DNA from: Colwellia polaris
GTDB lineage: Bacteria > Pseudomonadota > Gammaproteobacteria > Enterobacterales > Alteromonadaceae
Assembly: GCF_002104515.1 (NCBI RefSeq)
Contig: NZ_NBOE01000001.1
Location: 620,001-684,000 of the forward strand
Reading direction: 5' to 3'
Length of the DNA stretch: 64,000 nt
The translations under genes were made by a program, and so were the position numbers. The notes beneath the pieces were generated by a model, which saw nothing but the letters and a program-made list of their open reading frames with translations, was not told where the DNA came from and ran no database searches. This document shows positions 1 to 64,000 of the stretch, piece after piece; position 1 is the stretch's first letter, and the number at the start of each line of letters is the position of its first letter.

Positions 1-15
1 AATTGATTCAATCAT
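1..15 (-). CDS. RND pump (CzcA-like), first codons only
   Basis: Five codons (Met-Ile-Glu-Ser-Ile) run off the left edge on the minus strand. An AGGAGA ribosome site lies just upstream at about 20-25, overlapping the end of the adaptor gene. The upstream TolC-like and adaptor genes make an RND inner-membrane pump the expected next gene. Only the start is visible, so the product is inferred from gene order. Confidence 0.6.
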
Positions 16-25
16 ATTGCGTCTC

Positions 26-922
26 CTAATGGTCGTCTTCTACTTCAGATTTCAATATATCTGCTTTAATCAGATAACTGTTTTTGTTTACATATTCAGC
101 GTCTTTACGGAGGCCATCAATGACCTCGATATAGTTTTTGTCTGAACGACCGAGGACAAGTGGTGCAAACTCATACTCTTCATCTTCTTTTACAAAGACA
201 CCTAATTGTCCTCCCAGTTCTTGTATGGCAACTTTCTCGACGGCTAAATCCACCTCAAATCGGTTTATCTTTACGCTACCTGTTAATAATTGGCCTGAGG
301 TTAGGTTTAGCTCAGTGTTGTTTAATCGAATCCGTGCCAAAACATATGACTGATCTATAGCTGGAATAATATTGGTGATGATGGAGTTGAATGCTTGATC
401 ACCATGGTCAATGTTAACAGACTGACCGACTCTGATTTGATTATACTGGCTAGTAAAAACCTTAAATTCGGCCCACAACGTGTCAAAATTGACGATTTCA
501 AACAAGCTGGTGTTTTGTGTGATACCGCCAATATTTCCATTTCTCTGTAAAACAGTCCCAGAAACAGGGGAAATTATCTTATAGGTATTTAAGCTTTCGT
601 TAGATTCAATAACGGCTAATAGATCGCCTTTGTTTACCTTATCACCAACAGTGGAGTTTATTGTCTTTATAACGCCATTATATCTAGCGCCAACTTGAAA
701 TAATTGTTCAGCGCCTATCGTCGTAGCGCCGTATACAGGGATAGTTTGGTTCAACGTTTTTGAAGCTAAATAGGCTGTTTCAACACCAACCCTTTTTGCC
801 ATGTTATTGTTAATTTTGCTAATGCCTTCTTCGCCTTCATGTTCATCTTCACTAGCGAAAGCACTTTGAATGGGTGATAAATGCCCGATAAAAATCAATA
901 GTGCGAGTATATAGTTTTTCAT
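26..922 (-). CDS. RND efflux periplasmic adaptor (CzcB-like)
   Basis: This 298-residue protein is a membrane-fusion adaptor that would link an inner-membrane RND pump to a TolC-type channel. It has a signal peptide (about 1-23), a short acidic/His stretch after it, a lipoyl-like hairpin domain with GDxVxKGDLL near residues 92-100, and beta-barrel and membrane-proximal parts. It resembles the adaptor at 28996-30231 but lacks that protein's extra N-terminal domain of about 130 residues. It ends in Asp-Asp-His, like several metal adaptors. It follows the channel gene by about 70 bases and precedes the pump gene. Metal specificity cannot be read; zinc, cobalt, cadmium or nickel is likely. Confidence 0.9.
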   Translation of the reverse strand: MKNYILALLIFIGHLSPIQSAFASEDEHEGEEGISKINNNMAKRVGVETAYLASKTLNQTIPVYGATTIGAEQLFQVGARYNGVIKTINSTVGDKVNKGDLLAVIESNESLNTYKIISPVSGTVLQRNGNIGGITQNTSLFEIVNFDTLWAEFKVFTSQYNQIRVGQSVNIDHGDQAFNSIITNIIPAIDQSYVLARIRLNNTELNLTSGQLLTGSVKINRFEVDLAVEKVAIQELGGQLGVFVKEDEEYEFAPLVLGRSDKNYIEVIDGLRKDAEYVNKNSYLIKADILKSEVEDDH

Positions 923-992
923 TTTTAATTCCTAAACGATTCAGTTAATAACTGAATCAATAAATTGTTATTAATCTTAAAGTGATGTTTAT

Positions 993-2285
993 TTAGAGTG
1001 ACAGCGCTTCGTTTGTTAGTTTTTCTATCTCTGCGCCGTAAATCAGGGCAGCAGATGCCGCGTCAATAAGGGTTCGCCGAGCATTTAACAACTCTTGTCT
1101 AGCCGATACATAATCAAGGTAGCCATATCTACCTTTTTGATAGGCGTCTTGAGTATCTTCCAGTGCATCTTCAAGCATTGGAATAACTGACTGCTTTAAT
1201 GAATTTGCCGTTAGTATGGCTTGTTTTCTATTGGAGTATGCTCGCAGTAAGTGATTTCTAAATCTTAACTTAGTCGCTTCTTTCTCTATAGCAACTTGAT
1301 CACGCTCTGCTAAGGCACTAGCGATTGCGCCAGAATTTCGCTTTTCAGCAAACAAAGGTAAGCTAAAACCAGCGACCAGTGCCGTATCATTAGCTTCTTG
1401 AGAGCGCCTAACACCGACAGACCATTTGATATTGGCAGTTGACTCTGTTTTAGCTAACTGTATTTCAGCCTCTTTTAGTCGTTGTTCGCTTGCATAGATT
1501 TGAATCGCTGGATTTTTTTCTAACTTCGCAAAAAGGCTGTTAAAGTCACTGTTATTGCCAAACTGAAAAAGATCACCTTGTACTTCAGAGAAGGTTACAG
1601 AGTTTTCTCCCCAGAAAGCTGCTAAAGAAAGTTTTAAATATTCCAAGCGCTTTTGTTCCGATTGAACAGTTAGATTTGCCTGAGCAATAACTGCTTTTGA
1701 GCGTTTCACTTCAGCCTCAGGAGTTGCACCTGCGCGGTTACGTTGAGATACAATCTCTAACGTTTCTTGTGCTAACTTCAGTGCATTATCTGCCAATATA
1801 ACTCTTTGTTGGGCTGCAAGTACTTCCACGTACTTTTCAGTGACTTGAGCCATCAAGTTTAGTGCTGCTACCTCTTTTTCAGCAGTGAGCAATGCTCTTG
1901 AGTTTGAAACAAGCCCAATTCGCGCTGAGCGTTTATCTCCCATTTCAATAACCGAAGATAGAGCGACAGTTAATTCTGCGCTTTCGAATGCAGAGAATTC
2001 ACCTGAGCCTGCAAAGTTCTCGGCTTCAAGTTCTAGTTCATAAGCGGGATTTAAACTTGCTGTTTGTTCTCGTCCTATTAATGCGGTTTGTTTGAAATCA
2101 AATATTTTGAGTTCAGGATTTTGTTTAAGCGTTCGCTGTATTGCCTCTTGAAGATTTAACTGCTTTTCAAATGCATAAACATTAAATGTAAAAAGTGACA
2201 AAGCGAGAAACGCGATATATTTGAGCCGAGGTGTTACACACCTCAAAATTTCTATCTTGCGATGCACACAGGTATAAAGTGCCAT
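993..2285 (-). CDS. TolC-family outer membrane channel (CzcC-like)
   Basis: The 430-residue protein is the outer-membrane channel of the minus-strand RND system. The start has an AGGAAAG ribosome site, which supports a long N-terminal region before the signal-peptide core (about residues 22-38). Two internally repeated coiled-coil halves are typical of the OEP family, with a LNLQEAIQRTLKQNPEL-type opening. It is paralogous to the channel at 27641-28993. It sits between the small leader gene and the adaptor and is probably co-transcribed with both. Confidence 0.9.
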   Translation of the reverse strand: MALYTCVHRKIEILRCVTPRLKYIAFLALSLFTFNVYAFEKQLNLQEAIQRTLKQNPELKIFDFKQTALIGREQTASLNPAYELELEAENFAGSGEFSAFESAELTVALSSVIEMGDKRSARIGLVSNSRALLTAEKEVAALNLMAQVTEKYVEVLAAQQRVILADNALKLAQETLEIVSQRNRAGATPEAEVKRSKAVIAQANLTVQSEQKRLEYLKLSLAAFWGENSVTFSEVQGDLFQFGNNSDFNSLFAKLEKNPAIQIYASEQRLKEAEIQLAKTESTANIKWSVGVRRSQEANDTALVAGFSLPLFAEKRNSGAIASALAERDQVAIEKEATKLRFRNHLLRAYSNRKQAILTANSLKQSVIPMLEDALEDTQDAYQKGRYGYLDYVSARQELLNARRTLIDAASAALIYGAEIEKLTNEALSL

Positions 2286-2356
2286 ATATACTTTCCTATA
2301 AATTTATATTGTTATTTAGGTCAATAATGTTGACCTTTTTAAATTTGATATAAAAA

Positions 2357-2728
2357 TTAGGCGTATTTAGGGGGACGAAATGGCACCGACATATAGCCTT
2401 TTAGCTCAGGAGAAACTAAGGCGTAGGTAGGAAAATGATCTATTGCTTGTAAAATATTACAAGAAGAATCTGCATTTAAAAACAAGTGACAACAGCAACA
2501 AAAATTACAATTTTCAATTGAACTGTTGCTATTATTTACTTCAAATATATTGGAGGTTTCTGAAGCTTTTAGTGGGGTAGTTGACTCAGTTAGTGATGTG
2601 TTAAAAGAACTTTCTATCAAGTTTATTTCAAGCTCTTCTAGCGAAAAAAACACAGACTGCACCGCGATTAAAATCATTATCACGTATGATATATATGGTT
2701 TAAAATATGATGGGTGCATTAGGTTCAT
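2357..2728 (-). CDS. Small secreted Cys-rich leader protein with RPP tail (CzcI-like)
   Basis: A 123-residue protein with an N-terminal hydrophobic segment, a Ser/Thr/Asn-rich linker, a dense cysteine cluster (one Cys, two residues, then four Cys and a His) and a C-terminal tail with Arg-Pro-Pro. Three other proteins here (6717, 35452, 51680) share this plan: signal segment, metal-ligand cluster, RPP close to the C terminus. The closest known type I can name is CzcI, a small protein encoded ahead of czcCBA. It starts six bases after the methyltransferase stop and is followed by the TolC-like gene. A periplasmic metal-sensing or buffering role is inferred. Confidence 0.7.
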   Translation of the reverse strand: MNLMHPSYFKPYISYVIMILIAVQSVFFSLEELEINLIESSFNTSLTESTTPLKASETSNIFEVNNSNSSIENCNFCCCCHLFLNADSSCNILQAIDHFPTYALVSPELKGYMSVPFRPPKYA

Positions 2729-2734
2729 TGTTAT

Positions 2735-3379
2735 CTAGTTCGCTTCAATCAGTCTGATAGTTCCCAAAGGCGTTGGGACTATGTTTAAATCTGAAACATG
2801 AGTAAACCCTGATTCAACCACCACAGAGGGAATAACTCCATCTACATTATCTTTTGTAGTTTCGAAACCATCTAATAATTGAACGACAAAGAACAATATC
2901 CGTTGAAATATTGAAGTAGGCTTTCCCCAGTCTGCAATTATTAAAGTACCGTCCGGTTTCAGTACCCGACGAATTTCAGTTAATGTCGCGAGCTTAGCTG
3001 AACTGTTTAAGTGGTGAAAAAACAAACTTGAAACTACGATGTCAAAAGAGTTTTCATCAAAAGGCATTTTTTGTCCAAAGCCCTGTCTAAAAGAAATATT
3101 TAGATCTTTGCCTATAACTTTTTTCTGTGAAATATCTAGAGCGGTTTGGTCTGCATCTAAGCCTATTACGGTATGTTTAGGTAATTTTTCAGCTATTAAT
3201 TTTGTGAGCGTTCCTGTTCCACAACCAACATCAAGTAGATTGTTTCCTTTGACGTTGGCAACTTTATCAACAATCAGCTTTTTAAAAAATGCTTCTCTCG
3301 TGGTGATAGCAACGAGGCTGTCATAAAAACTCGTTAACCAATGAAATCGTAGTGGTGGAATGTAGGTATTGTTTTTCAT
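2735..3379 (-). CDS. Class I SAM-dependent methyltransferase
   Basis: A 214-residue methyltransferase of the UbiE/Methyltransf_11 type. The SAM-binding motif DVGCGTG lies at residues 50-56, the acidic residue after strand 2 in GLDAD, and a post-motif LRRVLKPDG-like segment (EIRRVLKPDG) about 80 residues later. There is no signal peptide, so it is cytoplasmic. The next gene starts six bases downstream, so it appears to head the leader-channel-adaptor-pump operon. The substrate is unknown; a metalloid or small-molecule acceptor is possible, but the three conserved cysteines of ArsM are not evident. Confidence 0.85.
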   Translation of the reverse strand: MKNNTYIPPLRFHWLTSFYDSLVAITTREAFFKKLIVDKVANVKGNNLLDVGCGTGTLTKLIAEKLPKHTVIGLDADQTALDISQKKVIGKDLNISFRQGFGQKMPFDENSFDIVVSSLFFHHLNSSAKLATLTEIRRVLKPDGTLIIADWGKPTSIFQRILFFVVQLLDGFETTKDNVDGVIPSVVVESGFTHVSDLNIVPTPLGTIRLIEAN

Positions 3380-3479
3380 AAGTTCATTTACCTTTAGCCG
3401 TTTGAGCCAGACTTAAACTAGCTATACAGGTGTCAATAATGGTTTTAAAATTTAAATAAATGGTCATGATTGATTTCAG

Positions 3480-4379
3480 CTAATACTTTAGCTGTAAGAT
3501 GCGGCGAGCACCGTTTAAAACGACAAGGGCAATTATCAAACCAATCACTAAATCTGGATAACGGCTGCTTGTTACTGTAACTAATAAGCCAGCTAAGATT
3601 ACGCCAATGTTTGCGATAACGTCATTTGCGGAAAAAATCCAACTCGCTTTCATATGAGCGCCGTCTTCTTTATTGCCAAATATTAAAAACAGACAAGCAA
3701 TGTTAGCGATTAGTGCTATTCCACCAAATATCATCATTAAAGATGACATAGGCTCACTACCATAAATAAAGCGTCTTACGACTTCACTCAAAGCACCTAG
3801 CGCTAAAATAATCTGAAGCACACCAGAGATATGTGCCGCTCTAAGTTTCATGCTGATACTTTTACCTACCGCATAAATAGCCAAACCATATACGGCAGCG
3901 TCAGCAAACATATCTAATGAGTCTGCAATAAGGCCAGCAGACTGTGCAATAATCCCAGCAATTATTTCTACAAAAAACATGATCCCGTTAATAGCCAGCA
4001 ACCATTTTAGTGTTGACGCTTCTTTCATCTCATTTTTTTGGGCTAGATCTTTTGCTTTTGCAGCTTCTGTGCTGCAACTTTCTTTAGTTGATGCTAACTC
4101 TGCATCGAGTTTAAGTTGTTGTAACTTTTTTGTTATCTCATCTAAATTTTCATCATGAAAAACTTTGACTAATCGACTAGGAATATCAAATTGCAATCCA
4201 ACAGAAGGCTCAATTGAGTCAAGTGCTAATCTGATCAATCTCTCTTCTGAAGGACAGTCCATTTGAGGCACTTTATATGTACTGACAAACGCGCCACCAT
4301 AGTTATCTAATTGTGTATCAATTTTTACGTCTTCGTTGGTAGGAGATGATTGACACTGACCACTACATTTTTCTGACAT
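3480..4379 (-). CDS. Cation diffusion facilitator with N-terminal HMA-like domain
   Basis: A metal/proton antiporter of the CDF family. The N-terminal part (to about residue 95) has a Cys-rich start and a ferredoxin-like HMA domain with a PQMDCPSEE motif. Then come six membrane segments; TM2 carries ADSLDMFADA (DxxxD) and TM5 carries FSANDV, where the usual His of HxxxD is not present, as in other members of this subgroup. I chose the second Met (4379) because GGA lies nine bases upstream; a start at 4388 would place it directly against the ribosome site. It is transcribed from the MerR-type promoter at 4409-4439. Lead, cadmium or zinc is the likely substrate. Confidence 0.85.
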   Translation of the reverse strand: MSEKCSGQCQSSPTNEDVKIDTQLDNYGGAFVSTYKVPQMDCPSEERLIRLALDSIEPSVGLQFDIPSRLVKVFHDENLDEITKKLQQLKLDAELASTKESCSTEAAKAKDLAQKNEMKEASTLKWLLAINGIMFFVEIIAGIIAQSAGLIADSLDMFADAAVYGLAIYAVGKSISMKLRAAHISGVLQIILALGALSEVVRRFIYGSEPMSSLMMIFGGIALIANIACLFLIFGNKEDGAHMKASWIFSANDVIANIGVILAGLLVTVTSSRYPDLVIGLIIALVVLNGARRILQLKY

Positions 4380-4408
4380 ATTTAACATTCCGTAACAATA
4401 TTTCGTTG

Positions 4409-4439
4409 AGTATAAAATCTATAGCAACTATAGAGTCAA
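4409..4439 (-). promoter_or_regulatory. MerR-family (PbrR/CadR-type) promoter of the CDF gene
   Basis: On the minus strand TTGACT and TATACT are separated by 19 bases, the stretched spacing of MerR-regulated promoters. The spacer holds the dyad CTATAG-TTG-CTATAG. TTGACTCTATAG-type boxes are known from lead and cadmium MerR regulons. The same box recurs at 6580-6610. No matching regulator gene is adjacent. Confidence 0.8.
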
Positions 4440-4597
4440 TAGGTTTTATAATCTTTATTGGTGAGTTTCCGACATTAAGTATTAAGACGATTTAACTCTT
4501 CTAATAACATCCCAGTTTTAAGATTAGCTAGTAAAATAACTGCTCTTAATTAAGTTAGTGGTGATGCTCAATGAATGATTACTAACTACTGTGTAAA

Positions 4598-6535
4598 TTA
4601 TGAGGCATTGCGATTCCTTGAACGATACATATACAGTGAAAATAATATCAGAATGGTCACCTGAGCTGTTATACCTTGCCAAGTAGAACCTATACCGAAC
4701 CATGTAACTTCCACATTAATAGGTAACGGAGTGATTCCTATAATCGCAGCCTCTTGAAGAGCTGAGATGGCTTTACCCATTAATATGAATGATAGAACTA
4801 AAAGCAAGTAAGTTGTTGTAGAAAAGAAACGAGCAATTGGCAATTTAACAGAATATCTAAACATTCCCCATGCAAGAATCGATAACACAGCTACCCCGAA
4901 TAAAAATCCACTGATAACAAATGAGTATTGAGTTGTTGAGGCTTGTGTTACAAGTGATTGATAGAATAAGACTGTTTCAAAAACCTCTCGATAAACAGCA
5001 ATAAATGAGAGCACTGCTAGTCCCCACAGTGTACCCGCTTCTAATTGTGAATTAATGTGCTTTTGAATATATGCCTGCCAATGTTCAGCATTCGTTTTGC
5101 TATGCATCCAAATCCCTACATAGAATAACATCACCGCTGCAAGCATTGCAGCAATACCTTCCATGACTTCACGACTCGCACCACTGATACTGATCATTGA
5201 CTGGGCTACCGCCCAAGTAGCAAATCCCGCTAATAGCGCACTCAGCCAACCAAAATGGACATATTTTAAAGCATCATGACGTTTAGTTCGGATTAACACT
5301 GTTATTAAAGCCAGTACAACCAGTAACGCTTCTAAACCTTCTCTGAGCAAAATAACTAAGCTTGCAGTAAAAAGAGCCTCGTTTGATAGAGTGGTTTCTA
5401 TCAGAAGTTCTTCTGCGTTATTGAGTTGTCTCACAGTAACTTCCATAAGGCTTTCAAGTTGATTAACCTGTTGCGCGTTACTTAAAGCTTGGCGAAGCTT
5501 AATCAAGTTTCCTTCGATACTTTTACGTAAATTTGTGTCTCGTGCATCCAAACTATTTTCAATTAATTCAAAACCATCTAGATAAGCACTCACAGCAAGT
5601 GTTTTGGCCTTCTCATACTCTTCATTTTTATACGCATTGCTTGCGGCAGCTAATTGAGTTTTGGTTATAGCGATAGGACTACTTTGATTGGTAAACAATA
5701 ATGTAGGATTAGCCCTTAATCCTTCAATTTCATTTTTAGTTAATCCGTCAGTTTCTGTCGATAACTTTAATGGACTATAATTTATCCAGTTTTGTAATGA
5801 AATTGATTGTGATGGTTTTGTTAATTCACTTGATGATTTAAATGCCAAACCACCTACATAAAATGCAAGGGACCATTTCTGCTGTTCTTTTAATTGTGTA
5901 AATGCAGGCATGGCAGTGTCATCAAGCCCATTAGATATAGCATCAAATAAGCCTAAAAGTGAACGGTTTTCTGCACGTGTTTTATCGGTAAAATCGGTAG
6001 GAGCAGGCTCTAATCCCGATGCTAAAACACCATTTCCTTGACCTGAAATACCATGACAACTCGCACAGTTATTTTCAAATAAAGAAAACGTCGCTTCTTT
6101 AGAAATTAACCTTTTAGGGAGAGGTAGCTCTGGCATCATAGCCAATAATGAAATTCGTAACTCAGATGTAATTTTCCTGACAATATTTGCATTTTGCTTA
6201 GTTGAAATAGCTGTTTGTAAAGCTAATGCTTTCTCATTGAGTGAACGCATATAATTATTATTAATTGACGTTTTTTCAACTATCAACTTGGAGAATTCAA
6301 GCATTTCTTGATATTCATCATCGTTAATAATTTGGCCGTCCTTAATAGCCGACTCATAATCAACACCTACATATTCTGCTAATTGTATAATTTGTCGATG
6401 CTGCGAAAACTCTTCCAAATTAGAAGCTATACAAAATTTTGAAAAAAATGCTGTGACTAGCAAGATCAAATAAGCTAGCGGCTTTAAATAGTTATAGTAT
6501 TGGTTTTCCTGTTTTACTTTTGGGGAAAAGGGCAT
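4598..6535 (-). CDS. Cytochrome c / FTR1-family metal permease (PbrT-like)
   Basis: A two-part protein. After a signal/membrane segment, the N-terminal half is a periplasmic cytochrome c with a CASCH heme site (about residues 157-161 from this start) and a Met ligand in TAMPAF. The C-terminal half is an FTR1/ILT permease with two REGLE-type motifs (REGLE and REVFE) in a multi-helix domain. The fused layout is that of PbrT, the lead uptake protein of the Cupriavidus pbr operon, and of cytochrome c/FTR1 iron permeases. I prefer the ATG at 6535, eight bases after GGAA, over a TTG at 6556. It is driven by a PbrR/CadR-type box, which favours lead over iron. Confidence 0.85.
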   Translation of the reverse strand: MPFSPKVKQENQYYNYLKPLAYLILLVTAFFSKFCIASNLEEFSQHRQIIQLAEYVGVDYESAIKDGQIINDDEYQEMLEFSKLIVEKTSINNNYMRSLNEKALALQTAISTKQNANIVRKITSELRISLLAMMPELPLPKRLISKEATFSLFENNCASCHGISGQGNGVLASGLEPAPTDFTDKTRAENRSLLGLFDAISNGLDDTAMPAFTQLKEQQKWSLAFYVGGLAFKSSSELTKPSQSISLQNWINYSPLKLSTETDGLTKNEIEGLRANPTLLFTNQSSPIAITKTQLAAASNAYKNEEYEKAKTLAVSAYLDGFELIENSLDARDTNLRKSIEGNLIKLRQALSNAQQVNQLESLMEVTVRQLNNAEELLIETTLSNEALFTASLVILLREGLEALLVVLALITVLIRTKRHDALKYVHFGWLSALLAGFATWAVAQSMISISGASREVMEGIAAMLAAVMLFYVGIWMHSKTNAEHWQAYIQKHINSQLEAGTLWGLAVLSFIAVYREVFETVLFYQSLVTQASTTQYSFVISGFLFGVAVLSILAWGMFRYSVKLPIARFFSTTTYLLLVLSFILMGKAISALQEAAIIGITPLPINVEVTWFGIGSTWQGITAQVTILILFSLYMYRSRNRNAS

Positions 6536-6579
6536 AAAATGAGTTCCACAGTTCAAATCTAAATGATATTTATTATCAT

Positions 6580-6610
6580 ATTGTAAAATCTATAGTGGCT
6601 ATAGAGTCAA
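6580..6610 (-). promoter_or_regulatory. MerR-family (PbrR/CadR-type) promoter of the FTR1 gene
   Basis: On the minus strand TTGACT and TACAAT are 19 bases apart, with the dyad CTATAG-CCA-CTATAG in the spacer. The box is nearly identical to that at 4409-4439, so the permease and the CDF exporter look co-regulated by one divalent-metal MerR protein. Confidence 0.8.
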
Positions 6611-6716
6611 ATGAAAAAATTATTTTAAGTGAAAAGCCTGAAACTTAAGGAAACATCTAGTTTAAGTGAATTGTTTCTGCTAGTATTTTAAATACTATAT
6701 TTAACAGGTAATAACT

Positions 6717-7067
6717 TTGAATCTAAATGTTGTGCTAAAAATGCTCTTAGTCGTTTCGATTGTTTTACAATCGTTAACTGCTGTCGCATCTTCAACATCT
6801 GAGAATCACCAGATTGATATAGAACATCTTCAAACTCAACATGATCATGCCGATGACCGAAATGCCTTAAACGATAATGCAGATGATGATGAGCATAATG
6901 AAAAAGATTGTCATCACTGCGGTAATTGCAGTGGCAGCCACTTATCTTGGATTTTAATCTGTAATTCAAATACCACGGGCAAACTAAACATTATCAATAA
7001 AACACCTTATCAAGTTTCTCAAACCAATACCTACCTTGAAGCGATACTTCGCCCACCCATTTCTTAA
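6717..7067 (+). CDS. Small secreted His/Cys-rich leader protein with RPP tail (CzcI-like)
   Basis: A 116-residue protein with a signal peptide (about 1-24), an Asp/His-rich middle with many His-Asp pairs, a CHHCGNC cluster and a C terminus of LRPPIS. The start is a TTG eight bases after AGG in ACAGGTAA; a downstream ATG (6741) would cut the signal peptide. It belongs to the same family as 2357-2728, 35452-35838 and 51680-52093. It precedes a TolC-adaptor-pump operon on the same strand by 81 bases. A role in sensing or buffering periplasmic metal is inferred from composition and place. Confidence 0.7.
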   Translation: MNLNVVLKMLLVVSIVLQSLTAVASSTSENHQIDIEHLQTQHDHADDRNALNDNADDDEHNEKDCHHCGNCSGSHLSWILICNSNTTGKLNIINKTPYQVSQTNTYLEAILRPPIS

Positions 7068-7148
7068 TTAGATTGAATTTTAATGACCTATTTATCCATG
7101 AAAAGGATAAAGGGTTCGTGTTTATAAATTAAAAAATTAAGAAGTTTT

Positions 7149-8366
7149 ATGTATATATTTTTAAAAAATGCAGGTTTAGTCCTGTCATTATGTATGGCTG
7201 TGAGTTTTTCAGTTGTCAGTTATGGCAAAGAGAAAAACATTTCATGGCTTGATAGTCAAATAAATAAAGATCCCGAAGTTGTTGCGGCTAAAGAGTTACT
7301 TAATGCAAGTAATCATAGAGCAAAAAGCTTAACTCAAGCCGTATACAACCCAGAGTTTGAAGCAAGCTATGAAAAAGAGGGTGATTTTGATAATTACTCT
7401 ATTGGTATCAGTCAAACGATTGATTTTTGGGATAAGCAATCAGCAAATAAAAGCATTGGTGAAATTGATGTTTATGCAAACCAGCAACAATTGTTATCTC
7501 TACTCGATTCTAAAAAGGCTAACGCTTTAACTGCAATAGTTAATTGGCAAGCAGCAAAAAAGGCGGCTCAGTTACTTTCAGAAAGAGAAGAGCAATTGCA
7601 AACGCTCGTTGGAATTGTTGAAGATAAGCGAAAAGTCGGACTTCTAGAGCCACTTGACGCTGAACTGGTCTACGTAAACTTGTCCCAAATTTTCAGTGAA
7701 ATATCTGAGTCGCAAATTACTTTGAAAAATGCAGAGGTAAAAGTTCAGGAGTTATTGCCTGATTGGACGCCTAATACCGCCAATTTATCTTCATTTACTT
7801 TTGGAGTAACAAGCTATTCATTTAAGTCACAGTGGGTTGAGAATCATCCAAAAGTTAAACTCGCTAGAGCGAAATGGAAAGGACAACAATCGAAAGCTCA
7901 ATTAACCACTATGGAATCTAAAGCTAACCCAACCATTGGAGTTAGCGCAGGGAAAAGTGGAGATGAAGACTTGATTGGTGTGACTTTCTCAATTCCATTA
8001 AATATCAGAAATAATTATTCCGATACTGTTAAAGCTGCTTATTCAGAAGCAATCGCAGCAGAAGCCAACTTTCGCTCGGTTTATCGAAAGCAGTCTTTTG
8101 AAGCAAAAGCTAATTATGAATCGCTTAATGTCAGTAAAAAATACTTTGAGCAATGGCGAAAACTCACAGAAGGCAGATTAGAAAGTAGCGCAAATTTATT
8201 AAATAAGCGTTGGGAAGCTGGTGACATTAATACGTCTGATTACTTACTTGTATTAAATCAACGTGCGGAAGGACTTCATGCAGGAATTCGTTTGGAAAAT
8301 CAATTCAAGCTTGCAGAAATATCCTTCGTTTTAAGTATGGGTCAGTTATCAAAATTTGAGATTTAA
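7149..8366 (+). CDS. TolC-family outer membrane channel
   Basis: A 405-residue OEP-family channel with a signal peptide (about 1-26) and two long helical repeat regions. It is the outer-membrane component of the 7149-12946 RND system. It is shorter and more divergent than the channels at 993 and 27641. The adaptor gene begins 63 bases downstream on the same strand. No strong terminator lies between the leader gene and this gene, so one transcript is likely. Confidence 0.88.
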   Translation: MYIFLKNAGLVLSLCMAVSFSVVSYGKEKNISWLDSQINKDPEVVAAKELLNASNHRAKSLTQAVYNPEFEASYEKEGDFDNYSIGISQTIDFWDKQSANKSIGEIDVYANQQQLLSLLDSKKANALTAIVNWQAAKKAAQLLSEREEQLQTLVGIVEDKRKVGLLEPLDAELVYVNLSQIFSEISESQITLKNAEVKVQELLPDWTPNTANLSSFTFGVTSYSFKSQWVENHPKVKLARAKWKGQQSKAQLTTMESKANPTIGVSAGKSGDEDLIGVTFSIPLNIRNNYSDTVKAAYSEAIAAEANFRSVYRKQSFEAKANYESLNVSKKYFEQWRKLTEGRLESSANLLNKRWEAGDINTSDYLLVLNQRAEGLHAGIRLENQFKLAEISFVLSMGQLSKFEI

Positions 8367-8429
8367 ACGTTTACTTTTTCAGTTACGAAAAACGAAATCT
8401 TAAATTTATCAAAAATATAGGTTACAAAA

Positions 8430-9734
8430 ATGAATACAATATTTAGTAAAAAATTATTAGCCGTAGTAATTAGCAGCCTGTTATTAGGGCTTACTACAAA
8501 TCATGATGCTTTTGCACAGTCATCAGATGGTACTGGTTCTGTCGCAAAGGTTTTGAAGCAAGATGTAAAAGAACATGAAGATGATCATGACGATCATGAA
8601 AAGGGACATGAAGAAGAAAAAGATGACCATGACGAGCATGAACACGAAAAAGGACATGAAGAAGATAAAGGTGACCATGACGAGCACGGCCATGAAGGTG
8701 ATAATAAAGAGGAAGAAGAGCATGAAGAAGGTATCACTATTGATCCAAAGAAGATGTCGCTTGCTAACATCAAAGTGGAAAGTGTTAAGCCTGAATATCA
8801 ATTTAGCACCGTGTATGCACCTGGCGAAATAAAAGCTAATGGCTATAAAAGTTATGTGGTATCACCACGTACAGAGTCGGTTATTATCAGTCGCCATGCA
8901 GCGCTTGGCGAACATGTAGCAATAGGTCAGAAGTTGGTTACATTATTTAGTGAAGCAATGGCACAAGCACAGGCTGACTATTTAATCGCTTCAACCGAAT
9001 GGCAACGTGTGAAAAAGCTGGGTAACAAGACGGTGAGTGAAAGTCGATTGTTACAAGCAGAAACTACATTCAATGCAAGCTATGGGAAGCTTATTGCTTT
9101 AGGATTAACTGAAAAAGCGATAGATGGGATTTCTAACAAAAACATAAAAGCGTTTGGGCAATATACATTAACTGCTCAGCGTGAAGGAGTGGTACTTCAA
9201 GACGACTTTATCCAAGGGCAACGTGTTGATGCTGGGGATACCGTTATGTTGCTAGCTGATGAAAAAAAATTATGGGTTGAAGCAAAAGTTTCTCCAAATA
9301 AAAAGCTTAATTTATCAATTGACTCTCCTGCGGTACTTAAATTAGAAGGCCAGAGTTACAATGCCAAAGTTATCCAAGAAGCCCATACAATTGACCCTAT
9401 TACTCGTACTCGAATTATTAGATTAGGAGTAGAAAATTCGGATGATAACCTCCATTCAGGCATGTTTGTAAAAGTTTACTTTCAGTTCGCCACAAAGCAG
9501 AAAGTGATGGCTGTGCCAGAAGAAGCATTGATCCGTAGTGCCGATGGTGATTGGACCGTATTTGTCGAAGACCACCCTGGAGAATTTAAAGCTGTAGAAG
9601 TAGAACTAGGCCGAGCCTTAGGTGGTTTTAGAGAAATCATTGGCCTTGATAGTGGAACGCGAATTGTAACCAAAGGTGCATTTTTTGTTGCGTCTGAAAT
9701 CGCTAAAGGCGGATTCGATCCGCATAACCACTAA
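8430..9734 (+). CDS. RND efflux periplasmic adaptor with His/Asp/Glu-rich N terminus
   Basis: The 434-residue adaptor has a signal peptide (about 1-29), then a low-complexity His/Asp/Glu-rich region (about residues 47-100) and a standard HlyD-type core with barrel-sandwich and beta-barrel domains. The His-rich region is encoded by a nearly perfect 48-base tandem duplication. Such stretches bind zinc, nickel or cobalt, so it may collect metal and pass it to the pump. The stop is 11 bases before the pump start. It lacks the heavy-metal-binding and CusF domains of the adaptor at 37968. Confidence 0.9.
   Translation: MNTIFSKKLLAVVISSLLLGLTTNHDAFAQSSDGTGSVAKVLKQDVKEHEDDHDDHEKGHEEEKDDHDEHEHEKGHEEDKGDHDEHGHEGDNKEEEEHEEGITIDPKKMSLANIKVESVKPEYQFSTVYAPGEIKANGYKSYVVSPRTESVIISRHAALGEHVAIGQKLVTLFSEAMAQAQADYLIASTEWQRVKKLGNKTVSESRLLQAETTFNASYGKLIALGLTEKAIDGISNKNIKAFGQYTLTAQREGVVLQDDFIQGQRVDAGDTVMLLADEKKLWVEAKVSPNKKLNLSIDSPAVLKLEGQSYNAKVIQEAHTIDPITRTRIIRLGVENSDDNLHSGMFVKVYFQFATKQKVMAVPEEALIRSADGDWTVFVEDHPGEFKAVEVELGRALGGFREIIGLDSGTRIVTKGAFFVASEIAKGGFDPHNH
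8598..8693 (+). repeat. 48-bp tandem duplication inside the adaptor gene
   Basis: Two consecutive 48-base units (8598-8645 and 8646-8693) differ at only a few positions and encode the repeated His/Glu/Asp block. It is in frame, so unit number can change without breaking the gene. Confidence 0.85.
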
Positions 9735-9745
9735 GGGGCAAAACT

Positions 9746-12700
9746 ATGTTTAATAAAATAATAGATTGGTCTGTTAATAATAGACTCCTGATTTTGATTG
9801 CGCTGTTTGCCACCATGGTTGGCGCAATTATGGTTATTCCAAAACTAAATTTAGATGCCTTTCCTGATGTTACTAATGTTCAAGTTGCTGTAAATACTGA
9901 AGCGCCAGGACTGGCTGCTGAAGAAGTTGAACAACTCATTACGTACCCTATTGAAGCGGTAATGTATGCCTTACCTGATGTAGAACAAGTGCGCTCAATT
10001 TCTAAAACAGGTTTGTCTGGCGTAACGGTTGTTTTCAAAGAAGGCACCGACATTTACTTTGCAAGACAACTCGTATTTGAGCGTCTTCAAGCCGCAAAAG
10101 AACTCATACCTGAAGGTGTTGGGACACCCGAAATGGGGCCAAACACCTCTGGGCTGGGCCAAGTATTTCAGTATCTTCTTATTTCAGATAAAGATGCAGG
10201 CTATGATGCTATGGCGCTTCGAAGTCTTAACGATTGGATTGTGAAGTTACTCGTTATGCCTGTCGATGGTGTTACTGATGTACTCTCCTTTGGAGGTATT
10301 GTTAGGCAGTACCAAGTAAATGTAGATCCATCTAAGCTTCTTTCTTATAACCTAACGCAAGAAGACGTTGTTGGTGCCCTAGATAACAACAATGCGAATG
10401 TTGGCGGCTGGTATATGAACCGTGGGCAAGAGCAGCTTGTTATTAGAGGTACAGGTTGGTTTGAAAGTGGTGACGCTGGTATTAGTAATATCAAACAAGT
10501 TCCCGTCAAAACAGTTGATGGGACGGTTGTGACGGTTTCGGATATTGCTAAAGTTGAAATGGGCAGTGAAATTCGCCAAGGTGCTGTCACTATGACGCGA
10601 AAATCACCCAATGGTAAAGTAGAGAACTTAGGTGAAGTTGTCTCTGGTATTGTATTAAAACGCATGGGGTCAAATACTAAAGCTACCATTGATGGTATCA
10701 ATGCAAGAATCCCATTGATTAATCAAGCATTACCTAAAGGTGTTCGCTTTGAGCCATTTTATGATCAGGCTGATTTGATTGAAAAAGCCGTTGATACGGT
10801 AGTTGATGCACTTTCACTAGCATTTATTTTCATCTGTATTGTATTGGCTCTATTCTTAATGAATTTACGTGCAACCTTCTTGGTATTAATTTCAATTCCA
10901 ATTTCTATTGGTATTGCGTTAATGATCATGGCTTGGTGGGGGATATCTGCTAACTTAATGTCGCTAGGCGGAATAGCTGTCGCTATTGGTATGCTAGTTG
11001 ATGGCTCAGTCGTGATGGTTGAGAACATGTTTAAGCATTTAAATAGACCAGACTCTACCCATTCAAACAGTGTAAAAGAAAGAGTGCCTAGTGCTGATAC
11101 TGATCCACATGATGTAGAACAAGATGAGCATGGTATTAAATTACGTCTTCAAAATGCTGGTAAAGAAGTGGCTCGTCCGGTATTTTTTGCAGCCTCTATT
11201 ATTTTAGTCGTATTTACGCCTTTATTTAGCTTTGAAGGTGTTGAGGCAAAGTTATTCCAACCTATGGCAATAAGTATCATTTTAGCTGTTATATCCGCTA
11301 TTGTGGTTGCGTTGTTTATCGTGCCAGCACTGGCAACTTATCTATTTAAATCTGGTGTGAAAGAGAGGGAAAGCTTTGTTCTTAAACCATTAGATAAACT
11401 CTATAGAAAAGGTCTAACATTCGCATTAAAACACACTAAGTTAGTCATTTCAGCTTCACTTATTTTAGTTGCATCTGCATTTGCATTAGTTCCATTTATT
11501 GGCACTGAATTTGTTCCTGAGTTAGAGGAAGGGACTATTAATTTAAGAGCAACCCTTGCGCCATCTTCAAGTTTGGATACGGCGTTAACCGTAGCTCCGA
11601 TTTTAGAAGAAAAGTTAATGGCGTTTCCTGAAGTAACTTATGCATTAAGCCGAATTGGACGAGCAGAAATAGGTGGAGATCCAGAGCCAGTTAATAACAT
11701 AGAAATTTACATAGGATTGAAGCCTGTTTCTGAGTGGTCAAGTGCATCTAATCGATATGAACTTCAAGGTAAGATGGAGAGATCTTTGGAAGAATTCCCT
11801 GGGTTGTTACTCAACTTTTCTCAACCTATTGCGACTCGTGTTGATGAGCTACTATCTGGCGTTAAAGCTCAGTTAGCGATAAAGTTATTTGGTCCTGAGT
11901 TAGACGTTTTAGCAACTAAAGGGCAAGAGATTGAAGCAGTTATTAAGAGTGTTGACGGTGCAAGAGATGTTGCGCTTGAGCAAATTTCAGGTGAAGCCCA
12001 ACTTGTCGTAAAACCTAATAGGCAAGAGCTATCGCGCTTTGGACTTTCAGTTGTTGATATAATGGAAGTTGTACGAGATGGTATTGGTGGGGTCGAAGCT
12101 GGACAAATCATCAATGGTAACGAGCGATATGATATTTATGTGCGTATTGAAGAAGAATATCGACGAAATAAGGAAGCTATTTCAGATATTCGAATTCAGT
12201 CACCAACAGGTGCCTGGGTACGCTTAGGTGATGTTGCAACTGTTTCATTTGAATCAGGTCCTCCTCAAGTAAGGCGTGATGATGTTCAAAGGCGTGTCGT
12301 TATTCAAGCAAACGTTCAGAATAGAGATATGGGCAGTGTAGTAGCCGACATCAGAAAAGTTATTGCTGAGAAAGTTGACCTACCTTCAGGCTACTCGGTA
12401 GCAATAGGTGGCCAATTCGAAAGCCAGCAGCGTGCTCAAAACAGACTAGCTATCGTTGTACCTCTGTCTTTAGCGCTAATTGCATTGTTACTTTACTTTG
12501 CTTTTGGCTCTGTTGGTCAAGCTATGCTGATTTTAGTGAATGTGCCACTAGCCGTAATTGGCGGTGTTTTTTCCCTGTACATATCTGGCCAATATTTATC
12601 TGTACCAAGCTCAGTAGGCTTTATTACCTTATTCGGTGTAGCGGTATTAAATGGGGTTGTAATGGTAGAAAGCATCAACCAACGAATAAAAGATGGTTTA

Positions 12701-12946
12701 GAGGCTTCCAAGGCAGTTTTTGAAGGAGCAACGTCAAGATTAAGACCTGTACTTATGACAGCAATTACATCTGCATTAGGATTAATCCCAATGCTAATGT
12801 CAAATGGTGTAGGTGCTGAAATCCAGCGCCCACTTGCCAGTGTTATTGTAGGTGGCTTGGTAACGGCCACGCTGTTAACACTGTTTGTATTACCTGTTTT
12901 ATATCGCTGGTTTTCAAGGAAAAAAATTGAGGAGTTGTCTCGTTAA
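9746..12946 (+). CDS. Heavy-metal RND efflux pump (HME-RND, CzcA/CusA family)
   Basis: A 1066-residue inner-membrane proton/metal antiporter with the usual 12-helix RND plan and two large periplasmic domains. The helix-4 proton-relay motif reads GGIAVAIGMLVDGSVVMVEN, unlike the DFGLLVDGAIIIVEN of the pump at 30235. The three methionines used by CusA for copper are not found at the matching positions, so a divalent metal is more likely. A loop after helix 4 (about residues 432-468) is longer and more charged than in the other two pumps. It is the last gene of its operon and is followed by a terminator. Confidence 0.93.
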   Translation: MFNKIIDWSVNNRLLILIALFATMVGAIMVIPKLNLDAFPDVTNVQVAVNTEAPGLAAEEVEQLITYPIEAVMYALPDVEQVRSISKTGLSGVTVVFKEGTDIYFARQLVFERLQAAKELIPEGVGTPEMGPNTSGLGQVFQYLLISDKDAGYDAMALRSLNDWIVKLLVMPVDGVTDVLSFGGIVRQYQVNVDPSKLLSYNLTQEDVVGALDNNNANVGGWYMNRGQEQLVIRGTGWFESGDAGISNIKQVPVKTVDGTVVTVSDIAKVEMGSEIRQGAVTMTRKSPNGKVENLGEVVSGIVLKRMGSNTKATIDGINARIPLINQALPKGVRFEPFYDQADLIEKAVDTVVDALSLAFIFICIVLALFLMNLRATFLVLISIPISIGIALMIMAWWGISANLMSLGGIAVAIGMLVDGSVVMVENMFKHLNRPDSTHSNSVKERVPSADTDPHDVEQDEHGIKLRLQNAGKEVARPVFFAASIILVVFTPLFSFEGVEAKLFQPMAISIILAVISAIVVALFIVPALATYLFKSGVKERESFVLKPLDKLYRKGLTFALKHTKLVISASLILVASAFALVPFIGTEFVPELEEGTINLRATLAPSSSLDTALTVAPILEEKLMAFPEVTYALSRIGRAEIGGDPEPVNNIEIYIGLKPVSEWSSASNRYELQGKMERSLEEFPGLLLNFSQPIATRVDELLSGVKAQLAIKLFGPELDVLATKGQEIEAVIKSVDGARDVALEQISGEAQLVVKPNRQELSRFGLSVVDIMEVVRDGIGGVEAGQIINGNERYDIYVRIEEEYRRNKEAISDIRIQSPTGAWVRLGDVATVSFESGPPQVRRDDVQRRVVIQANVQNRDMGSVVADIRKVIAEKVDLPSGYSVAIGGQFESQQRAQNRLAIVVPLSLALIALLLYFAFGSVGQAMLILVNVPLAVIGGVFSLYISGQYLSVPSSVGFITLFGVAVLNGVVMVESINQRIKDGLEASKAVFEGATSRLRPVLMTAITSALGLIPMLMSNGVGAEIQRPLASVIVGGLVTATLLTLFVLPVLYRWFSRKKIEELSR

Positions 12947-12965
12947 CTAAGATAGCCTAACTTAG

Positions 12966-13008
12966 ATTATTCCGTATTAGGTACGTAGCTGATGCGGAAT
13001 AATTTTAT
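12966..13008 (+). terminator. Rho-independent terminator after the RND pump
   Basis: The arms 12966-12977 and 12992-13003 pair over 12 bases with one G-U pair (ATTATTCCG against CGGAATAAT) and are followed by a short T run. It ends the 7149-12946 operon. Confidence 0.8.
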
Positions 13009-13562
13009 AATGTTAAGTGGTAAGAGATGGGTCATTGTCTTGCAGGAAAAATAGATGGTTTGAATAACTGCTATAGTAAAGAAGCTATTTTATTATTCAG
13101 CTCTTTAGCTTGTGCGTGATTTAAATTATTTGCTGACTTATTTTGACCAATAGTTTAAGTGACACTTACAGCCTCGTTAGAGGTTTGTTCGATATCTTTT
13201 GTGGTTTTTGCTCCATTATCTTTATGCAAGCGTTCAATACCAAAACGAGAGATATTGACCGAATCACTAGTAAGTACGTTAAGATTTGATTTCGTTACGG
13301 TATTTAAAAACGGCAGAACACTACTAGCGAAATTAACATTCGCTATATCTGTATTGATAGTCAATGGGTTCATAATCAACATTACGCATTTCCCCTAGTG
13401 TCCAATTAAAGTACCTAGTTTGGGAAATCGCCATTTTCTGTATGAGATAACAACACTTGTGATCAGGGAAGAACAAGCTTTTAATGGGCACTTCAGCTTT
13501 AAGCTCATTATTTGTGTATATTAGGTAATAGTAGAGGGCGAACTTCTTCCATATTGTTTTGA
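13009..13562. other. Intergenic region with no recognised gene
   Basis: This stretch lies between the RND operon terminator and the end of merA. Two minus-strand reading frames overlap here, 75 codons at 13155-13382 and 81 codons at 13333-13578. Neither has a recognisable domain, and the second runs into merA. Their overlap and bias-free composition suggest remnants or chance frames. I see no tRNA, transposase or clear operator. Confidence 0.4.
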
Positions 13563-15017
<1,455 letters not shown>

Positions 15018-15093
15018 TTAAAATTTTGCTGCTATTAATGTTTGGTGCATTTGTTATGGCTAAACTAATCAACAAGCAGTCTTATGCTAAATC

Positions 15094-15423
15094 TTACTTG
15101 GTAGTTTTTACTTTTGCTGGGTAGCCAATATTTGTAGACGCTAATGCAATCGCTTCAATGCTGGTCTTGTTCGGATCAAATAAAACTGTTGCTGTTTTTG
15201 CATCATAATCAACTGTAGCTTTTACAACGCCATCTACTTTCTCCATCGCCTTACGCACAGTTATATGACACATCTTGCAGGTCATTTTCTCAATCGAGAA
15301 AACTTTAGTAGTTACCTCTTGAGTAGCAACATTACTGGTTACTTCAGAATGTTGCATGGCTAGCGTGTTGCCAAACATAAGCATTGAGCTTAATAGTATT
15401 GAAACGGTAATTAATTTTTTCAT
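15094..15423 (-). CDS. merP: Periplasmic mercury-binding protein MerP
   Basis: A 109-residue protein with a signal peptide (about 1-22) and one HMA domain with the MTCKMC site (Cys49 and Cys52). MerP takes Hg(II) in the periplasm and hands it to MerT. A linker of about 18 residues before the domain makes it longer than classical MerP (about 91 residues). It lies between merT and merA. Confidence 0.93.
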   Translation of the reverse strand: MKKLITVSILLSSMLMFGNTLAMQHSEVTSNVATQEVTTKVFSIEKMTCKMCHITVRKAMEKVDGVVKATVDYDAKTATVLFDPNKTSIEAIALASTNIGYPAKVKTTK

Positions 15424-15511
15424 TGTTTTGCCTTTTTTTAATATCTGTTCTAAGTTAACTGGATTTGTTAAATCGTATTTTCATCAGTCAGTTTTTGTTA
15501 ATCAATTGCTA

Positions 15512-15865
15512 TTAAGTAATAATGTAATCTGCGTAATAGGGAAAGCTCATCATCACTATAAGAATTATGCTTACAAGCCAAAATATAATGCGCTGATTTC
15601 TTAATACTTTAGGGTTTTCGCAAACTGAACCCTCCTCACACTTTTGAGGAGCGATATATAATTTATAAAAAACTACGCCTAAAAAAATGAGGGTAATTGC
15701 GGTAAAATACCCGCTATAAGGTTCCATTGCAGTGAGGTTACCTACCCATGCACCGCCTATGCCAAGTGACAGCAATAGCAGTGGTCCAATACAACATGCT
15801 GACGCGCCTAAACCAGCGACAATTGCTAATAGTAAAGAACGATTTTGAGTAGGAGAATTCGACAT
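15512..15865 (-). CDS. merT: Mercuric transport protein MerT
   Basis: A 117-residue inner-membrane protein with three predicted helices. The vicinal Cys24-Cys25 pair in the first helix and the cytoplasmic-loop cysteines Cys76 and Cys82 are the relay residues known for MerT. It imports Hg(II) for reduction by MerA. It is the first structural gene after the operator at 15897-15928. Confidence 0.95.
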   Translation of the reverse strand: MSNSPTQNRSLLLAIVAGLGASACCIGPLLLLSLGIGGAWVGNLTAMEPYSGYFTAITLIFLGVVFYKLYIAPQKCEEGSVCENPKVLRNQRIIFWLVSIILIVMMSFPYYADYIIT

Positions 15866-15896
15866 AATTCAATCTCATATAAGGCTAATATAAGAT

Positions 15897-15928
15897 AGTT
15901 TACACTCTGGGGTGTAGCACAGAGTCAA
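15897..15928 (-). promoter_or_regulatory. MerR-type promoter/operator of merTPA
   Basis: On the minus strand TTGACT and TAAACT are separated by 20 bases. The spacer holds an ACTCTG...CAGAGT dyad. Tn501-type mer promoters have 19 bases; 20 bases and this half-site are closer to the ZntR box of zntA. It lies between merR and merT, so merTPA has its own promoter although merR points the same way. Confidence 0.8.
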
Positions 15929-15965
15929 GAGGTTAATAAATCATTTTTTGAGAGAGGTAGAAGTG

Positions 15966-16382
15966 TTATTTTTCTAAAAAGCCTTTTTGAGATAATCCAT
16001 CGATGAAGCCACAGTGAGTAGTATCATCAGTATGACAAGTTGATATTAAGTCGTCTAATGCTATTTGAATAGTCAGTAATCCAGCGATTTGTTGTTGGAT
16101 TTTATCTCGCTTTTCTTGCGCTAAAGTTTGAACATCACCACAATGTTGATCGCCTAAGGTTAGCAATTGCTTTATTTCCTCTAACGAAAAACCAAGTTGC
16201 TGAGCACGCTTTACAAATCGAATTCGATCTACACTTGTATCTGGGTAATGACGAAAACCGCCTAACGGCTTTTCAGGCTCCACTATTAAACCTTTGCGTT
16301 GATAATGTCTTATTGTCTCAATATTGACTTCAGCGGCTTTTGCGAGTCGGCCAATGGTTAATGGTGGATTGTTTCTAGTCAT
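15966..16382 (-). CDS. merR: MerR-family mercury regulator
   Basis: A 138-residue MerR-family activator with an N-terminal winged helix (residues 8-75) and a dimer helix. Three cysteines at 81, 116 and 124 match the Hg ligands of Tn501 MerR (82, 117, 126), with the last pair one residue closer. It would repress and then activate the promoter at 15897-15928. Transcription in the same direction as merTPA, not divergent, differs from Tn21/Tn501 and is a layout I recall from marine and IncJ mer operons. A zinc/lead-type sensor is the main alternative; context favours mercury. Confidence 0.85.
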   Translation of the reverse strand: MTRNNPPLTIGRLAKAAEVNIETIRHYQRKGLIVEPEKPLGGFRHYPDTSVDRIRFVKRAQQLGFSLEEIKQLLTLGDQHCGDVQTLAQEKRDKIQQQIAGLLTIQIALDDLISTCHTDDTTHCGFIDGLSQKGFLEK

Positions 16383-16684
16383 TTATACTGCCTTTAAATT
16401 AGTTTGTATTTATAGTGCAGAATTGAAAAAGGTATTAGGTAGTAAACGTACTATAAACTGCTTTTCATATTATCAAAAGTGAAATTTATTGTAATAATAG
16501 GCAAGGCTTTGTGTGCTAGAGCATGTGATGTTAGGCCGCATCAAAGAGTCCAGCTCACACTAATATGAAGAAACGGATATACTTTGAATAGATAGTAAAT
16601 TCGCGTAGCGAATGTGTACCAATAAAATTTACTCGACAAAAAGAGCGTGGGCTTTTTGTTGCGTATTTTTGTATTGGTGAATAC

Positions 16685-17042
16685 ATGTCGCTTAAAAATG
16701 AAGACTTGCTTAACAATGTTAAAAGGCAAGCAAAAAGGCTTTCGAAAATTTATCTATTCCGCTTGGGCAAGCCCAGTAAATGTAGTTCTATACTTTTGTG
16801 GCTGTGAGAACTATAGACAGTTAATTTCTCTATTGAAGTCTGACCTCCTTGAAAATCTAAACCTGATATTAGCAGTTTTACTCTCAAAAGCAGAAGACTG
16901 CCTTCTAAAATTTCTCAACACTGATATGAATAATACTTTGTCTCGCTTTTAATAAGGGTTGAAAATATAAAAATAAATGAAAATACTGTTGTTGAAATTT
17001 TCGGTATTGAACTAACTGATTTTAAAAGAAAAGTAGAATAAA
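16685..17042 (+). pseudogene. Frameshifted relative of the unknown gene at 17265
   Basis: Three frames read in succession give one coherent protein. It begins with an ATG at 16685 (MSLKNEDLLNNVKRQAKR...), continues in a second frame (CGCENYRQLISLLKSD...), and ends in a third (NENTVVEIFGIELTDF...). The start and middle align with residues 10-55 of the protein at 17265-18308, for example a K-RLQ/KRQ opening and a C-xNYxxLxxLLK block. Two frameshifts would have killed it. The family is unrecognised. Confidence 0.55.
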
Positions 17043-17264
17043 ATCCTTTTAAATTATACAGATATGTATAATTGCGCCCTGTTTACAACAACATTTTACT
17101 CATTTATATTAGCAAAAAAGGCTGAACGGACAGCCTATGCCTACACATATTTAATTTATATTTAAGTATGAACGATGAAGCGGAGCATCCGTAAAAATTT
17201 GGTTTTCATAATTAACAAACTGGCGTTAGTAGGCTGTTGTTTGTTTTAATTTATGGATAACTAG

Positions 17265-18308
17265 ATGATTTCAGCTCTTACCTTAAGTCACAAATTGAGA
17301 CTTCAATCGAAATTTCTCGCTAACTCACTCAATCTACCTCAAGATCATGGAAAGGATTTATTAGCCAGGGCAATATATTGTACTCCTAATTATGATTCTT
17401 TAACTGAACTACTCTTTAAAGAGATGTGTGGTGCGAAAATTTTTGGGACAATTCAACATCACTGGTTAAAGTACCTTCTGATCTGTGAATGTGAGGATCA
17501 ATTGCTTATTGATGATCTACATAAAAGCATTGAGTTTATGGCAAAACGCCTTGAAGGAATGGTAGTCATTAATGTAAGCAAGGTTCGATTAATTTCTATT
17601 CTTTATGAGCTATTCGGTTTAGGAAATGAATCGAAATACATTATTGAAGCGCCAAGTGAGTTTAGTCTTGACTGGAAACCTTATTTTAAAACGTTGAACA
17701 ATAACGAAGCAATTCTTTATTGTGATTTCAAAATTAATCAAATTGCATATCGACTAATTGCGACTACTTTTTATCCGAAAAATTTTAGAGAAAATAATTT
17801 TGATGAATCATTAGTCAAAAATCTTGAACAGGATAATGAAGATTCGGAAATTGCCATAGCTGAAAGTCCATTTATAGACGAGCATAAAAGCTGGTTTTTA
17901 AATACAGTTAACTTTTTTACCAATTTTGATTCATTTTGTGATGATGAAGTTCCTTATGTATTTCACATTGAAGGAAAAAGGTACGCGGTATATGGTTTTC
18001 CTTTATCCCCAAGTTTAACAGAAGAAATCAACAGTAATTTACCAACACTTAAAATATCAATTAGAGATATTCCAGAGAAGCAGGTTTTTATATTTTATTT
18101 TGAGCAGCAAAGGCTGATATTCGAATGTATTCATGTTGAATCACCCGCTATGTCTATGATCAATTATTGTGAATTTAGTAATGGCATTAAAGAAACACTG
18201 CTAAACCATAAAGACGCACGAAAACTCCCAATCATTCTTCATCAATCATATTTCTCCGCAAGTATTCGACCATTTTGTGATATGGATTACTTGGAGAATT
18301 CTATATGA
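17265..18308 (+). CDS. Hypothetical protein of unknown function
   Basis: A 347-residue soluble, acidic protein with no signal peptide or membrane segment. I recognise no domain. The first 60 residues form predicted helices and resemble the broken gene just upstream. The rest looks like mixed alpha/beta with several aromatic-rich strands. It has no close partner: the mer operon lies on the other strand and a dmeF remnant follows. It is followed by a perfect 20-base hairpin. It could be cargo unrelated to metals. Confidence 0.6.
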   Translation: MISALTLSHKLRLQSKFLANSLNLPQDHGKDLLARAIYCTPNYDSLTELLFKEMCGAKIFGTIQHHWLKYLLICECEDQLLIDDLHKSIEFMAKRLEGMVVINVSKVRLISILYELFGLGNESKYIIEAPSEFSLDWKPYFKTLNNNEAILYCDFKINQIAYRLIATTFYPKNFRENNFDESLVKNLEQDNEDSEIAIAESPFIDEHKSWFLNTVNFFTNFDSFCDDEVPYVFHIEGKRYAVYGFPLSPSLTEEINSNLPTLKISIRDIPEKQVFIFYFEQQRLIFECIHVESPAMSMINYCEFSNGIKETLLNHKDARKLPIILHQSYFSASIRPFCDMDYLENSI

Positions 18309-18327
18309 ATGAGATGCTTCTAAAGAA

Positions 18328-18371
18328 CGTTTTAATATTACGATTACCTAAGTAATCGTAATATTAAAACG
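18328..18371. repeat. Perfect 20-bp inverted repeat
   Basis: The arms 18328-18347 and 18352-18371 are perfect complements with a four-base CTAA loop. No T run follows on the plus strand. A second, weaker inverted repeat (CGAGAAT...ATTCTCG) starts at its right edge and runs to about 18393. It may terminate the unknown gene, or mark an old insertion boundary next to the dmeF remnant. Confidence 0.85.
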
Positions 18372-18407
18372 AGAATTATTTAAAATATTCTCGAAAATGA
18401 AATCAAT

Positions 18408-18650
18408 TTACCTATTATGTATTTCAATAGACCCATGAGAAAGTTGAGGTGAAGAATTCATTAGGATTTTTTGATATTCCTCTTTAACTAATGGCTCTTT
18501 TGATGAAACTGAAAGAATAGCGTTTGTTCTAATTGGCTATGTTCCAAACATTGATATCATTAATAACAGTTTATTGAGCACTAATTGCAGTAGATATTTC
18601 CTCTAAAGTTGAAATATCTACTGATTTATCTAAAAGGGGTTTTGTGCTCA
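18408..18650 (-). pseudogene. Remnant of dmeF (C-terminal third of a CDF transporter)
   Basis: Minus-strand translation gives the C-terminal domain of DmeF with damage: LLDKSVDISTLEEIS, then a stop, then TVINDINVWNIAN, another stop and a frameshift, then KEPLVKEEYQKIL and PQLSHGSIEI. The intact gene at 24877-25782 has LLDKSVKKPTLDKIS, TVINDIHVWKIAT, GEPLKSEEYEIIL and PQLSHISIEI in the same order. Only the 3-prime part remains. It is a second, decayed dmeF copy about 6 kb from the working one. Confidence 0.85.
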
Positions 18651-18744
18651 TCCCCTCGAAATCACTAAGAATCTATTTGTACGAAAAGTTCGTTTATAAA
18701 ATTTAAATCATGCTTCAGATTTAAATCTTTTTATATGCCAATGC

Positions 18745-18786
18745 TTGTATATGTGATTTTTCATATATATAATAATTCACATGCAA
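18745..18786 (+). promoter_or_regulatory. Possible ArsR operator upstream of the ars operon
   Basis: An imperfect inverted repeat pairs TTGTATATGTGATT (18745-18758) with AATTCACATGCAA (18774-18786), within 60 bases of the arsC-arsR start. Position and symmetry suit autoregulation by the ArsR part of the fusion. Assignment is by place and symmetry only. Confidence 0.45.
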
Positions 18787-18802
18787 ATAACTAAGGTTTC
18801 AT

Positions 18803-19621
18803 ATGAAAAGCCTAAAAAATAAAAAAATCCTTTTCCTTTGCACTGCAAACTCGGCTAGATCTCAAATGGCTGAAGCGTTATTGCGGCATAAAGCGGGAGA
18901 CATATTTAATGTTTTTAGTGCAGGTACTAAACCTGATGCCGTTGATGTTCGTGCGATTGATGCTTTAGAAAAGTTTGGCTTAGATACTAACGATTTAGTG
19001 TCTAAAAGTGTGAATGTCTTTGAAGGTCAAGTATTTGATTACGTCATTACACTATGCGATAAAGCTAATAATGAATGTCGCAGCTACCCTAATGCCGTTA
19101 AGCAGTTAGCTTGGGATTTTCCCGATCCAAAAGAGCGTTCTGGTAGTAACCCTTTTTCTACAACATTAAACGAGCTTAACAACCGTCTATCTATGTTTAT
19201 TTTGGTTGAAGAAAAGGACGCTAAGATCAGTTGTGGTGATACAAAAACCTCAATTGATGTCAAAAGTGACGAATTTGACCCCATCTCCTTTTATAAAAGC
19301 CTAACTGATGATATCCGACTGAAAACGTTAATGTTGACGCATTATCATGGTGAGCTTTGCGTTTGTGAGTTAATGGAAGCGATGGAAGAAGATAGCCAGC
19401 CCAAAGTATCACGTAATTTAGCTGTTTTGAAAAAAGCTAAAGTGATAACTGATAGAAAGCACGGTCAGTGGGTGTTTTATCGTATCAATCCTGACTTACC
19501 GTTATGGGCTAAATCTGTGATTGCACAAACAACAGAGAATAATGTTCCTCTGGTTAGTAACGAACTTCAGCGTTTAGCTAATATGCAAAATAGACCTAAT
19601 CGAGCAAATTTCTGTAAATAA
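18803..19621 (+). CDS. Arsenate reductase ArsC fused to ArsR repressor
   Basis: A 272-residue two-domain protein. Residues 5-140 form a low-molecular-weight phosphatase-type, thioredoxin-coupled ArsC with the P-loop CTANSAR (13-19) and the resolving pair Cys85/Cys92. Residues 160-260 form a winged-helix ArsR with ELCVCEL (Cys186, Cys188), the arsenite-binding CxC. The fusion makes enzyme and regulator one product: arsenate is reduced to arsenite, and arsenite relieves repression. It opens the plus-strand ars operon and begins after a dyad at 18745-18786. Both active sites look intact. Confidence 0.93.
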   Translation: MKSLKNKKILFLCTANSARSQMAEALLRHKAGDIFNVFSAGTKPDAVDVRAIDALEKFGLDTNDLVSKSVNVFEGQVFDYVITLCDKANNECRSYPNAVKQLAWDFPDPKERSGSNPFSTTLNELNNRLSMFILVEEKDAKISCGDTKTSIDVKSDEFDPISFYKSLTDDIRLKTLMLTHYHGELCVCELMEAMEEDSQPKVSRNLAVLKKAKVITDRKHGQWVFYRINPDLPLWAKSVIAQTTENNVPLVSNELQRLANMQNRPNRANFCK

Positions 19622-19654
19622 ATTTTCTATAAAGAATGAGTAAAGGATTGAATA

Positions 19655-20683
19655 ATGGGTATTTTTGAGCGTTATTTATCGGTTTGGGTTGGCTTAAGCA
19701 TTGTGCTTGGTGTGGTATTAGGCTTATGGCAACCTGATGCTTTTCAAGTGATTGCCAACTTTGAGATTGCACACGTTAACATTGTAGTCGCTGTTTTCAT
19801 CTGGGTGATGATTTATCCCATGATGGTTCAAATTGATTTTTCAGCGATAAAAGATGTGGGTAAAAACCCTAAAGGGCTTGTGTTAACTATTGTCATAAAC
19901 TGGTTGGTTAAACCTTTCACCATGGCTGGTTTAGGTTGGTTTTTCTTTACTTTCCTTTTTGCTGATTTAGTTGATCCTGCATCTGCACAAGAATACATCG
20001 CTGGCATGATTTTATTGGGCGTAGCCCCTTGTACTGCAATGGTATTTGTATGGTCACAGTTAACGAAAGGTGATCCGAACTATACATTGGTTCAAGTATC
20101 AGTAAATGATGTGATCATGATCTTTGCTTTCGCACCTATCTCGGCATTTTTACTTGGTGTAAGTGATATTCAAGTTCCTTGGGAAACGTTGATGATTTCT
20201 GTAGTGCTTTATGTTTTGCTGCCTTTAATTGCAGGAGTAGTGACTCGTAAAATCCTGAATAATGGTAATGGTGAACAATCATTAAATGAATTGTTATCAA
20301 CATTAAAGCCTTGGTCGGTTATCGGCCTGTTAGCAACAGTGGTGTTATTATTTGGATTTCAAGCAAATACCATCATTTCTGAACCTGAAACCATTGGCTT
20401 AATTGCCATTCCTCTAATGATCCAAACATACGGTATTTTCATTATCGCGTACTTAGCAGCAAAATGGATGAGACTACCACATAACATAGCGGCTCCAGCA
20501 TGTTTGATAGGTACATCTAACTTCTTTGAATTAGCGGTTGCGGTGGCTATATCCCTTTTTGGTTTACATTCTGGAGCAGCTTTGGCGACCGTTGTTGGGG
20601 TATTGGTTGAAGTGCCTGTTATGTTGTCATTAGTTTATATTATTAACCGTACACAAGGCTGGTTTGGGGAAAGCCATGTTTGA
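19655..20683 (+). CDS. acr3: Arsenite efflux transporter Acr3
   Basis: A 342-residue, ten-helix transporter of the BASS/ACR3 family that expels arsenite. The essential Cys in helix 4 is present (GVAPCTAMV, Cys126), as is the conserved Glu in VLVEVPVML (about 319). The stop overlaps the next start by eight bases, so translation is probably coupled. It follows the arsC-arsR fusion by 33 bases. Confidence 0.95.
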
Positions 20684-21668
20684 GGTATTTACTGACTTAG
20701 CCACATGGTTAGTCGTTGATGTTTTTGGATTGTCGAAAGCAACAAAATTAGGCGATGCACTTCATTTTTTTATTGAAGACACCACCAAAATTTTCTTTTT
20801 ATTACTAGTGATGATTTACGTCATTGCATTGATAAGAGCATCAATAAATGTAGAGCGTGTTCGTGATTATTTAGCCGATAAACATAAAGGTGTCGGTTAC
20901 ATATTAGGCTCTAGTTTTGGCGCAATAACCCCTTTTTGTTCCTGTTCAAGTATTCCTGTATTTTTAGGTTTTACGTCAGCAGGTATTCCTGTTGGCATCA
21001 CTATGTCATTTCTCATTACCTCTCCGCTAATCAATGAAGTTGCGGTCTTGCTGTTACTAAGCTTATTAGGATGGAAATTCACGTTACTGTATGTGGTTGT
21101 TGGTATGTCTGTTGGGATTTTAGGCGGTATTTTCCTTGATGCTATTAGGGCTGAGCGCTGGTTGCAATCCTTTGCTGCGAAAGCTTTAGAGCGTGGTCAA
21201 AAGGCTTCCTCTACAGTTCAATCCAAACAGGTTGAAAGCTTGTCTTTAAAAGAGCGACATACCTTTGCCAAAGAGGAAATGTTAGAGATTTTTGGCCGAG
21301 TATGGAAATGGGTGATCATTGGTGTTGGGCTAGGCTCTGCGTTACATGGTTTTGTTCCTGATGGCTGGATTGAAGAGCATTTAGGTAATGGTCAATGGTG
21401 GTCAGTTCCATCTGCCGTATTATTAGGTATACCTTTATATTCCAATGCCACAGGTGTAATTCCTGTGATGGAAAGTTTAATTAAACAAGGACTTCCTATT
21501 GGAACAACACTCGCCTTTTGTATGAGTACTGTGGCAGCAAGTTTTCCTGAATTTATTTTATTAAAACAAGTAATGCAGTGGCGATTACTAGTAGTACTTT
21601 TTGCACTTCTACTCGTTGCATTTACGTTAATTGGTTGGATTTTTAATTATCTGACCCCCTTTATTTAA
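20676..21668 (+). CDS. DUF318-type permease (ArsP-like)
   Basis: A 330-residue membrane protein of the DUF318/permease family, to which the organoarsenical exporter ArsP belongs. The signature [12 protein letters not shown] lies near residue 80. I chose the ATG at 20676, which overlaps the acr3 stop by eight bases, over a TTG 12 bases upstream. It is followed ten bases later by a small thioredoxin-like gene, a common pairing in this family. It may export methylated or other trivalent arsenicals; the true substrate is not shown by sequence. Confidence 0.88.
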
Positions 21669-21677
21669 GGAAAAATC

Positions 21678-21914
21678 ATGAAAGAAATAAAAGTATTAGG
21701 TACTGGTTGTGCAAAATGTACAAAAACCATTGAAGTTATTGCAAAAATAGCTACTGAATTAAATGTAGATGTACACGTAATCAAAGAAACTGATCCTGAA
21801 GTAATTATGGGGTATGGCGTAATGAGTACTCCTGCTGTAATTATTGATGAAGTTAATGTGCATAGTGGCTCTATTCCCCACCGTCAAGAGATTGAATTAT
21901 GGTTACAGCAATAG
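21678..21914 (+). CDS. Small thioredoxin-like redox protein
   Basis: A 78-residue cytoplasmic thioredoxin-fold protein with a CAKC active site near the start (GTGCAKC) and the cis-proline segment STPAV. Such redox-active-disulfide proteins usually accompany DUF318 permeases. It may supply electrons for arsenate reduction or bind arsenite for the permease. A small frame (21899-22063) starts inside its last codons. Confidence 0.9.
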   Translation: MKEIKVLGTGCAKCTKTIEVIAKIATELNVDVHVIKETDPEVIMGYGVMSTPAVIIDEVNVHSGSIPHRQEIELWLQQ

Positions 21915-22063
21915 CAAAAGTTAACTGTTTAAATGATGGAAATTTACTCGAAGAGATAACATCTACTATCCAACATGAATTTAATGTTTCTCACGTCACC
22001 ATTCAAATAGAAAGTAAACCTTATGCAAATAACTGTAAATCAATACATTGCACAGATAATTAA
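21899..22063 (+). pseudogene. CDF transporter C-terminal tail fragment (54 codons)
   Basis: An ATG inside the last codons of the thioredoxin gene opens a 54-codon frame with LNDGNLLEEITSTIQHEF and SHVTIQIE, followed by a Cys-bearing tail. This matches the cytoplasmic C-terminal domain of CzcD-type CDF transporters (typically HxTxQIE followed by a Cys). The six-helix domain is absent. It may be a deletion scar, or a small metal-binding protein still translated by coupling with the thioredoxin gene (overlap 16 bases). A phosphatase gene follows after 14 bases. Confidence 0.6.
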
Positions 22064-22077
22064 CGATAGGAAAAATA

Positions 22078-22566
22078 ATGTCACATCCTTTTGATATTTT
22101 GGCACTTGAAAACGGTAGCCAACTTATATTTACCCCGTGCCCAGGCACGAAAGATTCTATTTTAGTTGAGTCTATATCAACACTTAAACAAGCAGGTACT
22201 AACATGCTTATTACGTTGATGTTTGACGAAGAAATGGAAAAAAACAATGCACTCTCTTTACCAACTGAATGTGAAAAGCAAGGAATTGAGTGGGTTCAAT
22301 TACCCATTTTAGATGATGCTGCCCCAAGCCAAGCCTTTGAATCTCAGTGGGATGCTCAAAAGGCTAACATTTTAGAGGTGATAAATAACAAGGGCACCAT
22401 TGCTGTTCACTGCAAAGGTGGCTCTGGCAGAACAGGATTAGTGATTGGACTTATACTTTTAGCTTTTGGGTGGTCAGGTGAAAAGGTAATTGAAGCAGTA
22501 CAGGAAATACGGCCTAAAGCGCTAAAACACCCAGTACAGCTTGATTATTTCAATACTTATTTATAA
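22078..22566 (+). CDS. Dual-specificity-type phosphatase (CX5R) in the ars operon
   Basis: A 162-residue cytoplasmic phosphatase of the dual-specificity/CDKN3-like type. The P-loop [10 protein letters not shown] has Cys112 and Arg118, and LDDAAP near residue 79 may supply the general acid. It has an AGGAAAA ribosome site and lies between the permease section and gapdh-arsJ. The substrate is unknown. Because ArsC enzymes of this class share the CX5R chemistry, it may act on arseno- or phospho-metabolites. It could also be a regulatory phosphatase. Confidence 0.85.
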
Positions 22567-22592
22567 TTTTTAACAACATTCAGGACAGATTT

Positions 22593-23603
22593 ATGACAAT
22601 TAAAATCGGTATTAACGGTTTTGGCCGTATGGGACGTTTATCAATGCGTGCAGCATTTGATTGGGATGATATAGAGATTATTCAAATCAATGATCCTGCG
22701 GGAAATGCTGAAACACTTGGACATTTAATGACGTTTGATTCAGTACATGGTCGTTGGCATCATGAGGCGAATCATGAAGGCGATTCAATAATTATCAATA
22801 ACAAGGCTATTCCTTGCACGCAAAACAAAGCGACTCAAGACACTGACTGGTCTAAGTGTGATGTAGTAATTGAGGCATCAGGAAAAATAAAAACGAAAGC
22901 GCTGTTACAAGCCTATTTAGATCAAGGTGTAAAGCGTGTTGTGGTTACAGCTCCTGTAAAAGAAGATGGTGTATTGAATATCGTTATGGGAGTAAATGAA
23001 AATTTATACGACAAAGCTATTCATCCTATCGTAACAGCAGCTTCATGTACCACTAATTGCCTAGCGCCAGTGGTCAAAGTTATTCATGAAAAAATAGGTA
23101 TTAAGCATGGTTCAATGACCACTATCCATGACATTACTAATACGCAAACCATATTAGATGCCCCCCATAAGGATTTACGTAGAGCACGAGCATGTGGCAT
23201 GAGCTTAATTCCGACAACAACTGGCTCGGCTACGGCAATTACGCATATTTTTCCTGAACTAAAAGGGAAGTTAAATGGTCATGCAATACGAGTTCCTTTA
23301 ACTAATGCATCAATTACAGATTGTGTTTTTGAAGTTGAACGAGCTACAACTGTTGAAGAAGTAAATAAAGTACTTAAACAAGCAGCACAAGGTGAATTGA
23401 AAAACATCATGGGATATGAAGAACGACCACTAGTGTCTATTGATTATAAAACTGATCCACGTTCTAGCATCATTGATGCATTATCAACGATGGTAGTAAA
23501 TGGTACACAAGTAAAACTTTATGTTTGGTATGACAATGAATGGGGCTATGCCAATAGAACGGCTGAGCTAGCACGTATGGTTGGTTTGGCGGACAAAGGT
23601 TAA
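22593..23603 (+). CDS. ArsJ-associated glyceraldehyde-3-phosphate dehydrogenase
   Basis: A 336-residue type I GAPDH with the NAD site [10 protein letters not shown] (7-16) and catalytic SCTTNC (Cys152). In the ArsJ pathway GAPDH uses arsenate in place of phosphate to form 1-arseno-3-phosphoglycerate, which ArsJ then exports. The next gene starts three bases after the stop, so the pair is one unit. A housekeeping role is unlikely given this placement. Confidence 0.93.
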
Positions 23604-23605
23604 TC

Positions 23606-24853
23606 ATGGGGCTTTTATCACTCAAAGCGTTATCACCGCAAATTAAACAATATTTGGTGATAACAGGTAATTACTGGGCGTTTACTTTAACCGATGGTGC
23701 ACTACGCATGCTCGTAGTGCTATATTTTCATCAGTTAGGATATAGCCCTTTAAATATTGCCATGCTGTTTTTATTTTATGAAATATTTGGTGTTATTACG
23801 AATCTTGTTGGTGGTTGGCTAGGTGCACGACTTGGTTTGAACAAAACCATGAACATTGGCTTAGCCATACAAATAATTGCGCTTGGTATGCTTGTTGTTC
23901 CTGCTGAAATGCTAACAGTTATCTATGTAATGGCGGCACAAGCTTTATCAGGTATCGCTAAAGATTTAAATAAAATGAGTGCGAAAAGCTCGATAAAGTT
24001 ACTTGTTCCAGTAGGCGCTGAAGGTAAGCTTTATCAGTGGGTTGCTATACTTACAGGGTCTAAAAATGCGCTAAAAGGTGTAGGGTTCTTTCTTGGAGGT
24101 TTGTTACTAACCTTGCTTGAATTTAAAGGTGCAATCATCTTAATGGCTTCACTATTAGCCATAGTGTGGGTATTTAGTTTAATCGCCTTAAAAGATGATT
24201 TGGGCAAGGCGACAAATAAACCTAAATTTAATGATATTTTCTCTAAGAGTTCGTCAATAAACATTCTTTCTGCTGCTCGAATGTTTTTATTTGGTGCAAG
24301 AGATGTTTGGTTTGTCGTAGCGTTACCCGTTTTTTTAGCTGTGACCTTTAATTGGGATCATTGGTGGGTTGGAGGTTTTATGGCAAGTTGGGTCATTGGC
24401 TATGGCATAGTTCAGTCTGTTGCGCCTATTATTACCGGAAAAGGCACGAGGGAAAAGCAAGGTAATGTGCCAACGGGTAGGTCAGCATTTTTATGGGCAA
24501 GCTACTTAACATTAATACCTGCTGTGATTGCTTTGGCCTTGCATTTTAATTTTCATATTCAAGCTTCAATCATTATAGGACTACTGATTTTTGGGGCTGT
24601 TTTCGCTATTAACTCTTCTTTACATAGCTATCTCATCGTCAGTTATGCAGGTAGTGACGGTGTATCGCTTGATGTTGGTTTTTACTATATGGCTAATGCT
24701 ATGGGGAGATTAATTGGTACAGTGCTTTCAGGTTGGGTATATCAAAATTATGGCCTAGAAGCCTGTTTATGGATATCAAGTATATTTGTGGCTATGGCAA
24801 CTTTATTATCATTGAAGCTGCCAAAAAACCAAAGTAAAGAGAAAGCTAATTAA
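23606..24853 (+). CDS. arsJ: 1-arseno-3-phosphoglycerate exporter ArsJ
   Basis: A 415-residue major-facilitator protein with 12 predicted helices. It opens with a NYWAFTLTDGALRMLVVL-type segment typical of ArsJ. With the adjacent GAPDH it gives a route for removing arsenate without reduction, parallel to ArsC-Acr3 in the same operon. It is the last gene of the plus-strand ars operon and ends 23 bases from the convergent dmeF. Confidence 0.93.
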   Translation: MGLLSLKALSPQIKQYLVITGNYWAFTLTDGALRMLVVLYFHQLGYSPLNIAMLFLFYEIFGVITNLVGGWLGARLGLNKTMNIGLAIQIIALGMLVVPAEMLTVIYVMAAQALSGIAKDLNKMSAKSSIKLLVPVGAEGKLYQWVAILTGSKNALKGVGFFLGGLLLTLLEFKGAIILMASLLAIVWVFSLIALKDDLGKATNKPKFNDIFSKSSSINILSAARMFLFGARDVWFVVALPVFLAVTFNWDHWWVGGFMASWVIGYGIVQSVAPIITGKGTREKQGNVPTGRSAFLWASYLTLIPAVIALALHFNFHIQASIIIGLLIFGAVFAINSSLHSYLIVSYAGSDGVSLDVGFYYMANAMGRLIGTVLSGWVYQNYGLEACLWISSIFVAMATLLSLKLPKNQSKEKAN

Positions 24854-24876
24854 TCAAAGTCACATTTGAAAAAACG

Positions 24877-25782
24877 TTAACTACGTATTTCAATAGAGAT
24901 ATGTGAGAGCTGAGGTAAGAAACTTTTTAAAATAATTTCATATTCTTCTGACTTTAGAGGTTCACCTGATGTCACTTTAAGAATTGCAGCCTGGTGACCT
25001 GTCGCTATTTTCCATACATGAATATCGTTGATCACAGTGTTCTTTTTGCTTAATGCATCTGAAATCTTATCGAGAGTTGGCTTTTTCACAGACTTATCTA
25101 AAAGAACTTCACTGGATTCCTTAACTAAGCCATAAGACCAACGGAAAATGACTATTGCCCCAACAATCCCCATTAATGGGTCCATCCATAATAAGCCAAT
25201 ATATTTTCCTACTAATAAAGCAACAATGGCTAATAAAGAGGTTAGCGTGTCGGCCAGTACGTGAAAGTAGGCTGCTTTCATATTATGGTCGTGATCATGA
25301 TGGTGGTGGGGTTCTCCATGGTGATGATGATCATCATGTAGGATAAAAACAGAGGCGACATTGACGACTAAACCTATAATCGCAACAACAATTGCTTCAT
25401 TAAAATGAATTGATTGTGGTTCTATTAATCGTTGAACAGATTCTATTATCATCATCAATGCAACAATTGCTAAGGCAATAGCACTGGCAAAGCCACCTAA
25501 AGAGTTTACCTTGCCTGTTCCAAAGCTAAAGTCCTTATTGTTCGCATGCTTTTTAGCGTAAGAGTATGCAAAAATAGCAATGAGAAATGCCGCAGAGTGA
25601 GTTCCCATATGCCATCCATCAGCAAGCAGGGCCATAGAGCCTGACCAAGTTCCAGCGGTAATTTCAAGTACCATAATGACGGTTGTTAACCAAAAAACGA
25701 GCTTTACTTTGTTTTCATGGAGCTTACTGTCAATACCAAAATTATGAGAATGTTCCCACTGAATACGACTATCGTTTTTCAT
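24877..25782 (-). CDS. dmeF: CDF nickel/cobalt exporter DmeF
   Basis: A 301-residue CDF transporter with six helices. TM2 carries LADGWHMGTH (Asp55, His58) and TM5 HVLADT, the metal-site HxxxD pattern. A His-rich loop of about 20 residues between helices 4 and 5 (about 149-168) is typical of DmeF. The C-terminal ferredoxin-like domain is intact. It is divergent from an RcnR-type repressor at 25886, the DmeR-DmeF layout known in rhizobia for Co and Ni export. A broken second copy of its 3-prime end lies at 18408-18650. Confidence 0.92.
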   Translation of the reverse strand: MKNDSRIQWEHSHNFGIDSKLHENKVKLVFWLTTVIMVLEITAGTWSGSMALLADGWHMGTHSAAFLIAIFAYSYAKKHANNKDFSFGTGKVNSLGGFASAIALAIVALMMIIESVQRLIEPQSIHFNEAIVVAIIGLVVNVASVFILHDDHHHHGEPHHHHDHDHNMKAAYFHVLADTLTSLLAIVALLVGKYIGLLWMDPLMGIVGAIVIFRWSYGLVKESSEVLLDKSVKKPTLDKISDALSKKNTVINDIHVWKIATGHQAAILKVTSGEPLKSEEYEIILKSFLPQLSHISIEIRS

Positions 25783-25842
25783 TAAATATCCTAAAATATT
25801 GCTTCATGCTGTTTATGAATAGCATCTATTTACACTTTGAAA

Positions 25843-25861
25843 TATACTATACCCTAGTATA
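25843..25861. promoter_or_regulatory. Probable DmeR/RcnR operator
   Basis: The inverted repeat TATACTA-TACCC-TAGTATA lies between the divergent dmeF and dmeR genes. Its ACT/AGT half-sites with a CCC core resemble RcnR/CsoR-type boxes. It would allow one repressor to control both genes. Confidence 0.65.
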
Positions 25862-25885
25862 CTACTTATCAAGTAAAGGAAATTT

Positions 25886-26161
25886 ATGTCACATACAATC
25901 GCAGGGAAAAAAAAGCTCCTCAGTCGTGTTAGACGAATAAAAGGTCAATCACTCGCTTTAGAAACTGCTTTAGAAGGAGAGCCTAATTGTATGGCTGTTT
26001 TACAACAGGTAGCTGCGATTAAAGGTGCGGTTAATGGGCTGATGAAGGAAGTATTAGAAGGTCATTTGAGGGAACATTTAGGTGCAGAGGATATGACAAA
26101 AGAGGAACGATTAGAGGAGGTAGAAGATGTTATTTCCATTCTTAAAAGCTACTTAAAATAG
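25886..26161 (+). CDS. dmeR: RcnR/FrmR-family metal-sensing repressor (DmeR)
   Basis: A 91-residue all-helical CsoR/RcnR-family repressor. The four positions that bind Ni/Co in RcnR are all present: His3, Cys35, His60 and His64. FrmR, the formaldehyde sensor, has Glu at 64, so metal sensing is favoured. It is divergent from dmeF with the dyad at 25843-25861 between them and is closed by the terminator at 26183-26208. Confidence 0.9.
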   Translation: MSHTIAGKKKLLSRVRRIKGQSLALETALEGEPNCMAVLQQVAAIKGAVNGLMKEVLEGHLREHLGAEDMTKEERLEEVEDVISILKSYLK

Positions 26162-26182
26162 AACTCTTAATGAAACAAATCG

Positions 26183-26208
26183 AAAAACCGATTGCCTCTC
26201 GGTTTTTT
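26183..26208 (+). terminator. Rho-independent terminator after dmeR
   Basis: AAAAACCGA and TCGGTTTTT pair perfectly around a seven-base loop, with a T run in the right arm. The A-rich left arm also lets it work on the minus strand. Confidence 0.85.
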
Positions 26209-26251
26209 GTGTGGCACTATCCTATTACTTAAAAAATGGCGATTGAAATTT

Positions 26252-26641
26252 ATGTTACTCGGTGAATTAGAAAAACAAGTTTTAGAATATCTATGGAAAA
26301 ATCAACCTGCTGATGCCAAGCAGGTGCATAGCTATTTTGAAAAAGACCGAGGCGGATCTCTAAATACCATTCAAAGTACGCTAGAACGCTTGTTTAAAAA
26401 AGATTTGTTAAGTAGGGTAAAAAACGGCCACGCTTATCAATACTTTCCAAAAGTTGCAAGGCAAGAGCTGATAGGTCAGTTGATTAAAAGTATTACTCAT
26501 GATTTTGTTACTGAAGATGAAAATAGTGTTGTTGCTGCTTTCTCTTCTATTTCATCAGATCTAGATGAAAAGCAGCTAGATAAATTGGAAGCAATGATTG
26601 AACAACAACGTCAAAAAATACAGAAGAATTCTGAAAAATGA
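26252..26641 (+). CDS. BlaI/MecI/CopY-family repressor
   Basis: A 129-residue winged-helix repressor of the BlaI/CopY family (ELEKQVLEYLW start, SLNTIQSTLERL recognition helix), with a C-terminal helical dimer part. I chose the ATG at 26252; a TTG upstream at 26192 falls inside the preceding terminator. There is no CopY-type C-terminal Cys hook. Its stop overlaps the M56 peptidase start by four bases, so the two form a BlaI-BlaR1-like pair ahead of a czcCBA-like operon. Confidence 0.88.
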   Translation: MLLGELEKQVLEYLWKNQPADAKQVHSYFEKDRGGSLNTIQSTLERLFKKDLLSRVKNGHAYQYFPKVARQELIGQLIKSITHDFVTEDENSVVAAFSSISSDLDEKQLDKLEAMIEQQRQKIQKNSEK

Positions 26642-27606
26642 TTTATGGCCAATGGGCATTAGTATTTAATTTGCTCACGGTGGGGGTTTTAGCCTTTATC
26701 GTGGCTAACATATTTGTCTCAATTACTTTTTGGTTAGTCAAAAGTAAGTTGCAACACTATGCGGTATCAACTCGTAAATCATTATTATGGTTATTAGTGC
26801 TTGCTCCGTGGCTGATATCTTTATGTGCCACACTCTTTTTTAGTCCACTATTTCAAAACGGTTCAATATTTGTTTGGTTGACAGACCTTGCTCATTGGCA
26901 CCATCCTGATATTTTCTATTTTATGAGCTGGCATAGTGCTAGTTTACTTATTTTTACCAGTTTTACTCTGTATATTTTTATACGAAAAATAACTCTTCTT
27001 TATCGTAATCATCATCAAATTAATTTGTTACGTGTATTAGGGATTGAAAATAGTAAGCAAGTCTATTTCATTGAATCATCTATACCTACAGCATTCACTG
27101 GTGGTGTGTTTAGGCCATCATGCTTTATATCTACGAGTCTTGTCGAGCAAACAACTGCTGATGACATAAAAATAATTATTCAGCATGAGTTAGCTCATGT
27201 TCATTATTTTGATCCATTAAAGAAATGGCTTTTCTCATTTTTCTCAGCTTATTTCGCTAATAATGTTAAACAGTTATTGATTTCCATGATGTCGCTATCT
27301 ATGGAGCAAGCCGCTGATTCTTTTTATGCCGAAAATCAGCAACAATCACATAACGTTGCAAGTACCTTAGTAAAGTTTACTAAATTGGCTGCGAGCTACT
27401 CTATTCATCCACAATATAATAGTGAATTATTTGTTCATTTCTGTCGTCATTCTATTGAACAAAGAGTGCTTCATTTGCTTAGTGATAAACAGTTCAGACC
27501 ATTTCCCACGGGAGGTGTTGTGATTGCAATACCCCTCTTAGTTCTAATTTCAACAACGTCTGTAGATAGCCTACATCACGTTATTGAAACGCTTTTTACT
27601 CATTAA
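26638..27606 (+). CDS. M56-family membrane metallopeptidase (BlaR1-like)
   Basis: A 322-residue membrane protein with three or four helices, the zinc-peptidase motif HELAH (183-187) and the preceding TAFTGGVFRPSCF segment typical of the M56 family. It has no penicillin-binding sensor domain, only a short C-terminal membrane segment. In BlaR1/MecR1 systems the peptidase inactivates the BlaI repressor on a signal. Its place before czc-like genes suggests control of metal efflux, but this is inferred from position. Confidence 0.88.
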   Translation: MIYGQWALVFNLLTVGVLAFIVANIFVSITFWLVKSKLQHYAVSTRKSLLWLLVLAPWLISLCATLFFSPLFQNGSIFVWLTDLAHWHHPDIFYFMSWHSASLLIFTSFTLYIFIRKITLLYRNHHQINLLRVLGIENSKQVYFIESSIPTAFTGGVFRPSCFISTSLVEQTTADDIKIIIQHELAHVHYFDPLKKWLFSFFSAYFANNVKQLLISMMSLSMEQAADSFYAENQQQSHNVASTLVKFTKLAASYSIHPQYNSELFVHFCRHSIEQRVLHLLSDKQFRPFPTGGVVIAIPLLVLISTTSVDSLHHVIETLFTH

Positions 27607-27640
27607 CCGCTAATTAAAATCTTACTCTAAGGTACTGATA

Positions 27641-28993
27641 ATGAATCTTTATTTTAATATATGCTCTTACAAAAAACCGACTGACGGTCGGTTTTTTGTA
27701 AGGATTCGTCGGAATGTTTTATTGGTGCTGATGCCATTCATACCAACAATTGCATTTGCCCAAGAAGTTCCTTTGCAAACGGTTGATTTGCGTTCAGCTA
27801 TTGCACAGACAATAGATATGCATCCTGAGCTAAAATCATTTGCCATTCAAGCCAAGATGTATTCTGGCTATGCTCAACAGGCAGGGGTTCAATCTAGACC
27901 ACAAATTGGTTTTACCATTGAAGATGCTTTAGGTACAGGTGAGCACAGCGGCTTTAAGAGTGCACAATCAACACTTTCTATTTCTTGGTTATTAGATGGT
28001 GGATTGGTACAGAGTAAAATAAAAGCAGCTAAACAATATGGCTCTACAGTCGCTTTAGAGCGTGAAGTTAAAGCTTTGGATTTAGCTGCACAAACGGCAC
28101 GTTACTTTATACAAGTTCTTGTCAATAATGAGCGATTGAAGTTAGCTCAATTTAGTCTTAAGCAAGCGAATAATTCATTTGAAGCAATAAGTAAACGCGT
28201 AAAAGCAGGGAAGTCCTCTTTAGTAGATAAATTAAAGTCTCAGGCTGAGGTAGCTAATCGTGAGTTGATAGTTGAGGATTTAACTCACGAAGTTGATGCA
28301 AGTAAGTACCAATTATTTGCACAATGGGGTGAGCAAATTAAAGGAGTAAATCAAAATAATAGGCATAAGAAAAGTATGATAGTGGGTTCATTATTATCTT
28401 TACCAAGTGTAACCAATTTTGATTCTTTATTTACGAAACTTAGACAAACACCTTCAGTGAATCTTTTTGCAACAAAACAACGAATTGCCCAGTCTGAGAT
28501 AGAGCTTGCACGCATTGAAAGCAAACCATTATGGCAATTTTCAGCAGGCTTACGTCGATATGAAACAACTGATGACTTCGGCTTAGTTGCTGGAATTTCA
28601 ATTCCTTTTGGTGATGGGAATCGAAATGAAGGAAAAATAAAAGCCTTGCGAGCCTCTCAAAGTCAACTAGAAACAGAGTCGTTAGCGTTAGTTCATAAAC
28701 TCAATACTCAGTTATATGTTCTTATCGAACAATTGAAGCATAGCCAACATGTCATTCATGCGGTATCTGACAATATTATTCCTGTTTTGGAGCAAGCTTT
28801 TAAAGAGGCAGAAAAAGCATATAACGTTGGTAAGTATAGCTATACCGAATGGATGAACACCCAGAAAGCCCTACTCAATGCTCAATCTGATTTGATAGCT
28901 GCTTATCAAAATGCACATTTAAACAATATTGAAATTGAACGTTTAACCGGAACGTCCATTTTAACCATTAATAAAGACAAGAAAGAGAAATAA
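27641..28993 (+). CDS. TolC-family outer membrane channel (CzcC-like)
   Basis: A 450-residue channel of the third RND system, paralogous to the protein at 993-2285. The ATG at 27641 has an AAGG site eight bases upstream, but a strong hairpin (27669-27699) lies within codons 10-20. The signal-peptide core (LLVLMPFIPTIAFA) begins only after the hairpin. Either the real start is a later GTG/ATG near 27724-27730, or the hairpin is a transcription attenuator inside the coding region. The adaptor gene begins two bases after the stop. Confidence 0.88.
   Translation: MNLYFNICSYKKPTDGRFFVRIRRNVLLVLMPFIPTIAFAQEVPLQTVDLRSAIAQTIDMHPELKSFAIQAKMYSGYAQQAGVQSRPQIGFTIEDALGTGEHSGFKSAQSTLSISWLLDGGLVQSKIKAAKQYGSTVALEREVKALDLAAQTARYFIQVLVNNERLKLAQFSLKQANNSFEAISKRVKAGKSSLVDKLKSQAEVANRELIVEDLTHEVDASKYQLFAQWGEQIKGVNQNNRHKKSMIVGSLLSLPSVTNFDSLFTKLRQTPSVNLFATKQRIAQSEIELARIESKPLWQFSAGLRRYETTDDFGLVAGISIPFGDGNRNEGKIKALRASQSQLETESLALVHKLNTQLYVLIEQLKHSQHVIHAVSDNIIPVLEQAFKEAEKAYNVGKYSYTEWMNTQKALLNAQSDLIAAYQNAHLNNIEIERLTGTSILTINKDKKEK
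27669..27699 (+). terminator. Terminator-like hairpin at the start of the channel gene
   Basis: A 13-base perfect stem (27669-27681 against 27687-27699) with a five-base TGACG loop, an A run in the left arm and a T run in the right. It has the form of a bidirectional terminator for the BlaI-M56 pair but sits inside the annotated start region of the next gene. Confidence 0.8.
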
Positions 28994-28995
28994 TC

Positions 28996-30231
28996 ATGAA
29001 ACCAACATTTCAAATATTAGCCTTAATAAGCACCGTCTGGCTTGTTAGCATAAGTGCAAGCTTCCCAAGCTTTGCGGTTTCAGAGCCGAAGGTAGAAGAA
29101 GCCGAACCTGAAAAAGGTCCCAACCGTGGACGAATGTTGCGTGATGGTGATTTTGCCATTGAACTCTCAATCTTTGAAACAGGCGTCCCTCCTGAATTTC
29201 GTGTATGGGCATCAACAGACGGAAAAGCAATTGATCCGTCAGAGGTTGACCTTAATGTAAAGTTGACTAGATTGGGTGATGGCATAGACGATATAAATTT
29301 TTACCAAGAAGGCGAATATCTTCGAGGTGACATGGTTATCTATGAACCGCACTCATTTATGGTTTCACTCACTGCAAAATATCAGGGTAAAACCTTCAAC
29401 TGGCAGTATGACAACTTTGAAGGTCGGACAAAAATTGCTGAAGATGTAGCAAAAGCAATGGAAATCTCGACTGAAATTGTTGGTCCATCAACATTTCATG
29501 AAACAGTTCAAGTCTATGGCAAGTTAGTTCTACCTGCTGATGCAACGAGTAATGTTTATGCTCGCTTTGACGGGTTAGTTAAAAAAGTTAATGTAAAGCT
29601 AGGAGAGTCAGTTAAGAAAGGTCAATTACTACTCACGGTTGAAAGTAATGAAAGTCTTCAGTCGTACAAAGTCTTTTCTGCTCAAAATGGAATTGTTAGT
29701 ACCGTTAACGTTACCTCAGGCGAACAATCTAAAGGCCGCTCCCTGCTACAAATTACCAATGATGAAACATTAATTGCCCAGTTAGCTGTTTTTCCAAAAG
29801 ACTTACCAACCGTGCGTCTTGGTGCAAAAACCACGATAACGATTAATGGTGTTGAAGAAAAGCAGGTGAGTACGGTTGAGAGCCGTATTCTAAAAGTCAG
29901 AGATGATCAGGCGAAGCTATTTCGTGTAGTCGTTAATAATGCTGATTCTGCGTTGTCAGAAGGAGCATTTGTTAGTGCCGCGATTGAAATTGGTTCATAC
30001 GATGTACCTATGGCAGTAAAGCGCAGTGGATTACAAAGCTTCCGCGATTTTACTGTTGTATATGCCAAAGTCGGAGATGAATATGAGGTAAGAATGCTTG
30101 AGTTAGGTCGAGCTGTAGGTGAAGAAATTGAAGTGCTAAGTGGTATTTCCTTAGGCACTGAATACGTGACTGAAAATAGTTACATCCTCAAAGCTGATGT
30201 TGAAAAGTCTGGCGCTTCACACGACCATTAA
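28996..30231 (+). CDS. RND efflux periplasmic adaptor (CzcB-like)
   Basis: A 411-residue adaptor with a signal peptide (about 1-28), an extra N-terminal beta domain (about 35-145, GPNRGRMLRDGDFAIELS...), then the lipoyl/barrel core with GESVKKGQLLLTVESNES near residue 205. The extra domain is common in CzcB-family adaptors and is missing from the otherwise similar adaptor at 26-922. It ends in Ser-His-Asp-His. It sits tightly between channel and pump genes (two and three bases). Confidence 0.92.
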   Translation: MKPTFQILALISTVWLVSISASFPSFAVSEPKVEEAEPEKGPNRGRMLRDGDFAIELSIFETGVPPEFRVWASTDGKAIDPSEVDLNVKLTRLGDGIDDINFYQEGEYLRGDMVIYEPHSFMVSLTAKYQGKTFNWQYDNFEGRTKIAEDVAKAMEISTEIVGPSTFHETVQVYGKLVLPADATSNVYARFDGLVKKVNVKLGESVKKGQLLLTVESNESLQSYKVFSAQNGIVSTVNVTSGEQSKGRSLLQITNDETLIAQLAVFPKDLPTVRLGAKTTITINGVEEKQVSTVESRILKVRDDQAKLFRVVVNNADSALSEGAFVSAAIEIGSYDVPMAVKRSGLQSFRDFTVVYAKVGDEYEVRMLELGRAVGEEIEVLSGISLGTEYVTENSYILKADVEKSGASHDH

Positions 30232-30234
30232 GGA

Positions 30235-33200
30235 TTGATTATGCTCGAATATTTACTTAGATTTTCTATCCGTAGAAACTCAATCATTATGCTAGCCGTG
30301 CTTGCGTTAGCAGGTTTGGGTATTTGGAATTTTACCAAGTTACCTATTGATGCTGTACCTGACATAACTAATGTGCAAGTCATGATCAATACGGAAGCTC
30401 CAGGCTATACGCCACTTGAAGTTGAGCAACGGGTTACTTATCCGTTGGAGACTGCGTTAGCTGGCATACCTAACTTAGTGAGTACAAGATCAGTCTCACG
30501 TTATGGGCTGTCACAAGTGACAGCAATCTTTAGCGATGACACGGATATTTATTTTGCAAGACAGCTTGTAAATGAACGATTAGTTTCAGCTAAATCTGAT
30601 TTGCCGACTGGTTTAGAGCCTGAACTTGGCCCAATTGCAACCGGGTTAGGTGAGATATTCATGTTTACTGTTGATGCTGAGCCTGAGGCACTTAATGATA
30701 AAGGTGAACGAATCACGGCTACGGACCTAAGAACTGTACATGACTGGATTATTCGCCCTCAGTTAATGCAAGTGCAAGGCGTAGTTGAAGTTAACCCTAT
30801 TGGTGGTTTTAAGCGTGAAATATTGATCGCTTTTGAGCCTAAAAAATTATTAGCTTTTGGTGTTACTCAACAAGATGTTATCCAAGCAATTGAAAATAAT
30901 AATGATAATAAAGGTGCTGGTTTTATAGAAAAAAATGGTGCTCAGTGGCTGCTTCGTATTCCAGGGCAAGCAAAAACGATAAGTGATCTATCTACAATCC
31001 CTGTTAAAACGACTGACGGTAGCGTGATCCGTATATCTGACGTTGCCAATGTAAAAGAAGGGAAAGAGTTAAGAACAGGTGCAGCGACACAAAACGGTAG
31101 AGAAGTGGTGATGAGCACGGTCTTTATGCTCATCGGGGAAAATAGCCAAAAAGTCGCTAAAGCAGTTGGGTTAAGACTTGAAGAAATAAAACGAAGTTTA
31201 CCGACAGGTATCACTGTTACTGCTGTTTATGATCGAACTAAGTTAGTTGAAAAAACCCTCGATACGGTAAAAACAAATCTGTTAGAAGGCGCATTGCTCG
31301 TTATTGTAGTGCTTTTCCTTCTACTCGGTAATATGCGAGCAGCATTACTTACGGCTGCTGTTATTCCTTTTGCCATGTTAATGACTATCACTGGCATGGT
31401 ACAAACAAGAGTGAGTGCAAACCTAATGAGTTTAGGAGCACTTGATTTTGGCTTGCTCGTTGATGGTGCAATTATTATCGTTGAGAATTGCATGAGACGA
31501 CTGAGTGCTGCCTCTTCAAATGGGCGTTCAATGGAGTTAAATGAACGTTTATCACTGGTATTTTATGCGACTAGGGAAGTTATTCGTCCAGCACTATTCG
31601 GTGTCTTCATAATTACAGCGGTGTATTTACCTATTTTTGCACTTACAGGTGTTGAAGGGAAAATGTTCCATCCTATGGCCATTACTGTCGTGATTGCTTT
31701 GTGTTGTGCAATGCTTCTATCTATCACTTTTGTACCTGCTGCAATCGCTATTTTATTTAAAGGCCCAGTGAAAGAAAAAGAAAATATTATCATGAAATCA
31801 TCACTTGCGGTGTATCGTCCTACGTTAACTTTTGCGCTTAAAATTCGTTGGTTTGTCGTGATGTTAGCTGTTGCACTTGTTGGTTATGCAGGATTTTCCG
31901 TAAATAAATTAGGGAGTGAGTTTGTACCTAACTTAGATGAAGGTGATATTGCTATGCATGCCTTACGTATTCCAGGTACATCACTAACACAAGCCGTTGC
32001 ACTTCAAAAAGTTTTAGAAGAAAAAATTACGCAGATGCCTGAAGTAGAACGTGTATTTGCAAAAATTGGTACAGCAGATGTTGCCACTGATGCTGTTCCT
32101 CCAAGTGTTGCTGATAATTTTATTATATTAAAACCACGTAGTGAATGGCCTGAACCTACAAAAGCTAAAGCCCAATTTGTAGAAGAGTTAGCAGCAGTAG
32201 TAGAACCCATTCCCGGTAACAGATATGAGTTCCTTCAACCAATACAAATGCGTTTTAATGAGCTACTTGCAGGTGTAAGAGCTGAACTTGCCATTAAAGT
32301 ATTTGGTGATGACTTTGAAACACTAACGGCATTAGGTAAAAGCATTAACACGGCCATTGCTAACGTTGAAGGAATTGCTGATGTTCAAGTTGAACAAACA
32401 ACAGGTTTGCCGATGCTTACGATCAATCCTAATCACGAGCAATTAGCAAAATATGGCGTTAGCATTAAAACCCTACAAGATCAGCTTGCTACGGCCTTAG
32501 GTGGAACAAGCGCTGGTAAATTTTATGAAGGTGATCGAAGAGCAGACATTGTTGTTCGTCTTCCTGAAAACCTTAGAAGTGATGTTGATTCGTTGGCTCA
32601 CTTACCCATACAAATACAAGCTGACCAGTATGTACCTTTGCAAGAAGTTGCTGAACTTGAATTAGTAGAAGGGGCAAACCAGGTTAATAGGGAAAATGGT
32701 AAACGTAGAGTTGTTGTTACCGCCAATGTTAGGGGAAGAGATTTAGGTTCTTTCGTTAAAGATATTCAAGCTTCAATAGAGAGTTCAGTTGAAGTGCCTT
32801 CAGGGTACTGGATTGAATATGGTGGCACTTATCAGAAGCTTCAATCTGCTTCTAAAAGGCTATCAATTGTCGTGCCTATTACACTGATCATGATCATTGG
32901 CTTATTATTCTTAGCACTTGGCTCTTTCAAAGATTCAATGATCATCTTTACGGGGGTTCCTTTAGCGTTGACTGGCGGTATTTTCGCTTTATTAATACGG
33001 GATATTCCCTTTTCAATTTCGGCAGCCGTTGGCTTTATCGCATTGTCAGGCATAGCAATATTAAATGGTTTAGTTATGGTGTCCTTTATCAGAGAACTTC
33101 GACGAGAAGGTGTTGCATTAGATACCGCCATTATTGATGGTGCGCTGACTAGACTTCGACCCGTATTAACTACAGCGCTGGTTGCATCGCTAGGCTTTGT

Positions 33201-33387
33201 ACCAATGGCGCTTAACACAGGAATTGGCTCAGAAGTGCAACGCCCACTTGCTACAGTGGTCATTGGTGGGATTATATCATCAACAATTTTAACGCTATTT
33301 GTGCTTCCTGCTTTATATCGTTTATTACATAGCCACAAAGAAATCTTTACTAAAACACCCCACACAAAGGAAACTGTTAATGTTTAA
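30235..33387 (+). CDS. czcA: CzcA-type heavy-metal RND pump
   Basis: A 1050-residue RND pump with the motif GALDFGLLVDGAIIIVEN in helix 4. DFG-x3-DGA-x3-VEN is the signature of divalent-metal pumps such as CzcA. The copper-binding methionines of CusA are absent. It likely exports Co, Zn, Cd or Ni from the periplasm through the channel at 27641. It uses an ATG at 30241 or the in-frame start six bases upstream; both are close to AAGGA. Its last bases overlap the start of the HupE-like gene. Confidence 0.94.
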   Translation: MIMLEYLLRFSIRRNSIIMLAVLALAGLGIWNFTKLPIDAVPDITNVQVMINTEAPGYTPLEVEQRVTYPLETALAGIPNLVSTRSVSRYGLSQVTAIFSDDTDIYFARQLVNERLVSAKSDLPTGLEPELGPIATGLGEIFMFTVDAEPEALNDKGERITATDLRTVHDWIIRPQLMQVQGVVEVNPIGGFKREILIAFEPKKLLAFGVTQQDVIQAIENNNDNKGAGFIEKNGAQWLLRIPGQAKTISDLSTIPVKTTDGSVIRISDVANVKEGKELRTGAATQNGREVVMSTVFMLIGENSQKVAKAVGLRLEEIKRSLPTGITVTAVYDRTKLVEKTLDTVKTNLLEGALLVIVVLFLLLGNMRAALLTAAVIPFAMLMTITGMVQTRVSANLMSLGALDFGLLVDGAIIIVENCMRRLSAASSNGRSMELNERLSLVFYATREVIRPALFGVFIITAVYLPIFALTGVEGKMFHPMAITVVIALCCAMLLSITFVPAAIAILFKGPVKEKENIIMKSSLAVYRPTLTFALKIRWFVVMLAVALVGYAGFSVNKLGSEFVPNLDEGDIAMHALRIPGTSLTQAVALQKVLEEKITQMPEVERVFAKIGTADVATDAVPPSVADNFIILKPRSEWPEPTKAKAQFVEELAAVVEPIPGNRYEFLQPIQMRFNELLAGVRAELAIKVFGDDFETLTALGKSINTAIANVEGIADVQVEQTTGLPMLTINPNHEQLAKYGVSIKTLQDQLATALGGTSAGKFYEGDRRADIVVRLPENLRSDVDSLAHLPIQIQADQYVPLQEVAELELVEGANQVNRENGKRRVVVTANVRGRDLGSFVKDIQASIESSVEVPSGYWIEYGGTYQKLQSASKRLSIVVPITLIMIIGLLFLALGSFKDSMIIFTGVPLALTGGIFALLIRDIPFSISAAVGFIALSGIAILNGLVMVSFIRELRREGVALDTAIIDGALTRLRPVLTTALVASLGFVPMALNTGIGSEVQRPLATVVIGGIISSTILTLFVLPALYRLLHSHKEIFTKTPHTKETVNV

Positions 33388-34078
33388 TTATTCCCAGCGA
33401 TACGGCTTAATCAGCCTTATCGCTCTAATTTCCATATTGTTGCCCGTGGGAGCATTTGCTCATGGCGTAGATGAAACAACGCGTGCTTTTTTACAAAGCA
33501 ATACTGGAGTGCAGATCATTCCATTTTTATATATAGGTGCAAAACATATGGTTACTGGGTATGACCACCTATTGTTCCTCGTCGGTGTGTTGTTCTTTTT
33601 ATATAAGAGTCGTGATGTCTTGCTCTATGTCAGTATGTTTACCTTAGGGCACAGCCTAACATTACTTTTTGGCGTTATTAATGACATTCAGGTAAATGCT
33701 TATTTAATCGATGCCATTATTGGACTTTCTGTTGTCTACAAAGGTTTTGATAACTTAGGCGGCTTTAAGAAAACAATAGGTTTTACGCCTAATCCCAAAA
33801 CTGCGGTACTGATTTTTGGCTTATTTCATGGTTTTGGTTTAGCTACTAAACTTCAAGAATTTCAATTACCGTCAGACGGATTAATTGCCAATTTAATTGC
33901 TTTTAATGTTGGTGTTGAATTGGGGCAGTTCAGTGCATTAGCATTTATTTTATTATTGATAAACTACTGGCGAAAGCACAATAGTTTTAATCGCTTTGCG
34001 ACCAATACCAACTGCTTATTGATGAGTGCTGGGTTTATGTTGATTGGCTTTCAATTAACAGGCTACTTTATCAGCTAA
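33380..34078 (+). CDS. HupE/UreJ-family membrane protein
   Basis: A 232-residue membrane protein with a signal-like start ending in FAHG and the HupE/UreJ motif GxxHxxxGYDHLLFL. HupE-type proteins are linked to nickel or cobalt entry, and this longer form often follows czcA genes. The start at 33380 overlaps the pump stop and has AAGG ten bases upstream; longer in-frame starts inside czcA are less likely. It could return metal to the cell or act as a periplasmic metal carrier. Confidence 0.85.
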   Translation: MFNYSQRYGLISLIALISILLPVGAFAHGVDETTRAFLQSNTGVQIIPFLYIGAKHMVTGYDHLLFLVGVLFFLYKSRDVLLYVSMFTLGHSLTLLFGVINDIQVNAYLIDAIIGLSVVYKGFDNLGGFKKTIGFTPNPKTAVLIFGLFHGFGLATKLQEFQLPSDGLIANLIAFNVGVELGQFSALAFILLLINYWRKHNSFNRFATNTNCLLMSAGFMLIGFQLTGYFIS

Positions 34079-34135
34079 ACGAAATTTTACAGTCAGTTAA
34101 TTAACGAAAATAAAGAATTAAGAGAAGAGAAAAAC

Positions 34136-34690
34136 ATGCAACAAACTAACACTCAAGCAGTAAATACGCAGGAAGTAACATTGACCAATAGTAAATTACT
34201 TAAATACACAATATTTAGTTTTGTTTTTGCTGTTATCACATTAATCACAGTGATATTGCCAGCAGAATATAATATTGACCCAACGGGCATGGGTAATAAG
34301 CTTGGTTTAACCGTATTTAATAATGCACAAGCAACGACTTCAACTGAGCCATCAACTACCACGAGTAAGGCTACCACTGAAACAATTGAGGTTGTTGTTC
34401 CTGCGGGAAGAGGCGTTGAATACAAATTTACGATGGAGCAATATCAAAAGTTGACTTATGAATGGATAACCGATGGCTCTGTTTTGTATTTCGATTTACA
34501 TGGTGAGCCAAAAGGGGACACCACTGGGTATTTTGAAAGTTATGCCATAGCAACATCAGATGAAATGAAGGGGAGCTTTACCGCACCATTTGAAGGCTCA
34601 CACGGTTGGTATTGGAAGAACACCTCAGATGCTCCTGTAAAGGTCCAATTAATAGTTAATGGTGAATATGTTGAGCATGGACTCAAATAA
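34136..34690 (+). CDS. Transmembrane anchor protein of RND operons
   Basis: A 184-residue protein with one N-terminal membrane helix (about 24-42), a Thr/Ser-rich linker and a C-terminal beta domain rich in Trp, Tyr and Gly (SHGWYWKN near residue 160). Proteins of this type are labelled transmembrane anchor and occur next to czcCBA and hupE genes. Its function is not established. The operon position suggests a helper for pump assembly or metal delivery. Confidence 0.8.
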   Translation: MQQTNTQAVNTQEVTLTNSKLLKYTIFSFVFAVITLITVILPAEYNIDPTGMGNKLGLTVFNNAQATTSTEPSTTTSKATTETIEVVVPAGRGVEYKFTMEQYQKLTYEWITDGSVLYFDLHGEPKGDTTGYFESYAIATSDEMKGSFTAPFEGSHGWYWKNTSDAPVKVQLIVNGEYVEHGLK

Positions 34691-34738
34691 TCATCTTTTA
34701 TTATCAGTGTTTATTTAGAAAGTTTAGTGGAGTCATAA

Positions 34739-35071
34739 ATGAAAAATTTAATCGTAATGCTATTTGTCGGTTTAATGTTAAATACAGGAATAGCATTTGC
34801 GCATGGTGATCACAAAATGATCAGTGCAAAAGACGCGATACAAGTAGCCATCAAAGTAACGCAGAAACTCACCTTTAAGGATTTGGGCTACAAGGTTGGT
34901 AAGTTAGATGAAAGTTGGAAGGCTCTAACTACGGAAGAATTTAAGCTATATGCAGCTCAGGATAATCGCTACAAAGTCAGTGCATTTAATAAAGACAACA
35001 ATAAAGTAATTTATTTCTTGATGACGATGAGTGGTGAATTGCTACAGGTTAACTCAGAAGCTAAGTTTTGA
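34739..35071 (+). CDS. Small periplasmic protein (DUF6488-like)
   Basis: A 110-residue secreted protein with a signal peptide (1-21) followed by AHGDHKMIS, a short metal-ligand stretch, and a compact domain with KLxESWKAL. I recall this family, DUF6488, from czc operons; the name is from memory. It ends the third RND operon. A periplasmic metal-binding role is inferred. Confidence 0.7.
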   Translation: MKNLIVMLFVGLMLNTGIAFAHGDHKMISAKDAIQVAIKVTQKLTFKDLGYKVGKLDESWKALTTEEFKLYAAQDNRYKVSAFNKDNNKVIYFLMTMSGELLQVNSEAKF

Positions 35072-35451
35072 ATTGTAATATTAAAAACATACATGAGCAC
35101 AGAGAAATTATTTTCAGAGATTATTATGTTTAGACGTTAAGCTTCAATTTATTGGATTGCTATAAACCTCAAAGTATATTTTAAGTCGCTGACTACACTT
35201 GGCAGGCATTGATGGTTATGAATTAGTTCACGTAATGAAAACTATCTGTAAACTTTTGAGAGGGAAATATTTTAGAAGCATCAAATATCTATGATAATCG
35301 TAGTCTTATGATCGGATATTAAAGACTTTAATAGAATTAATGTTTTCTTGTAAGTGGCTACCAAGTCATTCACTTTTTTAAAATTAATTTGTTGAAAAAT
35401 AGAGCTTGTTATGCGAGTATGTAATTAATTGAAATATTTTGTTGGTTAGCT
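35072..35451 (+). other. Gene-free stretch with a possible response-regulator scrap
   Basis: No intact gene is seen in these 380 bases. One short frame near 35200-35290 reads LAGIDGYELVHVMKT, which resembles the MPGxDGYEL segment of a response-regulator receiver domain. It lacks flanking support and stops after 30 codons. The rest is AT-rich without clear hairpins; it should hold the promoter for the copper section. Confidence 0.3.
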
Positions 35452-35838
35452 GTGAATTCTAATTTCTCTAAAACATTAATGGTACTGCTAGTCTGTTTGA
35501 CCTTTGTTGGTCAAGCGGTTGCGTCTACTGTTATGTCTTATCATATGATGAGTATGAAGGGAGATAGTGTGCAAGGACAAATGCAAAATATGTCAATGAT
35601 GGGCCATAGTGACCATTCAATGATGAGTCATTCTTCTGATGACTCAGATGAAGCAAAAGAGGACTGTTGTGTTAAAAGTTGTAGTTGTTTTACTGGAGGT
35701 TGCTCAAGTATCGCTACACTAATGAAAGACACAGATGACAGTCTATTTATTGATTTATCATCAAAAATATTATCATATTCAAACTTGGCTCAAAGTCAAT
35801 CATCATCATCTCTATATAGACCTCCAATACTAAGCTAA
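35452..35838 (+). CDS. Small secreted Met/His/Cys-rich leader protein with RPP tail
   Basis: A 128-residue protein starting with GTG. It has a signal peptide (about 1-24), a Met/His-rich segment (SYHMMSMKG, MGHSDHSMMSHS), a Cys cluster (CCxKSCSCFTGGC) and a C terminus of YRPPILS. The Met richness fits copper or silver and agrees with the cus/cop genes downstream. It is the third of four RPP-tailed proteins here. A hairpin conserved with the one after 52093 begins at its stop codon. Confidence 0.75.
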   Translation: MNSNFSKTLMVLLVCLTFVGQAVASTVMSYHMMSMKGDSVQGQMQNMSMMGHSDHSMMSHSSDDSDEAKEDCCVKSCSCFTGGCSSIATLMKDTDDSLFIDLSSKILSYSNLAQSQSSSSLYRPPILS

Positions 35839-35893
35839 ATACAGAATAATTGTGCCTAAAATTTGGCTCACTTATATGAAAATTATCTGTATT
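35838..35893 (+). terminator. Conserved hairpin after the leader gene
   Basis: AATACAGAATAATT (35838-35851) pairs with AATTATCTGTATT (35881-35893) with one bulged base. The loop contains GTGCC and GGCTCACTTA, which also appear in the hairpin at 52094-52134. It may attenuate transcription between the leader gene and the downstream operon. Confidence 0.5.
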
Positions 35894-35986
35894 AGGCTTT
35901 TTGATCTCTGCGTTTAAGTATTTTTAAGCAAAATCAAGAATAACCTAATCAATTCAAATATTAATTGATATCCCTTTGGGGGGGTT

Positions 35987-36511
35987 ATGTTTTCCAAAAA
36001 ATTCACGTTAAAGGCTGTTGCAGCCTTTACTTTAGTCATTGCTATTGCAAGTTGTTCAAAAGAAGAAGTTTCAGTGACTTCATCTAAAACACAAAATGCT
36101 AAACCTCATCCTATTCTTTTAGAGGTTTATAAGAGTCCTACATGTGGTTGCTGCAAAAAATGGGTTAGCCATATAAATGAGCAAGGGTTCGAATCAAAAG
36201 TTCATAATTATCAAAACTTTACAGCGGTTAAAGAAGAGAAAGGAATAGAGCCTCGATACCGTTCTTGTCATACCGCTATATCAAAAGATGGTTATGCATT
36301 TGAAGGGCATGTTCCTGCCAAATTTATTCATAAATTTTTAAAAGAAAAACACTCTGACGATGTTATTGGATTATCTGTTCCTGCAATGCCAGCGGGAACT
36401 CCCGGTATGGAAGTAGGTGATAAATTTCAACCTTATAAAGTGTTATTACTTAAGAAAGGGGGCGCTTATGAGGTCTATGCTAGCGTTCAATCTTATGAGG
36501 AGCAGTTTTAA
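35987..36511 (+). CDS. DUF411 metal-binding lipoprotein
   Basis: A 174-residue lipoprotein (lipobox ending at Cys23, IASC) with a DUF411 domain. The domain starts with CGCCKKW (Cys53, Cys55, Cys56) and has a conserved later Cys and His region (RSCHTA). DUF411 proteins occur with copper and silver resistance genes and are thought to bind metal in the periplasm. Its stop overlaps the next start by one base, so it is part of the cus operon. Confidence 0.85.
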   Translation: MFSKKFTLKAVAAFTLVIAIASCSKEEVSVTSSKTQNAKPHPILLEVYKSPTCGCCKKWVSHINEQGFESKVHNYQNFTAVKEEKGIEPRYRSCHTAISKDGYAFEGHVPAKFIHKFLKEKHSDDVIGLSVPAMPAGTPGMEVGDKFQPYKVLLLKKGGAYEVYASVQSYEEQF

Positions 36512-37968
36512 TGAATAAATTTAAAAATATCAGAAGTTTAAGCGTGAAATACTGTGCGGGTATGTTAGCTCTTACAGTGCTAACTGCAAATTCTGCTGAT
36601 ATTCCTACTATTACTTCTAGTTCAGCCTTAACTTTTGAGAAAGCTATCAAGTCTGCGCAGAAGAATGATCCATGGTTAACGGGAAATGTTCATAAGCAAA
36701 ATGCTATTGAAGCGATGAGTACAGCCGTAGGCACGTTACCAGATCCGAAAGTATCTATAGGGTTAGCCAATTTACCTACAGATGGCTTTGATTTTGGACA
36801 AGAGGGAATGACACAAGCGAAAGTTGGCATATCTCAAATGTTTCCTCGTGGGGATACATTGTTGATTAAACGAGAACAACTCAAGATTGAAAGTGAATCA
36901 TTCCCGTATCAACGAAAAGATCGAGAGTCCAAAGTAGCTGTTACTGTTGGTAGCCTTTGGTTGGATGCATACAGAGTTCAAGAAAGTATTGCTTTAATTG
37001 AAAAAAACAGAACACTTTTTGAACAGTTAGCGGATGTTGCTGAAGCAAGTTATTCGTCTACTTTAGGTAAAACAAGGCAGCAAGATATTGTAAGAGCGCA
37101 ATTGGAGCTTACAAGATTAGAAGATCGTTTAGATGTCTTAGGACAACAACAAAACCGCTTTGAAGGTATGTTGTCTCAATGGTTAACAGAGTTTTCTATA
37201 GAGAAAAGTTCTCAAAGTGAAACTTATGTAGACGATGATTTTAACCTTCATAATATCGTTTTGACTAAGCAATTACCTCAAATTGACCTAGTAAATAGCA
37301 ATATAGTTCTTACAGATAGCTGGTTACGCCCTAGTGAACTGGCAAAGTATATTGCTAACCACCCTTCACTTGTCGCAGTTGAAAAGAAAATTAAATCAAC
37401 AAAAACTGGAATTAAATTGGCAAAGCAAAAATACAAACCTGAGTGGGGAGTTAATGCTAGTTATGGTTACCGTGATGATGATCCAATGGGAAATAGTCGA
37501 GCGGACTTGTTCTCTGTAGGGGTTACTTTTGACTTGCCGCTTTTTACAGATAATAGACAGGACAAAGAAGTTAAGTCAGCTATTTCAAAAACAGAAGCTA
37601 TAAAAACTGAAAAATTATTATTGATGAGGAAATTGCTCGCATCATACTCCAGTGCAAAAGGGCGCTTACTTCGATTGAAAGATAGACAGAACTTATACAA
37701 AGACAAGCTACTGCCTCAAATCCATGATCAAGCTGAAGCTTCGCTAACAGCCTACACCAATGATGATGGTGACTTTGCCGAAGTAGTTCGCTCACGAATC
37801 GCTGTATTAAATGCGGAAATAGATGAGTTAACGCTTAATGTCGAAGAGCAGAAATTATTACTAGAACTTAATTACCTTTTTATAGGCAGCATAGATCCTG
37901 TCGTTAGTAACAATAATATGAATTTATCAAATAATAGTGGTTTCACTGTTATTTCGGGAGAAGAATAA
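36511..37968 (+). CDS. TolC-family channel of the Cus system
   Basis: A 485-residue OEP-family outer-membrane channel with a signal peptide (about 1-29) and two helical repeats. Gene order with a CusB-type adaptor and CusA-type pump places it as the CusC-equivalent, although it is longer than the other channels here because of a 30-residue extension after the first repeat and an Asn-rich tail. It shares its last base with the adaptor start. Confidence 0.9.
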   Translation: MNKFKNIRSLSVKYCAGMLALTVLTANSADIPTITSSSALTFEKAIKSAQKNDPWLTGNVHKQNAIEAMSTAVGTLPDPKVSIGLANLPTDGFDFGQEGMTQAKVGISQMFPRGDTLLIKREQLKIESESFPYQRKDRESKVAVTVGSLWLDAYRVQESIALIEKNRTLFEQLADVAEASYSSTLGKTRQQDIVRAQLELTRLEDRLDVLGQQQNRFEGMLSQWLTEFSIEKSSQSETYVDDDFNLHNIVLTKQLPQIDLVNSNIVLTDSWLRPSELAKYIANHPSLVAVEKKIKSTKTGIKLAKQKYKPEWGVNASYGYRDDDPMGNSRADLFSVGVTFDLPLFTDNRQDKEVKSAISKTEAIKTEKLLLMRKLLASYSSAKGRLLRLKDRQNLYKDKLLPQIHDQAEASLTAYTNDDGDFAEVVRSRIAVLNAEIDELTLNVEEQKLLLELNYLFIGSIDPVVSNNNMNLSNNSGFTVISGEE

Positions 37969-39782
37969 TGAACAACAATATTAAGCCAATAGTAATTGGC
38001 ATGGTTATCGGTGGCTTTTTAACATTTGGGGTTTATAGTTTTATGGCCCCGACAAATAGTGGGGAAGCAAGCTCTGTTGTAACGGCTGAAAAGAAGCCGC
38101 TTTATTGGGTAGCTCCAATGGACGCGAACTACAAAAGAGATAAGCCAGGGAAGTCACCAATGGGTATGGATTTAGTACCTGTTTACGACGATGGTGGTAA
38201 AGGACCTGATGAAGGTCCCGGAACAATTCGTATCTCTCCTGATGTTGTAAATAACCTCGGTGTAAGAACAGCAATAGTTAGTTATAAATCATTGCACACT
38301 GAAATAAATACAGTCGGTTATGTTGCTTATGATGAAGATAAGTTAGTTCATATCCATCCACGAGTACAAGGATGGATTGAAAAGCTATATGTTAAGGCTA
38401 TTGGAGATCCTGTTAAGAAGGGGCAACCCCTTTATGAAATTTATTCCCCAGAATTAGTTAATGCCCAAGAAGAATTATTATTGGCATTAGATCGTAAAAA
38501 TAGCCGATTAATTAGTGCTGCTGAAAATCGATTGTCAGCATTACAACTTCCAAAATCATCAATAGTAAAACTTAAGAAAACAAAGAAAGTACAGCAAACA
38601 ATTACTTTTTATTCTCCACAAAATGGCGTGGTGGAAAATTTAAAAATACGTGAAGGATTTTTTGTTAAGCCTGGCTCTACTTTAATGTCAATTGGTGATT
38701 TATCGGAAGTGTGGGTTGAAGCTGAAGTCTTTGAACGCCAAGCGGGTCAAGTCAAAACAGGCACCCCAGTAACCATGACTCTTGATTACTTACCAGGAAA
38801 AACATGGCAAGGAAAAGTTGATTATATTTACCCAACACTAGATGCAAAAACTCGTACTGTGAAAGTACGTCTTCGTTTTAAAAATGAAGAAGGCGAATTC
38901 AAACCAAATATGTTTGCTCAAATTGCGATTCACACAACAGGTGACGAACAAGCTTTATTAATCCCTAAAGAAGCACTTATTAGAACAGGAAACCAAGATA
39001 GAGTTGTTCTCGCCTTAGGTGAGGGGAGTTTTAAATCGGTTGCAGTATCTGTAGGTCGATACGATAGCGAAAGTGTTGAGATACTTGAAGGGGTGCGTGA
39101 TGGGGAAAAAGTTGTTAGTTCTGCACAGTTCTTATTAGATTCAGAATCGAGTAAGTCTTCAGACTTCAAGCGAATGAATAGCGATGTTGATGAAGCGGAT
39201 GCTTCAATGCCTTCTTCTGTTTGGGTTCAAGCTAGTATCGAGAGCATGATGGCAGATCATAAAATGTTAACTTTAGCTCATGAGGCGATACCTGAATGGG
39301 AATGGCCAGAAATGACGATGGATTTCATCGCATCGGACAGTGTCGATTTCTCATTACTTAGTGAAGGGATGAGTTTACATGTTGAAGTGACAAAAGAAGA
39401 TAATGGTGATTATAAAATTAGCAACATCCATGTTCCTGACGACATGAGTGAAAGTGATACAAGCCAAGTAACTGAAGAAGTGGCAGATGACTCGTCAGCG
39501 ACAGTTACTGGAACAATTAACTCGTTAATGATCGATCATGGAATGGTGAACATTAGTCGAACTGCTATTGAAAAATGGGGACGACCTGCGGCTACTTTAG
39601 ATTTCATTACAGGGCACAATGTTAGCCTTGAAGGACTTTCTGAGGGGATGGAAGTTAAGTTTACTTTTGAAGTGCGTGGTGAACATTTTGTAATTTTTGA
39701 AATTGCCCCACTAGGGCAAGGTGATGAACAGGGTGAAACTTCTAGATTAGAAGCACCTGTTGTTGATCATTCAAACCACTAA
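37968..39782 (+). CDS. cusB: CusB-type adaptor fused to two CusF domains
   Basis: A 604-residue adaptor with an N-terminal membrane anchor, a heavy-metal-binding domain (about 46-73, YWVAPM...GKSPMGMDLVPVY), the adaptor core, and two C-terminal CusF-like domains. The first (about 417-490) keeps all Cu/Ag ligands of CusF at the right spacing: His438, Trp446, Met449, Met451. In the second (about 511-583) the matching positions are Arg, Arg, Ala and Leu, so it cannot bind copper that way. In E. coli CusF is a separate chaperone; here it is tethered to the adaptor. Confidence 0.94.
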   Translation: MNNNIKPIVIGMVIGGFLTFGVYSFMAPTNSGEASSVVTAEKKPLYWVAPMDANYKRDKPGKSPMGMDLVPVYDDGGKGPDEGPGTIRISPDVVNNLGVRTAIVSYKSLHTEINTVGYVAYDEDKLVHIHPRVQGWIEKLYVKAIGDPVKKGQPLYEIYSPELVNAQEELLLALDRKNSRLISAAENRLSALQLPKSSIVKLKKTKKVQQTITFYSPQNGVVENLKIREGFFVKPGSTLMSIGDLSEVWVEAEVFERQAGQVKTGTPVTMTLDYLPGKTWQGKVDYIYPTLDAKTRTVKVRLRFKNEEGEFKPNMFAQIAIHTTGDEQALLIPKEALIRTGNQDRVVLALGEGSFKSVAVSVGRYDSESVEILEGVRDGEKVVSSAQFLLDSESSKSSDFKRMNSDVDEADASMPSSVWVQASIESMMADHKMLTLAHEAIPEWEWPEMTMDFIASDSVDFSLLSEGMSLHVEVTKEDNGDYKISNIHVPDDMSESDTSQVTEEVADDSSATVTGTINSLMIDHGMVNISRTAIEKWGRPAATLDFITGHNVSLEGLSEGMEVKFTFEVRGEHFVIFEIAPLGQGDEQGETSRLEAPVVDHSNH

Positions 39783-39800
39783 TATAGGAGTTAGATTATT

Positions 39801-42800
39801 ATGATTGCTTCTATAATACGTTGGTCCGTTGGTAATCGATTTTTTGTATTACTCGCTACCTTTTTACTCGTAGGCATTGGTTTATATTCTGTTAATAAAA
39901 CGCCTATTGATGCACTGCCTGATTTATCTGATGTGCAAGTAATTATTAAAACAAGTTACCCTGGTCAAGCCCCACAAGTTGTTGAAGACCAGGTTACCTA
40001 TCCGATGACTACTGCCATGCTGTCAGTTCCTGGCGCAGTGACTGTTCGAGGTTATTCTTTTTTTGGTGACTCTTACGTGTATGTCATCTTTGATGAAGAT
40101 ACAGATTTGTATTGGGCGCGTTCGCGAGTACTTGAATATTTAAGTCAAGTAGCCCCTAGCTTACCCAGCAATGCACGACCGCAATTAGGACCTGATGCTA
40201 CAGGCGTAGGTTGGGTATATTTATACGCCTTAGTTGATAAAACGGGTCAACAAGACTTAAGTCAATTGCGCAGTTTACAAGATTGGTTTTTAAAATATGA
40301 ATTGCAAACTGTCCCTGGCGTATCAGAAGTTACTGCACTTGGCGGTATGGTTAAGCAATACCAAGTAAGAATTAATCCTGAAAAATTAAGAGCATTTGGG
40401 ATCCCTCTTTCACATATTCAAATGGCTATTAAGCAAGGTAACCAAGAGATCGGGGCATCTGTTGTTGAAATGGCAGAAGCCGAGTACATGGTTAGAGCAA
40501 CTGGTTATCTCAAAAGTGTTGAAGATTTAGAGAATATACCTTTAGGAGTCAATGAAAATGGCACACCTCTATTACTAAAAGATGTTGCAGATATTGGGAC
40601 TGGCCCACAAATGCGTCGAGGTATCGCTGAGCTTAACGGTGAAGGAGAAACTGTTGGTGGTATCGTCGTTATGCGCTTTGGAGAAAATGCTCAGCAAGTC
40701 ATTAATGGTGTTAAAGAAAAGCTAGAGCAATTGAAGAAAGGCTTACCTGAAGGGGTTGAAATTGTTCCTGTTTATGATCGCTCTGCATTAATAGAAAGGG
40801 CTGTTGATAACTTAGCTTATAAGCTATTAGAAGAATTTGGCGTTGTGGCGCTAGTTTGTATCATTTTCTTATTTCATGTCCGCTCGTCACTAGTCGCCAT
40901 TGTGAGTTTACCTGTAGGGATATTGACGGCATTTATCGTTATGCATATGCAAGGTCTTAATGCGAATATTATGTCGCTAGGAGGGATTGCAATTGCGATT
41001 GGTGCCATGATCGACGGTGCTATTGTAATGATAGAAAATATGCACAAGCACATGGAAAAAACACCGTTAACTAATGAAAACCGCTGGAAAATAGTAGTGG
41101 AGTCGGCCAGTGAAGTTGGTCCTGCTCTATTCTTTAGCTTGTTAATTATTACGGTGAGTTTTGTTCCTGTTTTTACCTTGGAAGCTCAAGAGGGGCGAAT
41201 GTTTGCTCCGCTTGCCTTTACTAAAACGTATGCGATGGCAGCATCAGCGGCATTAGCGATTACATTAGTCCCTGTACTGATGGGGTATTTTATAAGGGGT
41301 AAGGTTTTACCTGAGCATAAAAACCCGGTGAATCGCTTTTTAACCTTTATCTATATGCCTGCTCTAAAAACGGTATTACGTTTTCCAAAGACAACTTTAG
41401 TAGCAGCATTGGCAGTTCTTGCTATTGGTATATATCCACTTGACAAGATTGGTAGTGAATTTATCCCTCCACTTGATGAAGGTGACTTAATGTATATGCC
41501 TACAACTTATCCTGGTATTTCGATAGGGCAAGCACGTCAACTGTTACAACAAACGGATAAGCTGATTAAAACAGTTCCAGAAGTTAAAACTGTGTTTGGT
41601 AAAGTAGGTAGAGCGGAAACTGCTACTGATCCAGCGCCTTTAACAATGATTGAAACTTTTATTCAATTAAAGCCTCGTTCAGAGTGGCGAGAAGGTGTTA
41701 CTACTGAGAGTTTGAAAAAAGAGCTAGATGGTTTAGTTAAGCTCCCTGGGGTAACTAATGCGTGGGTGATGCCAATAAAAACACGTATTGATATGTTAGC
41801 TACGGGTATTAAGACACCTGTTGGTATTAAAGTCGCAGGACCTGACTTATCGGTAATTCAGGACATCGGTAAACAATTAGAAGTTATTTTGAAAGATGTA
41901 CCTGGAACAGCATCAGTATATTCAGAGCGTGTAGCTGGTGGGCGTTACGTTAAAGTTGATATACAACGCGCTAAAGCAGCTCGTTATGGTTTAAATATTA
42001 GCGAAATTCAGCAGGTTGTTGCTACGGCCATTGGTGGTATGAATGTCACCAAAACTGTTGAAGGCTTAGAGCGCTATCCAGTGAGTTTACGTTACCCACA
42101 AGACTATCGTGATTCGCCTGAAACATTATCTTTGCTACCAATAGTGACACCAAATGGACAAAGGATCTCATTAGGCGATGTTGCGAATGTGCTCGTTGAA
42201 GACGGCCCTCCGGGAATAAAGTCAGAAAATGCAAGATTAAATGGTTGGGCATTTGTAGACATTGAAGGTGTGGATGTTGGTAGTTACGTTGTTGATGCAC
42301 AAAAGGTTGTTGAAGATAAGTTAAAACTTCCTGCTGGCTACTCAATTGCGTGGGCTGGTCAATATGAGTATATGCAACGTGCCAAAGCTAAATTGACTTA
42401 TGTAGTGCCGTTAACCTTGTTCATTATTATTATTCTACTTTATCTGAACTTCAGAAATGTTATTGAAGTGGCAATGATCATGGGAACTCTACCTTTGGCT
42501 ATGGTGGGTAGTATTTGGTTGATGTATATCCAAGGCTACAACTTCTCTGTCGCTGTAGGTGTTGGTTTTATCGCGCTAGCGGGGGTTGCTGTTGAGATAG
42601 GTGTGATTATGTTGGTTTATTTGAATCAGGCTTATCACGAAATGATTAATGATCATCAGTCAAAGGATATTTCAACAACGAAGGCTGATGTGCTTCAAGC
42701 GGTGTTACATGGTGCAGGCTTACGTGTACGTCCTGTCATGATGACCGCAGCAGCTATAATCGTTGGCTTATTGCCAATATTATATGGCACAGGTACTGGT

Positions 42801-42938
42801 TCTGAAGTGATGAGTCGTATTGCAGCACCTATGGTTGGTGGAATGCTAAGTGCGGTGATTTTAACTTTACTTGTTCTACCTGCATTATTTTATTTGTGGC
42901 GTTCGTCATCGATTAAAAATGTTTCGAGCAAGGCATAG
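39801..42938 (+). CDS. cusA: CusA-type copper/silver RND pump
   Basis: A 1045-residue RND pump. The three methionines that carry Cu(I)/Ag(I) in E. coli CusA are all in matching contexts: YMPTT, PLTMIET and RIDMLATGIKTP. The helix-4 motif GGIAIAIGAMIDGAIVMIEN is of the CusA kind. It exports monovalent copper and silver through the channel at 36511. The first PepSY gene starts four bases after its stop. Confidence 0.95.
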   Translation: MIASIIRWSVGNRFFVLLATFLLVGIGLYSVNKTPIDALPDLSDVQVIIKTSYPGQAPQVVEDQVTYPMTTAMLSVPGAVTVRGYSFFGDSYVYVIFDEDTDLYWARSRVLEYLSQVAPSLPSNARPQLGPDATGVGWVYLYALVDKTGQQDLSQLRSLQDWFLKYELQTVPGVSEVTALGGMVKQYQVRINPEKLRAFGIPLSHIQMAIKQGNQEIGASVVEMAEAEYMVRATGYLKSVEDLENIPLGVNENGTPLLLKDVADIGTGPQMRRGIAELNGEGETVGGIVVMRFGENAQQVINGVKEKLEQLKKGLPEGVEIVPVYDRSALIERAVDNLAYKLLEEFGVVALVCIIFLFHVRSSLVAIVSLPVGILTAFIVMHMQGLNANIMSLGGIAIAIGAMIDGAIVMIENMHKHMEKTPLTNENRWKIVVESASEVGPALFFSLLIITVSFVPVFTLEAQEGRMFAPLAFTKTYAMAASAALAITLVPVLMGYFIRGKVLPEHKNPVNRFLTFIYMPALKTVLRFPKTTLVAALAVLAIGIYPLDKIGSEFIPPLDEGDLMYMPTTYPGISIGQARQLLQQTDKLIKTVPEVKTVFGKVGRAETATDPAPLTMIETFIQLKPRSEWREGVTTESLKKELDGLVKLPGVTNAWVMPIKTRIDMLATGIKTPVGIKVAGPDLSVIQDIGKQLEVILKDVPGTASVYSERVAGGRYVKVDIQRAKAARYGLNISEIQQVVATAIGGMNVTKTVEGLERYPVSLRYPQDYRDSPETLSLLPIVTPNGQRISLGDVANVLVEDGPPGIKSENARLNGWAFVDIEGVDVGSYVVDAQKVVEDKLKLPAGYSIAWAGQYEYMQRAKAKLTYVVPLTLFIIIILLYLNFRNVIEVAMIMGTLPLAMVGSIWLMYIQGYNFSVAVGVGFIALAGVAVEIGVIMLVYLNQAYHEMINDHQSKDISTTKADVLQAVLHGAGLRVRPVMMTAAAIIVGLLPILYGTGTGSEVMSRIAAPMVGGMLSAVILTLLVLPALFYLWRSSSIKNVSSKA

Positions 42939-42941
42939 AGC

Positions 42942-43667
42942 ATGAAAACGTTGAAGGTTAGCCGGAAACTTCATCGGTGGTTGATGTTGTTTTTAGGCTT
43001 GCAGTTTTTGATTTGGTCGATATCAGGTGCCTATATGGTTATTTTTGATATTGACTATATCCATGGTGATAGTTTGGTGGTTAATCACCAAGCTAAAGTT
43101 AATGTGGATGAAATTACTTACCCATTATCTGCATTAGCTAAGCAATATCCTGACGCAAAAAACATTGCCGTTGAAGTTTTTATAGAGCAAGCCGTTTATC
43201 GTTTTACAGAGCATGACGAAAAATATGTTGTAAATGCTAGTAATGGGGAGAAGATTTCTCCCTTAAACAAAGTCGTAGCTATTAGCGCTGCAAAACACTA
43301 TTACAGTGGTGATGGTGCGGTCCTTGAGTCTGAACTAATTACAGATAATCCACCGTTTGAATTAAGCCGTCGAGCATTACCTGCTTGGCGGGTTAACTTT
43401 GATGATTTTGGCAGTCCGTCGATATATGTTTCAGCTCAAACAGGAAAGCTTGTCAGTAAGCGACATGAATTTTGGCGAATCTTTGATTTGATGTTTAGTT
43501 TGCATGTCATGGATTACGAAGAAGAAGATCCAAGTAATAAACTACTTTTTTGGTTCACACTTTTTTCTATTTTTGCGGCAATTACTGGTGGTGTATTGAG
43601 TTACTTTGTTATTTTCAAAAACAGAGCAAAAAATACATTAGATAAAAGTATGGGAGTAGCTAGATAA
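42942..43667 (+). CDS. PepSY-domain membrane protein
   Basis: A 241-residue protein with one helix at each end and a PepSY-type periplasmic domain between. Each helix carries a His in a motif shared with the next protein (LHRW at the start, SLHVMDY before the last helix). Such His pairs bind heme b in PepSY-type siderophore reductases. Its last base is the first base of the next gene. A role as half of a heme-carrying membrane electron conduit is inferred. Confidence 0.85.
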   Translation: MKTLKVSRKLHRWLMLFLGLQFLIWSISGAYMVIFDIDYIHGDSLVVNHQAKVNVDEITYPLSALAKQYPDAKNIAVEVFIEQAVYRFTEHDEKYVVNASNGEKISPLNKVVAISAAKHYYSGDGAVLESELITDNPPFELSRRALPAWRVNFDDFGSPSIYVSAQTGKLVSKRHEFWRIFDLMFSLHVMDYEEEDPSNKLLFWFTLFSIFAAITGGVLSYFVIFKNRAKNTLDKSMGVAR

Positions 43668-45517
43668 TGTTACTCCTTAAAAAGCTACATAAGTGGCTAT
43701 CCTTGTTGGTTGGCCTACAACTACTAGTATGGTTAGGAACAGGCTTATATTTTAATTTGATGGATCATCAAAAGGCTTCAGGAAATCAATATAAACAAAC
43801 TCCCGTTGTTGCCCAAGTTGATATTAATAGGTTAGTTGAACCACAGCTTGTCTTATCTCAATCAAAACAAGTCGTATCGTTAAAACAAATATCACTATTA
43901 GAGCACCCTTACTATTTGTTAACTCATAATAAAGGTTTATATAGCCATTTTGACAATGACTACTCTTTGGTTGATGCGTACACCGCTGAGCCAGTCGTTA
44001 TTGATGAAACTATGGTTAGAAAACTGGCTCAGTCTTCCTACAATGGTAAAGGTGTGATTAAAAATGCAGTTAAATTATCACCTCCATATGAAGATATACC
44101 TCGTGAGCAAAATGAAGTGTGGCAAGTTAACTATGCTGATTATATTCAAACTAGCGTTTATATTGATGCTGGTTCTGGTCGAATAATTAAACACAGTAAT
44201 GATGATAAACGGTTTGTTGATATTTTCTTTATGCTTCACTTTATGGATTATGGCACTGAAGGAAGCTTCAATAATGTTCAAATCATTTTATTTTCTCTTT
44301 TCACGCTTTTCTTTTCCTTAACTGGCTTTATTTGGACTATTGAGCTGCTCTTTAATGGTCAATACAAAGTTCGCTTTGGCAACAAAAGTCGAACTTTGGC
44401 GCTATTTGATAAAGATCTGGAGCTTATCGGGGAATTCGATTTAGCTACTAATACCAACTTACTTGACGGTTTAATTGATCATGATATTGCTTTGTCATCA
44501 ACCTGTGGCGGTGGCGGGACTTGTGGCCAATGTAAAGTACGTCTTGATAGCAGTGTTAAAGTCACTTCAGCAGAGCATGTACTTTTAACAAAGGAACAAT
44601 TGCAACAAGGTTACAGATTGGCTTGTCAACATGATGCAACAGAAACAAAGAGGCTAACATTAATTGACGTTACTAAAGCCAAAAAATACCTTCTTGAATT
44701 AACGCATAGTGAGTTTATTAGTCCCTATATAAAAGAGTTGCGTTTTAAAGTGCTTGGTGGTGAGAAATTAAAATTCAAAGCAGGTGCTCATCTTCGTTTC
44801 TATATACCACCAGCTAAAGGAATATCTATACCAGCGCGTCTTCCTGACGCTTTCAAATACCATTGGCGTGATATTGAGTATTTTGAGTATGAGCATCAAG
44901 CTTGTAGTCGAAGCTATTCTCTAGCTAATGGTGATGGGCAGATTGAAGCTGGTACTAACGAGTTAAAGTTTACCGTCAAAATTCAAAATGCTCCAAATAA
45001 AAGTATATATCCCGGTGTAGGTTCTAGCTACATATGCAATTTGGGGCTAGGGCAAACAATAGAAGCGGCTGGTCCATTTGAAGATTTTCACGCTAAACCT
45101 TCAAGTAATAAAACAATGATGCTTATCGGAGCAGGCTCTGGAATGGCACCATTGAAATCATTGATTGAAGAGCAATTGTGCTTCTACCAAAAAGAAAGAA
45201 AGGAAACTAGAGGTATCTATTTTTTCTATGGTGCTAGAACTGAGGAGGACTTGTTATATAAAGATGAGCTTTACAGGCTTTCTAGAAAATATCCAAATTT
45301 TTTTTACTACCCTGTTTTGTCTAGGCCGCATAAGAACTGGTCAGGAGCAAAGGGGTATGTTCAAGATTTACTCACATCAAATATTAACAAGATTTGTCAA
45401 ATTGATGGTGTTGAATTTTATCTATGCGGCCCACCGAATATGATGTCGGCAACGATAAATCTTTTGAAAACTAAGAATGTTGATGCAACTAATATTGCAT
45501 TCGATGAATTTATATAA
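43667..45517 (+). CDS. PepSY protein fused to a 2Fe-2S/FAD/NAD reductase (NqrF-like)
   Basis: A 616-residue fusion. Residues 1-230 are a PepSY unit with two membrane helices and His motifs (LHKW, MLHFMDY) like the preceding protein. Residues 240-330 are a plant-type ferredoxin with Cys280, Cys286, Cys289 and Cys320. Residues 335-616 are a ferredoxin-NAD reductase with RSYS (415-418) for FAD and GAGSGMAP (488-495) plus CGPP (587-590) for NAD(P)H, closest in style to NqrF. Cytoplasmic NADH oxidation could drive reduction of a periplasmic metal or cofactor. It is translationally coupled to the first PepSY gene in the cus operon. Confidence 0.9.
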   Translation: MLLLKKLHKWLSLLVGLQLLVWLGTGLYFNLMDHQKASGNQYKQTPVVAQVDINRLVEPQLVLSQSKQVVSLKQISLLEHPYYLLTHNKGLYSHFDNDYSLVDAYTAEPVVIDETMVRKLAQSSYNGKGVIKNAVKLSPPYEDIPREQNEVWQVNYADYIQTSVYIDAGSGRIIKHSNDDKRFVDIFFMLHFMDYGTEGSFNNVQIILFSLFTLFFSLTGFIWTIELLFNGQYKVRFGNKSRTLALFDKDLELIGEFDLATNTNLLDGLIDHDIALSSTCGGGGTCGQCKVRLDSSVKVTSAEHVLLTKEQLQQGYRLACQHDATETKRLTLIDVTKAKKYLLELTHSEFISPYIKELRFKVLGGEKLKFKAGAHLRFYIPPAKGISIPARLPDAFKYHWRDIEYFEYEHQACSRSYSLANGDGQIEAGTNELKFTVKIQNAPNKSIYPGVGSSYICNLGLGQTIEAAGPFEDFHAKPSSNKTMMLIGAGSGMAPLKSLIEEQLCFYQKERKETRGIYFFYGARTEEDLLYKDELYRLSRKYPNFFYYPVLSRPHKNWSGAKGYVQDLLTSNINKICQIDGVEFYLCGPPNMMSATINLLKTKNVDATNIAFDEFI

Positions 45518-45549
45518 ATTAACCTTAATCACTAACGTAGGAGAAAACC

Positions 45550-45891
45550 ATGAAAACTAACTTTATTAAAACTGTAGGCAAAATCGCTTTGATATTAGTA
45601 CCAGCAATTACTTTATCAATGAATGCATCCGCTCATGATCCGAAAATGCATGCAAAAAAAGCAGAAAAAGCTGATTGTAGCAAAATGGATCATAGCAAGA
45701 TGGATATGAAAGACCCTGTAGCAATTGCCATGATGAAAAAGTGCATGAACCAATCTAAAGCGTCAACCGATGATATGGACCATAGCAAAATGAACGATAT
45801 GGACCAAAGCAAGATGAAAGATATGGATCACAGTAAAATGAAGAAAACGGGTGACAAAAAAGTCAATAAAGATAATCACGAAAATCACTAA
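45550..45891 (+). CDS. Met/His-rich periplasmic copper-binding protein
   Basis: A 113-residue secreted protein: signal peptide (1-28), then repeated MDHSKM and MDQSKM blocks and an HENH end. This composition suits weak Cu(I)/Cu(II) or silver binding in the periplasm. It is not a known folded domain. It lies between the reductase gene and the multicopper oxidase. A strong hairpin follows, so it may end the cus transcript. Confidence 0.8.
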   Translation: MKTNFIKTVGKIALILVPAITLSMNASAHDPKMHAKKAEKADCSKMDHSKMDMKDPVAIAMMKKCMNQSKASTDDMDHSKMNDMDQSKMKDMDHSKMKKTGDKKVNKDNHENH

Positions 45892-45902
45892 TTAACTTAA
45901 GG

Positions 45903-45940
45903 GTTCACTTAGTATAAAAATATGTACTAAGTGAACGTTT
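45903..45940 (+). terminator. Hairpin terminator after the Met-rich gene
   Basis: A perfect 12-base stem (45903-45914 against 45925-45936) around a ten-base loop, followed by GTTTAT. It separates the cus/PepSY genes from copAB. Confidence 0.7.
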
Positions 45941-45958
45941 ATATCAGGAGTTTCAAAT

Positions 45959-47692
45959 ATGAGTGAAGATAAATTAGCTTTTAAATCAAGACGGATGTTT
46001 GTGAAAGGTGTCGCTGCAACAGCTTTTTTGTCAACTTTACCTTTAAGCGCCTTTTATACTTGGGCTGACTCAAACAATGCCGAATTAAGTGGGAGGAATA
46101 TACATTTAAATATAGGTGAAAAAGAAGTCAATATTACAGGGCAACAAGCTGCTGCAACGCTGGTGAATGGTTTGCTACCAGGTCCCGTCTTAAGATTAAA
46201 GGAAGGTGATGATGTGACTATTATGGTCACTAATAATTTGTCAGAAATGACTACGATCCATTGGCATGGGATCATATTAGAACCAGAGATGGATGGTGTT
46301 CCTGGTATCAGTTTTCCCGGAATAGAACCAGGTGAAACATTCACTTATAAATTCAAATTAAAACAACATGGCACCTATTGGTATCATGCGCATACCTTGG
46401 CTGAACAAACTGGCGTATATGGCGCTCTAGTGATTGAGCCTAAAGACTCTCTCGAAAATGAACAAGTAGATAAAGACTTTCCTATTGTGCTGAGTGACTG
46501 GACGGATGAAAACCCCGTTGACGTATTCCTGAACCTTAAAAAAATGGGTGGTTATTATAATTATCAGCAACTCACTGCGGTTGATTTTATTGATGATGTG
46601 GCCAATGTTGGTTTCGCTGCGGCAATGAATAAGCGAGTACCATGGAATAAAGCAAGAATGAGTCCCACTGATTTTAGTGATATAACCGCTTCAACTTATA
46701 CCTATTTAGTCAATGGAGCCTCACCTAATGCAAATTGGCATGGAGAGGTTAAGCAGGGAGATAAAGTTAGATTAAGGTTTATAGGTGCGGCTACATCTAC
46801 TTTTTTTGATGTGCGTATTCCCGGATTAAAACTCAAAATTGTGGCGACCGACGGGCAAAAAGTACACCCCGTATTAGTGGATGAATTTAGGGTTGGTCCA
46901 GGGGAAACCTATGATGCAATTGTGGAAATTAAAGACGCTAGTGCGTATTCAATATTTGCACAATCAATGGACAGATCTGGCTTTGCCAGTGCAACATTAT
47001 CTGCAAACAGAAGTGATACAGCCATTAGGCCAGAATTAGACGAACCAGCATTATTAACAATGTTAGATATGATGGGCGACATGAATGGAAATATCGGCAC
47101 AATGTCTGATATGAAAGACATGCCCATGGATGGCAAAACCATGAGTAAGCCATCATTAAAAACAGCAAGTAAAGAAGTTCGACATGCATCCACAGAATAT
47201 GGCCCAGGGGTTGATATGCGCGTTAATATGCCCCGTACTAACCTTGATGACCCTGGTCCAGGACTCAGAGACACTGGACGAAAAGCATTAACTTATGCTG
47301 ATTTAAAAAGTGTGCATCTACCAGAAGACACCCGAATTCCTAGCCGTGAAATTGAAATGCATTTAACGGGCAATATGGAGCGCTTTATTTGGTCGATTGA
47401 TGGTTTGAAACTCAATGAAGCAAAGCCTCTTCATTTTCCCTTAGGTGAAAGAATTAGGGTTATCTTACATAACGACAGCAATATGCTACATCCAATGCAT
47501 TTACATGGTATGTGGTCTGATTTGGAGTCACCCGAAGGGGAATTTCAAGTAAGAAAACACACCATAACAGTACAGCCTGCTCAACGAGTGAGTTTTTTAG
47601 TCACTGTTGACGCCCCCGGTCGGTGGGCGTTTCATTGTCATTTACTTTACCATATGGCTGCTGGCATGTTTAGGGAGGTAGTCGTCGCATGA
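45959..47692 (+). CDS. copA: Copper-resistance multicopper oxidase CopA
   Basis: A 577-residue three-domain multicopper oxidase exported by the Tat route (SRRMFVK near residues 11-17). Copper-site motifs are intact: HWHG (101-104), WYHAH (to 145), HPMHLHG, and HCHLLYHMAAGM (from 559). A Met-rich insert (MLDMMGDMNGN...MSDMKDMPMDGKTM) in domain 3 marks the CopA type that oxidises Cu(I) and stores copper. An AGGAG site precedes it. The stop overlaps the copB start by four bases. Confidence 0.95.
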   Translation: MSEDKLAFKSRRMFVKGVAATAFLSTLPLSAFYTWADSNNAELSGRNIHLNIGEKEVNITGQQAAATLVNGLLPGPVLRLKEGDDVTIMVTNNLSEMTTIHWHGIILEPEMDGVPGISFPGIEPGETFTYKFKLKQHGTYWYHAHTLAEQTGVYGALVIEPKDSLENEQVDKDFPIVLSDWTDENPVDVFLNLKKMGGYYNYQQLTAVDFIDDVANVGFAAAMNKRVPWNKARMSPTDFSDITASTYTYLVNGASPNANWHGEVKQGDKVRLRFIGAATSTFFDVRIPGLKLKIVATDGQKVHPVLVDEFRVGPGETYDAIVEIKDASAYSIFAQSMDRSGFASATLSANRSDTAIRPELDEPALLTMLDMMGDMNGNIGTMSDMKDMPMDGKTMSKPSLKTASKEVRHASTEYGPGVDMRVNMPRTNLDDPGPGLRDTGRKALTYADLKSVHLPEDTRIPSREIEMHLTGNMERFIWSIDGLKLNEAKPLHFPLGERIRVILHNDSNMLHPMHLHGMWSDLESPEGEFQVRKHTITVQPAQRVSFLVTVDAPGRWAFHCHLLYHMAAGMFREVVVA

Positions 47693-48834
47693 AAACATTA
47701 ATATCATTAAAAATACAAATCCTAGCATTGGCTAGTGTGCTAGTTATTGCTAGTAACACACAAGCAGAAGTGCCGTCAATGGATAAAATGGGCACATCGT
47801 CGCCAACAACTGTATTCGAAAATTTAAAGCAGGATACCTGTAAAGATAAAGTTCGAGACACCAAAGCCATGGGTGACATGAAGGGCATGGGTGACACGAA
47901 AGGCATGGGTGACACGAAAGCCATGGATGACATGAAGGGCATGGGTGACATGAAGGGCATGGGTAACATGAAGGACATGGGTGACACGAAAGCCATGGAT
48001 GACATGAAAGGCATGGGTGACATGAAGGACATGGGTGACACGAAAGCCATGGGTGACATGAAGGGGATGGGTGATATGAAAGCTATGCCACCTGCTCTAG
48101 GAGGAGATGCACCCAAAAATGCTCGGGACCCATTCGCCAATTCTGGTGGCTATGAATACAGGGGAATGTCGGGATGGGAAGACACCGATGAGTGGAAAGT
48201 AGGTAAATTTATTGCTGACCAATTTGAATATAGAAAGGGTGATGCGACAAATTTTTATCGATGGGACACTCAATCATGGTATGGCACCGATTATGACAAG
48301 TTTTGGGCAAAATTTGAAGGTAATGAAAATAGTAGTAAAGATGAAGGGGAACTAGAGCTACAAATGCTTTACAGCCATTCGGTTGCAGCTTTTTGGGATG
48401 CTCAAATTGGACTTCGTTATGACCGGGCACATAACCCCAATGGAACTGAATCCCGGTATTTTGGAGTGTTAGGTTTTCAAGGTTTAGCACCGTATTGGTT
48501 TGAGGTGGAGCCTGCTTTGTTTATTAGTAATAAAGGTGATATCTCGGGTCGGCTTGTAGCAACTTATGATTTACTGATCACGCAAAAACTGATATTTCAA
48601 CCTCGGCTTGAAGTCAATATTTCTGCAAATGACTTGCCGCAATTTAACATAGGCAAGGGGATTAATGATCTTCAACTCGATTTACGCTTACGTTATGAAA
48701 TTAACCGTGAATTCGCCCCATATATTGGTCTAGCTTGGTTTAGTAAATATGGCAAAACCGCTGATTATTTTCGTACAGCAGGCGAAGCGACAGTTGATAC
48801 TCAACTCGTTGCAGGTGTGAGATTTTGGTTTTAA
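47689..48834 (+). CDS. copB: Copper-resistance outer membrane protein CopB
   Basis: A 381-residue outer-membrane protein: signal peptide (1-26), a Met/Asp/Lys repeat region (about 60-131) and a C-terminal CopB beta-barrel ending in Phe. The repeat consists of 12 hexapeptides of the form x-Met-Gly/Asp-Asp/Asn-Met/Thr-Lys. In Pseudomonas, CopB works with CopA to hold copper at the outer membrane. It is translationally coupled to copA. Confidence 0.94.
   Translation: MKTLISLKIQILALASVLVIASNTQAEVPSMDKMGTSSPTTVFENLKQDTCKDKVRDTKAMGDMKGMGDTKGMGDTKAMDDMKGMGDMKGMGNMKDMGDTKAMDDMKGMGDMKDMGDTKAMGDMKGMGDMKAMPPALGGDAPKNARDPFANSGGYEYRGMSGWEDTDEWKVGKFIADQFEYRKGDATNFYRWDTQSWYGTDYDKFWAKFEGNENSSKDEGELELQMLYSHSVAAFWDAQIGLRYDRAHNPNGTESRYFGVLGFQGLAPYWFEVEPALFISNKGDISGRLVATYDLLITQKLIFQPRLEVNISANDLPQFNIGKGINDLQLDLRLRYEINREFAPYIGLAWFSKYGKTADYFRTAGEATVDTQLVAGVRFWF
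47866..48081 (+). repeat. 18-bp tandem repeat (12 units) in copB
   Basis: Twelve in-frame 18-base units with a consensus like GCATGGGTGACATGAAGG encode the Met-rich repeat. Variants (ATG/ACG, GGT/GAT) are interleaved, suggesting repeated duplication of multi-unit blocks. The open minus-strand frame across it is a by-product of the repeat. Confidence 0.9.
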
Positions 48835-48872
48835 ATACACTGCGAGTATTAATATGCAAGTCACCATGTATT

Positions 48873-48896
48873 CCTCTAGATTGATCAATCTAGAGG
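48873..48896. repeat. 24-bp perfect palindrome after copB
   Basis: CCTCTAGATTGATCAATCTAGAGG is fully self-complementary and lies between copB and the cytochrome gene, 25 bases before the latter's start. No T run follows. It may terminate weakly, slow transcription or bind a dimeric regulator. Confidence 0.75.
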
Positions 48897-48920
48897 AGAC
48901 TTCACTAAGAGAGAACAAAA

Positions 48921-49454
48921 ATGAAAAGTTTAAAATTATTAATATTACTAACACTAATTGCTGCAATTGCTGCTGGAGCTGTTATTTACTCTGGAGTCGT
49001 TAATGTCGCGGCTGATGAACCACATAGTGCTCTGACTTATTGGCTTCTTGAACAAACTCGTGAAAATTCAATTCAGCAAGCCTCTAAAAATATTGAAGTA
49101 CCTGATTTAGAGGATCCTGAATTACTCCTTAGTGGCGGAGTTGACTATAACTTTATGTGTTCAAGTTGCCACTTAAAACCAGGGCAAACAGAAAGTGATA
49201 TGAGTGTGGGTTTATACCCAGCCCCACCTAATTTAACCATTGCAGCCCAAAGCCATGAAGGTCATGAGCACGGTGATGAAACACAAAGTGATCGTAAAAA
49301 TTTTTGGGTGATCAAACATGGGATTAAAGCATCAGGAATGCCAGCTTGGGGGAAAACTCACGACGATGAACGTATCTGGGCAATGGTGGCATTTATTAAG
49401 AGGCTACCAACATTGACTCCAGAGCAATATCAAGTACTTACAGCAGTAGAATAA
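48921..49454 (+). CDS. Membrane-anchored cytochrome c
   Basis: A 177-residue protein with an N-terminal anchor or signal helix (about 5-24) and one heme site CSSCH (80-84), plus GMPAWG with a likely Met ligand near residue 143. A His-rich insert (SHEGHEHGDET) lies between. The domain is of the cytochrome_c/cbb3 type. It follows copAB in the same direction. It may accept electrons from copper oxidation or feed the terminal oxidase; both are inferred. Confidence 0.88.
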   Translation: MKSLKLLILLTLIAAIAAGAVIYSGVVNVAADEPHSALTYWLLEQTRENSIQQASKNIEVPDLEDPELLLSGGVDYNFMCSSCHLKPGQTESDMSVGLYPAPPNLTIAAQSHEGHEHGDETQSDRKNFWVIKHGIKASGMPAWGKTHDDERIWAMVAFIKRLPTLTPEQYQVLTAVE

Positions 49455-49479
49455 AAAACGGATAAAAGAGAATTATTAT

Positions 49480-49965
49480 ATGAAAATTATTCCAATTACA
49501 TTAGTTGCATTTTCGTTTTTAGCTTGGGTTATTAGCCCAGTGACATTTGCTCACAACAATGCAAGCAGTAAGCATAGAACTTACCTAAAAGGTTCGGGAG
49601 CAGAAACGGATCCTGGAAAAATTGTTACTCAGTTTCATAAAGCAATCAAGTTAGGTAATAAGAATAAAGCTCGATATTTATTGGACGACAATGTGACCAT
49701 ATTTGAGGGCGGTAAAGTTGAAAAATCTGCGGATGAATACGCAAATCATCATATGCTTTCTGATATGAAATATGCGGCAAAACTTTACACTGAAGTACTT
49801 GAACATAACGTGACACTGGTTGGGGATATGGCTTATTCAGTTTCTCGTACTAGATCAACAGGACAATTCAAAGGTAGTTATATAAACAAAGAAGGAATGG
49901 AAACAATGGTCCTTCTAAAAGAAGGTGGGAAATGGAAGATTTCTCATATTCATTGGTCACACTAA
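49480..49965 (+). CDS. Secreted NTF2-like protein (DUF4440/SnoaL-type)
   Basis: A 161-residue protein with a signal peptide (about 1-24) and an NTF2-like cone fold: helix, VTIFEGGKVEKSADEYANHH segment and a final strand KWKISHIHWSH. The C-terminal HIHWSH and several His residues may bind metal. A frameshifted relative lies at 62680-62910. Function is unknown; the family contains scavengers and small enzymes. It belongs to the copAB-cytochrome transcript. Confidence 0.82.
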   Translation: MKIIPITLVAFSFLAWVISPVTFAHNNASSKHRTYLKGSGAETDPGKIVTQFHKAIKLGNKNKARYLLDDNVTIFEGGKVEKSADEYANHHMLSDMKYAAKLYTEVLEHNVTLVGDMAYSVSRTRSTGQFKGSYINKEGMETMVLLKEGGKWKISHIHWSH

Positions 49966-49999
49966 CGTAAATTCAATCATTATAAAAAAGGTTTAAAAA

Positions 50000-50503
50000 A
50001 TGAATAAATACATTATCGCACTATTAACACTCGTTATTAGCTTTACATCAATAGCACATGATGACAATGACCATAGTAATAAAGATAAAAAAGCAATCAC
50101 TGATATTATCGCAAGCATTAAATACGGTTGGGAAAATGGCGATGGAATGCCTTTTAGACAAAACTTTTTAGATTTCAATGGTGCTCGTTATATTGAGTCG
50201 GGCGGTCAAAATAAAGGTTTAGATTCCCTAGTTACTCATCATGTTGAGCCAGAAAAAGGCGCTATGGAATATATGACGCTGGACTTTACCGATATTGAAG
50301 TTCATTTTGAAGGAGATGATAAATCCTTTGCCTGGGCTATTGCTAATACACGTTTTAAAGCTAAATTGAAAAAAAGTGACCGTGAACTTGATAAAAGTGG
50401 TTATCAAACGTTTTTATTTCGAAAAATAGATGGTGAATGGAAAGTTGTTCATAGTCACTCTTCGGGGCGTGATTACAAACCTAAGAAAGAGCATCAGCAT
50501 TAA
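50000..50503 (+). CDS. Secreted NTF2-like protein, second copy
   Basis: A 167-residue secreted NTF2-like protein with His/Asp-rich residues after the signal peptide ([11 protein letters not shown]) and a His-rich end (KKEHQH). It is only distantly similar to the preceding protein, with ARYIESGG in place of VTIFEGG and a [11 protein letters not shown] close. It ends the copAB-cytochrome group and is followed by a terminator at 50598-50635. Confidence 0.82.
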
Positions 50504-50597
50504 TCGGTATGTATTTCACCTCAAAGAAATTGATGCAATTAATTATTACTTTTTAGTGGTTTTATTTTCTTTAAAAATTTAAATAGTGTCAAAGTTT

Positions 50598-50635
50598 ATA
50601 GATATGATTTAAATAACAATCATATCTATATTTTT
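50598..50635 (+). terminator. Rho-independent terminator after the NTF2-like pair
   Basis: A perfect 12-base stem (50598-50609 against 50618-50629) with an eight-base loop and an ATTTTT tail. It ends only 33 bases before the formyltransferase gene, leaving little room for a separate promoter. Confidence 0.8.
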
Positions 50636-50667
50636 CAGGCGTTTTGATTTAACAATAAAAGTAGCTT

Positions 50668-51486
50668 ATGAAAATTGTTTACTTAGGGAATAATTTATTT
50701 TCCTCATGCTTAAAATATTTGCTGGAAGAAGGTCATCAAATACTGAGAGTGTATAAAAATAGCTCTACACATGACTCATCTATAATAGATAGGTTATGTG
50801 AAAATAATTGCATTCCTTTGCATAGCCACAAGCCTAGCTTAAGTGAACTAAATCAATTGATTTCACAAGGAACCGAGATGTTCATAGTTGCAGAATATTC
50901 TTATTTAGTCCCTGTTACAAAGGTAAAATATGCAATTAATATACACCCAACATTATTACCTGAAGGTAGAGGTCCAACCCCATTACCTTACTTAATAAGA
51001 GCGCCTGAATATTCAGGTGTGACTATACATAAAATTAGTGAAAACTTTGATTCTGGAGACATAATATTACAGTCCCAAGTACCACAATCAACAGATGAAA
51101 GTTTAACCACTTTAATGATAAAGATGCACATTGAGTCAGTAAAGTTACTGAGGATTTTTTTTGAGAATATTGATGAGTATTATAAGTCTGCCAAACCTCA
51201 AATTGAGTATTCATATTGGTCAAAAATTGATGTATCCAAGAGGGTTTTGGATTGGAACTCACCAATTAATGATATCAAAAATCAAATGAGGTGCTTTGGT
51301 CATCTAGGGCTAATTGTAAAGTTAGATCAGGAATTATGGGTTACTTCTCATCTAGAAATTATAGATTATAAACATAATTTAATACCTGGATATGTAGCTT
51401 TTGAAGATGACAGTTTATTGGCTGTTAATGCTTTAGATGGGATCATATGTATACATAAAAAATCTATATTTTCGATGCCTATGTGA
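50668..51486 (+). CDS. Formyltransferase-family protein
   Basis: A 272-residue protein with the formyl-transfer fold. NIHPTLLPEGRG carries the catalytic Asn91 and His93, and FDSGDI carries Asp128, so the triad of methionyl-tRNA and sugar formyltransferases is complete. It is shorter than Fmt and its C-terminal domain is reduced. It is probably not the housekeeping Fmt; a sugar or amino-acid formyltransferase is more likely. It stands alone between two terminators with no evident link to metal resistance. Confidence 0.82.
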   Translation: MKIVYLGNNLFSSCLKYLLEEGHQILRVYKNSSTHDSSIIDRLCENNCIPLHSHKPSLSELNQLISQGTEMFIVAEYSYLVPVTKVKYAINIHPTLLPEGRGPTPLPYLIRAPEYSGVTIHKISENFDSGDIILQSQVPQSTDESLTTLMIKMHIESVKLLRIFFENIDEYYKSAKPQIEYSYWSKIDVSKRVLDWNSPINDIKNQMRCFGHLGLIVKLDQELWVTSHLEIIDYKHNLIPGYVAFEDDSLLAVNALDGIICIHKKSIFSMPM

Positions 51487-51586
51487 TGAGAACATCATAA
51501 TCGATAGGGTCTGCATGATATTTTAAATAGTATATTGTAAGAATAAAATGGACATAAACGAGCAATCAAAATAATGACTTTGTGCT

Positions 51587-51625
51587 AAAAACCTTGATTT
51601 AAAGTTGATTTCAATCAAGGTTTTT
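51587..51625 (+). terminator. Rho-independent terminator after the formyltransferase gene
   Basis: AAAAACCTTGATT (51587-51599) pairs perfectly with AATCAAGGTTTTT (51613-51625), with a T run in the right arm. Confidence 0.9.
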
Positions 51626-51679
51626 ATTTTAGAAACAATATAATATTAGTATTGGAGTTTTTAAAGGGTTACTAATTTA

Positions 51680-52093
51680 ATGTTATTTCGGTTGAATTGG
51701 CTATTTTTAATTATCATATATTTGTCTGTTAACGGGCAAGTGTTTGCTAAAGCTATTCATATATGTCCCGAAATGGCGATGACTTCTTCTGCATTATATA
51801 CCTCTACTACAAGAGTAAAAATTCATGACCATGATCAAAAAAATGATCATCATGGCAACAGTGAACAAATAAATAAAACCCATAATGAACATGAATCAGC
51901 AGCAATGGATGATTGTAAGTGCGTAGATTGTGATTGTGTGCAAAATATTACCGGACAAACAAATTCATCACTTTTGCAAGATTCAAAGATAACAGACTAT
52001 TTCCCTTTTCTCTCAAAAGTACTCGCTAATTTAAATCGACATCTTATATCCCAACCAAATTCCAATCCATATCGACCTCCTACAACAAGCTAA
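51680..52093 (+). CDS. Small secreted His/Cys-rich leader protein with RPP tail
   Basis: A 137-residue protein: signal peptide (1-24), a His/Asp-rich middle (HDHDQKNDHHGN, HNEHES), a CKCVDCDC cluster and a C terminus of YRPPTTS. It is the fourth member of the RPP family here. Unlike the others it precedes a porin-like protein and a cytochrome, not a TolC gene. A hairpin like that at 35838 follows the stop. Confidence 0.72.
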   Translation: MLFRLNWLFLIIIYLSVNGQVFAKAIHICPEMAMTSSALYTSTTRVKIHDHDQKNDHHGNSEQINKTHNEHESAAMDDCKCVDCDCVQNITGQTNSSLLQDSKITDYFPFLSKVLANLNRHLISQPNSNPYRPPTTS

Positions 52094-52134
52094 TACAGGA
52101 TAAGTGTGCCTGTTTTTCGCTCACTTAATCTGTA
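52094..52134 (+). terminator. Conserved hairpin after the leader gene
   Basis: TACAGGATAAGTG (52094-52106) pairs with CACTTAATCTGTA (52122-52134) with two mismatches. It shares TACAG, GTGCC, GCTCACTTA and CTGTA blocks, in the same order, with the hairpin at 35838-35893. Confidence 0.5.
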
Positions 52135-52296
52135 ATCCCATAAAAGTTTAGAGCAATAATTTGTAATGTTGATTGACCTCATCTAGCAAATTAGAAGTTA
52201 CTTTCATGCTCTACAACTCGTATTTAAAAAACATTTCTTTAATTTATTAAGCGTAGAGAAGTTCCTCTCGCTATAACAAAATACTAAGGTGATACC

Positions 52297-53487
52297 ATGA
52301 AAAAGGTACTTCTCCAATCGGCTGTAACAGCAGCCCTCTCAATGTCATTGATGACAACTGTTAATGCACAAGAAAACTCTTCTTTGGATATTGGTCGTTT
52401 AGCGATTGCTGGTTATGGCGATGTTACTTATATCAGTCAAGGCAACATGAAAGATGAAGAAGGCAACGATATTCAAAATAATGTCGTTGCACGATTTGTT
52501 CCGATTTTCTTGTTTCAACTTTCTGAAAAAATTCATATAGAAGCAGAAATTGAATTTAGTACCAATGAAGAAGGTGAAACTGAAACAGAACTTGAATACG
52601 CTAACATGCATTACTTTCTTAACGATAATACTATCATTACAGCGGGTAAATTTTTATTACCTTTTGGCCAGTTTGGAGCTAATTTACATCCTAGCTGGAT
52701 CAATAAAGCAGTTAGTAACCCCGGTCTTTATGGTGGTCACGGTGGTAATGGCTCATTAGGTGGCATTACGAGTATCCTAGGTGATACGGGTATTAGTATC
52801 GCTAATACGTGGAACATGGGGGATGCAGGTCGAATATTTACGGACTTTTACACAGTAAGTGGACCACGCCAAGAAGAAGGTGATCATGGTGGTGGCGTCG
52901 AAATGGAAGTTAAAAAAGGCGACAACAATGACAGTATGGCCTTTGGTGGTCGTGTAGCTTATGCATTTTTGCCTGAATGGGAAATTGGTATTTCTTATTA
53001 TACTGGCGAGTACAGTGATGACGGTGATTTAAACTATAGCGCTTATAACATTGATTTTAACTGGGTTGGCAGTTATGCCAGTGTCCGGGGTGAGATTTTT
53101 GGCTCTACCGCAGAAACCGAAGGTGAGACTGAGGCAGAAGTAGAAGGAGAGCACGGGGAAGAATGGGTAAAAGACTTTGACAAAAATGGCTGGTATATCC
53201 AAGGTACTTGGCAGGCACGTCAACTAGGTAAAGCTTGGTTAAACCCTATTGAGTTAGTTGTTCGCTACTCTGATATTGAGTCAGACTTTGATGGCAGCAT
53301 TGGCCATGATTTTGAAGAAGATGCAGGCAAAATGGGGAGCCGTATATATTACGGTATCAATTACTGGCTAGAGCCAAGTGCAGTGTTAAAGTTGGGAGCT
53401 GAAAGTACTTCTATCGATAACGAAGGTGCCGGTCACGGTGGAATAGTCGATGATCGCGTATTTTTACAATTAGCGTTTGGCTTTTAA
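52297..53487 (+). CDS. Porin-like outer membrane beta-barrel protein
   Basis: A 396-residue outer-membrane protein with a signal peptide (1-24) and alternating beta strands ending in AFGF, the usual C-terminal Phe of barrels. The fold suggests a phosphate-selective-porin/OprP-like group. A strongly acidic loop (about residues 268-288, Glu-rich) and His-Gly repeats could bind cations. An AAGG site precedes the ATG. It is followed 12 bases later by a diheme cytochrome, suggesting a joint role at the cell surface. Confidence 0.82.
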   Translation: MKKVLLQSAVTAALSMSLMTTVNAQENSSLDIGRLAIAGYGDVTYISQGNMKDEEGNDIQNNVVARFVPIFLFQLSEKIHIEAEIEFSTNEEGETETELEYANMHYFLNDNTIITAGKFLLPFGQFGANLHPSWINKAVSNPGLYGGHGGNGSLGGITSILGDTGISIANTWNMGDAGRIFTDFYTVSGPRQEEGDHGGGVEMEVKKGDNNDSMAFGGRVAYAFLPEWEIGISYYTGEYSDDGDLNYSAYNIDFNWVGSYASVRGEIFGSTAETEGETEAEVEGEHGEEWVKDFDKNGWYIQGTWQARQLGKAWLNPIELVVRYSDIESDFDGSIGHDFEEDAGKMGSRIYYGINYWLEPSAVLKLGAESTSIDNEGAGHGGIVDDRVFLQLAFGF

Positions 53488-53498
53488 GGAGCACACTC

Positions 53499-54044
53499 AT
53501 GAAATTAGTTAAATTATTATTACCATTGATTACGTTAACCATCAGCGCATTTTCAGTGCCTGCACAACATTTAAGCGATGCATCATTAGTAGCGAAAGGT
53601 GCCAAAGTTTATGGTGAAAATTGTGCTCGTTGCCACAATGCGCGTCCCGCAGAAGAGTATTCTAAAAAAGAATGGTCTGTTGTTATACCTCACATGCGTG
53701 CGAAAGCACATATGACCGGTAAGGAATCATTGGCAGTAGAAGCTTTTCTAGCGAGTACCTTAACTGCTGATGTGCGAAATACCCCAAGTCATGAAAGTGC
53801 GGATGCCCCTAAGAGGACAGGTGCTGAATTAGTCACACAATTTGGATGTCAGGGCTGTCATCAGCTTAAAGGAGAAGGCGGTACGCTGGGTCCTGTTTTA
53901 GATGATGTTATTTCAGATAAAGGTGAGGCATTTGTATTGCAAAAATTAATCGATCCTAAATTTAATAATGCCGCTTCTGCTATGCCTAAATATCCAATGA
54001 CTAAAGAAGATATCGCGGCAATTATTGAATTCTTAAAACAATAG
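53499..54044 (+). CDS. Periplasmic diheme cytochrome c
   Basis: A 181-residue secreted protein with two heme sites, CARCH (42-46) and CQGCH (117-121), in two small domains. The first domain has EEYSKKEWSVVIPHM, as in cytochromes found with metal or sulfur oxidation proteins. AMPKYPM near residue 161 gives a Met ligand. It follows the porin-like gene and may pass electrons to or from it. A terminator follows. Confidence 0.88.
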   Translation: MKLVKLLLPLITLTISAFSVPAQHLSDASLVAKGAKVYGENCARCHNARPAEEYSKKEWSVVIPHMRAKAHMTGKESLAVEAFLASTLTADVRNTPSHESADAPKRTGAELVTQFGCQGCHQLKGEGGTLGPVLDDVISDKGEAFVLQKLIDPKFNNAASAMPKYPMTKEDIAAIIEFLKQ

Positions 54045-54072
54045 CATAACCGAAGCTCAATGGATGATTTTT

Positions 54073-54115
54073 TGACGGCATTATACGCCATGCTATTTAT
54101 ATTGCCGTCATTTAA
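54073..54115 (+). terminator. Hairpin terminator after the diheme cytochrome gene
   Basis: TGACGGCA (54073-54080) pairs with TGCCGTCA (54103-54110), with TTTAATTATT after it and a T run before it, so it could act in both directions. Confidence 0.65.
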
Positions 54116-54231
54116 TTATTTGATATTTAAATCCTAATGTTGTTTTTTTGAAGATAATGAAACGATGTCAATTGTTAGTGATTAACTTTCAAAATTTTTG
54201 TTAACAAAGAATAGTATTTGCAGATGACTAC

Positions 54232-54262
54232 TTGACCTGTGTCTAAGGCATAGGTGTAAGTT
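54232..54262 (+). promoter_or_regulatory. MerR-type promoter of the copper ATPase operon
   Basis: TTGACC (54232-54237) and TAAGTT (54257-54262) are 19 bases apart, and the spacer region contains an ACCTGTG...CATAGGT dyad. It lies 55 bases ahead of the MerR-family gene, so the regulator probably controls its own operon. Confidence 0.7.
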
Positions 54263-54316
54263 AAGTATAATTTTAAAAAATGCTGTGTTTGCATATTAAG
54301 AATAAGGGCATGTGTA

Positions 54317-54751
54317 ATGAAAGTAACAGAACTAGCAAGAACTTTGAATACAACACCTGATACGGTGAGGTACTACACTAAAGTTAGACTAATTATGCCG
54401 ATAAAAAGTGCTGGAAATGGCTATAAAATTTACGGTAAACAAGCTCAACAAAGACTTAAGTTTATTTTAAGTGCTAGACAATTAGATTTTTCAGTCGCAG
54501 AGATCAAAGATATTTTAGTTGAGGCTGACAAAGGGCATACCGCTTGCCCATTAGTGAGAAAAATTATTGAGTATCGGCTTGCTGAAACCGAAAAACAGTT
54601 TCAAGCCGCACTACGCTTAAGAAAAAAACTGAAAAGTGCCATTAATGATTGGCAAAACAAGCCAGATAAAACACCGACTGGGCATATGATCTGCCACCTC
54701 ATCGAAGGTGATATTCGAGATGATGCGCAAATAGGAGTAAATAATGAATAA
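54317..54751 (+). CDS. MerR-family metal regulator of the P1B ATPase operon
   Basis: A 144-residue MerR-family regulator with an N-terminal winged helix (1-70) and a dimer helix. Cys77 (GHTACPL) is where CueR has Ser77, the mark of divalent-metal sensors such as ZntR. The C-terminal loop has only one Cys (GHMICHLIE, Cys126) flanked by His123 and His127, unlike the two-Cys loop of CueR. It heads an operon whose ATPase looks like a Cu(I) exporter. Its stop overlaps the HMA gene by eight bases. The true inducer is uncertain. Confidence 0.88.
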   Translation: MKVTELARTLNTTPDTVRYYTKVRLIMPIKSAGNGYKIYGKQAQQRLKFILSARQLDFSVAEIKDILVEADKGHTACPLVRKIIEYRLAETEKQFQAALRLRKKLKSAINDWQNKPDKTPTGHMICHLIEGDIRDDAQIGVNNE

Positions 54752-54977
54752 ATCAGCGAACATAACTGACAAGCAGAATAATCAAGAGCTGATCATTGAA
54801 GGTGCTGGCTGCGGAAGTTGCGTCGGTAAGATTGAAGCGGCGCTAAAGAGCATTAATGGCGTCGATAGTTCAGAAATGAATTTTGCTTTGCGAACTGTAT
54901 CGGTAACTGGAGAAGTAGCTTCTGAAGTGCTTATAAAAGCCATCGAAACACTTGGTTATAACGCAGAAAACGCGTGA
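54744..54977 (+). CDS. HMA-domain copper chaperone (CopZ-like)
   Basis: A 77-residue cytoplasmic protein made of one HMA domain with GAGCGSC. It is very similar to the N-terminal domain of the following ATPase ([24 protein letters not shown] in both), so it probably arose by duplication of that domain. It would ferry Cu(I) to the ATPase. It overlaps the regulator gene upstream and ends 14 bases before the ATPase start. Confidence 0.9.
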
Positions 54978-54991
54978 AAAAGGAGATAACT

Positions 54992-57256
54992 ATGAATAAA
55001 CCAAAGGACAGCACTGGCCATAAAAATAGCCAAGAGCTGATTATTGAGGGCGCTAGCTGTGCAAGTTGTGTCGCCAAGATTGAAACAGCATTGAAGCGTA
55101 TTGATGGCGTAGATAATGCTCAGATGAACTTTGCATTGAGGACTGTTGTTGTTGATGGAGAAGTTGATTCAGAGGATCTTGTGCAAGCCATAGAATCAAT
55201 AGGTTACAACGCAAGGAGTGCAGAAGATACAAGTGATGATGAACTATTAGATGAGAAGGAGATTGCAGACCAAAAATACTATACAAGTTTAATGAGAAAA
55301 ATGTGGATAGCCTTGGGCCTTGGCGTACCGTTGATGATTTATAGTATTGCAGGTGGCCCAATGACTGTTGAAACTACGTTGGAACGTGGTATTTGGTTAT
55401 TTATAGGGATCTTATGTGCAGCCATTATGTATTTTGCAGGTAAGCATTTTTATGTTGGTGCTTGGAAATCTTTTGTAAATCATAGTGCAAATATGGATAC
55501 GTTAATTGCTCTGGGAACAGGTACTGCATGGATTTATTCTATGGTAGTTGTTTTCTTTCCCATGGCTGTTCCTGAAATGGCAAGGCATGTTTATTTTGAA
55601 GCTACTGCAATGATCATCGGATTGATTGATTTAGGGTTAGCATTAGAAGTAAAAGCGCGAGGAAGAACAAGCGAAGCAATTAAGCGTTTAATTGGGTTAC
55701 AAGCAAAAACAGCACGAGTAGTTCGTGATAAGAAAGAAGTTGATATTGCTATTGAGCAAGTTTTATTAAATGACATTGTTCGAGTACGCCCAGGAGAAAA
55801 AATTCCTGTAGATGGCCTAGTCATTGAGGGGCACACCTCGATAGATGAGTCCATGTTAACAGGGGAGCCTATGCCTGTCGCAAAAGAAGAAGAAGATGAG
55901 ATCGTTGCAGGAACATTAAATAAGACGGGTTCAATTCTTTTTAAAGCGACAAGAGTAGGTAAAGATACTGCGTTAGCACAAATTATTAATATGGTGAAAA
56001 GAGCACAAAACTCTAAGCCACCAATTGGGCGCTTAGCAGATGCTATATCTGCCTATTTCGTGCCTGTTGTTATGATCATCTCTATTGTTAGCGCTTTGGT
56101 ATGGCTTAACTTCGGTCCTGATCCCGCGTTAGCCTTTGCGATTGTCTCTGCAACCACGGTTCTGATTATTGCCTGCCCTTGTGCTTTAGGTTTGGCTACA
56201 CCAATGTCAGTGATGGTCGGTGTAGGTAAGGCTGCCGAAGCTGGAGTTTTGATTAGAAATGGAGAAGCGTTACAAACAGCATCAAAAATTACCGCGATGA
56301 TTCTCGATAAAACGGGGACTATTACAGAGGGTTCTCCTACGGTAACCGACATTCTCGTTGCTGATAAATCCTATACAGAAAAATATATCTTAACGATAGC
56401 CTCTAGTATTGAAAGCAGATCTGAACATCCACTTGCACAGGCTATCGTTGATTCCGCGATAGCACAAGAGATCGATCCTGAAGATATAAGTGATTTTCAA
56501 GCTATAGCTGGACACGGTATAGAGGCAAAACTTGAAGATCATCATTTACTCTTCGGTAATCAAAAGTTGATGTTTAAAAAAGGCGTGTTTTTAGGAGAAT
56601 TTGTCTCAAAAGCACAAAAGTTAGCTGATGAAGCTAAGACACCAATGTACCTCGCTATAGATAATAAACTTGCAGCAATTATAGCTGTATCTGATCCAAT
56701 CAAAGAAGACTCTATTGAAGCAATCAAAAGGCTACAAAGTAGTGGTATCAGAGTAGTTATGCTTACTGGCGATAATAGAGCTACTGCAAATGCAGTAGCA
56801 AAAAAAGTCGGTATAAAAGAAGTGTTTGCTGAGGTACTTCCAGAAGATAAGTCAAATAAAGTGGCGGAATTACAAGCCCAAAATGAAATCGTTGGTATGA
56901 CAGGAGATGGTATTAATGATGCCCCAGCATTGGCATTGGCCAATGTTGGATTCGCCATTGGTACTGGAACCGATGTGGCAATTGAAAGTGCTGATATCAC
57001 CTTGATGAGAGGATCACTTCATGGCTTAGCTGATGCAATAGCTGTCAGTAAAGCCACGCTTAGAAATATCAAACAAAACCTGTTTGGTGCATTTATTTAT
57101 AACGTTGCAGGGGTTCCATTTGCAGCAGGGATTTTATACCCATTTTTTGGTTTGTTACTCAGCCCGGTTATTGCAGGTGCTGCCATGGCATTTTCATCAT
57201 TAACTGTGGTCAGTAACGCCAACCGTTTACGTTTTTTTAAACCCAAAGAGCATTAA
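54992..57256 (+). CDS. copA: Cu(I)-exporting P1B-type ATPase
   Basis: A 754-residue P-type ATPase with one N-terminal HMA domain (ASCASC, Cys23 and Cys26), eight membrane helices, the metal-site CPC (395-397), the phosphorylation site DKTGT (439-443), the SEHPLA nucleotide motif and [11 protein letters not shown]. The CPC motif together with the [11 protein letters not shown] segment marks the Cu(I)/Ag(I) group. I chose the ATG at 54992 after AGGAG; an in-frame GTG 18 bases upstream overlaps the chaperone stop. It exports cytoplasmic copper to the periplasm for the Cus and Cop systems. Confidence 0.95.
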
Positions 57257-57271
57257 TATAAGGGGTTCAAT

Positions 57272-57637
57272 ATGTTAATAATTAATTTAATTGGCTTAGG
57301 CTTAATCGTGTTAATTGTTTGGTGGTTTTGGTTATACCAAGCGCAATCAACTCAAGTGAGCGATGAGCAGGATAATAGTGAAATAACCGTTGTTGTTGAA
57401 GACGGAATTTATCAACCTGCGCATATTTCTTTGCTTGAAAATAAAGCATTACAGATAAACTTTGTCCGTAAAGATGCCAGTCCTTGTGCGGCAACCGTGC
57501 TGTTTCCTGAATTAGAAATAAGTGCCGATTTACCACTAAATAAAACCTTTGCTGTCCAGTTACCGCTCTTGAAAAAAGGTGAATATGCTTTTCATTGTCA
57601 AATGAAAATGTATAGCGGTACCTTGGTTGTTAAATAA
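57272..57637 (+). CDS. Membrane-anchored cupredoxin
   Basis: A 121-residue protein with one N-terminal helix (about 5-22) and a cupredoxin domain facing the periplasm. The C-terminal FHCQMKMYSG gives a His/Cys/Met type-1-like site (His108, Cys109, Met113), with Cys72 as an added ligand. Small cupredoxins of this kind follow copper ATPases and may receive Cu(I) as it leaves. It starts 16 bases after the ATPase stop. Confidence 0.88.
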   Translation: MLIINLIGLGLIVLIVWWFWLYQAQSTQVSDEQDNSEITVVVEDGIYQPAHISLLENKALQINFVRKDASPCAATVLFPELEISADLPLNKTFAVQLPLLKKGEYAFHCQMKMYSGTLVVK

Positions 57638-57662
57638 ATAAACACTTTTAGAGGAAATTATT

Positions 57663-58034
57663 ATGACTGATTTAGATCATAGAGTTGGCGTTAGAGAAAA
57701 TAACCTAGTGGTTAGAAATCTTAGGCTTACCAAGGTAACAGATGAAAACATCGATGGGTTAATTGCCGAAATAGATCACCTGTTTGGCTTAGACGAGGTT
57801 TCCTTCAATCGAAAAGAGAGGACCATTCACTTAGCCTATGATGCGGCGAATTTGAACCTTGATGGTATTGAAAATGTTATTAGAAAACATGGAGTGGATA
57901 TTCACAACGATTGGTGGACGCATACTAAAGAGGGCTATTACAAATATTGTGATCAAAACGTTAAAGATAATTTTGAACATGAACCTTGGAGTTGTCATAA
58001 AGCACCACCAAGTTCGACTAAAAGAAAGCGTTAG
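57663..58034 (+). CDS. Uncharacterised HMA-fold-like protein in the copper operon
   Basis: A 123-residue cytoplasmic protein. Residues 15-80 show a beta-alpha-beta-beta-alpha-beta pattern like HMA domains but without CxxC. The C-terminal part has NDWWTHTKEGYYKYCDQN and SCHKAPP with Trp, His, Tyr and Cys residues, and ends in a basic KRKR. A decayed copy of this C-terminal part lies at 59119-59248. I do not recognise a named family. Its place after ATPase and cupredoxin suggests a copper-related task. Confidence 0.75.
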   Translation: MTDLDHRVGVRENNLVVRNLRLTKVTDENIDGLIAEIDHLFGLDEVSFNRKERTIHLAYDAANLNLDGIENVIRKHGVDIHNDWWTHTKEGYYKYCDQNVKDNFEHEPWSCHKAPPSSTKRKR

Positions 58035-58068
58035 TACCTAGCCAAAATAACTTAATAAGGAATTACTT

Positions 58069-58419
58069 ATGTTAATAAAAACATTTCAAAATTTTGCACT
58101 AACAGTATTTTTTCTAGTGCTCACAGGATGTGCAAATAGTGATTTATCACACCGATATCTAATGCGTGGTCAAGTAGTTTCTGCATCACCAGATAATATT
58201 GTTGTCTGTGTTGGATTTGATGACGGTGCAAAAGTGGGACAAATTTTAAATACTTACCGATTTGCTATGAATGATGATAATGAAGACGGTGCCGATTTTT
58301 TTCGTAAAGTTGAAAAAGGACAAATTATAATCGATGAAATTATAGATGAACACTTCGCTAAAGTTTCAGTTTTGTCCGGCACAATTAAAAAGTTTGATAT
58401 GGTGCAATTAAATAAATAA
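58069..58419 (+). CDS. Small lipoprotein of unknown function
   Basis: A 116-residue lipoprotein with a clear lipobox (LTGCAN, Cys near residue 21). The rest is a small beta-rich domain with VGQILNTYRF and VLSGTIKKFDMVQL, resembling short barrel domains of flagellar or surface lipoproteins such as the FlgT C-terminal part. No metal motif stands out. It is followed by a terminator. Confidence 0.75.
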   Translation: MLIKTFQNFALTVFFLVLTGCANSDLSHRYLMRGQVVSASPDNIVVCVGFDDGAKVGQILNTYRFAMNDDNEDGADFFRKVEKGQIIIDEIIDEHFAKVSVLSGTIKKFDMVQLNK

Positions 58420-58432
58420 AAGTGCACCGCTG

Positions 58433-58465
58433 CGTGATGTAGGTAATTAAATATCACGTTTTTTT
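58433..58465 (+). terminator. Terminator after the lipoprotein gene
   Basis: CGTGAT (58433-58438) pairs with ATCACG (58453-58458) across a 14-base loop and is followed by seven Ts. Confidence 0.65.
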
Positions 58466-58494
58466 ACTTAACAGAAGCAATTAGGATACTCATT

Positions 58495-58803
58495 ATGGAA
58501 GGTTTATTGTCGTTACTGGTTTACGCTGTATTATTTTATTTTCTGATGCGCTTTGGTTGTGGCTCACATATGGTTCATGGCCATCACAAGGCAGAAGAAA
58601 AAAAATCAAATAATGATGTTTTTATGGATCCAGTCTGTGGAAAAGTTGTAGCTGACAACGAAGGTTATGGTGAATTGGTCGATGGTAAGTTGTTTCGATT
58701 TTGTTCCAAATCTTGTTTAGATGAGTTTGATAATAATATTGAACAACTAAGCAAAAAGCCTAATAAATTTATTGTTAAAGAGGAGCACAAAAATGAAGCA
58801 TAA
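58495..58803 (+). CDS. Membrane-anchored YHS-domain protein
   Basis: A 102-residue protein with one N-terminal helix and a YHS domain. DPVCGKVV and FRFCSKSCLDEF carry the cysteines of this metal-binding fold. A short HMVHGHHK segment links helix and domain. YHS domains accompany copper ATPases and probably bind Cu or other soft metals. Its end overlaps the next gene by 11 bases. Confidence 0.87.
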   Translation: MEGLLSLLVYAVLFYFLMRFGCGSHMVHGHHKAEEKKSNNDVFMDPVCGKVVADNEGYGELVDGKLFRFCSKSCLDEFDNNIEQLSKKPNKFIVKEEHKNEA

Positions 58804-59065
58804 AATTTCTCTTTTTGCTTTTGGCAATGCTACCAGTTTGTTTTTGCTAATGAGTTTTATAATCTGCGTGGTATTCGATCTCATTCTTCCAGAACAGGCG
58901 ATGTACACTGTCTGGTTAAAGCTCTTACCCGGCTTTACGTGGATATCATGGCGCAGCTTTCTTTTAGGTGCGGCTGAAAGCTATGCGTACGGATGGTACA
59001 TCGCGTTAATTTGGGTACCGTTATATAACTATTTTGGCCATAAAGTTAAATTGGCCAAAGAGTAA
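58793..59065 (+). CDS. DUF5676-like small membrane protein
   Basis: A 90-residue protein with two helices (about 8-28 and 55-80). PGFTWISWRSFLLGAAESYAYGWYIA is the conserved part of this group, which I recall as DUF5676; only part of it is quoted as motif here: WISWRSFLLG and SYAYGWY. The start at 58793 follows AGGAG by seven bases inside the YHS gene. Such proteins occur next to copper ATPases and YHS proteins. Function unknown. Confidence 0.82.
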   Translation: MKHKISLFAFGNATSLFLLMSFIICVVFDLILPEQAMYTVWLKLLPGFTWISWRSFLLGAAESYAYGWYIALIWVPLYNYFGHKVKLAKE

Positions 59066-59118
59066 TTCAGCTAAAGTGGAGGTTTTTAATCTGACTGCCA
59101 TGAAACTCAGCGTTGGTG

Positions 59119-59248
59119 TAAGTGATCTGATATTGCTGATGATTGATGGAATCAACTTAAAGAAGACTACTATAAATTTACCGTTCAAAATTTAAACGGT
59201 AACGCTGAGCACGTGGCGAGTTGTTGTAATAAAGCACCCGCAGGTTAA
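59119..59248 (+). pseudogene. Decayed copy of the 57663 gene (C-terminal part)
   Basis: One frame reads SDIADD-stop-WNQLKEDYYKFTVQN...SCCNKAPAG-stop. The intact gene at 57663-58034 reads VDIHNDWWTHTKEGYYKYCDQN...SCHKAPP. The stop at 59144-59146 (TGA) stands where the intact gene has a Trp codon (TGG). Upstream parts of the copy cannot be followed safely. Confidence 0.75.
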
Positions 59249-59272
59249 AAAATTGTAACTTAAGGATTAATA

Positions 59273-59911
59273 ATGGAAATTTCACATTCAGGGATGTGGG
59301 TACTAGCGCTGATCATGATCGTGCTTGTCTCATGGTATATGTATAAATATTTGGCCCCTACGTCTTGGCACGAATGGGCAGGGGCAGGAGTGGTACAAGC
59401 TTTTATTATTGCGCTATATGCAGAAATGTATGGATTTCCATTAACGATTTACTTACTAGCGCGTTTTGGTGGTCTCGACAAAACCGGTCTCAATGCCAAT
59501 CTGTGGTCTTCTTTGGTGGGGATGGGTGAAACAGGCATGATGATCTCAATGATTTTGGGCTACATATTACTATTCATTGGCATCGGTATATTTTTTCAAG
59601 GCTGGCGTCAGGTACACCGAGCCAGACAAGAAAATAAATTGGTGACTGATGGACTTTATGCCTTGGCACGGCATCCACAATACACGGGGTTATTTATTGC
59701 ATTGTTTGGTGAAGGCGTGGTGCATTGGCCAACACTTTTTTCTGTCGGATTACTACCGGTTATCATCTTTATCTATTACCGACTGTCCAAACGCGAGGAA
59801 TTAGCGGTAATAAAAGAATTTGGTGAGGAATATATAGAACATCAAAAACGAGTACCGATGTTTATCCCTCGCTTATCGCAATGGAAGTCTTTTATCGCTC
59901 AATCAAAATAA
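59273..59911 (+). CDS. Isoprenylcysteine-methyltransferase-like membrane protein
   Basis: A 212-residue membrane protein with five or so helices. The C-terminal half has the ICMT/PEMT-type SAM site: GLYALARHPQYTGLF, then the YRLSKREELAVIKEFGEEY segment. Bacterial proteins of this kind are methyltransferases of unknown substrate and are often found in copper and heavy-metal gene groups. An AAGG site precedes the ATG. It is the last gene before the HflK/HflC pair. Confidence 0.85.
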   Translation: MEISHSGMWVLALIMIVLVSWYMYKYLAPTSWHEWAGAGVVQAFIIALYAEMYGFPLTIYLLARFGGLDKTGLNANLWSSLVGMGETGMMISMILGYILLFIGIGIFFQGWRQVHRARQENKLVTDGLYALARHPQYTGLFIALFGEGVVHWPTLFSVGLLPVIIFIYYRLSKREELAVIKEFGEEYIEHQKRVPMFIPRLSQWKSFIAQSK

Positions 59912-59961
59912 ATACGAAAGTGGAGGTTGAAGAGCCATTTCACCAGTATTAGTCACTACTG

Positions 59962-60210
59962 GTGGATCAGGCCATTCGCTCTTCTGAGGGCTATGCAATT
60001 CAAAGAGTCAACGAAGCTAAAGGGGATACTGCAAAGTTCATCGCTTTATTATCTGAGTACGAGAAAGCGCCCGAAGTTACCAAAAGGCGACTTTACCTAG
60101 AAACAATGAGGCAAGTTTTGCCTAGAATAGAAAATAAAATAGTAATTGATACGAAAGTTGCATCGGTATTACCTTTATTACCTCTTTCAACGGCTAAAGG
60201 AATTGAATAA
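59962..60210 (+). pseudogene. Truncated HflK (C-terminal part only)
   Basis: An 82-codon frame starting with GTG matches the C-terminal end of HflK: ARGDTAKFIALLSEYEKAPEV-like text (NEAKGDTAKFIALL, YEKAPEVTKRRLYLETM). The membrane anchor and SPFH domain, some 250 residues in a full HflK, are missing. It overlaps the hflC start by one base, as full hflK-hflC pairs do. It is either a remnant or a short soluble partner kept by translational coupling. Confidence 0.75.
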
Positions 60211-61175
60211 TGAATAAGATTAAATATCTAGCCGCTTTCATATTATTTCCACTAATAATTTTAGGATATGAATCACTCTATAAAGTGGGTGAAACAGAAC
60301 AAATCATAATTACACAGTTTGGTAAACCTATTGGTGGGGTTATTGATGCTGCTGGGCTGAAGATTAAGCTCCCTTTTATCCAAAAAATCAATAGCATTGA
60401 AAAACGGATTCTTTTATGGGATGGGTCGGCAAATGATATGCCAACGAAAGATAAGCTTTATATAACGGTTGATACCTTTGGTCGTTGGCGTATTAAAGAT
60501 CCTCTACAATTTTTCTTAAGGCTAAGAGATGAACGCAGTGCACAATCTAGATTAGAGGACATTCTCGGCAGTGAAACTCGTAATGCAGTTGCTAAACATG
60601 AGCTGATTGAAATCATTCGTACTACTAAAGAAAGAAAAGCTTCGATAGATCCTCTCCTGGCAAATGCGAGTATTGGTAAGTTATTACCAATTAGTCGTGG
60701 AAGACGTCAAATTGAAGAAGATATTTTTTCCGCAGCATCTAACAAGTTGAGTGAGTTTGGTATTGAACTTATGGATATTCGTTTTAAGCGTATTAATTAT
60801 AATGAGAGTGTACGTCAAAAAATTTATTCTCGTATGATTAGTGAACGTCAACAAATTGCAGAAAGGTTTCGTTCAGAAGGCGCTGGAGAAGCCGCCCGAA
60901 TAATAGGTAGTAAGCAAAAAGAGTTGCAACAAATAGAGTCGGAAGCATACAGGAAAACTGAAGAAATCAAAGGGGATGCTGATGCATTGGCAACCGGAAT
61001 TTATGCCAAAGCCTATAACAAAAACAATTCAGCACGTGAACTCTATGAATTTGTACAAATACTTGAAATTTATCAAGATATCATTGATGAAAAGACAACC
61101 TTGATGTTAACGACAGATAGTGATATTTATCGTTTGTTAAACGGAGTTAACAATCAAAAACAGAAGATTGATTAG
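60210..61175 (+). CDS. hflC: HflC-like SPFH-domain protein
   Basis: A 321-residue membrane protein with an N-terminal anchor and an SPFH/band-7 domain (GETEQIIITQFGKP near residues 27-40), then a long coiled coil (RMISERQQIAERFRSEG). HflC normally pairs with HflK to form a cage around the FtsH protease. Here the partner is truncated, and this copy is probably not the housekeeping one. Its link to metal resistance may be control of membrane-protein quality under copper stress, which is inferred. Confidence 0.9.
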   Translation: MNKIKYLAAFILFPLIILGYESLYKVGETEQIIITQFGKPIGGVIDAAGLKIKLPFIQKINSIEKRILLWDGSANDMPTKDKLYITVDTFGRWRIKDPLQFFLRLRDERSAQSRLEDILGSETRNAVAKHELIEIIRTTKERKASIDPLLANASIGKLLPISRGRRQIEEDIFSAASNKLSEFGIELMDIRFKRINYNESVRQKIYSRMISERQQIAERFRSEGAGEAARIIGSKQKELQQIESEAYRKTEEIKGDADALATGIYAKAYNKNNSARELYEFVQILEIYQDIIDEKTTLMLTTDSDIYRLLNGVNNQKQKID

Positions 61176-61319
61176 TTGTATTCAATTTAAGAGTAAGGAA
61201 AATAATGGCCTATAAATATCGACTATCAAACGATTATATTGTTCACAGGTTACTTTTTTGGAAGAGCTGGACGAACTAAAATATTAGCAGGTAACAACCT
61301 TGTAGAAACACAGCTAAAA

Positions 61320-61341
61320 CCCTTGCCTGTCAAGGCAAGGG
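61320..61341 (+). repeat. Small GC-rich hairpin between hflC and the CBS gene
   Basis: CCCTTGCC and GGCAAGGG pair perfectly around TGTCAA. There is no T run directly after it. The 208 bases between hflC and the CBS gene also hold a 24-codon frame at 61205 with a good ribosome site but no recognisable product. Confidence 0.6.
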
Positions 61342-61383
61342 ATAAATATTGCCTATTTTACTGGACCATGGAGATTATAAACT

Positions 61384-62016
61384 ATGACCTATTGGATTTT
61401 TAGCCAAGGTTTAGCTGTTCCTGCTAGAACAGATAAGTTGTTGGAAAAGCAAAGAGTAAAACCGTTAACAGCATTAAACAAAATCACAAAAGTTATAGAT
61501 ATGGAAGAAAGTAGTATTCAGAACCTAGAAATAAATGACCAAAAGAGGAAAGTTGTAAACACTGCTTATCACAATATTTCCAATAAGGAACGTCAATCAG
61601 TAAATAACGCTAATGATTTTATGTCATCTCCGGTAGTTACATTATTTGAGGGAACTTTAATCTCAGAAGCGCGTGTTAAGTTTCAAGATTATCGCTTTCG
61701 TCATTTTCCAGTGGTTAATCGAACTAGTCAGATCATAGGAATTGTTTCAGATAGAGATATGCTTGCAAATACTAATTTTAATGAACAAGTAATTTCTACA
61801 AAAAATGCTACGGATCCTGTTTCTCAAATAATGGTTAATGATGTCATTACTGCTTCTGCGGATACAAGTATTAATGAAATTTGCCAAGTAATGTTTAATC
61901 AACACATTGGGGCACTTCCAATAGTCGATGAAAAACATCAATTATTAGGGTTAATAACTCGAAGTGATATTTTGAGAGTAATTATCAAAAATGAGCAAAT
62001 GGAGTTTTGGGTTTAA
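61384..62016 (+). CDS. CBS-domain protein
   Basis: A 210-residue cytoplasmic protein with two CBS domains (about 78-140 and 145-205): FMSSPVVTL...RFRHFPVVN...IIGIVSDRDML and IMVNDVITA...IGALPIVDE...LLGLITRSDIL. The pair should bind adenine nucleotides. An N-terminal extension of about 75 residues is unrecognised. CBS proteins of this type occur near HflC and methyltransferase genes in copper clusters. Function is regulatory at best guess. Confidence 0.88.
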   Translation: MTYWIFSQGLAVPARTDKLLEKQRVKPLTALNKITKVIDMEESSIQNLEINDQKRKVVNTAYHNISNKERQSVNNANDFMSSPVVTLFEGTLISEARVKFQDYRFRHFPVVNRTSQIIGIVSDRDMLANTNFNEQVISTKNATDPVSQIMVNDVITASADTSINEICQVMFNQHIGALPIVDEKHQLLGLITRSDILRVIIKNEQMEFWV

Positions 62017-62169
62017 ATATTATTACTCTTTATTGTTTGCGATAATAATGAAAGGTGGGTTTTACTCACACCTTGGCTGTTGATTTTTAAGGGTTTAAAT
62101 TTGTTGTTGGCATTGTAGTTGCAAGAACAGAAGGACCTATGACGACATATTGACACCTGAGAAATAATC

Positions 62170-62493
62170 ATGACCACCATAAATAATTCCCTTTTGGCCC
62201 AGATGCAGAGCATGTCTCTTGAAGCCATAGCAAAGCCACAGAATAACGATAATATTGTTAACAAAACAACCAATAATTTTGGTGATTTATTGTCAAACGC
62301 TCTCAATACTGTAAATGATTTACATAAAGATGCAGGAAAGAAAACTACAGCATTTGAATTAGGGGATAGAAGTGTAACGTTAGCAGATGTAATGATTGCA
62401 AGATCTAAAGCTGGTATAGGTTCAGATGCGACTATTCAAATTAGAAATAAGGCAATTGAAGGTTACAAAGAGATCATGAGTATGCCTGTTTGA
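62170..62493 (+). CDS. fliE: Flagellar hook-basal body protein FliE
   Basis: A 107-residue protein with the whole FliE pattern: an N-terminal low-complexity region, FGDLLSNALNTVNDLHKDAG, then LADVMIARSKAGIG and the C-terminal QIRNKAIEGYKEIMSMPV. FliE joins the MS ring to the flagellar rod. No other flagellar gene is in the window, so this is a lone copy, probably carried along with the island. It appears intact. Confidence 0.92.
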   Translation: MTTINNSLLAQMQSMSLEAIAKPQNNDNIVNKTTNNFGDLLSNALNTVNDLHKDAGKKTTAFELGDRSVTLADVMIARSKAGIGSDATIQIRNKAIEGYKEIMSMPV

Positions 62494-62508
62494 TTCTGCT
62501 TAGTATTG

Positions 62509-62541
62509 AAACTAAGAAGTTCATTATTCATTACTTAGTTT
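62509..62541 (+). terminator. Weak hairpin terminator after fliE
   Basis: AAACTAAG (62509-62516) pairs with CTTAGTTT (62534-62541), with T-rich sequence in the right arm. Confidence 0.5.
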
Positions 62542-62679
62542 TAAGTGTCTTATGAATGAACAATATATCCGAAAGGACTTTACCTTTGCTAGTATTAAAC
62601 GCAAATTCTGGGATATCCTATGGAATAGCTGCCTAGTTTGCAAATTCCCGATGTTTATCCAAGTCCATTTATCATGAAA

Positions 62680-62910
62680 ACTCAGGGATAAAAACTCATG
62701 TAGGAAAAGTTATCAGCCAATTTCATAAAGCAATTTAAAAAAGGTCATAAGAAAAAAACAAAGTCCTTGTTAGCTGATGATGTCACTATTTTTGAAAAGG
62801 GGCGGGGAGAAGGTTTTGTGGATGATTATGCCAATCATCACAAGCTTGTGGATTTCTTTTCACACACAATAAATATAGGTCAAGTTCTTAGTGTAAATAA
62901 GGAAAAGGAT
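62680..62910 (+). pseudogene. Frameshifted remnant of an NTF2-like gene
   Basis: The first frame reads GKVISQFHKAI then stops; a shifted frame continues KSLLADDVTIFEKG and DDYANHHKLVD. The intact protein at 49480-49965 has GKIVTQFHKAI, RYLLDDNVTIFEGG and DEYANHH in the same order. The remnant has lost its start and end and joins directly to the ribosome site of the SDR gene. Confidence 0.8.
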
Positions 62911-63678
62911 ATGTCAAAAATTATAGTAATCACTGGTGCTGGTTCAGGTATAGGGCTTCAGCTATCTAAAACTTTGCTGCTAAACGAGCTGAGTATACAA
63001 GTTATCGCTATTGGTAGGCGCGGTAATAGACTATCTCAATTACAAGAACTTTTTCCAAAAAAAGTGTTAACTATTGAGGCCGATCTAGCTTCTCCTGAGG
63101 GACGGAAGGAAGTTATATCAACTCTTTCTAAATATTCGCATATTGACTATTTAGTGCATGCTGCTGCAACCATTCATCCGTTAAATAGTATTAAAAACGT
63201 CAAACTCGATGATTGGCGACAGTCTCAGCAGATAAATGTTGAAGCGCCTTTTTTCTTAACCCAATTATTATTAAGTAAATTTAATAATAGTAGAGTGCTT
63301 TTTATAACTAGCGAAACAATCATTCATCCAGTTTCTGGTGCAAGCAGCTATTGCGTTAGTAAAGCAGGGCAGCAAATGGTATACGAGTGTTTTAAAACAG
63401 AGTTTCCTGTAAATCAAGTTGCTTTTGGTCTTGTTTCACCTGGGATGGTGGATACACCAATGCAAGAACAAATCAGGCAGGCTGATCCAAACGAACTTCC
63501 AATGATTGAAACAATATCACAATTATTTAAAGAAAATAAATTATTGGCACCTAGTTTGGTTGCAGATTTTCTTAAATGGTTATTGTTGACGGTAAATGTA
63601 AACGAGTTTAGTCAAAATATGTGGGATATTTATGACGTAAAGCATCACTCATATTGGCGAAATAAAAATGAAAACTAA
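62911..63678 (+). CDS. Short-chain dehydrogenase/reductase
   Basis: A 255-residue SDR with the cofactor motif TGAGSGIG (about 8-15) and the active-site YCVSK with a preceding Ser (ITSETIIHPVSGASSYCVSK, shown as parts: PVSGASSYCVSK). I set the start at the ATG at 62911, after AAGGAAAAGG; a longer in-frame start at 62767 would include the NTF2 remnant. Substrate unknown. It is followed 44 bases later by a FAD-oxidase gene, perhaps in one operon. Confidence 0.9.
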   Translation: MSKIIVITGAGSGIGLQLSKTLLLNELSIQVIAIGRRGNRLSQLQELFPKKVLTIEADLASPEGRKEVISTLSKYSHIDYLVHAAATIHPLNSIKNVKLDDWRQSQQINVEAPFFLTQLLLSKFNNSRVLFITSETIIHPVSGASSYCVSKAGQQMVYECFKTEFPVNQVAFGLVSPGMVDTPMQEQIRQADPNELPMIETISQLFKENKLLAPSLVADFLKWLLLTVNVNEFSQNMWDIYDVKHHSYWRNKNEN

Positions 63679-63722
63679 GTCTCTTTTAACTGCTATTTGC
63701 GAAACTATCAAGGCGGGTTGTT

Positions 63723-64000
63723 ATGACCAATAAGATATTTTTATCGGATATTGAAAAGTTTAAAAAAAATATTTCAGGTGATGTGTTGTTAGCCACAGAC
63801 GATCAATATCAAGACTTGTGTAAGTTATTCAACCGAGCAATTCATAAAGCCCCTTTTATGCTTGTAGTTGTCCATGATGTTACTGATATTCGTCATACTA
63901 TAGAATTCTCGTTGAAACACCGTATGGCTGTCAGTATAAAAGGAGGAGGGCATAGTATTTGGGGGAGCTGTCTGAAAGAAGGTGGGGTCGCTATTGATAT
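63723..64000 (+). CDS. FAD-linked oxidase (BBE/GlcD-like), partial
   Basis: The first 92 codons of a gene that runs off the right edge. VKGGGHS-like text (SIKGGGHSIWG) and VVVHDVTDIRHTIEFS form the start of the FAD_binding_4 domain; in berberine-bridge-type enzymes the His in GGHS binds FAD covalently. The ATG at 63723 follows AGGCGGG. With the SDR it may form a small oxidoreductase pair of unknown substrate. Confidence 0.85.
   Translation, partial: MTNKIFLSDIEKFKKNISGDVLLATDDQYQDLCKLFNRAIHKAPFMLVVVHDVTDIRHTIEFSLKHRMAVSIKGGGHSIWGSCLKEGGVAID

Follow-up and report, generated by a model that had tools for sequence, protein, structure and literature searches.

Probable nascent-chain control of metal genes

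CutF of Rhodobacter capsulatus is a small exported protein encoded upstream of metal genes, with a Cys motif some 45 residues ahead of its C-terminal Pro motif. Metal prolongs a stalling-like step, opening a stem over the ribosome-binding site (RBS) of the next gene, and the published CutF-like set, with CopL, SilD and CusD among its members, is often found ahead of OEP genes (PMC9973294). According to the CutF paper, CzcI has no Pro motif. The Pro tail of CutF alone gave no stall in a reporter. In CruR of Bordetella pertussis, a DUF2946 protein, a Cys motif and a C-terminal Arg/Pro arrest motif three residues from the end are combined with cis control of metal genes (PMC9426467, PMC12992588), and the arrest was shown with a toeprint (PMC12992588). 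For the CopL family (NF033807), named after Xanthomonas CopL, no published mechanism beyond the cis requirement was found.

Arrest peptides of the SecM/VemP type and those with RAPP are also secreted nascent chains with an arrest motif near the C-terminus and a controlled downstream gene; they monitor export or insertion. The leader-peptide attenuators (his, trp, leu) respond to amino-acid supply. They use a pause in the leader and a choice of terminator that is set by the leading ribosome.

The window analysed here is a stretch of 64,000 nucleotides from Colwellia polaris with a metal-resistance island. Its four small proteins resemble CutF in size, probable export and position; CutF differs in ending with GPPPRL instead of YRPPI and in having an oxidase as the next gene, and neither a pause register nor a stop-codon hairpin of the kind reported below was found in the accessible part of its description (PMC9973294). 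CruR differs in its RAPP motif (window tails contain [YF]RPP), in its dependence on Rho, and in that copper relieves the arrest and turns uptake off. The presumed input of the window proteins is metal, carried by a nascent metal-binding protein, which separates them from both the export-monitoring peptides and the attenuators. We consider it likely that all four sense metal as nascent chains, in the manner of CutF/CopL, and act through a stall at Arg-Pro-Pro.

Four putative sensor genes in the window

The first-pass annotation had described four genes of one plan, and all four open reading frames, encoding 116-137 aa, were found on translation. The features are as follows.

2357..2728, minus strand: sensor 1 open reading frame, cluster NCNFCCCCH, tail VPFRPPKYA; precedes OEP/adaptor/RND
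2369..2377, minus strand: Arg-Pro-Pro codons of sensor 1, putative arrest site
6717..7067, plus strand: sensor 2 open reading frame, cluster DCHHCGNC, tail ILRPPIS; precedes Czc-type OEP/adaptor/RND
35452..35838, plus strand: sensor 3 open reading frame, Met/His-rich, cluster CCVKSCSC, tail LYRPPILS; precedes DUF411 and Cus-type OEP/adaptor/RND
35818..35826, plus strand: Arg-Pro-Pro codons of sensor 3
51680..52093, plus strand: sensor 4 open reading frame, His-rich, cluster CKCVDCDC, tail PYRPPTTS; precedes porin and cytochrome c

Each protein begins with a hydrophobic stretch and has a Cys cluster and, near the end, Arg-Pro-Pro. Two details of the annotation needed correction: the gene at 2357-2728 is an open reading frame of the minus strand, and the tail, placed 3-6 residues from the end, is followed by only 2-3 residues before the stop (FRPPKYA, LRPPIS, YRPPILS and YRPPTTS in sensors 1-4, each directly before the stop codon). 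The ligands of sensor 1 had been called Cys only; its cluster also has one His. Start codons at 6717 (TTG) and 35452 (GTG) are uncertain, and signal segments, which the CutF-like filter of PMC9973294 asks for, were assigned by eye, sensor 1 being without a clear cleavage site. PP within the last 15 residues and a length below 150 aa, the CutF-like filter of PMC9973294, are found in all four. Such an ending is more than chance would give: of 293 distinct open reading frames of at least 200 aa from the loci and the window, 2 have [RK]PP among their final 10 residues. Two further family genes elsewhere in the same genome bring the paralogues to six.

The annotated gene context was confirmed: three sensors stand before TolC-adaptor-pump groups, one of them with DUF411 between, and one before a porin-cytochrome pair (adaptor and RND genes were assigned by eye). 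The pump group of sensor 1 includes a 1042-aa RND-sized open reading frame beyond the window. Upstream of sensor 1 on the same strand are a cation-efflux gene (PF01545) and then a methyltransferase-like gene (by eye) whose stop lies 6 bases before the sensor start; thus, sensor 1 is ahead of its pump genes and not first in the run. The next gene is on the same strand within 1000 nt in all four cases (filter of PMC9973294), with gaps of 71, 81, 148 and 203 nt, the long ones at sensor 3 (148 nt) and sensor 4 (203 nt). In E. coli K-12, no annotated gene was found between cusR and cusC.

Family membership and spacing

The family sample contained 89 rows, of which 87 were used (the unused rows had an in-frame stop or 57 aa), giving 88 members with sensor 1. 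An [RK]PP ending is present in 84 of the 88, and 2-4 residues follow PP in 87. The invariant tail and the variable metal-ligand middle of the annotation were thereby supported; this middle might set the choice of metal. A profile blind to the tail retrieved 20 matches outside the training set, 17 ending in [RK]PP, two in HPP and one false. The predicted association with metal operons was also observed, since in 76 of the 88 members the gene that follows is similar to one in the metal clusters of the window; two cases (L026 and L086) are doubtful because their gaps exceed 500 nt. Next-gene starts were picked by simple rules. TonB receptor genes lie downstream in 10 of the remaining 12, and the other two (L042, L068) have next genes of other kinds.

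A profile built without the window rows found three window sensors (E-values 3e-36, 1e-20 and 6e-10) and missed sensor 1. The term "paralogous" in the annotation therefore holds for sensors 2-4 and not directly for sensor 1, which shares 12-26% identity with them in the alignment and has its only links to the family in L138 (40%) and L139 (27%; tail SLYRPPIA, His/Cys cluster). CzcI had been named as the nearest known type. This was not borne out, because sensors 2-4 score against the CopL family (NCBIfam NF033807, cut-off 40) and CzcI (NF045614, cut-off 100) gives a score for sensor 2 alone (15.7 bits). Against the CopL model, sensor 3 is above the cut-off with a match extending to the tail (41.2 bits), sensors 2 and 4 match below it over nearly the full model (21.2 and 33.7 bits), and sensor 1 gives no match. 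DUF2946 (PF11162, gathering 23.7) matches two window proteins below its cut-off (16.1 and 15.5) and two not at all. The CXXC plus RAPP combination of DUF2946/CruR is absent, the window tails having RPP without Ala, as is the RAPP/RGPP core of arrest peptides, in whose place the four have [YFL]RPP. Searches of plasmids gave no matches for the DNA or protein of sensor 1 or for the protein of sensor 3. The window sensors belong to, or border, a CopL/CutF-like family.

The distance from the first cluster Cys to the Arg appears as a ruler. Among 64 representatives its median is 51 residues with an sd of 2.2, and the N-terminal part is variable (Met1 to first Cys, sd 14.6). The window values are 44, 47, 51 and 53; the 19 tail-blind matches have a median of 51 (sd 4.0), and the Cys-to-PP distance of DUF2946/RAPP genes, including CruR, is nearly identical. 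RPPI is almost invariant as amino acids, and its codons vary freely.

RNA signals around the tail codons

Pairing between tail codons and the RBS of the next gene is a new observation here. Own tails pair with the next RBS better than swapped tails do among 61 members (permutation p=5e-5) and again among 17 independent members (p=5e-5), this value being the floor of 20,000 permutations. They also beat synonymous recoding (p=3e-4, n=61; p=0.0055, n=17), with 0.05 reached individually by 13 of 61 and 6 of 17 members. The arms in sensors 1 and 2 are as follows.

2380..2387, minus strand: sensor 1 5' arm, codons just 5' of RPP, complementary to the OEP start codon region (swap rank 0.0)
2278..2285, minus strand: sensor 1 3' arm, OEP start codon region, pairing with 2380..2387
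7059..7069, plus strand: sensor 2 5' arm, Ile/Ser/stop codons after RPP plus 2 nt, pairing just 5' of the start codon at 7149
7135..7145, plus strand: sensor 2 3' arm, ribosome-binding region of the OEP gene, pairing with 7059..7069

The sensor 1 5' arm is conserved in five of six aligned relatives (by eye) and absent from L138. Sensor 2 alone was not significant against recoding (0.165), and the tails of sensors 3 and 4 were no better than swapped tails at their own RBS (ranks 0.73 and 0.62). In the TonB group, codons after RPP pair with the start region in 9 of 10 members; the failure of L083 is probably due to the start chosen. C-rich Pro codons account for part of the positional peak over RPP; there is also a second, smaller peak at -132 to -128.

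Sensors 3 and 4 carry another signal after the stop. The consensus pause of RNA polymerase is given as G-10, Y-1, G+1 (PMC9291695), and matching motifs are seen here, together with a hairpin in sensor 3.

35841..35856, plus strand: conserved post-stop motif of sensor 3, ACAGAATAATTGTGCC, with G-10 at 35844, Y-1 at 35853 and G+1 at 35854
52095..52110, plus strand: post-stop motif of sensor 4, ACAGGATAAGTGTGCC, with Y-1 at 52107
35833..35902, plus strand: sensor 3 hairpin, 5' arm AGCTAAATACAG at 35833-35844 (last codon, stop and 6 nt), 3' arm CTGTATTAGGCT at 35887-35898, T-run to 35902

Counted from where the first Pro codon begins, Y-1 lies 32 nt downstream in sensor 3 and 31 nt downstream in sensor 4. 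A consensus-pause-like motif occurs in 52 of 107 members, and all 52 keep a register of 31 or 32 nt. The register is counted from the Pro codons, not from the stop: carriers whose PP is followed by 2 or 4 residues also keep it; there are three such carriers, of which L029 and L040 are close relatives. The motif was found in none of the 10 TonB members, in only 3 of the 19 tail-blind members from more distant genomes, and, by eye, in no DUF2946 gene.

Cus-type members have a terminator-like hairpin whose 5' arm contains the stop codon. In its alignment 92.1% of cells are paired, against 28-44% when slid. A search by RNA alone over 395 genomes of the family gave 37 places. All of them lie immediately 3' of RPPI codons, and 16 of the 17 new ones were preceded by an intact sensor frame. 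Covariation is weak: the RNAalifold term is -0.28, 9 of 21 pairs are recovered, all in the outer stem, and the double-change pair count in the larger, model-fitted set was matched by 24 of 500 shuffles. Single-sequence folding z-scores are only -1.2 to -2.9. The sensor 3 hairpin escaped a simple terminator scan, its loop being longer than the scan allows; the scan listed three sites that overlap one another, immediately ahead of the DUF411 start and across it. Rfam at the gathering threshold gave no match in the window, and no T-run stem was found after the sensor 4 motif.

Proposed mechanism and alternatives

The present data show the family, the tail, the ruler-like spacing, the RNA complementarity, the hairpin and the register. 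Stalling, metal binding and regulation are carried over to the window sensors from CruR and CutF; no published test of Y-R-P-P-I as an arrest motif was found. By this analogy, the shared Arg-Pro-Pro ending probably stalls translation, which would turn the next metal-handling genes on or off. During translation and export, the Cys/His cluster would emerge about 51 residues before the ribosome arrives at Arg-Pro-Pro, a spacing at which it would just have become accessible to metal, outside the ribosome or within the translocon. Bound metal would alter the duration of the stall on RPP, which is separated from the stop by 2-3 codons, and the stalled ribosome would act on the RNA that it covers. 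In sensors 1 and 2 it would open the stem hiding the start codon or RBS of the next gene. In sensor 3, of Cus type, it would cover the base of the terminator-like hairpin, that is, the last codon and the stop codon, so that transcription continues. In sensors 3 and 4 a probable polymerase pause 31-32 nt past the first Pro codon would hold the polymerase for the decision of the lead ribosome. For efflux genes metal is expected to prolong the stall and turn the genes on; in the TonB-receptor paralogue the sign may be opposite. The finished protein is probably short-lived.

The annotation had suggested that the tail docks to a shared partner, the adjacent outer-membrane channel or adaptor, which would make the proteins secreted chaperones or scavengers of metal. 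The signal-like N-termini agree with this, as do the metal ligands and the neighbouring pump genes, and the CutF authors at first proposed that the Pro-rich end has a part in chaperoning and docking (PMC8456105). However, the same tail precedes unrelated partners, including TonB receptors, porins and DUF411, the Cys-to-tail spacing is fixed while the remainder is free, and the tail codons are tied to RNA signals; the tails of CruR and CutF serve translation control, neither protein was detected as stable, and cutF acts only in cis. The predicted structure of sensor 3 is mostly unfolded (mean pLDDT 63, pTM 0.33), which may count weakly against a folded chaperone. Docking is thus not supported and seems very improbable; the evidence favours arrest, and the shared partner of the tail is more likely the ribosome.

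If arrest is accepted, it might only guard against Rho-dependent termination, the RNA structures being incidental. CruR operates through Rho (PMC9426467), and the gaps after sensors 3 and 4 are long; the conserved hairpin with T-run and fixed register in Cus-type genes and the family-wide pairing significance speak against it, and we regard such control as improbable. The post-stop motif could be a protein-binding site or an RNA structural motif instead of a polymerase pause. Its conservation reaches past the pause consensus (ACAG...CYAAATTT), and in Cus-type genes it lies within a hairpin arm. Against this, it matches G-10 Y-1 G+1, its distance is set from the Pro codons even in the three carriers of other tail length (with the two close kin among them), and this distance is near the ribosome-polymerase collision spacing of 28-29 nt (PMC11711091). 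The non-pause reading is a real possibility, though the less probable one. There is roughly an even chance that stall codons held 31-32 nt from a polymerase pause, at or near the closest approach of ribosome and polymerase, and last and stop codons serving as a terminator arm let metal binding by the nascent protein decide operon transcription, with paralogues in one genome differing in RNA output (RBS stem or paused attenuator).

Implications

The window sensors appear to join a known principle, metal sensing on the ribosome, with new RNA wiring. Within the large family, a worked-out mechanism was found in the literature for CruR and CutF only, and the two differ in output and are opposite in sign. 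A natural comparison is offered by the six paralogues of this one genome, whose ligands and RNA wiring differ. Should the pause register be real, the use of ribosome-polymerase coupling in gene control would have a signature that can be seen in the sequence, and a testable attenuation mechanism would become available for members of the efflux type (CopL/Cus).

Putative sensor genes in the window and across the family

Four small open reading frames, called sensors 1 to 4 here, were present with the plan described in the first-pass annotation, a Cys cluster followed by an Arg-Pro-Pro (RPP) tail. As read from the sequence, they are:

2357-2728, minus strand: sensor 1, tail FRPPKYA
6717-7067, plus strand: sensor 2, tail LRPPIS
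35452-35838, plus strand: sensor 3, tail YRPPILS
51680-52093, plus strand: sensor 4, tail YRPPTTS

By Pfam, the next gene encodes an OEP for sensors 1 and 2 and a DUF411 protein for sensor 3, and a porin and a cytochrome c lie downstream of sensor 4. Sensor 1 is preceded on its own strand by a methyltransferase-like gene (assigned by eye) and a cation-efflux gene, and is therefore not strictly first. An RND operon at 27641-33387 has no RPP sensor; the genes upstream of it, which together with the operon span 26192-33387, encode a BlaI-type repressor and an M56 peptidase. Copper-cluster proteins at 45550-45891 and 47689-48834 carry Met-rich repeats of the types MDHSKM and MGDMKGMGD. Copies 100% identical to sensor 1 occur in another species and another genus, and the tail and RNA element of sensor 3 are unchanged in a further genus; these identities (loci L127, L128 and L155) suggest that parts of the island were transferred recently.

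CzcI had been proposed as the nearest known type, but its model gave 15.7 bits for sensor 2 and no score for the other three, versus 21.2, 41.2 and 33.7 bits with NCBIfam CopL_fam (cut-off 40) for sensors 2, 3 and 4; sensor 1 had no CopL_fam match. Run on 98 genomes, the present one included, the CopL model had matches in 56 of them, amounting to 89 rows, with scores above cut-off in 10; 87 of the rows, together with sensor 1, form a set of 88 members. Among 64 representatives, less than 60% identical to one another, 61 match CopL_fam at E 0.01, a count that is not independent because most were fetched with that model, and 2 match CzcI at the same threshold. Pfam DUF2946 is weak for the window sensors and reached 2 of the 64.

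The tail reads [RK]PP in 84 of the 88 members and RPPI in 80, with 2-4 residues after PP in 87. Because the CopL model includes the tail, a "tail-blind" profile, truncated 12 residues ahead of the Arg, was searched against 369 genomes of the class. It gave 20 matches outside the training set: 17 end in [RK]PP, 2 end in HPP, and the last is a false match of low complexity. The full profile built without the window rows recovered sensors 3, 4 and 2 and did not find sensor 1, whose own homologues lead to L139 (His/Cys cluster, tail SLYRPPIA). In the whole genome, the profile of 64 representatives detected six members with E no higher than 10, all six being included in it: the four sensors, L039 before a second Cus-type OEP, and L060 before a TonB receptor.

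BLAST labels of the next gene in the 88 members were DUF411 (36), OEP (26), adaptor (6), porin (5), multicopper oxidase (2) and P-type ATPase (1), with 12 unlabelled and a median gap of 107 nt; L026 and L086 have labelled next genes but gaps above 500 nt. Ten of the unlabelled genes share 71-100% identity with the TonB receptor of L060, and the other two (L042, L068) encode other proteins. The association with metal operons holds. The suggestion that the tail is a docking tag is disfavoured, because the downstream partner is too variable.

Several neighbouring frames were also recorded. In L042, with a CQCVDCDC-type sensor, the next gene as called encodes a 571-aa protein unlike the metal genes of the window. 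L070 contains, from base 4613 on the plus strand, a second sensor-like frame ending LHLFKPPIHI near a porin-type sensor. Downstream of the TonB receptor gene, L060 (5794-6399) and L078 (5744-6349) encode a 201-aa hydrophobic protein ending GYRPPTK or GFRPPTR, the only two such RPP tails among 293 frames of at least 200 aa.

Spacing between the Cys cluster and the tail

From the first Cys of the cluster to the Arg, the 64 representatives show a mean of 50.0 residues (sd 2.2, median 51), while the sd from Met1 to that Cys is 14.6. The distance is 44, 47, 51 and 53 in sensors 1 to 4, and its median is 51 (sd 4.0) in 19 tail-blind matches. DUF2946 gave 19 matches in 150 genomes of the phylum, of which 16 were parsed, two in wrong frames; in the remaining 14, the first Cys lies 48-54 residues ahead of the residue preceding the last PP. 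In CruR of Bordetella pertussis and CutF of Rhodobacter capsulatus, about 45 residues separate the Cys and tail motifs (PMC9426467, PMC9973294), and in CruR this spacing is important for control (PMC9426467). A nascent-chain sensor requires such spacing. In the AlphaFold model of sensor 3, most of the chain past the N-terminal helix is unfolded, which is weak evidence at so low a confidence (mean pLDDT 63.3, pTM 0.33).

Pairing of the tail codons with the next gene

The RPPI codons vary synonymously (five codons for Arg, four for each Pro, three for Ile), which indicates that the peptide is under selection. The exact bases matter as well. For the bases covered by a ribosome assumed to stall on RPP, the duplex with the ribosome-binding site (RBS) of the next gene was stronger with a member's own tail than with swapped tails (-11.56 versus -9.80, p=5e-5, 61 members), synonymous recodings (p=3e-4) and segments elsewhere in the sensor gene (p=0.009). 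With Shine-Dalgarno-scored starts, the swap test reached the lowest p value that 20,000 permutations allow (5e-5) in 62 members and likewise in 17 independent tail-blind members, and the latter gave p=0.0055 against recoding. Pairing peaks from the Arg codon to the stop, owing in part to C-rich Pro codons, and a lesser peak spans -132 to -128.

Individually, the pairing partner of the tail is the start codon region in sensor 1 (swap rank 0.0), the RBS in sensor 2 (0.05, but 0.165 versus recoding) and both RBS and start in L060 (0.10); pairing in sensors 3, 4 and L039 does not stand out in swap and recoding tests. Among members preceding a TonB receptor, 9/10 have a stem that links the codons following RPP to the start region, with a C-to-T/G-to-A exchange in L069. 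In L069 the usual stop position is no stop, ten residues follow PP, and the tail-RBS pairing is retained by this two-sided change.

RNA elements 3' of the sensor genes

Immediately 3' of the sensors before Cus-type efflux genes lies a conserved hairpin, with an outer stem of AGCUAAAUACAG and CUGUAUUAGGCU followed by a T-run; the AGCUAAAUACAG arm comprises the last codon, the stop and the next bases. Pairing holds in 92.1% of cells versus 28-44% when slid (17 sequences); covariation is modest there and weaker in a larger, model-fitted set. Searched against 395 genomes of the bacterial family, a covariance model with no knowledge of the protein found 37 places, spread over 35 of the genomes: 17 from training, 3 already known to follow sensors and 17 new, some of these being near-copies of the window (L155). 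An intact RPP-tailed frame lies just upstream of 16 of the new places. At the 17th (L180), the frame is broken by in-frame stops and still ends in YRPPI, and the RNA element is conserved. Rfam at its gathering threshold had no match within the window.

Just 3' of the stop, ACAGNATNANTGNGNC occurs at 9 or more of 11 positions in 49/88 members versus 6/1760 shuffles, and in 52/107 when 19 tail-blind members are added (3/19 of these). Sorted by next gene, the 88 members have it with DUF411 in 32/36, OEP in 13/26, porin in 3/5 and adaptor in 1/6 cases; the 12 unlabelled (10 TonB), 2 multicopper-oxidase and 1 ATPase cases all lack it. Within the window, it occurs at 10 or more of 11 in two places, after sensors 3 and 4. 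Across the members, only 8 of 57 matches between -300 and +199 lie elsewhere.

The motif fits the RNA polymerase consensus pause, G-10 Y-1 G+1 (PMC9291695), and is a putative pause site; position 13, which the search left free, holds C or T in 52/52. From the first Pro codon to this position the distance is 31 or 32 nt in 52/52, including three carriers (two of them close kin) in which PP is followed by 2 or 4 residues and the distance to the stop differs. CruR arrests with the third residue of RAPP in the P site (PMC12992588). If the first Pro codon were likewise in the P site, 28-29 nt would lie between it and Y-1, equal to the reported ribosome-polymerase collision spacing of 28-29 nt (PMC11711091), though differences in how bases are counted could shift either figure slightly, by a few bases.

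Relation to known nascent-chain sensors

The literature consulted also included PMC10951233, PMC8456105, PMC7858274 and PMC6336406. The searched titles and abstract openings, which largely exclude subscription papers and preprints, do not mention an RPP pause register or a stop-codon hairpin. CruR is described as arresting at RAPP, with relief by Cu proposed (PMC9426467, PMC12992588), whereas in CutF Cu lengthens a stalling-like step that opens a stem (PMC9973294). As putative nascent-chain regulators, the window proteins fit the CruR/CutF principle, their core being RPP and their proposed RNA outputs being of two kinds.
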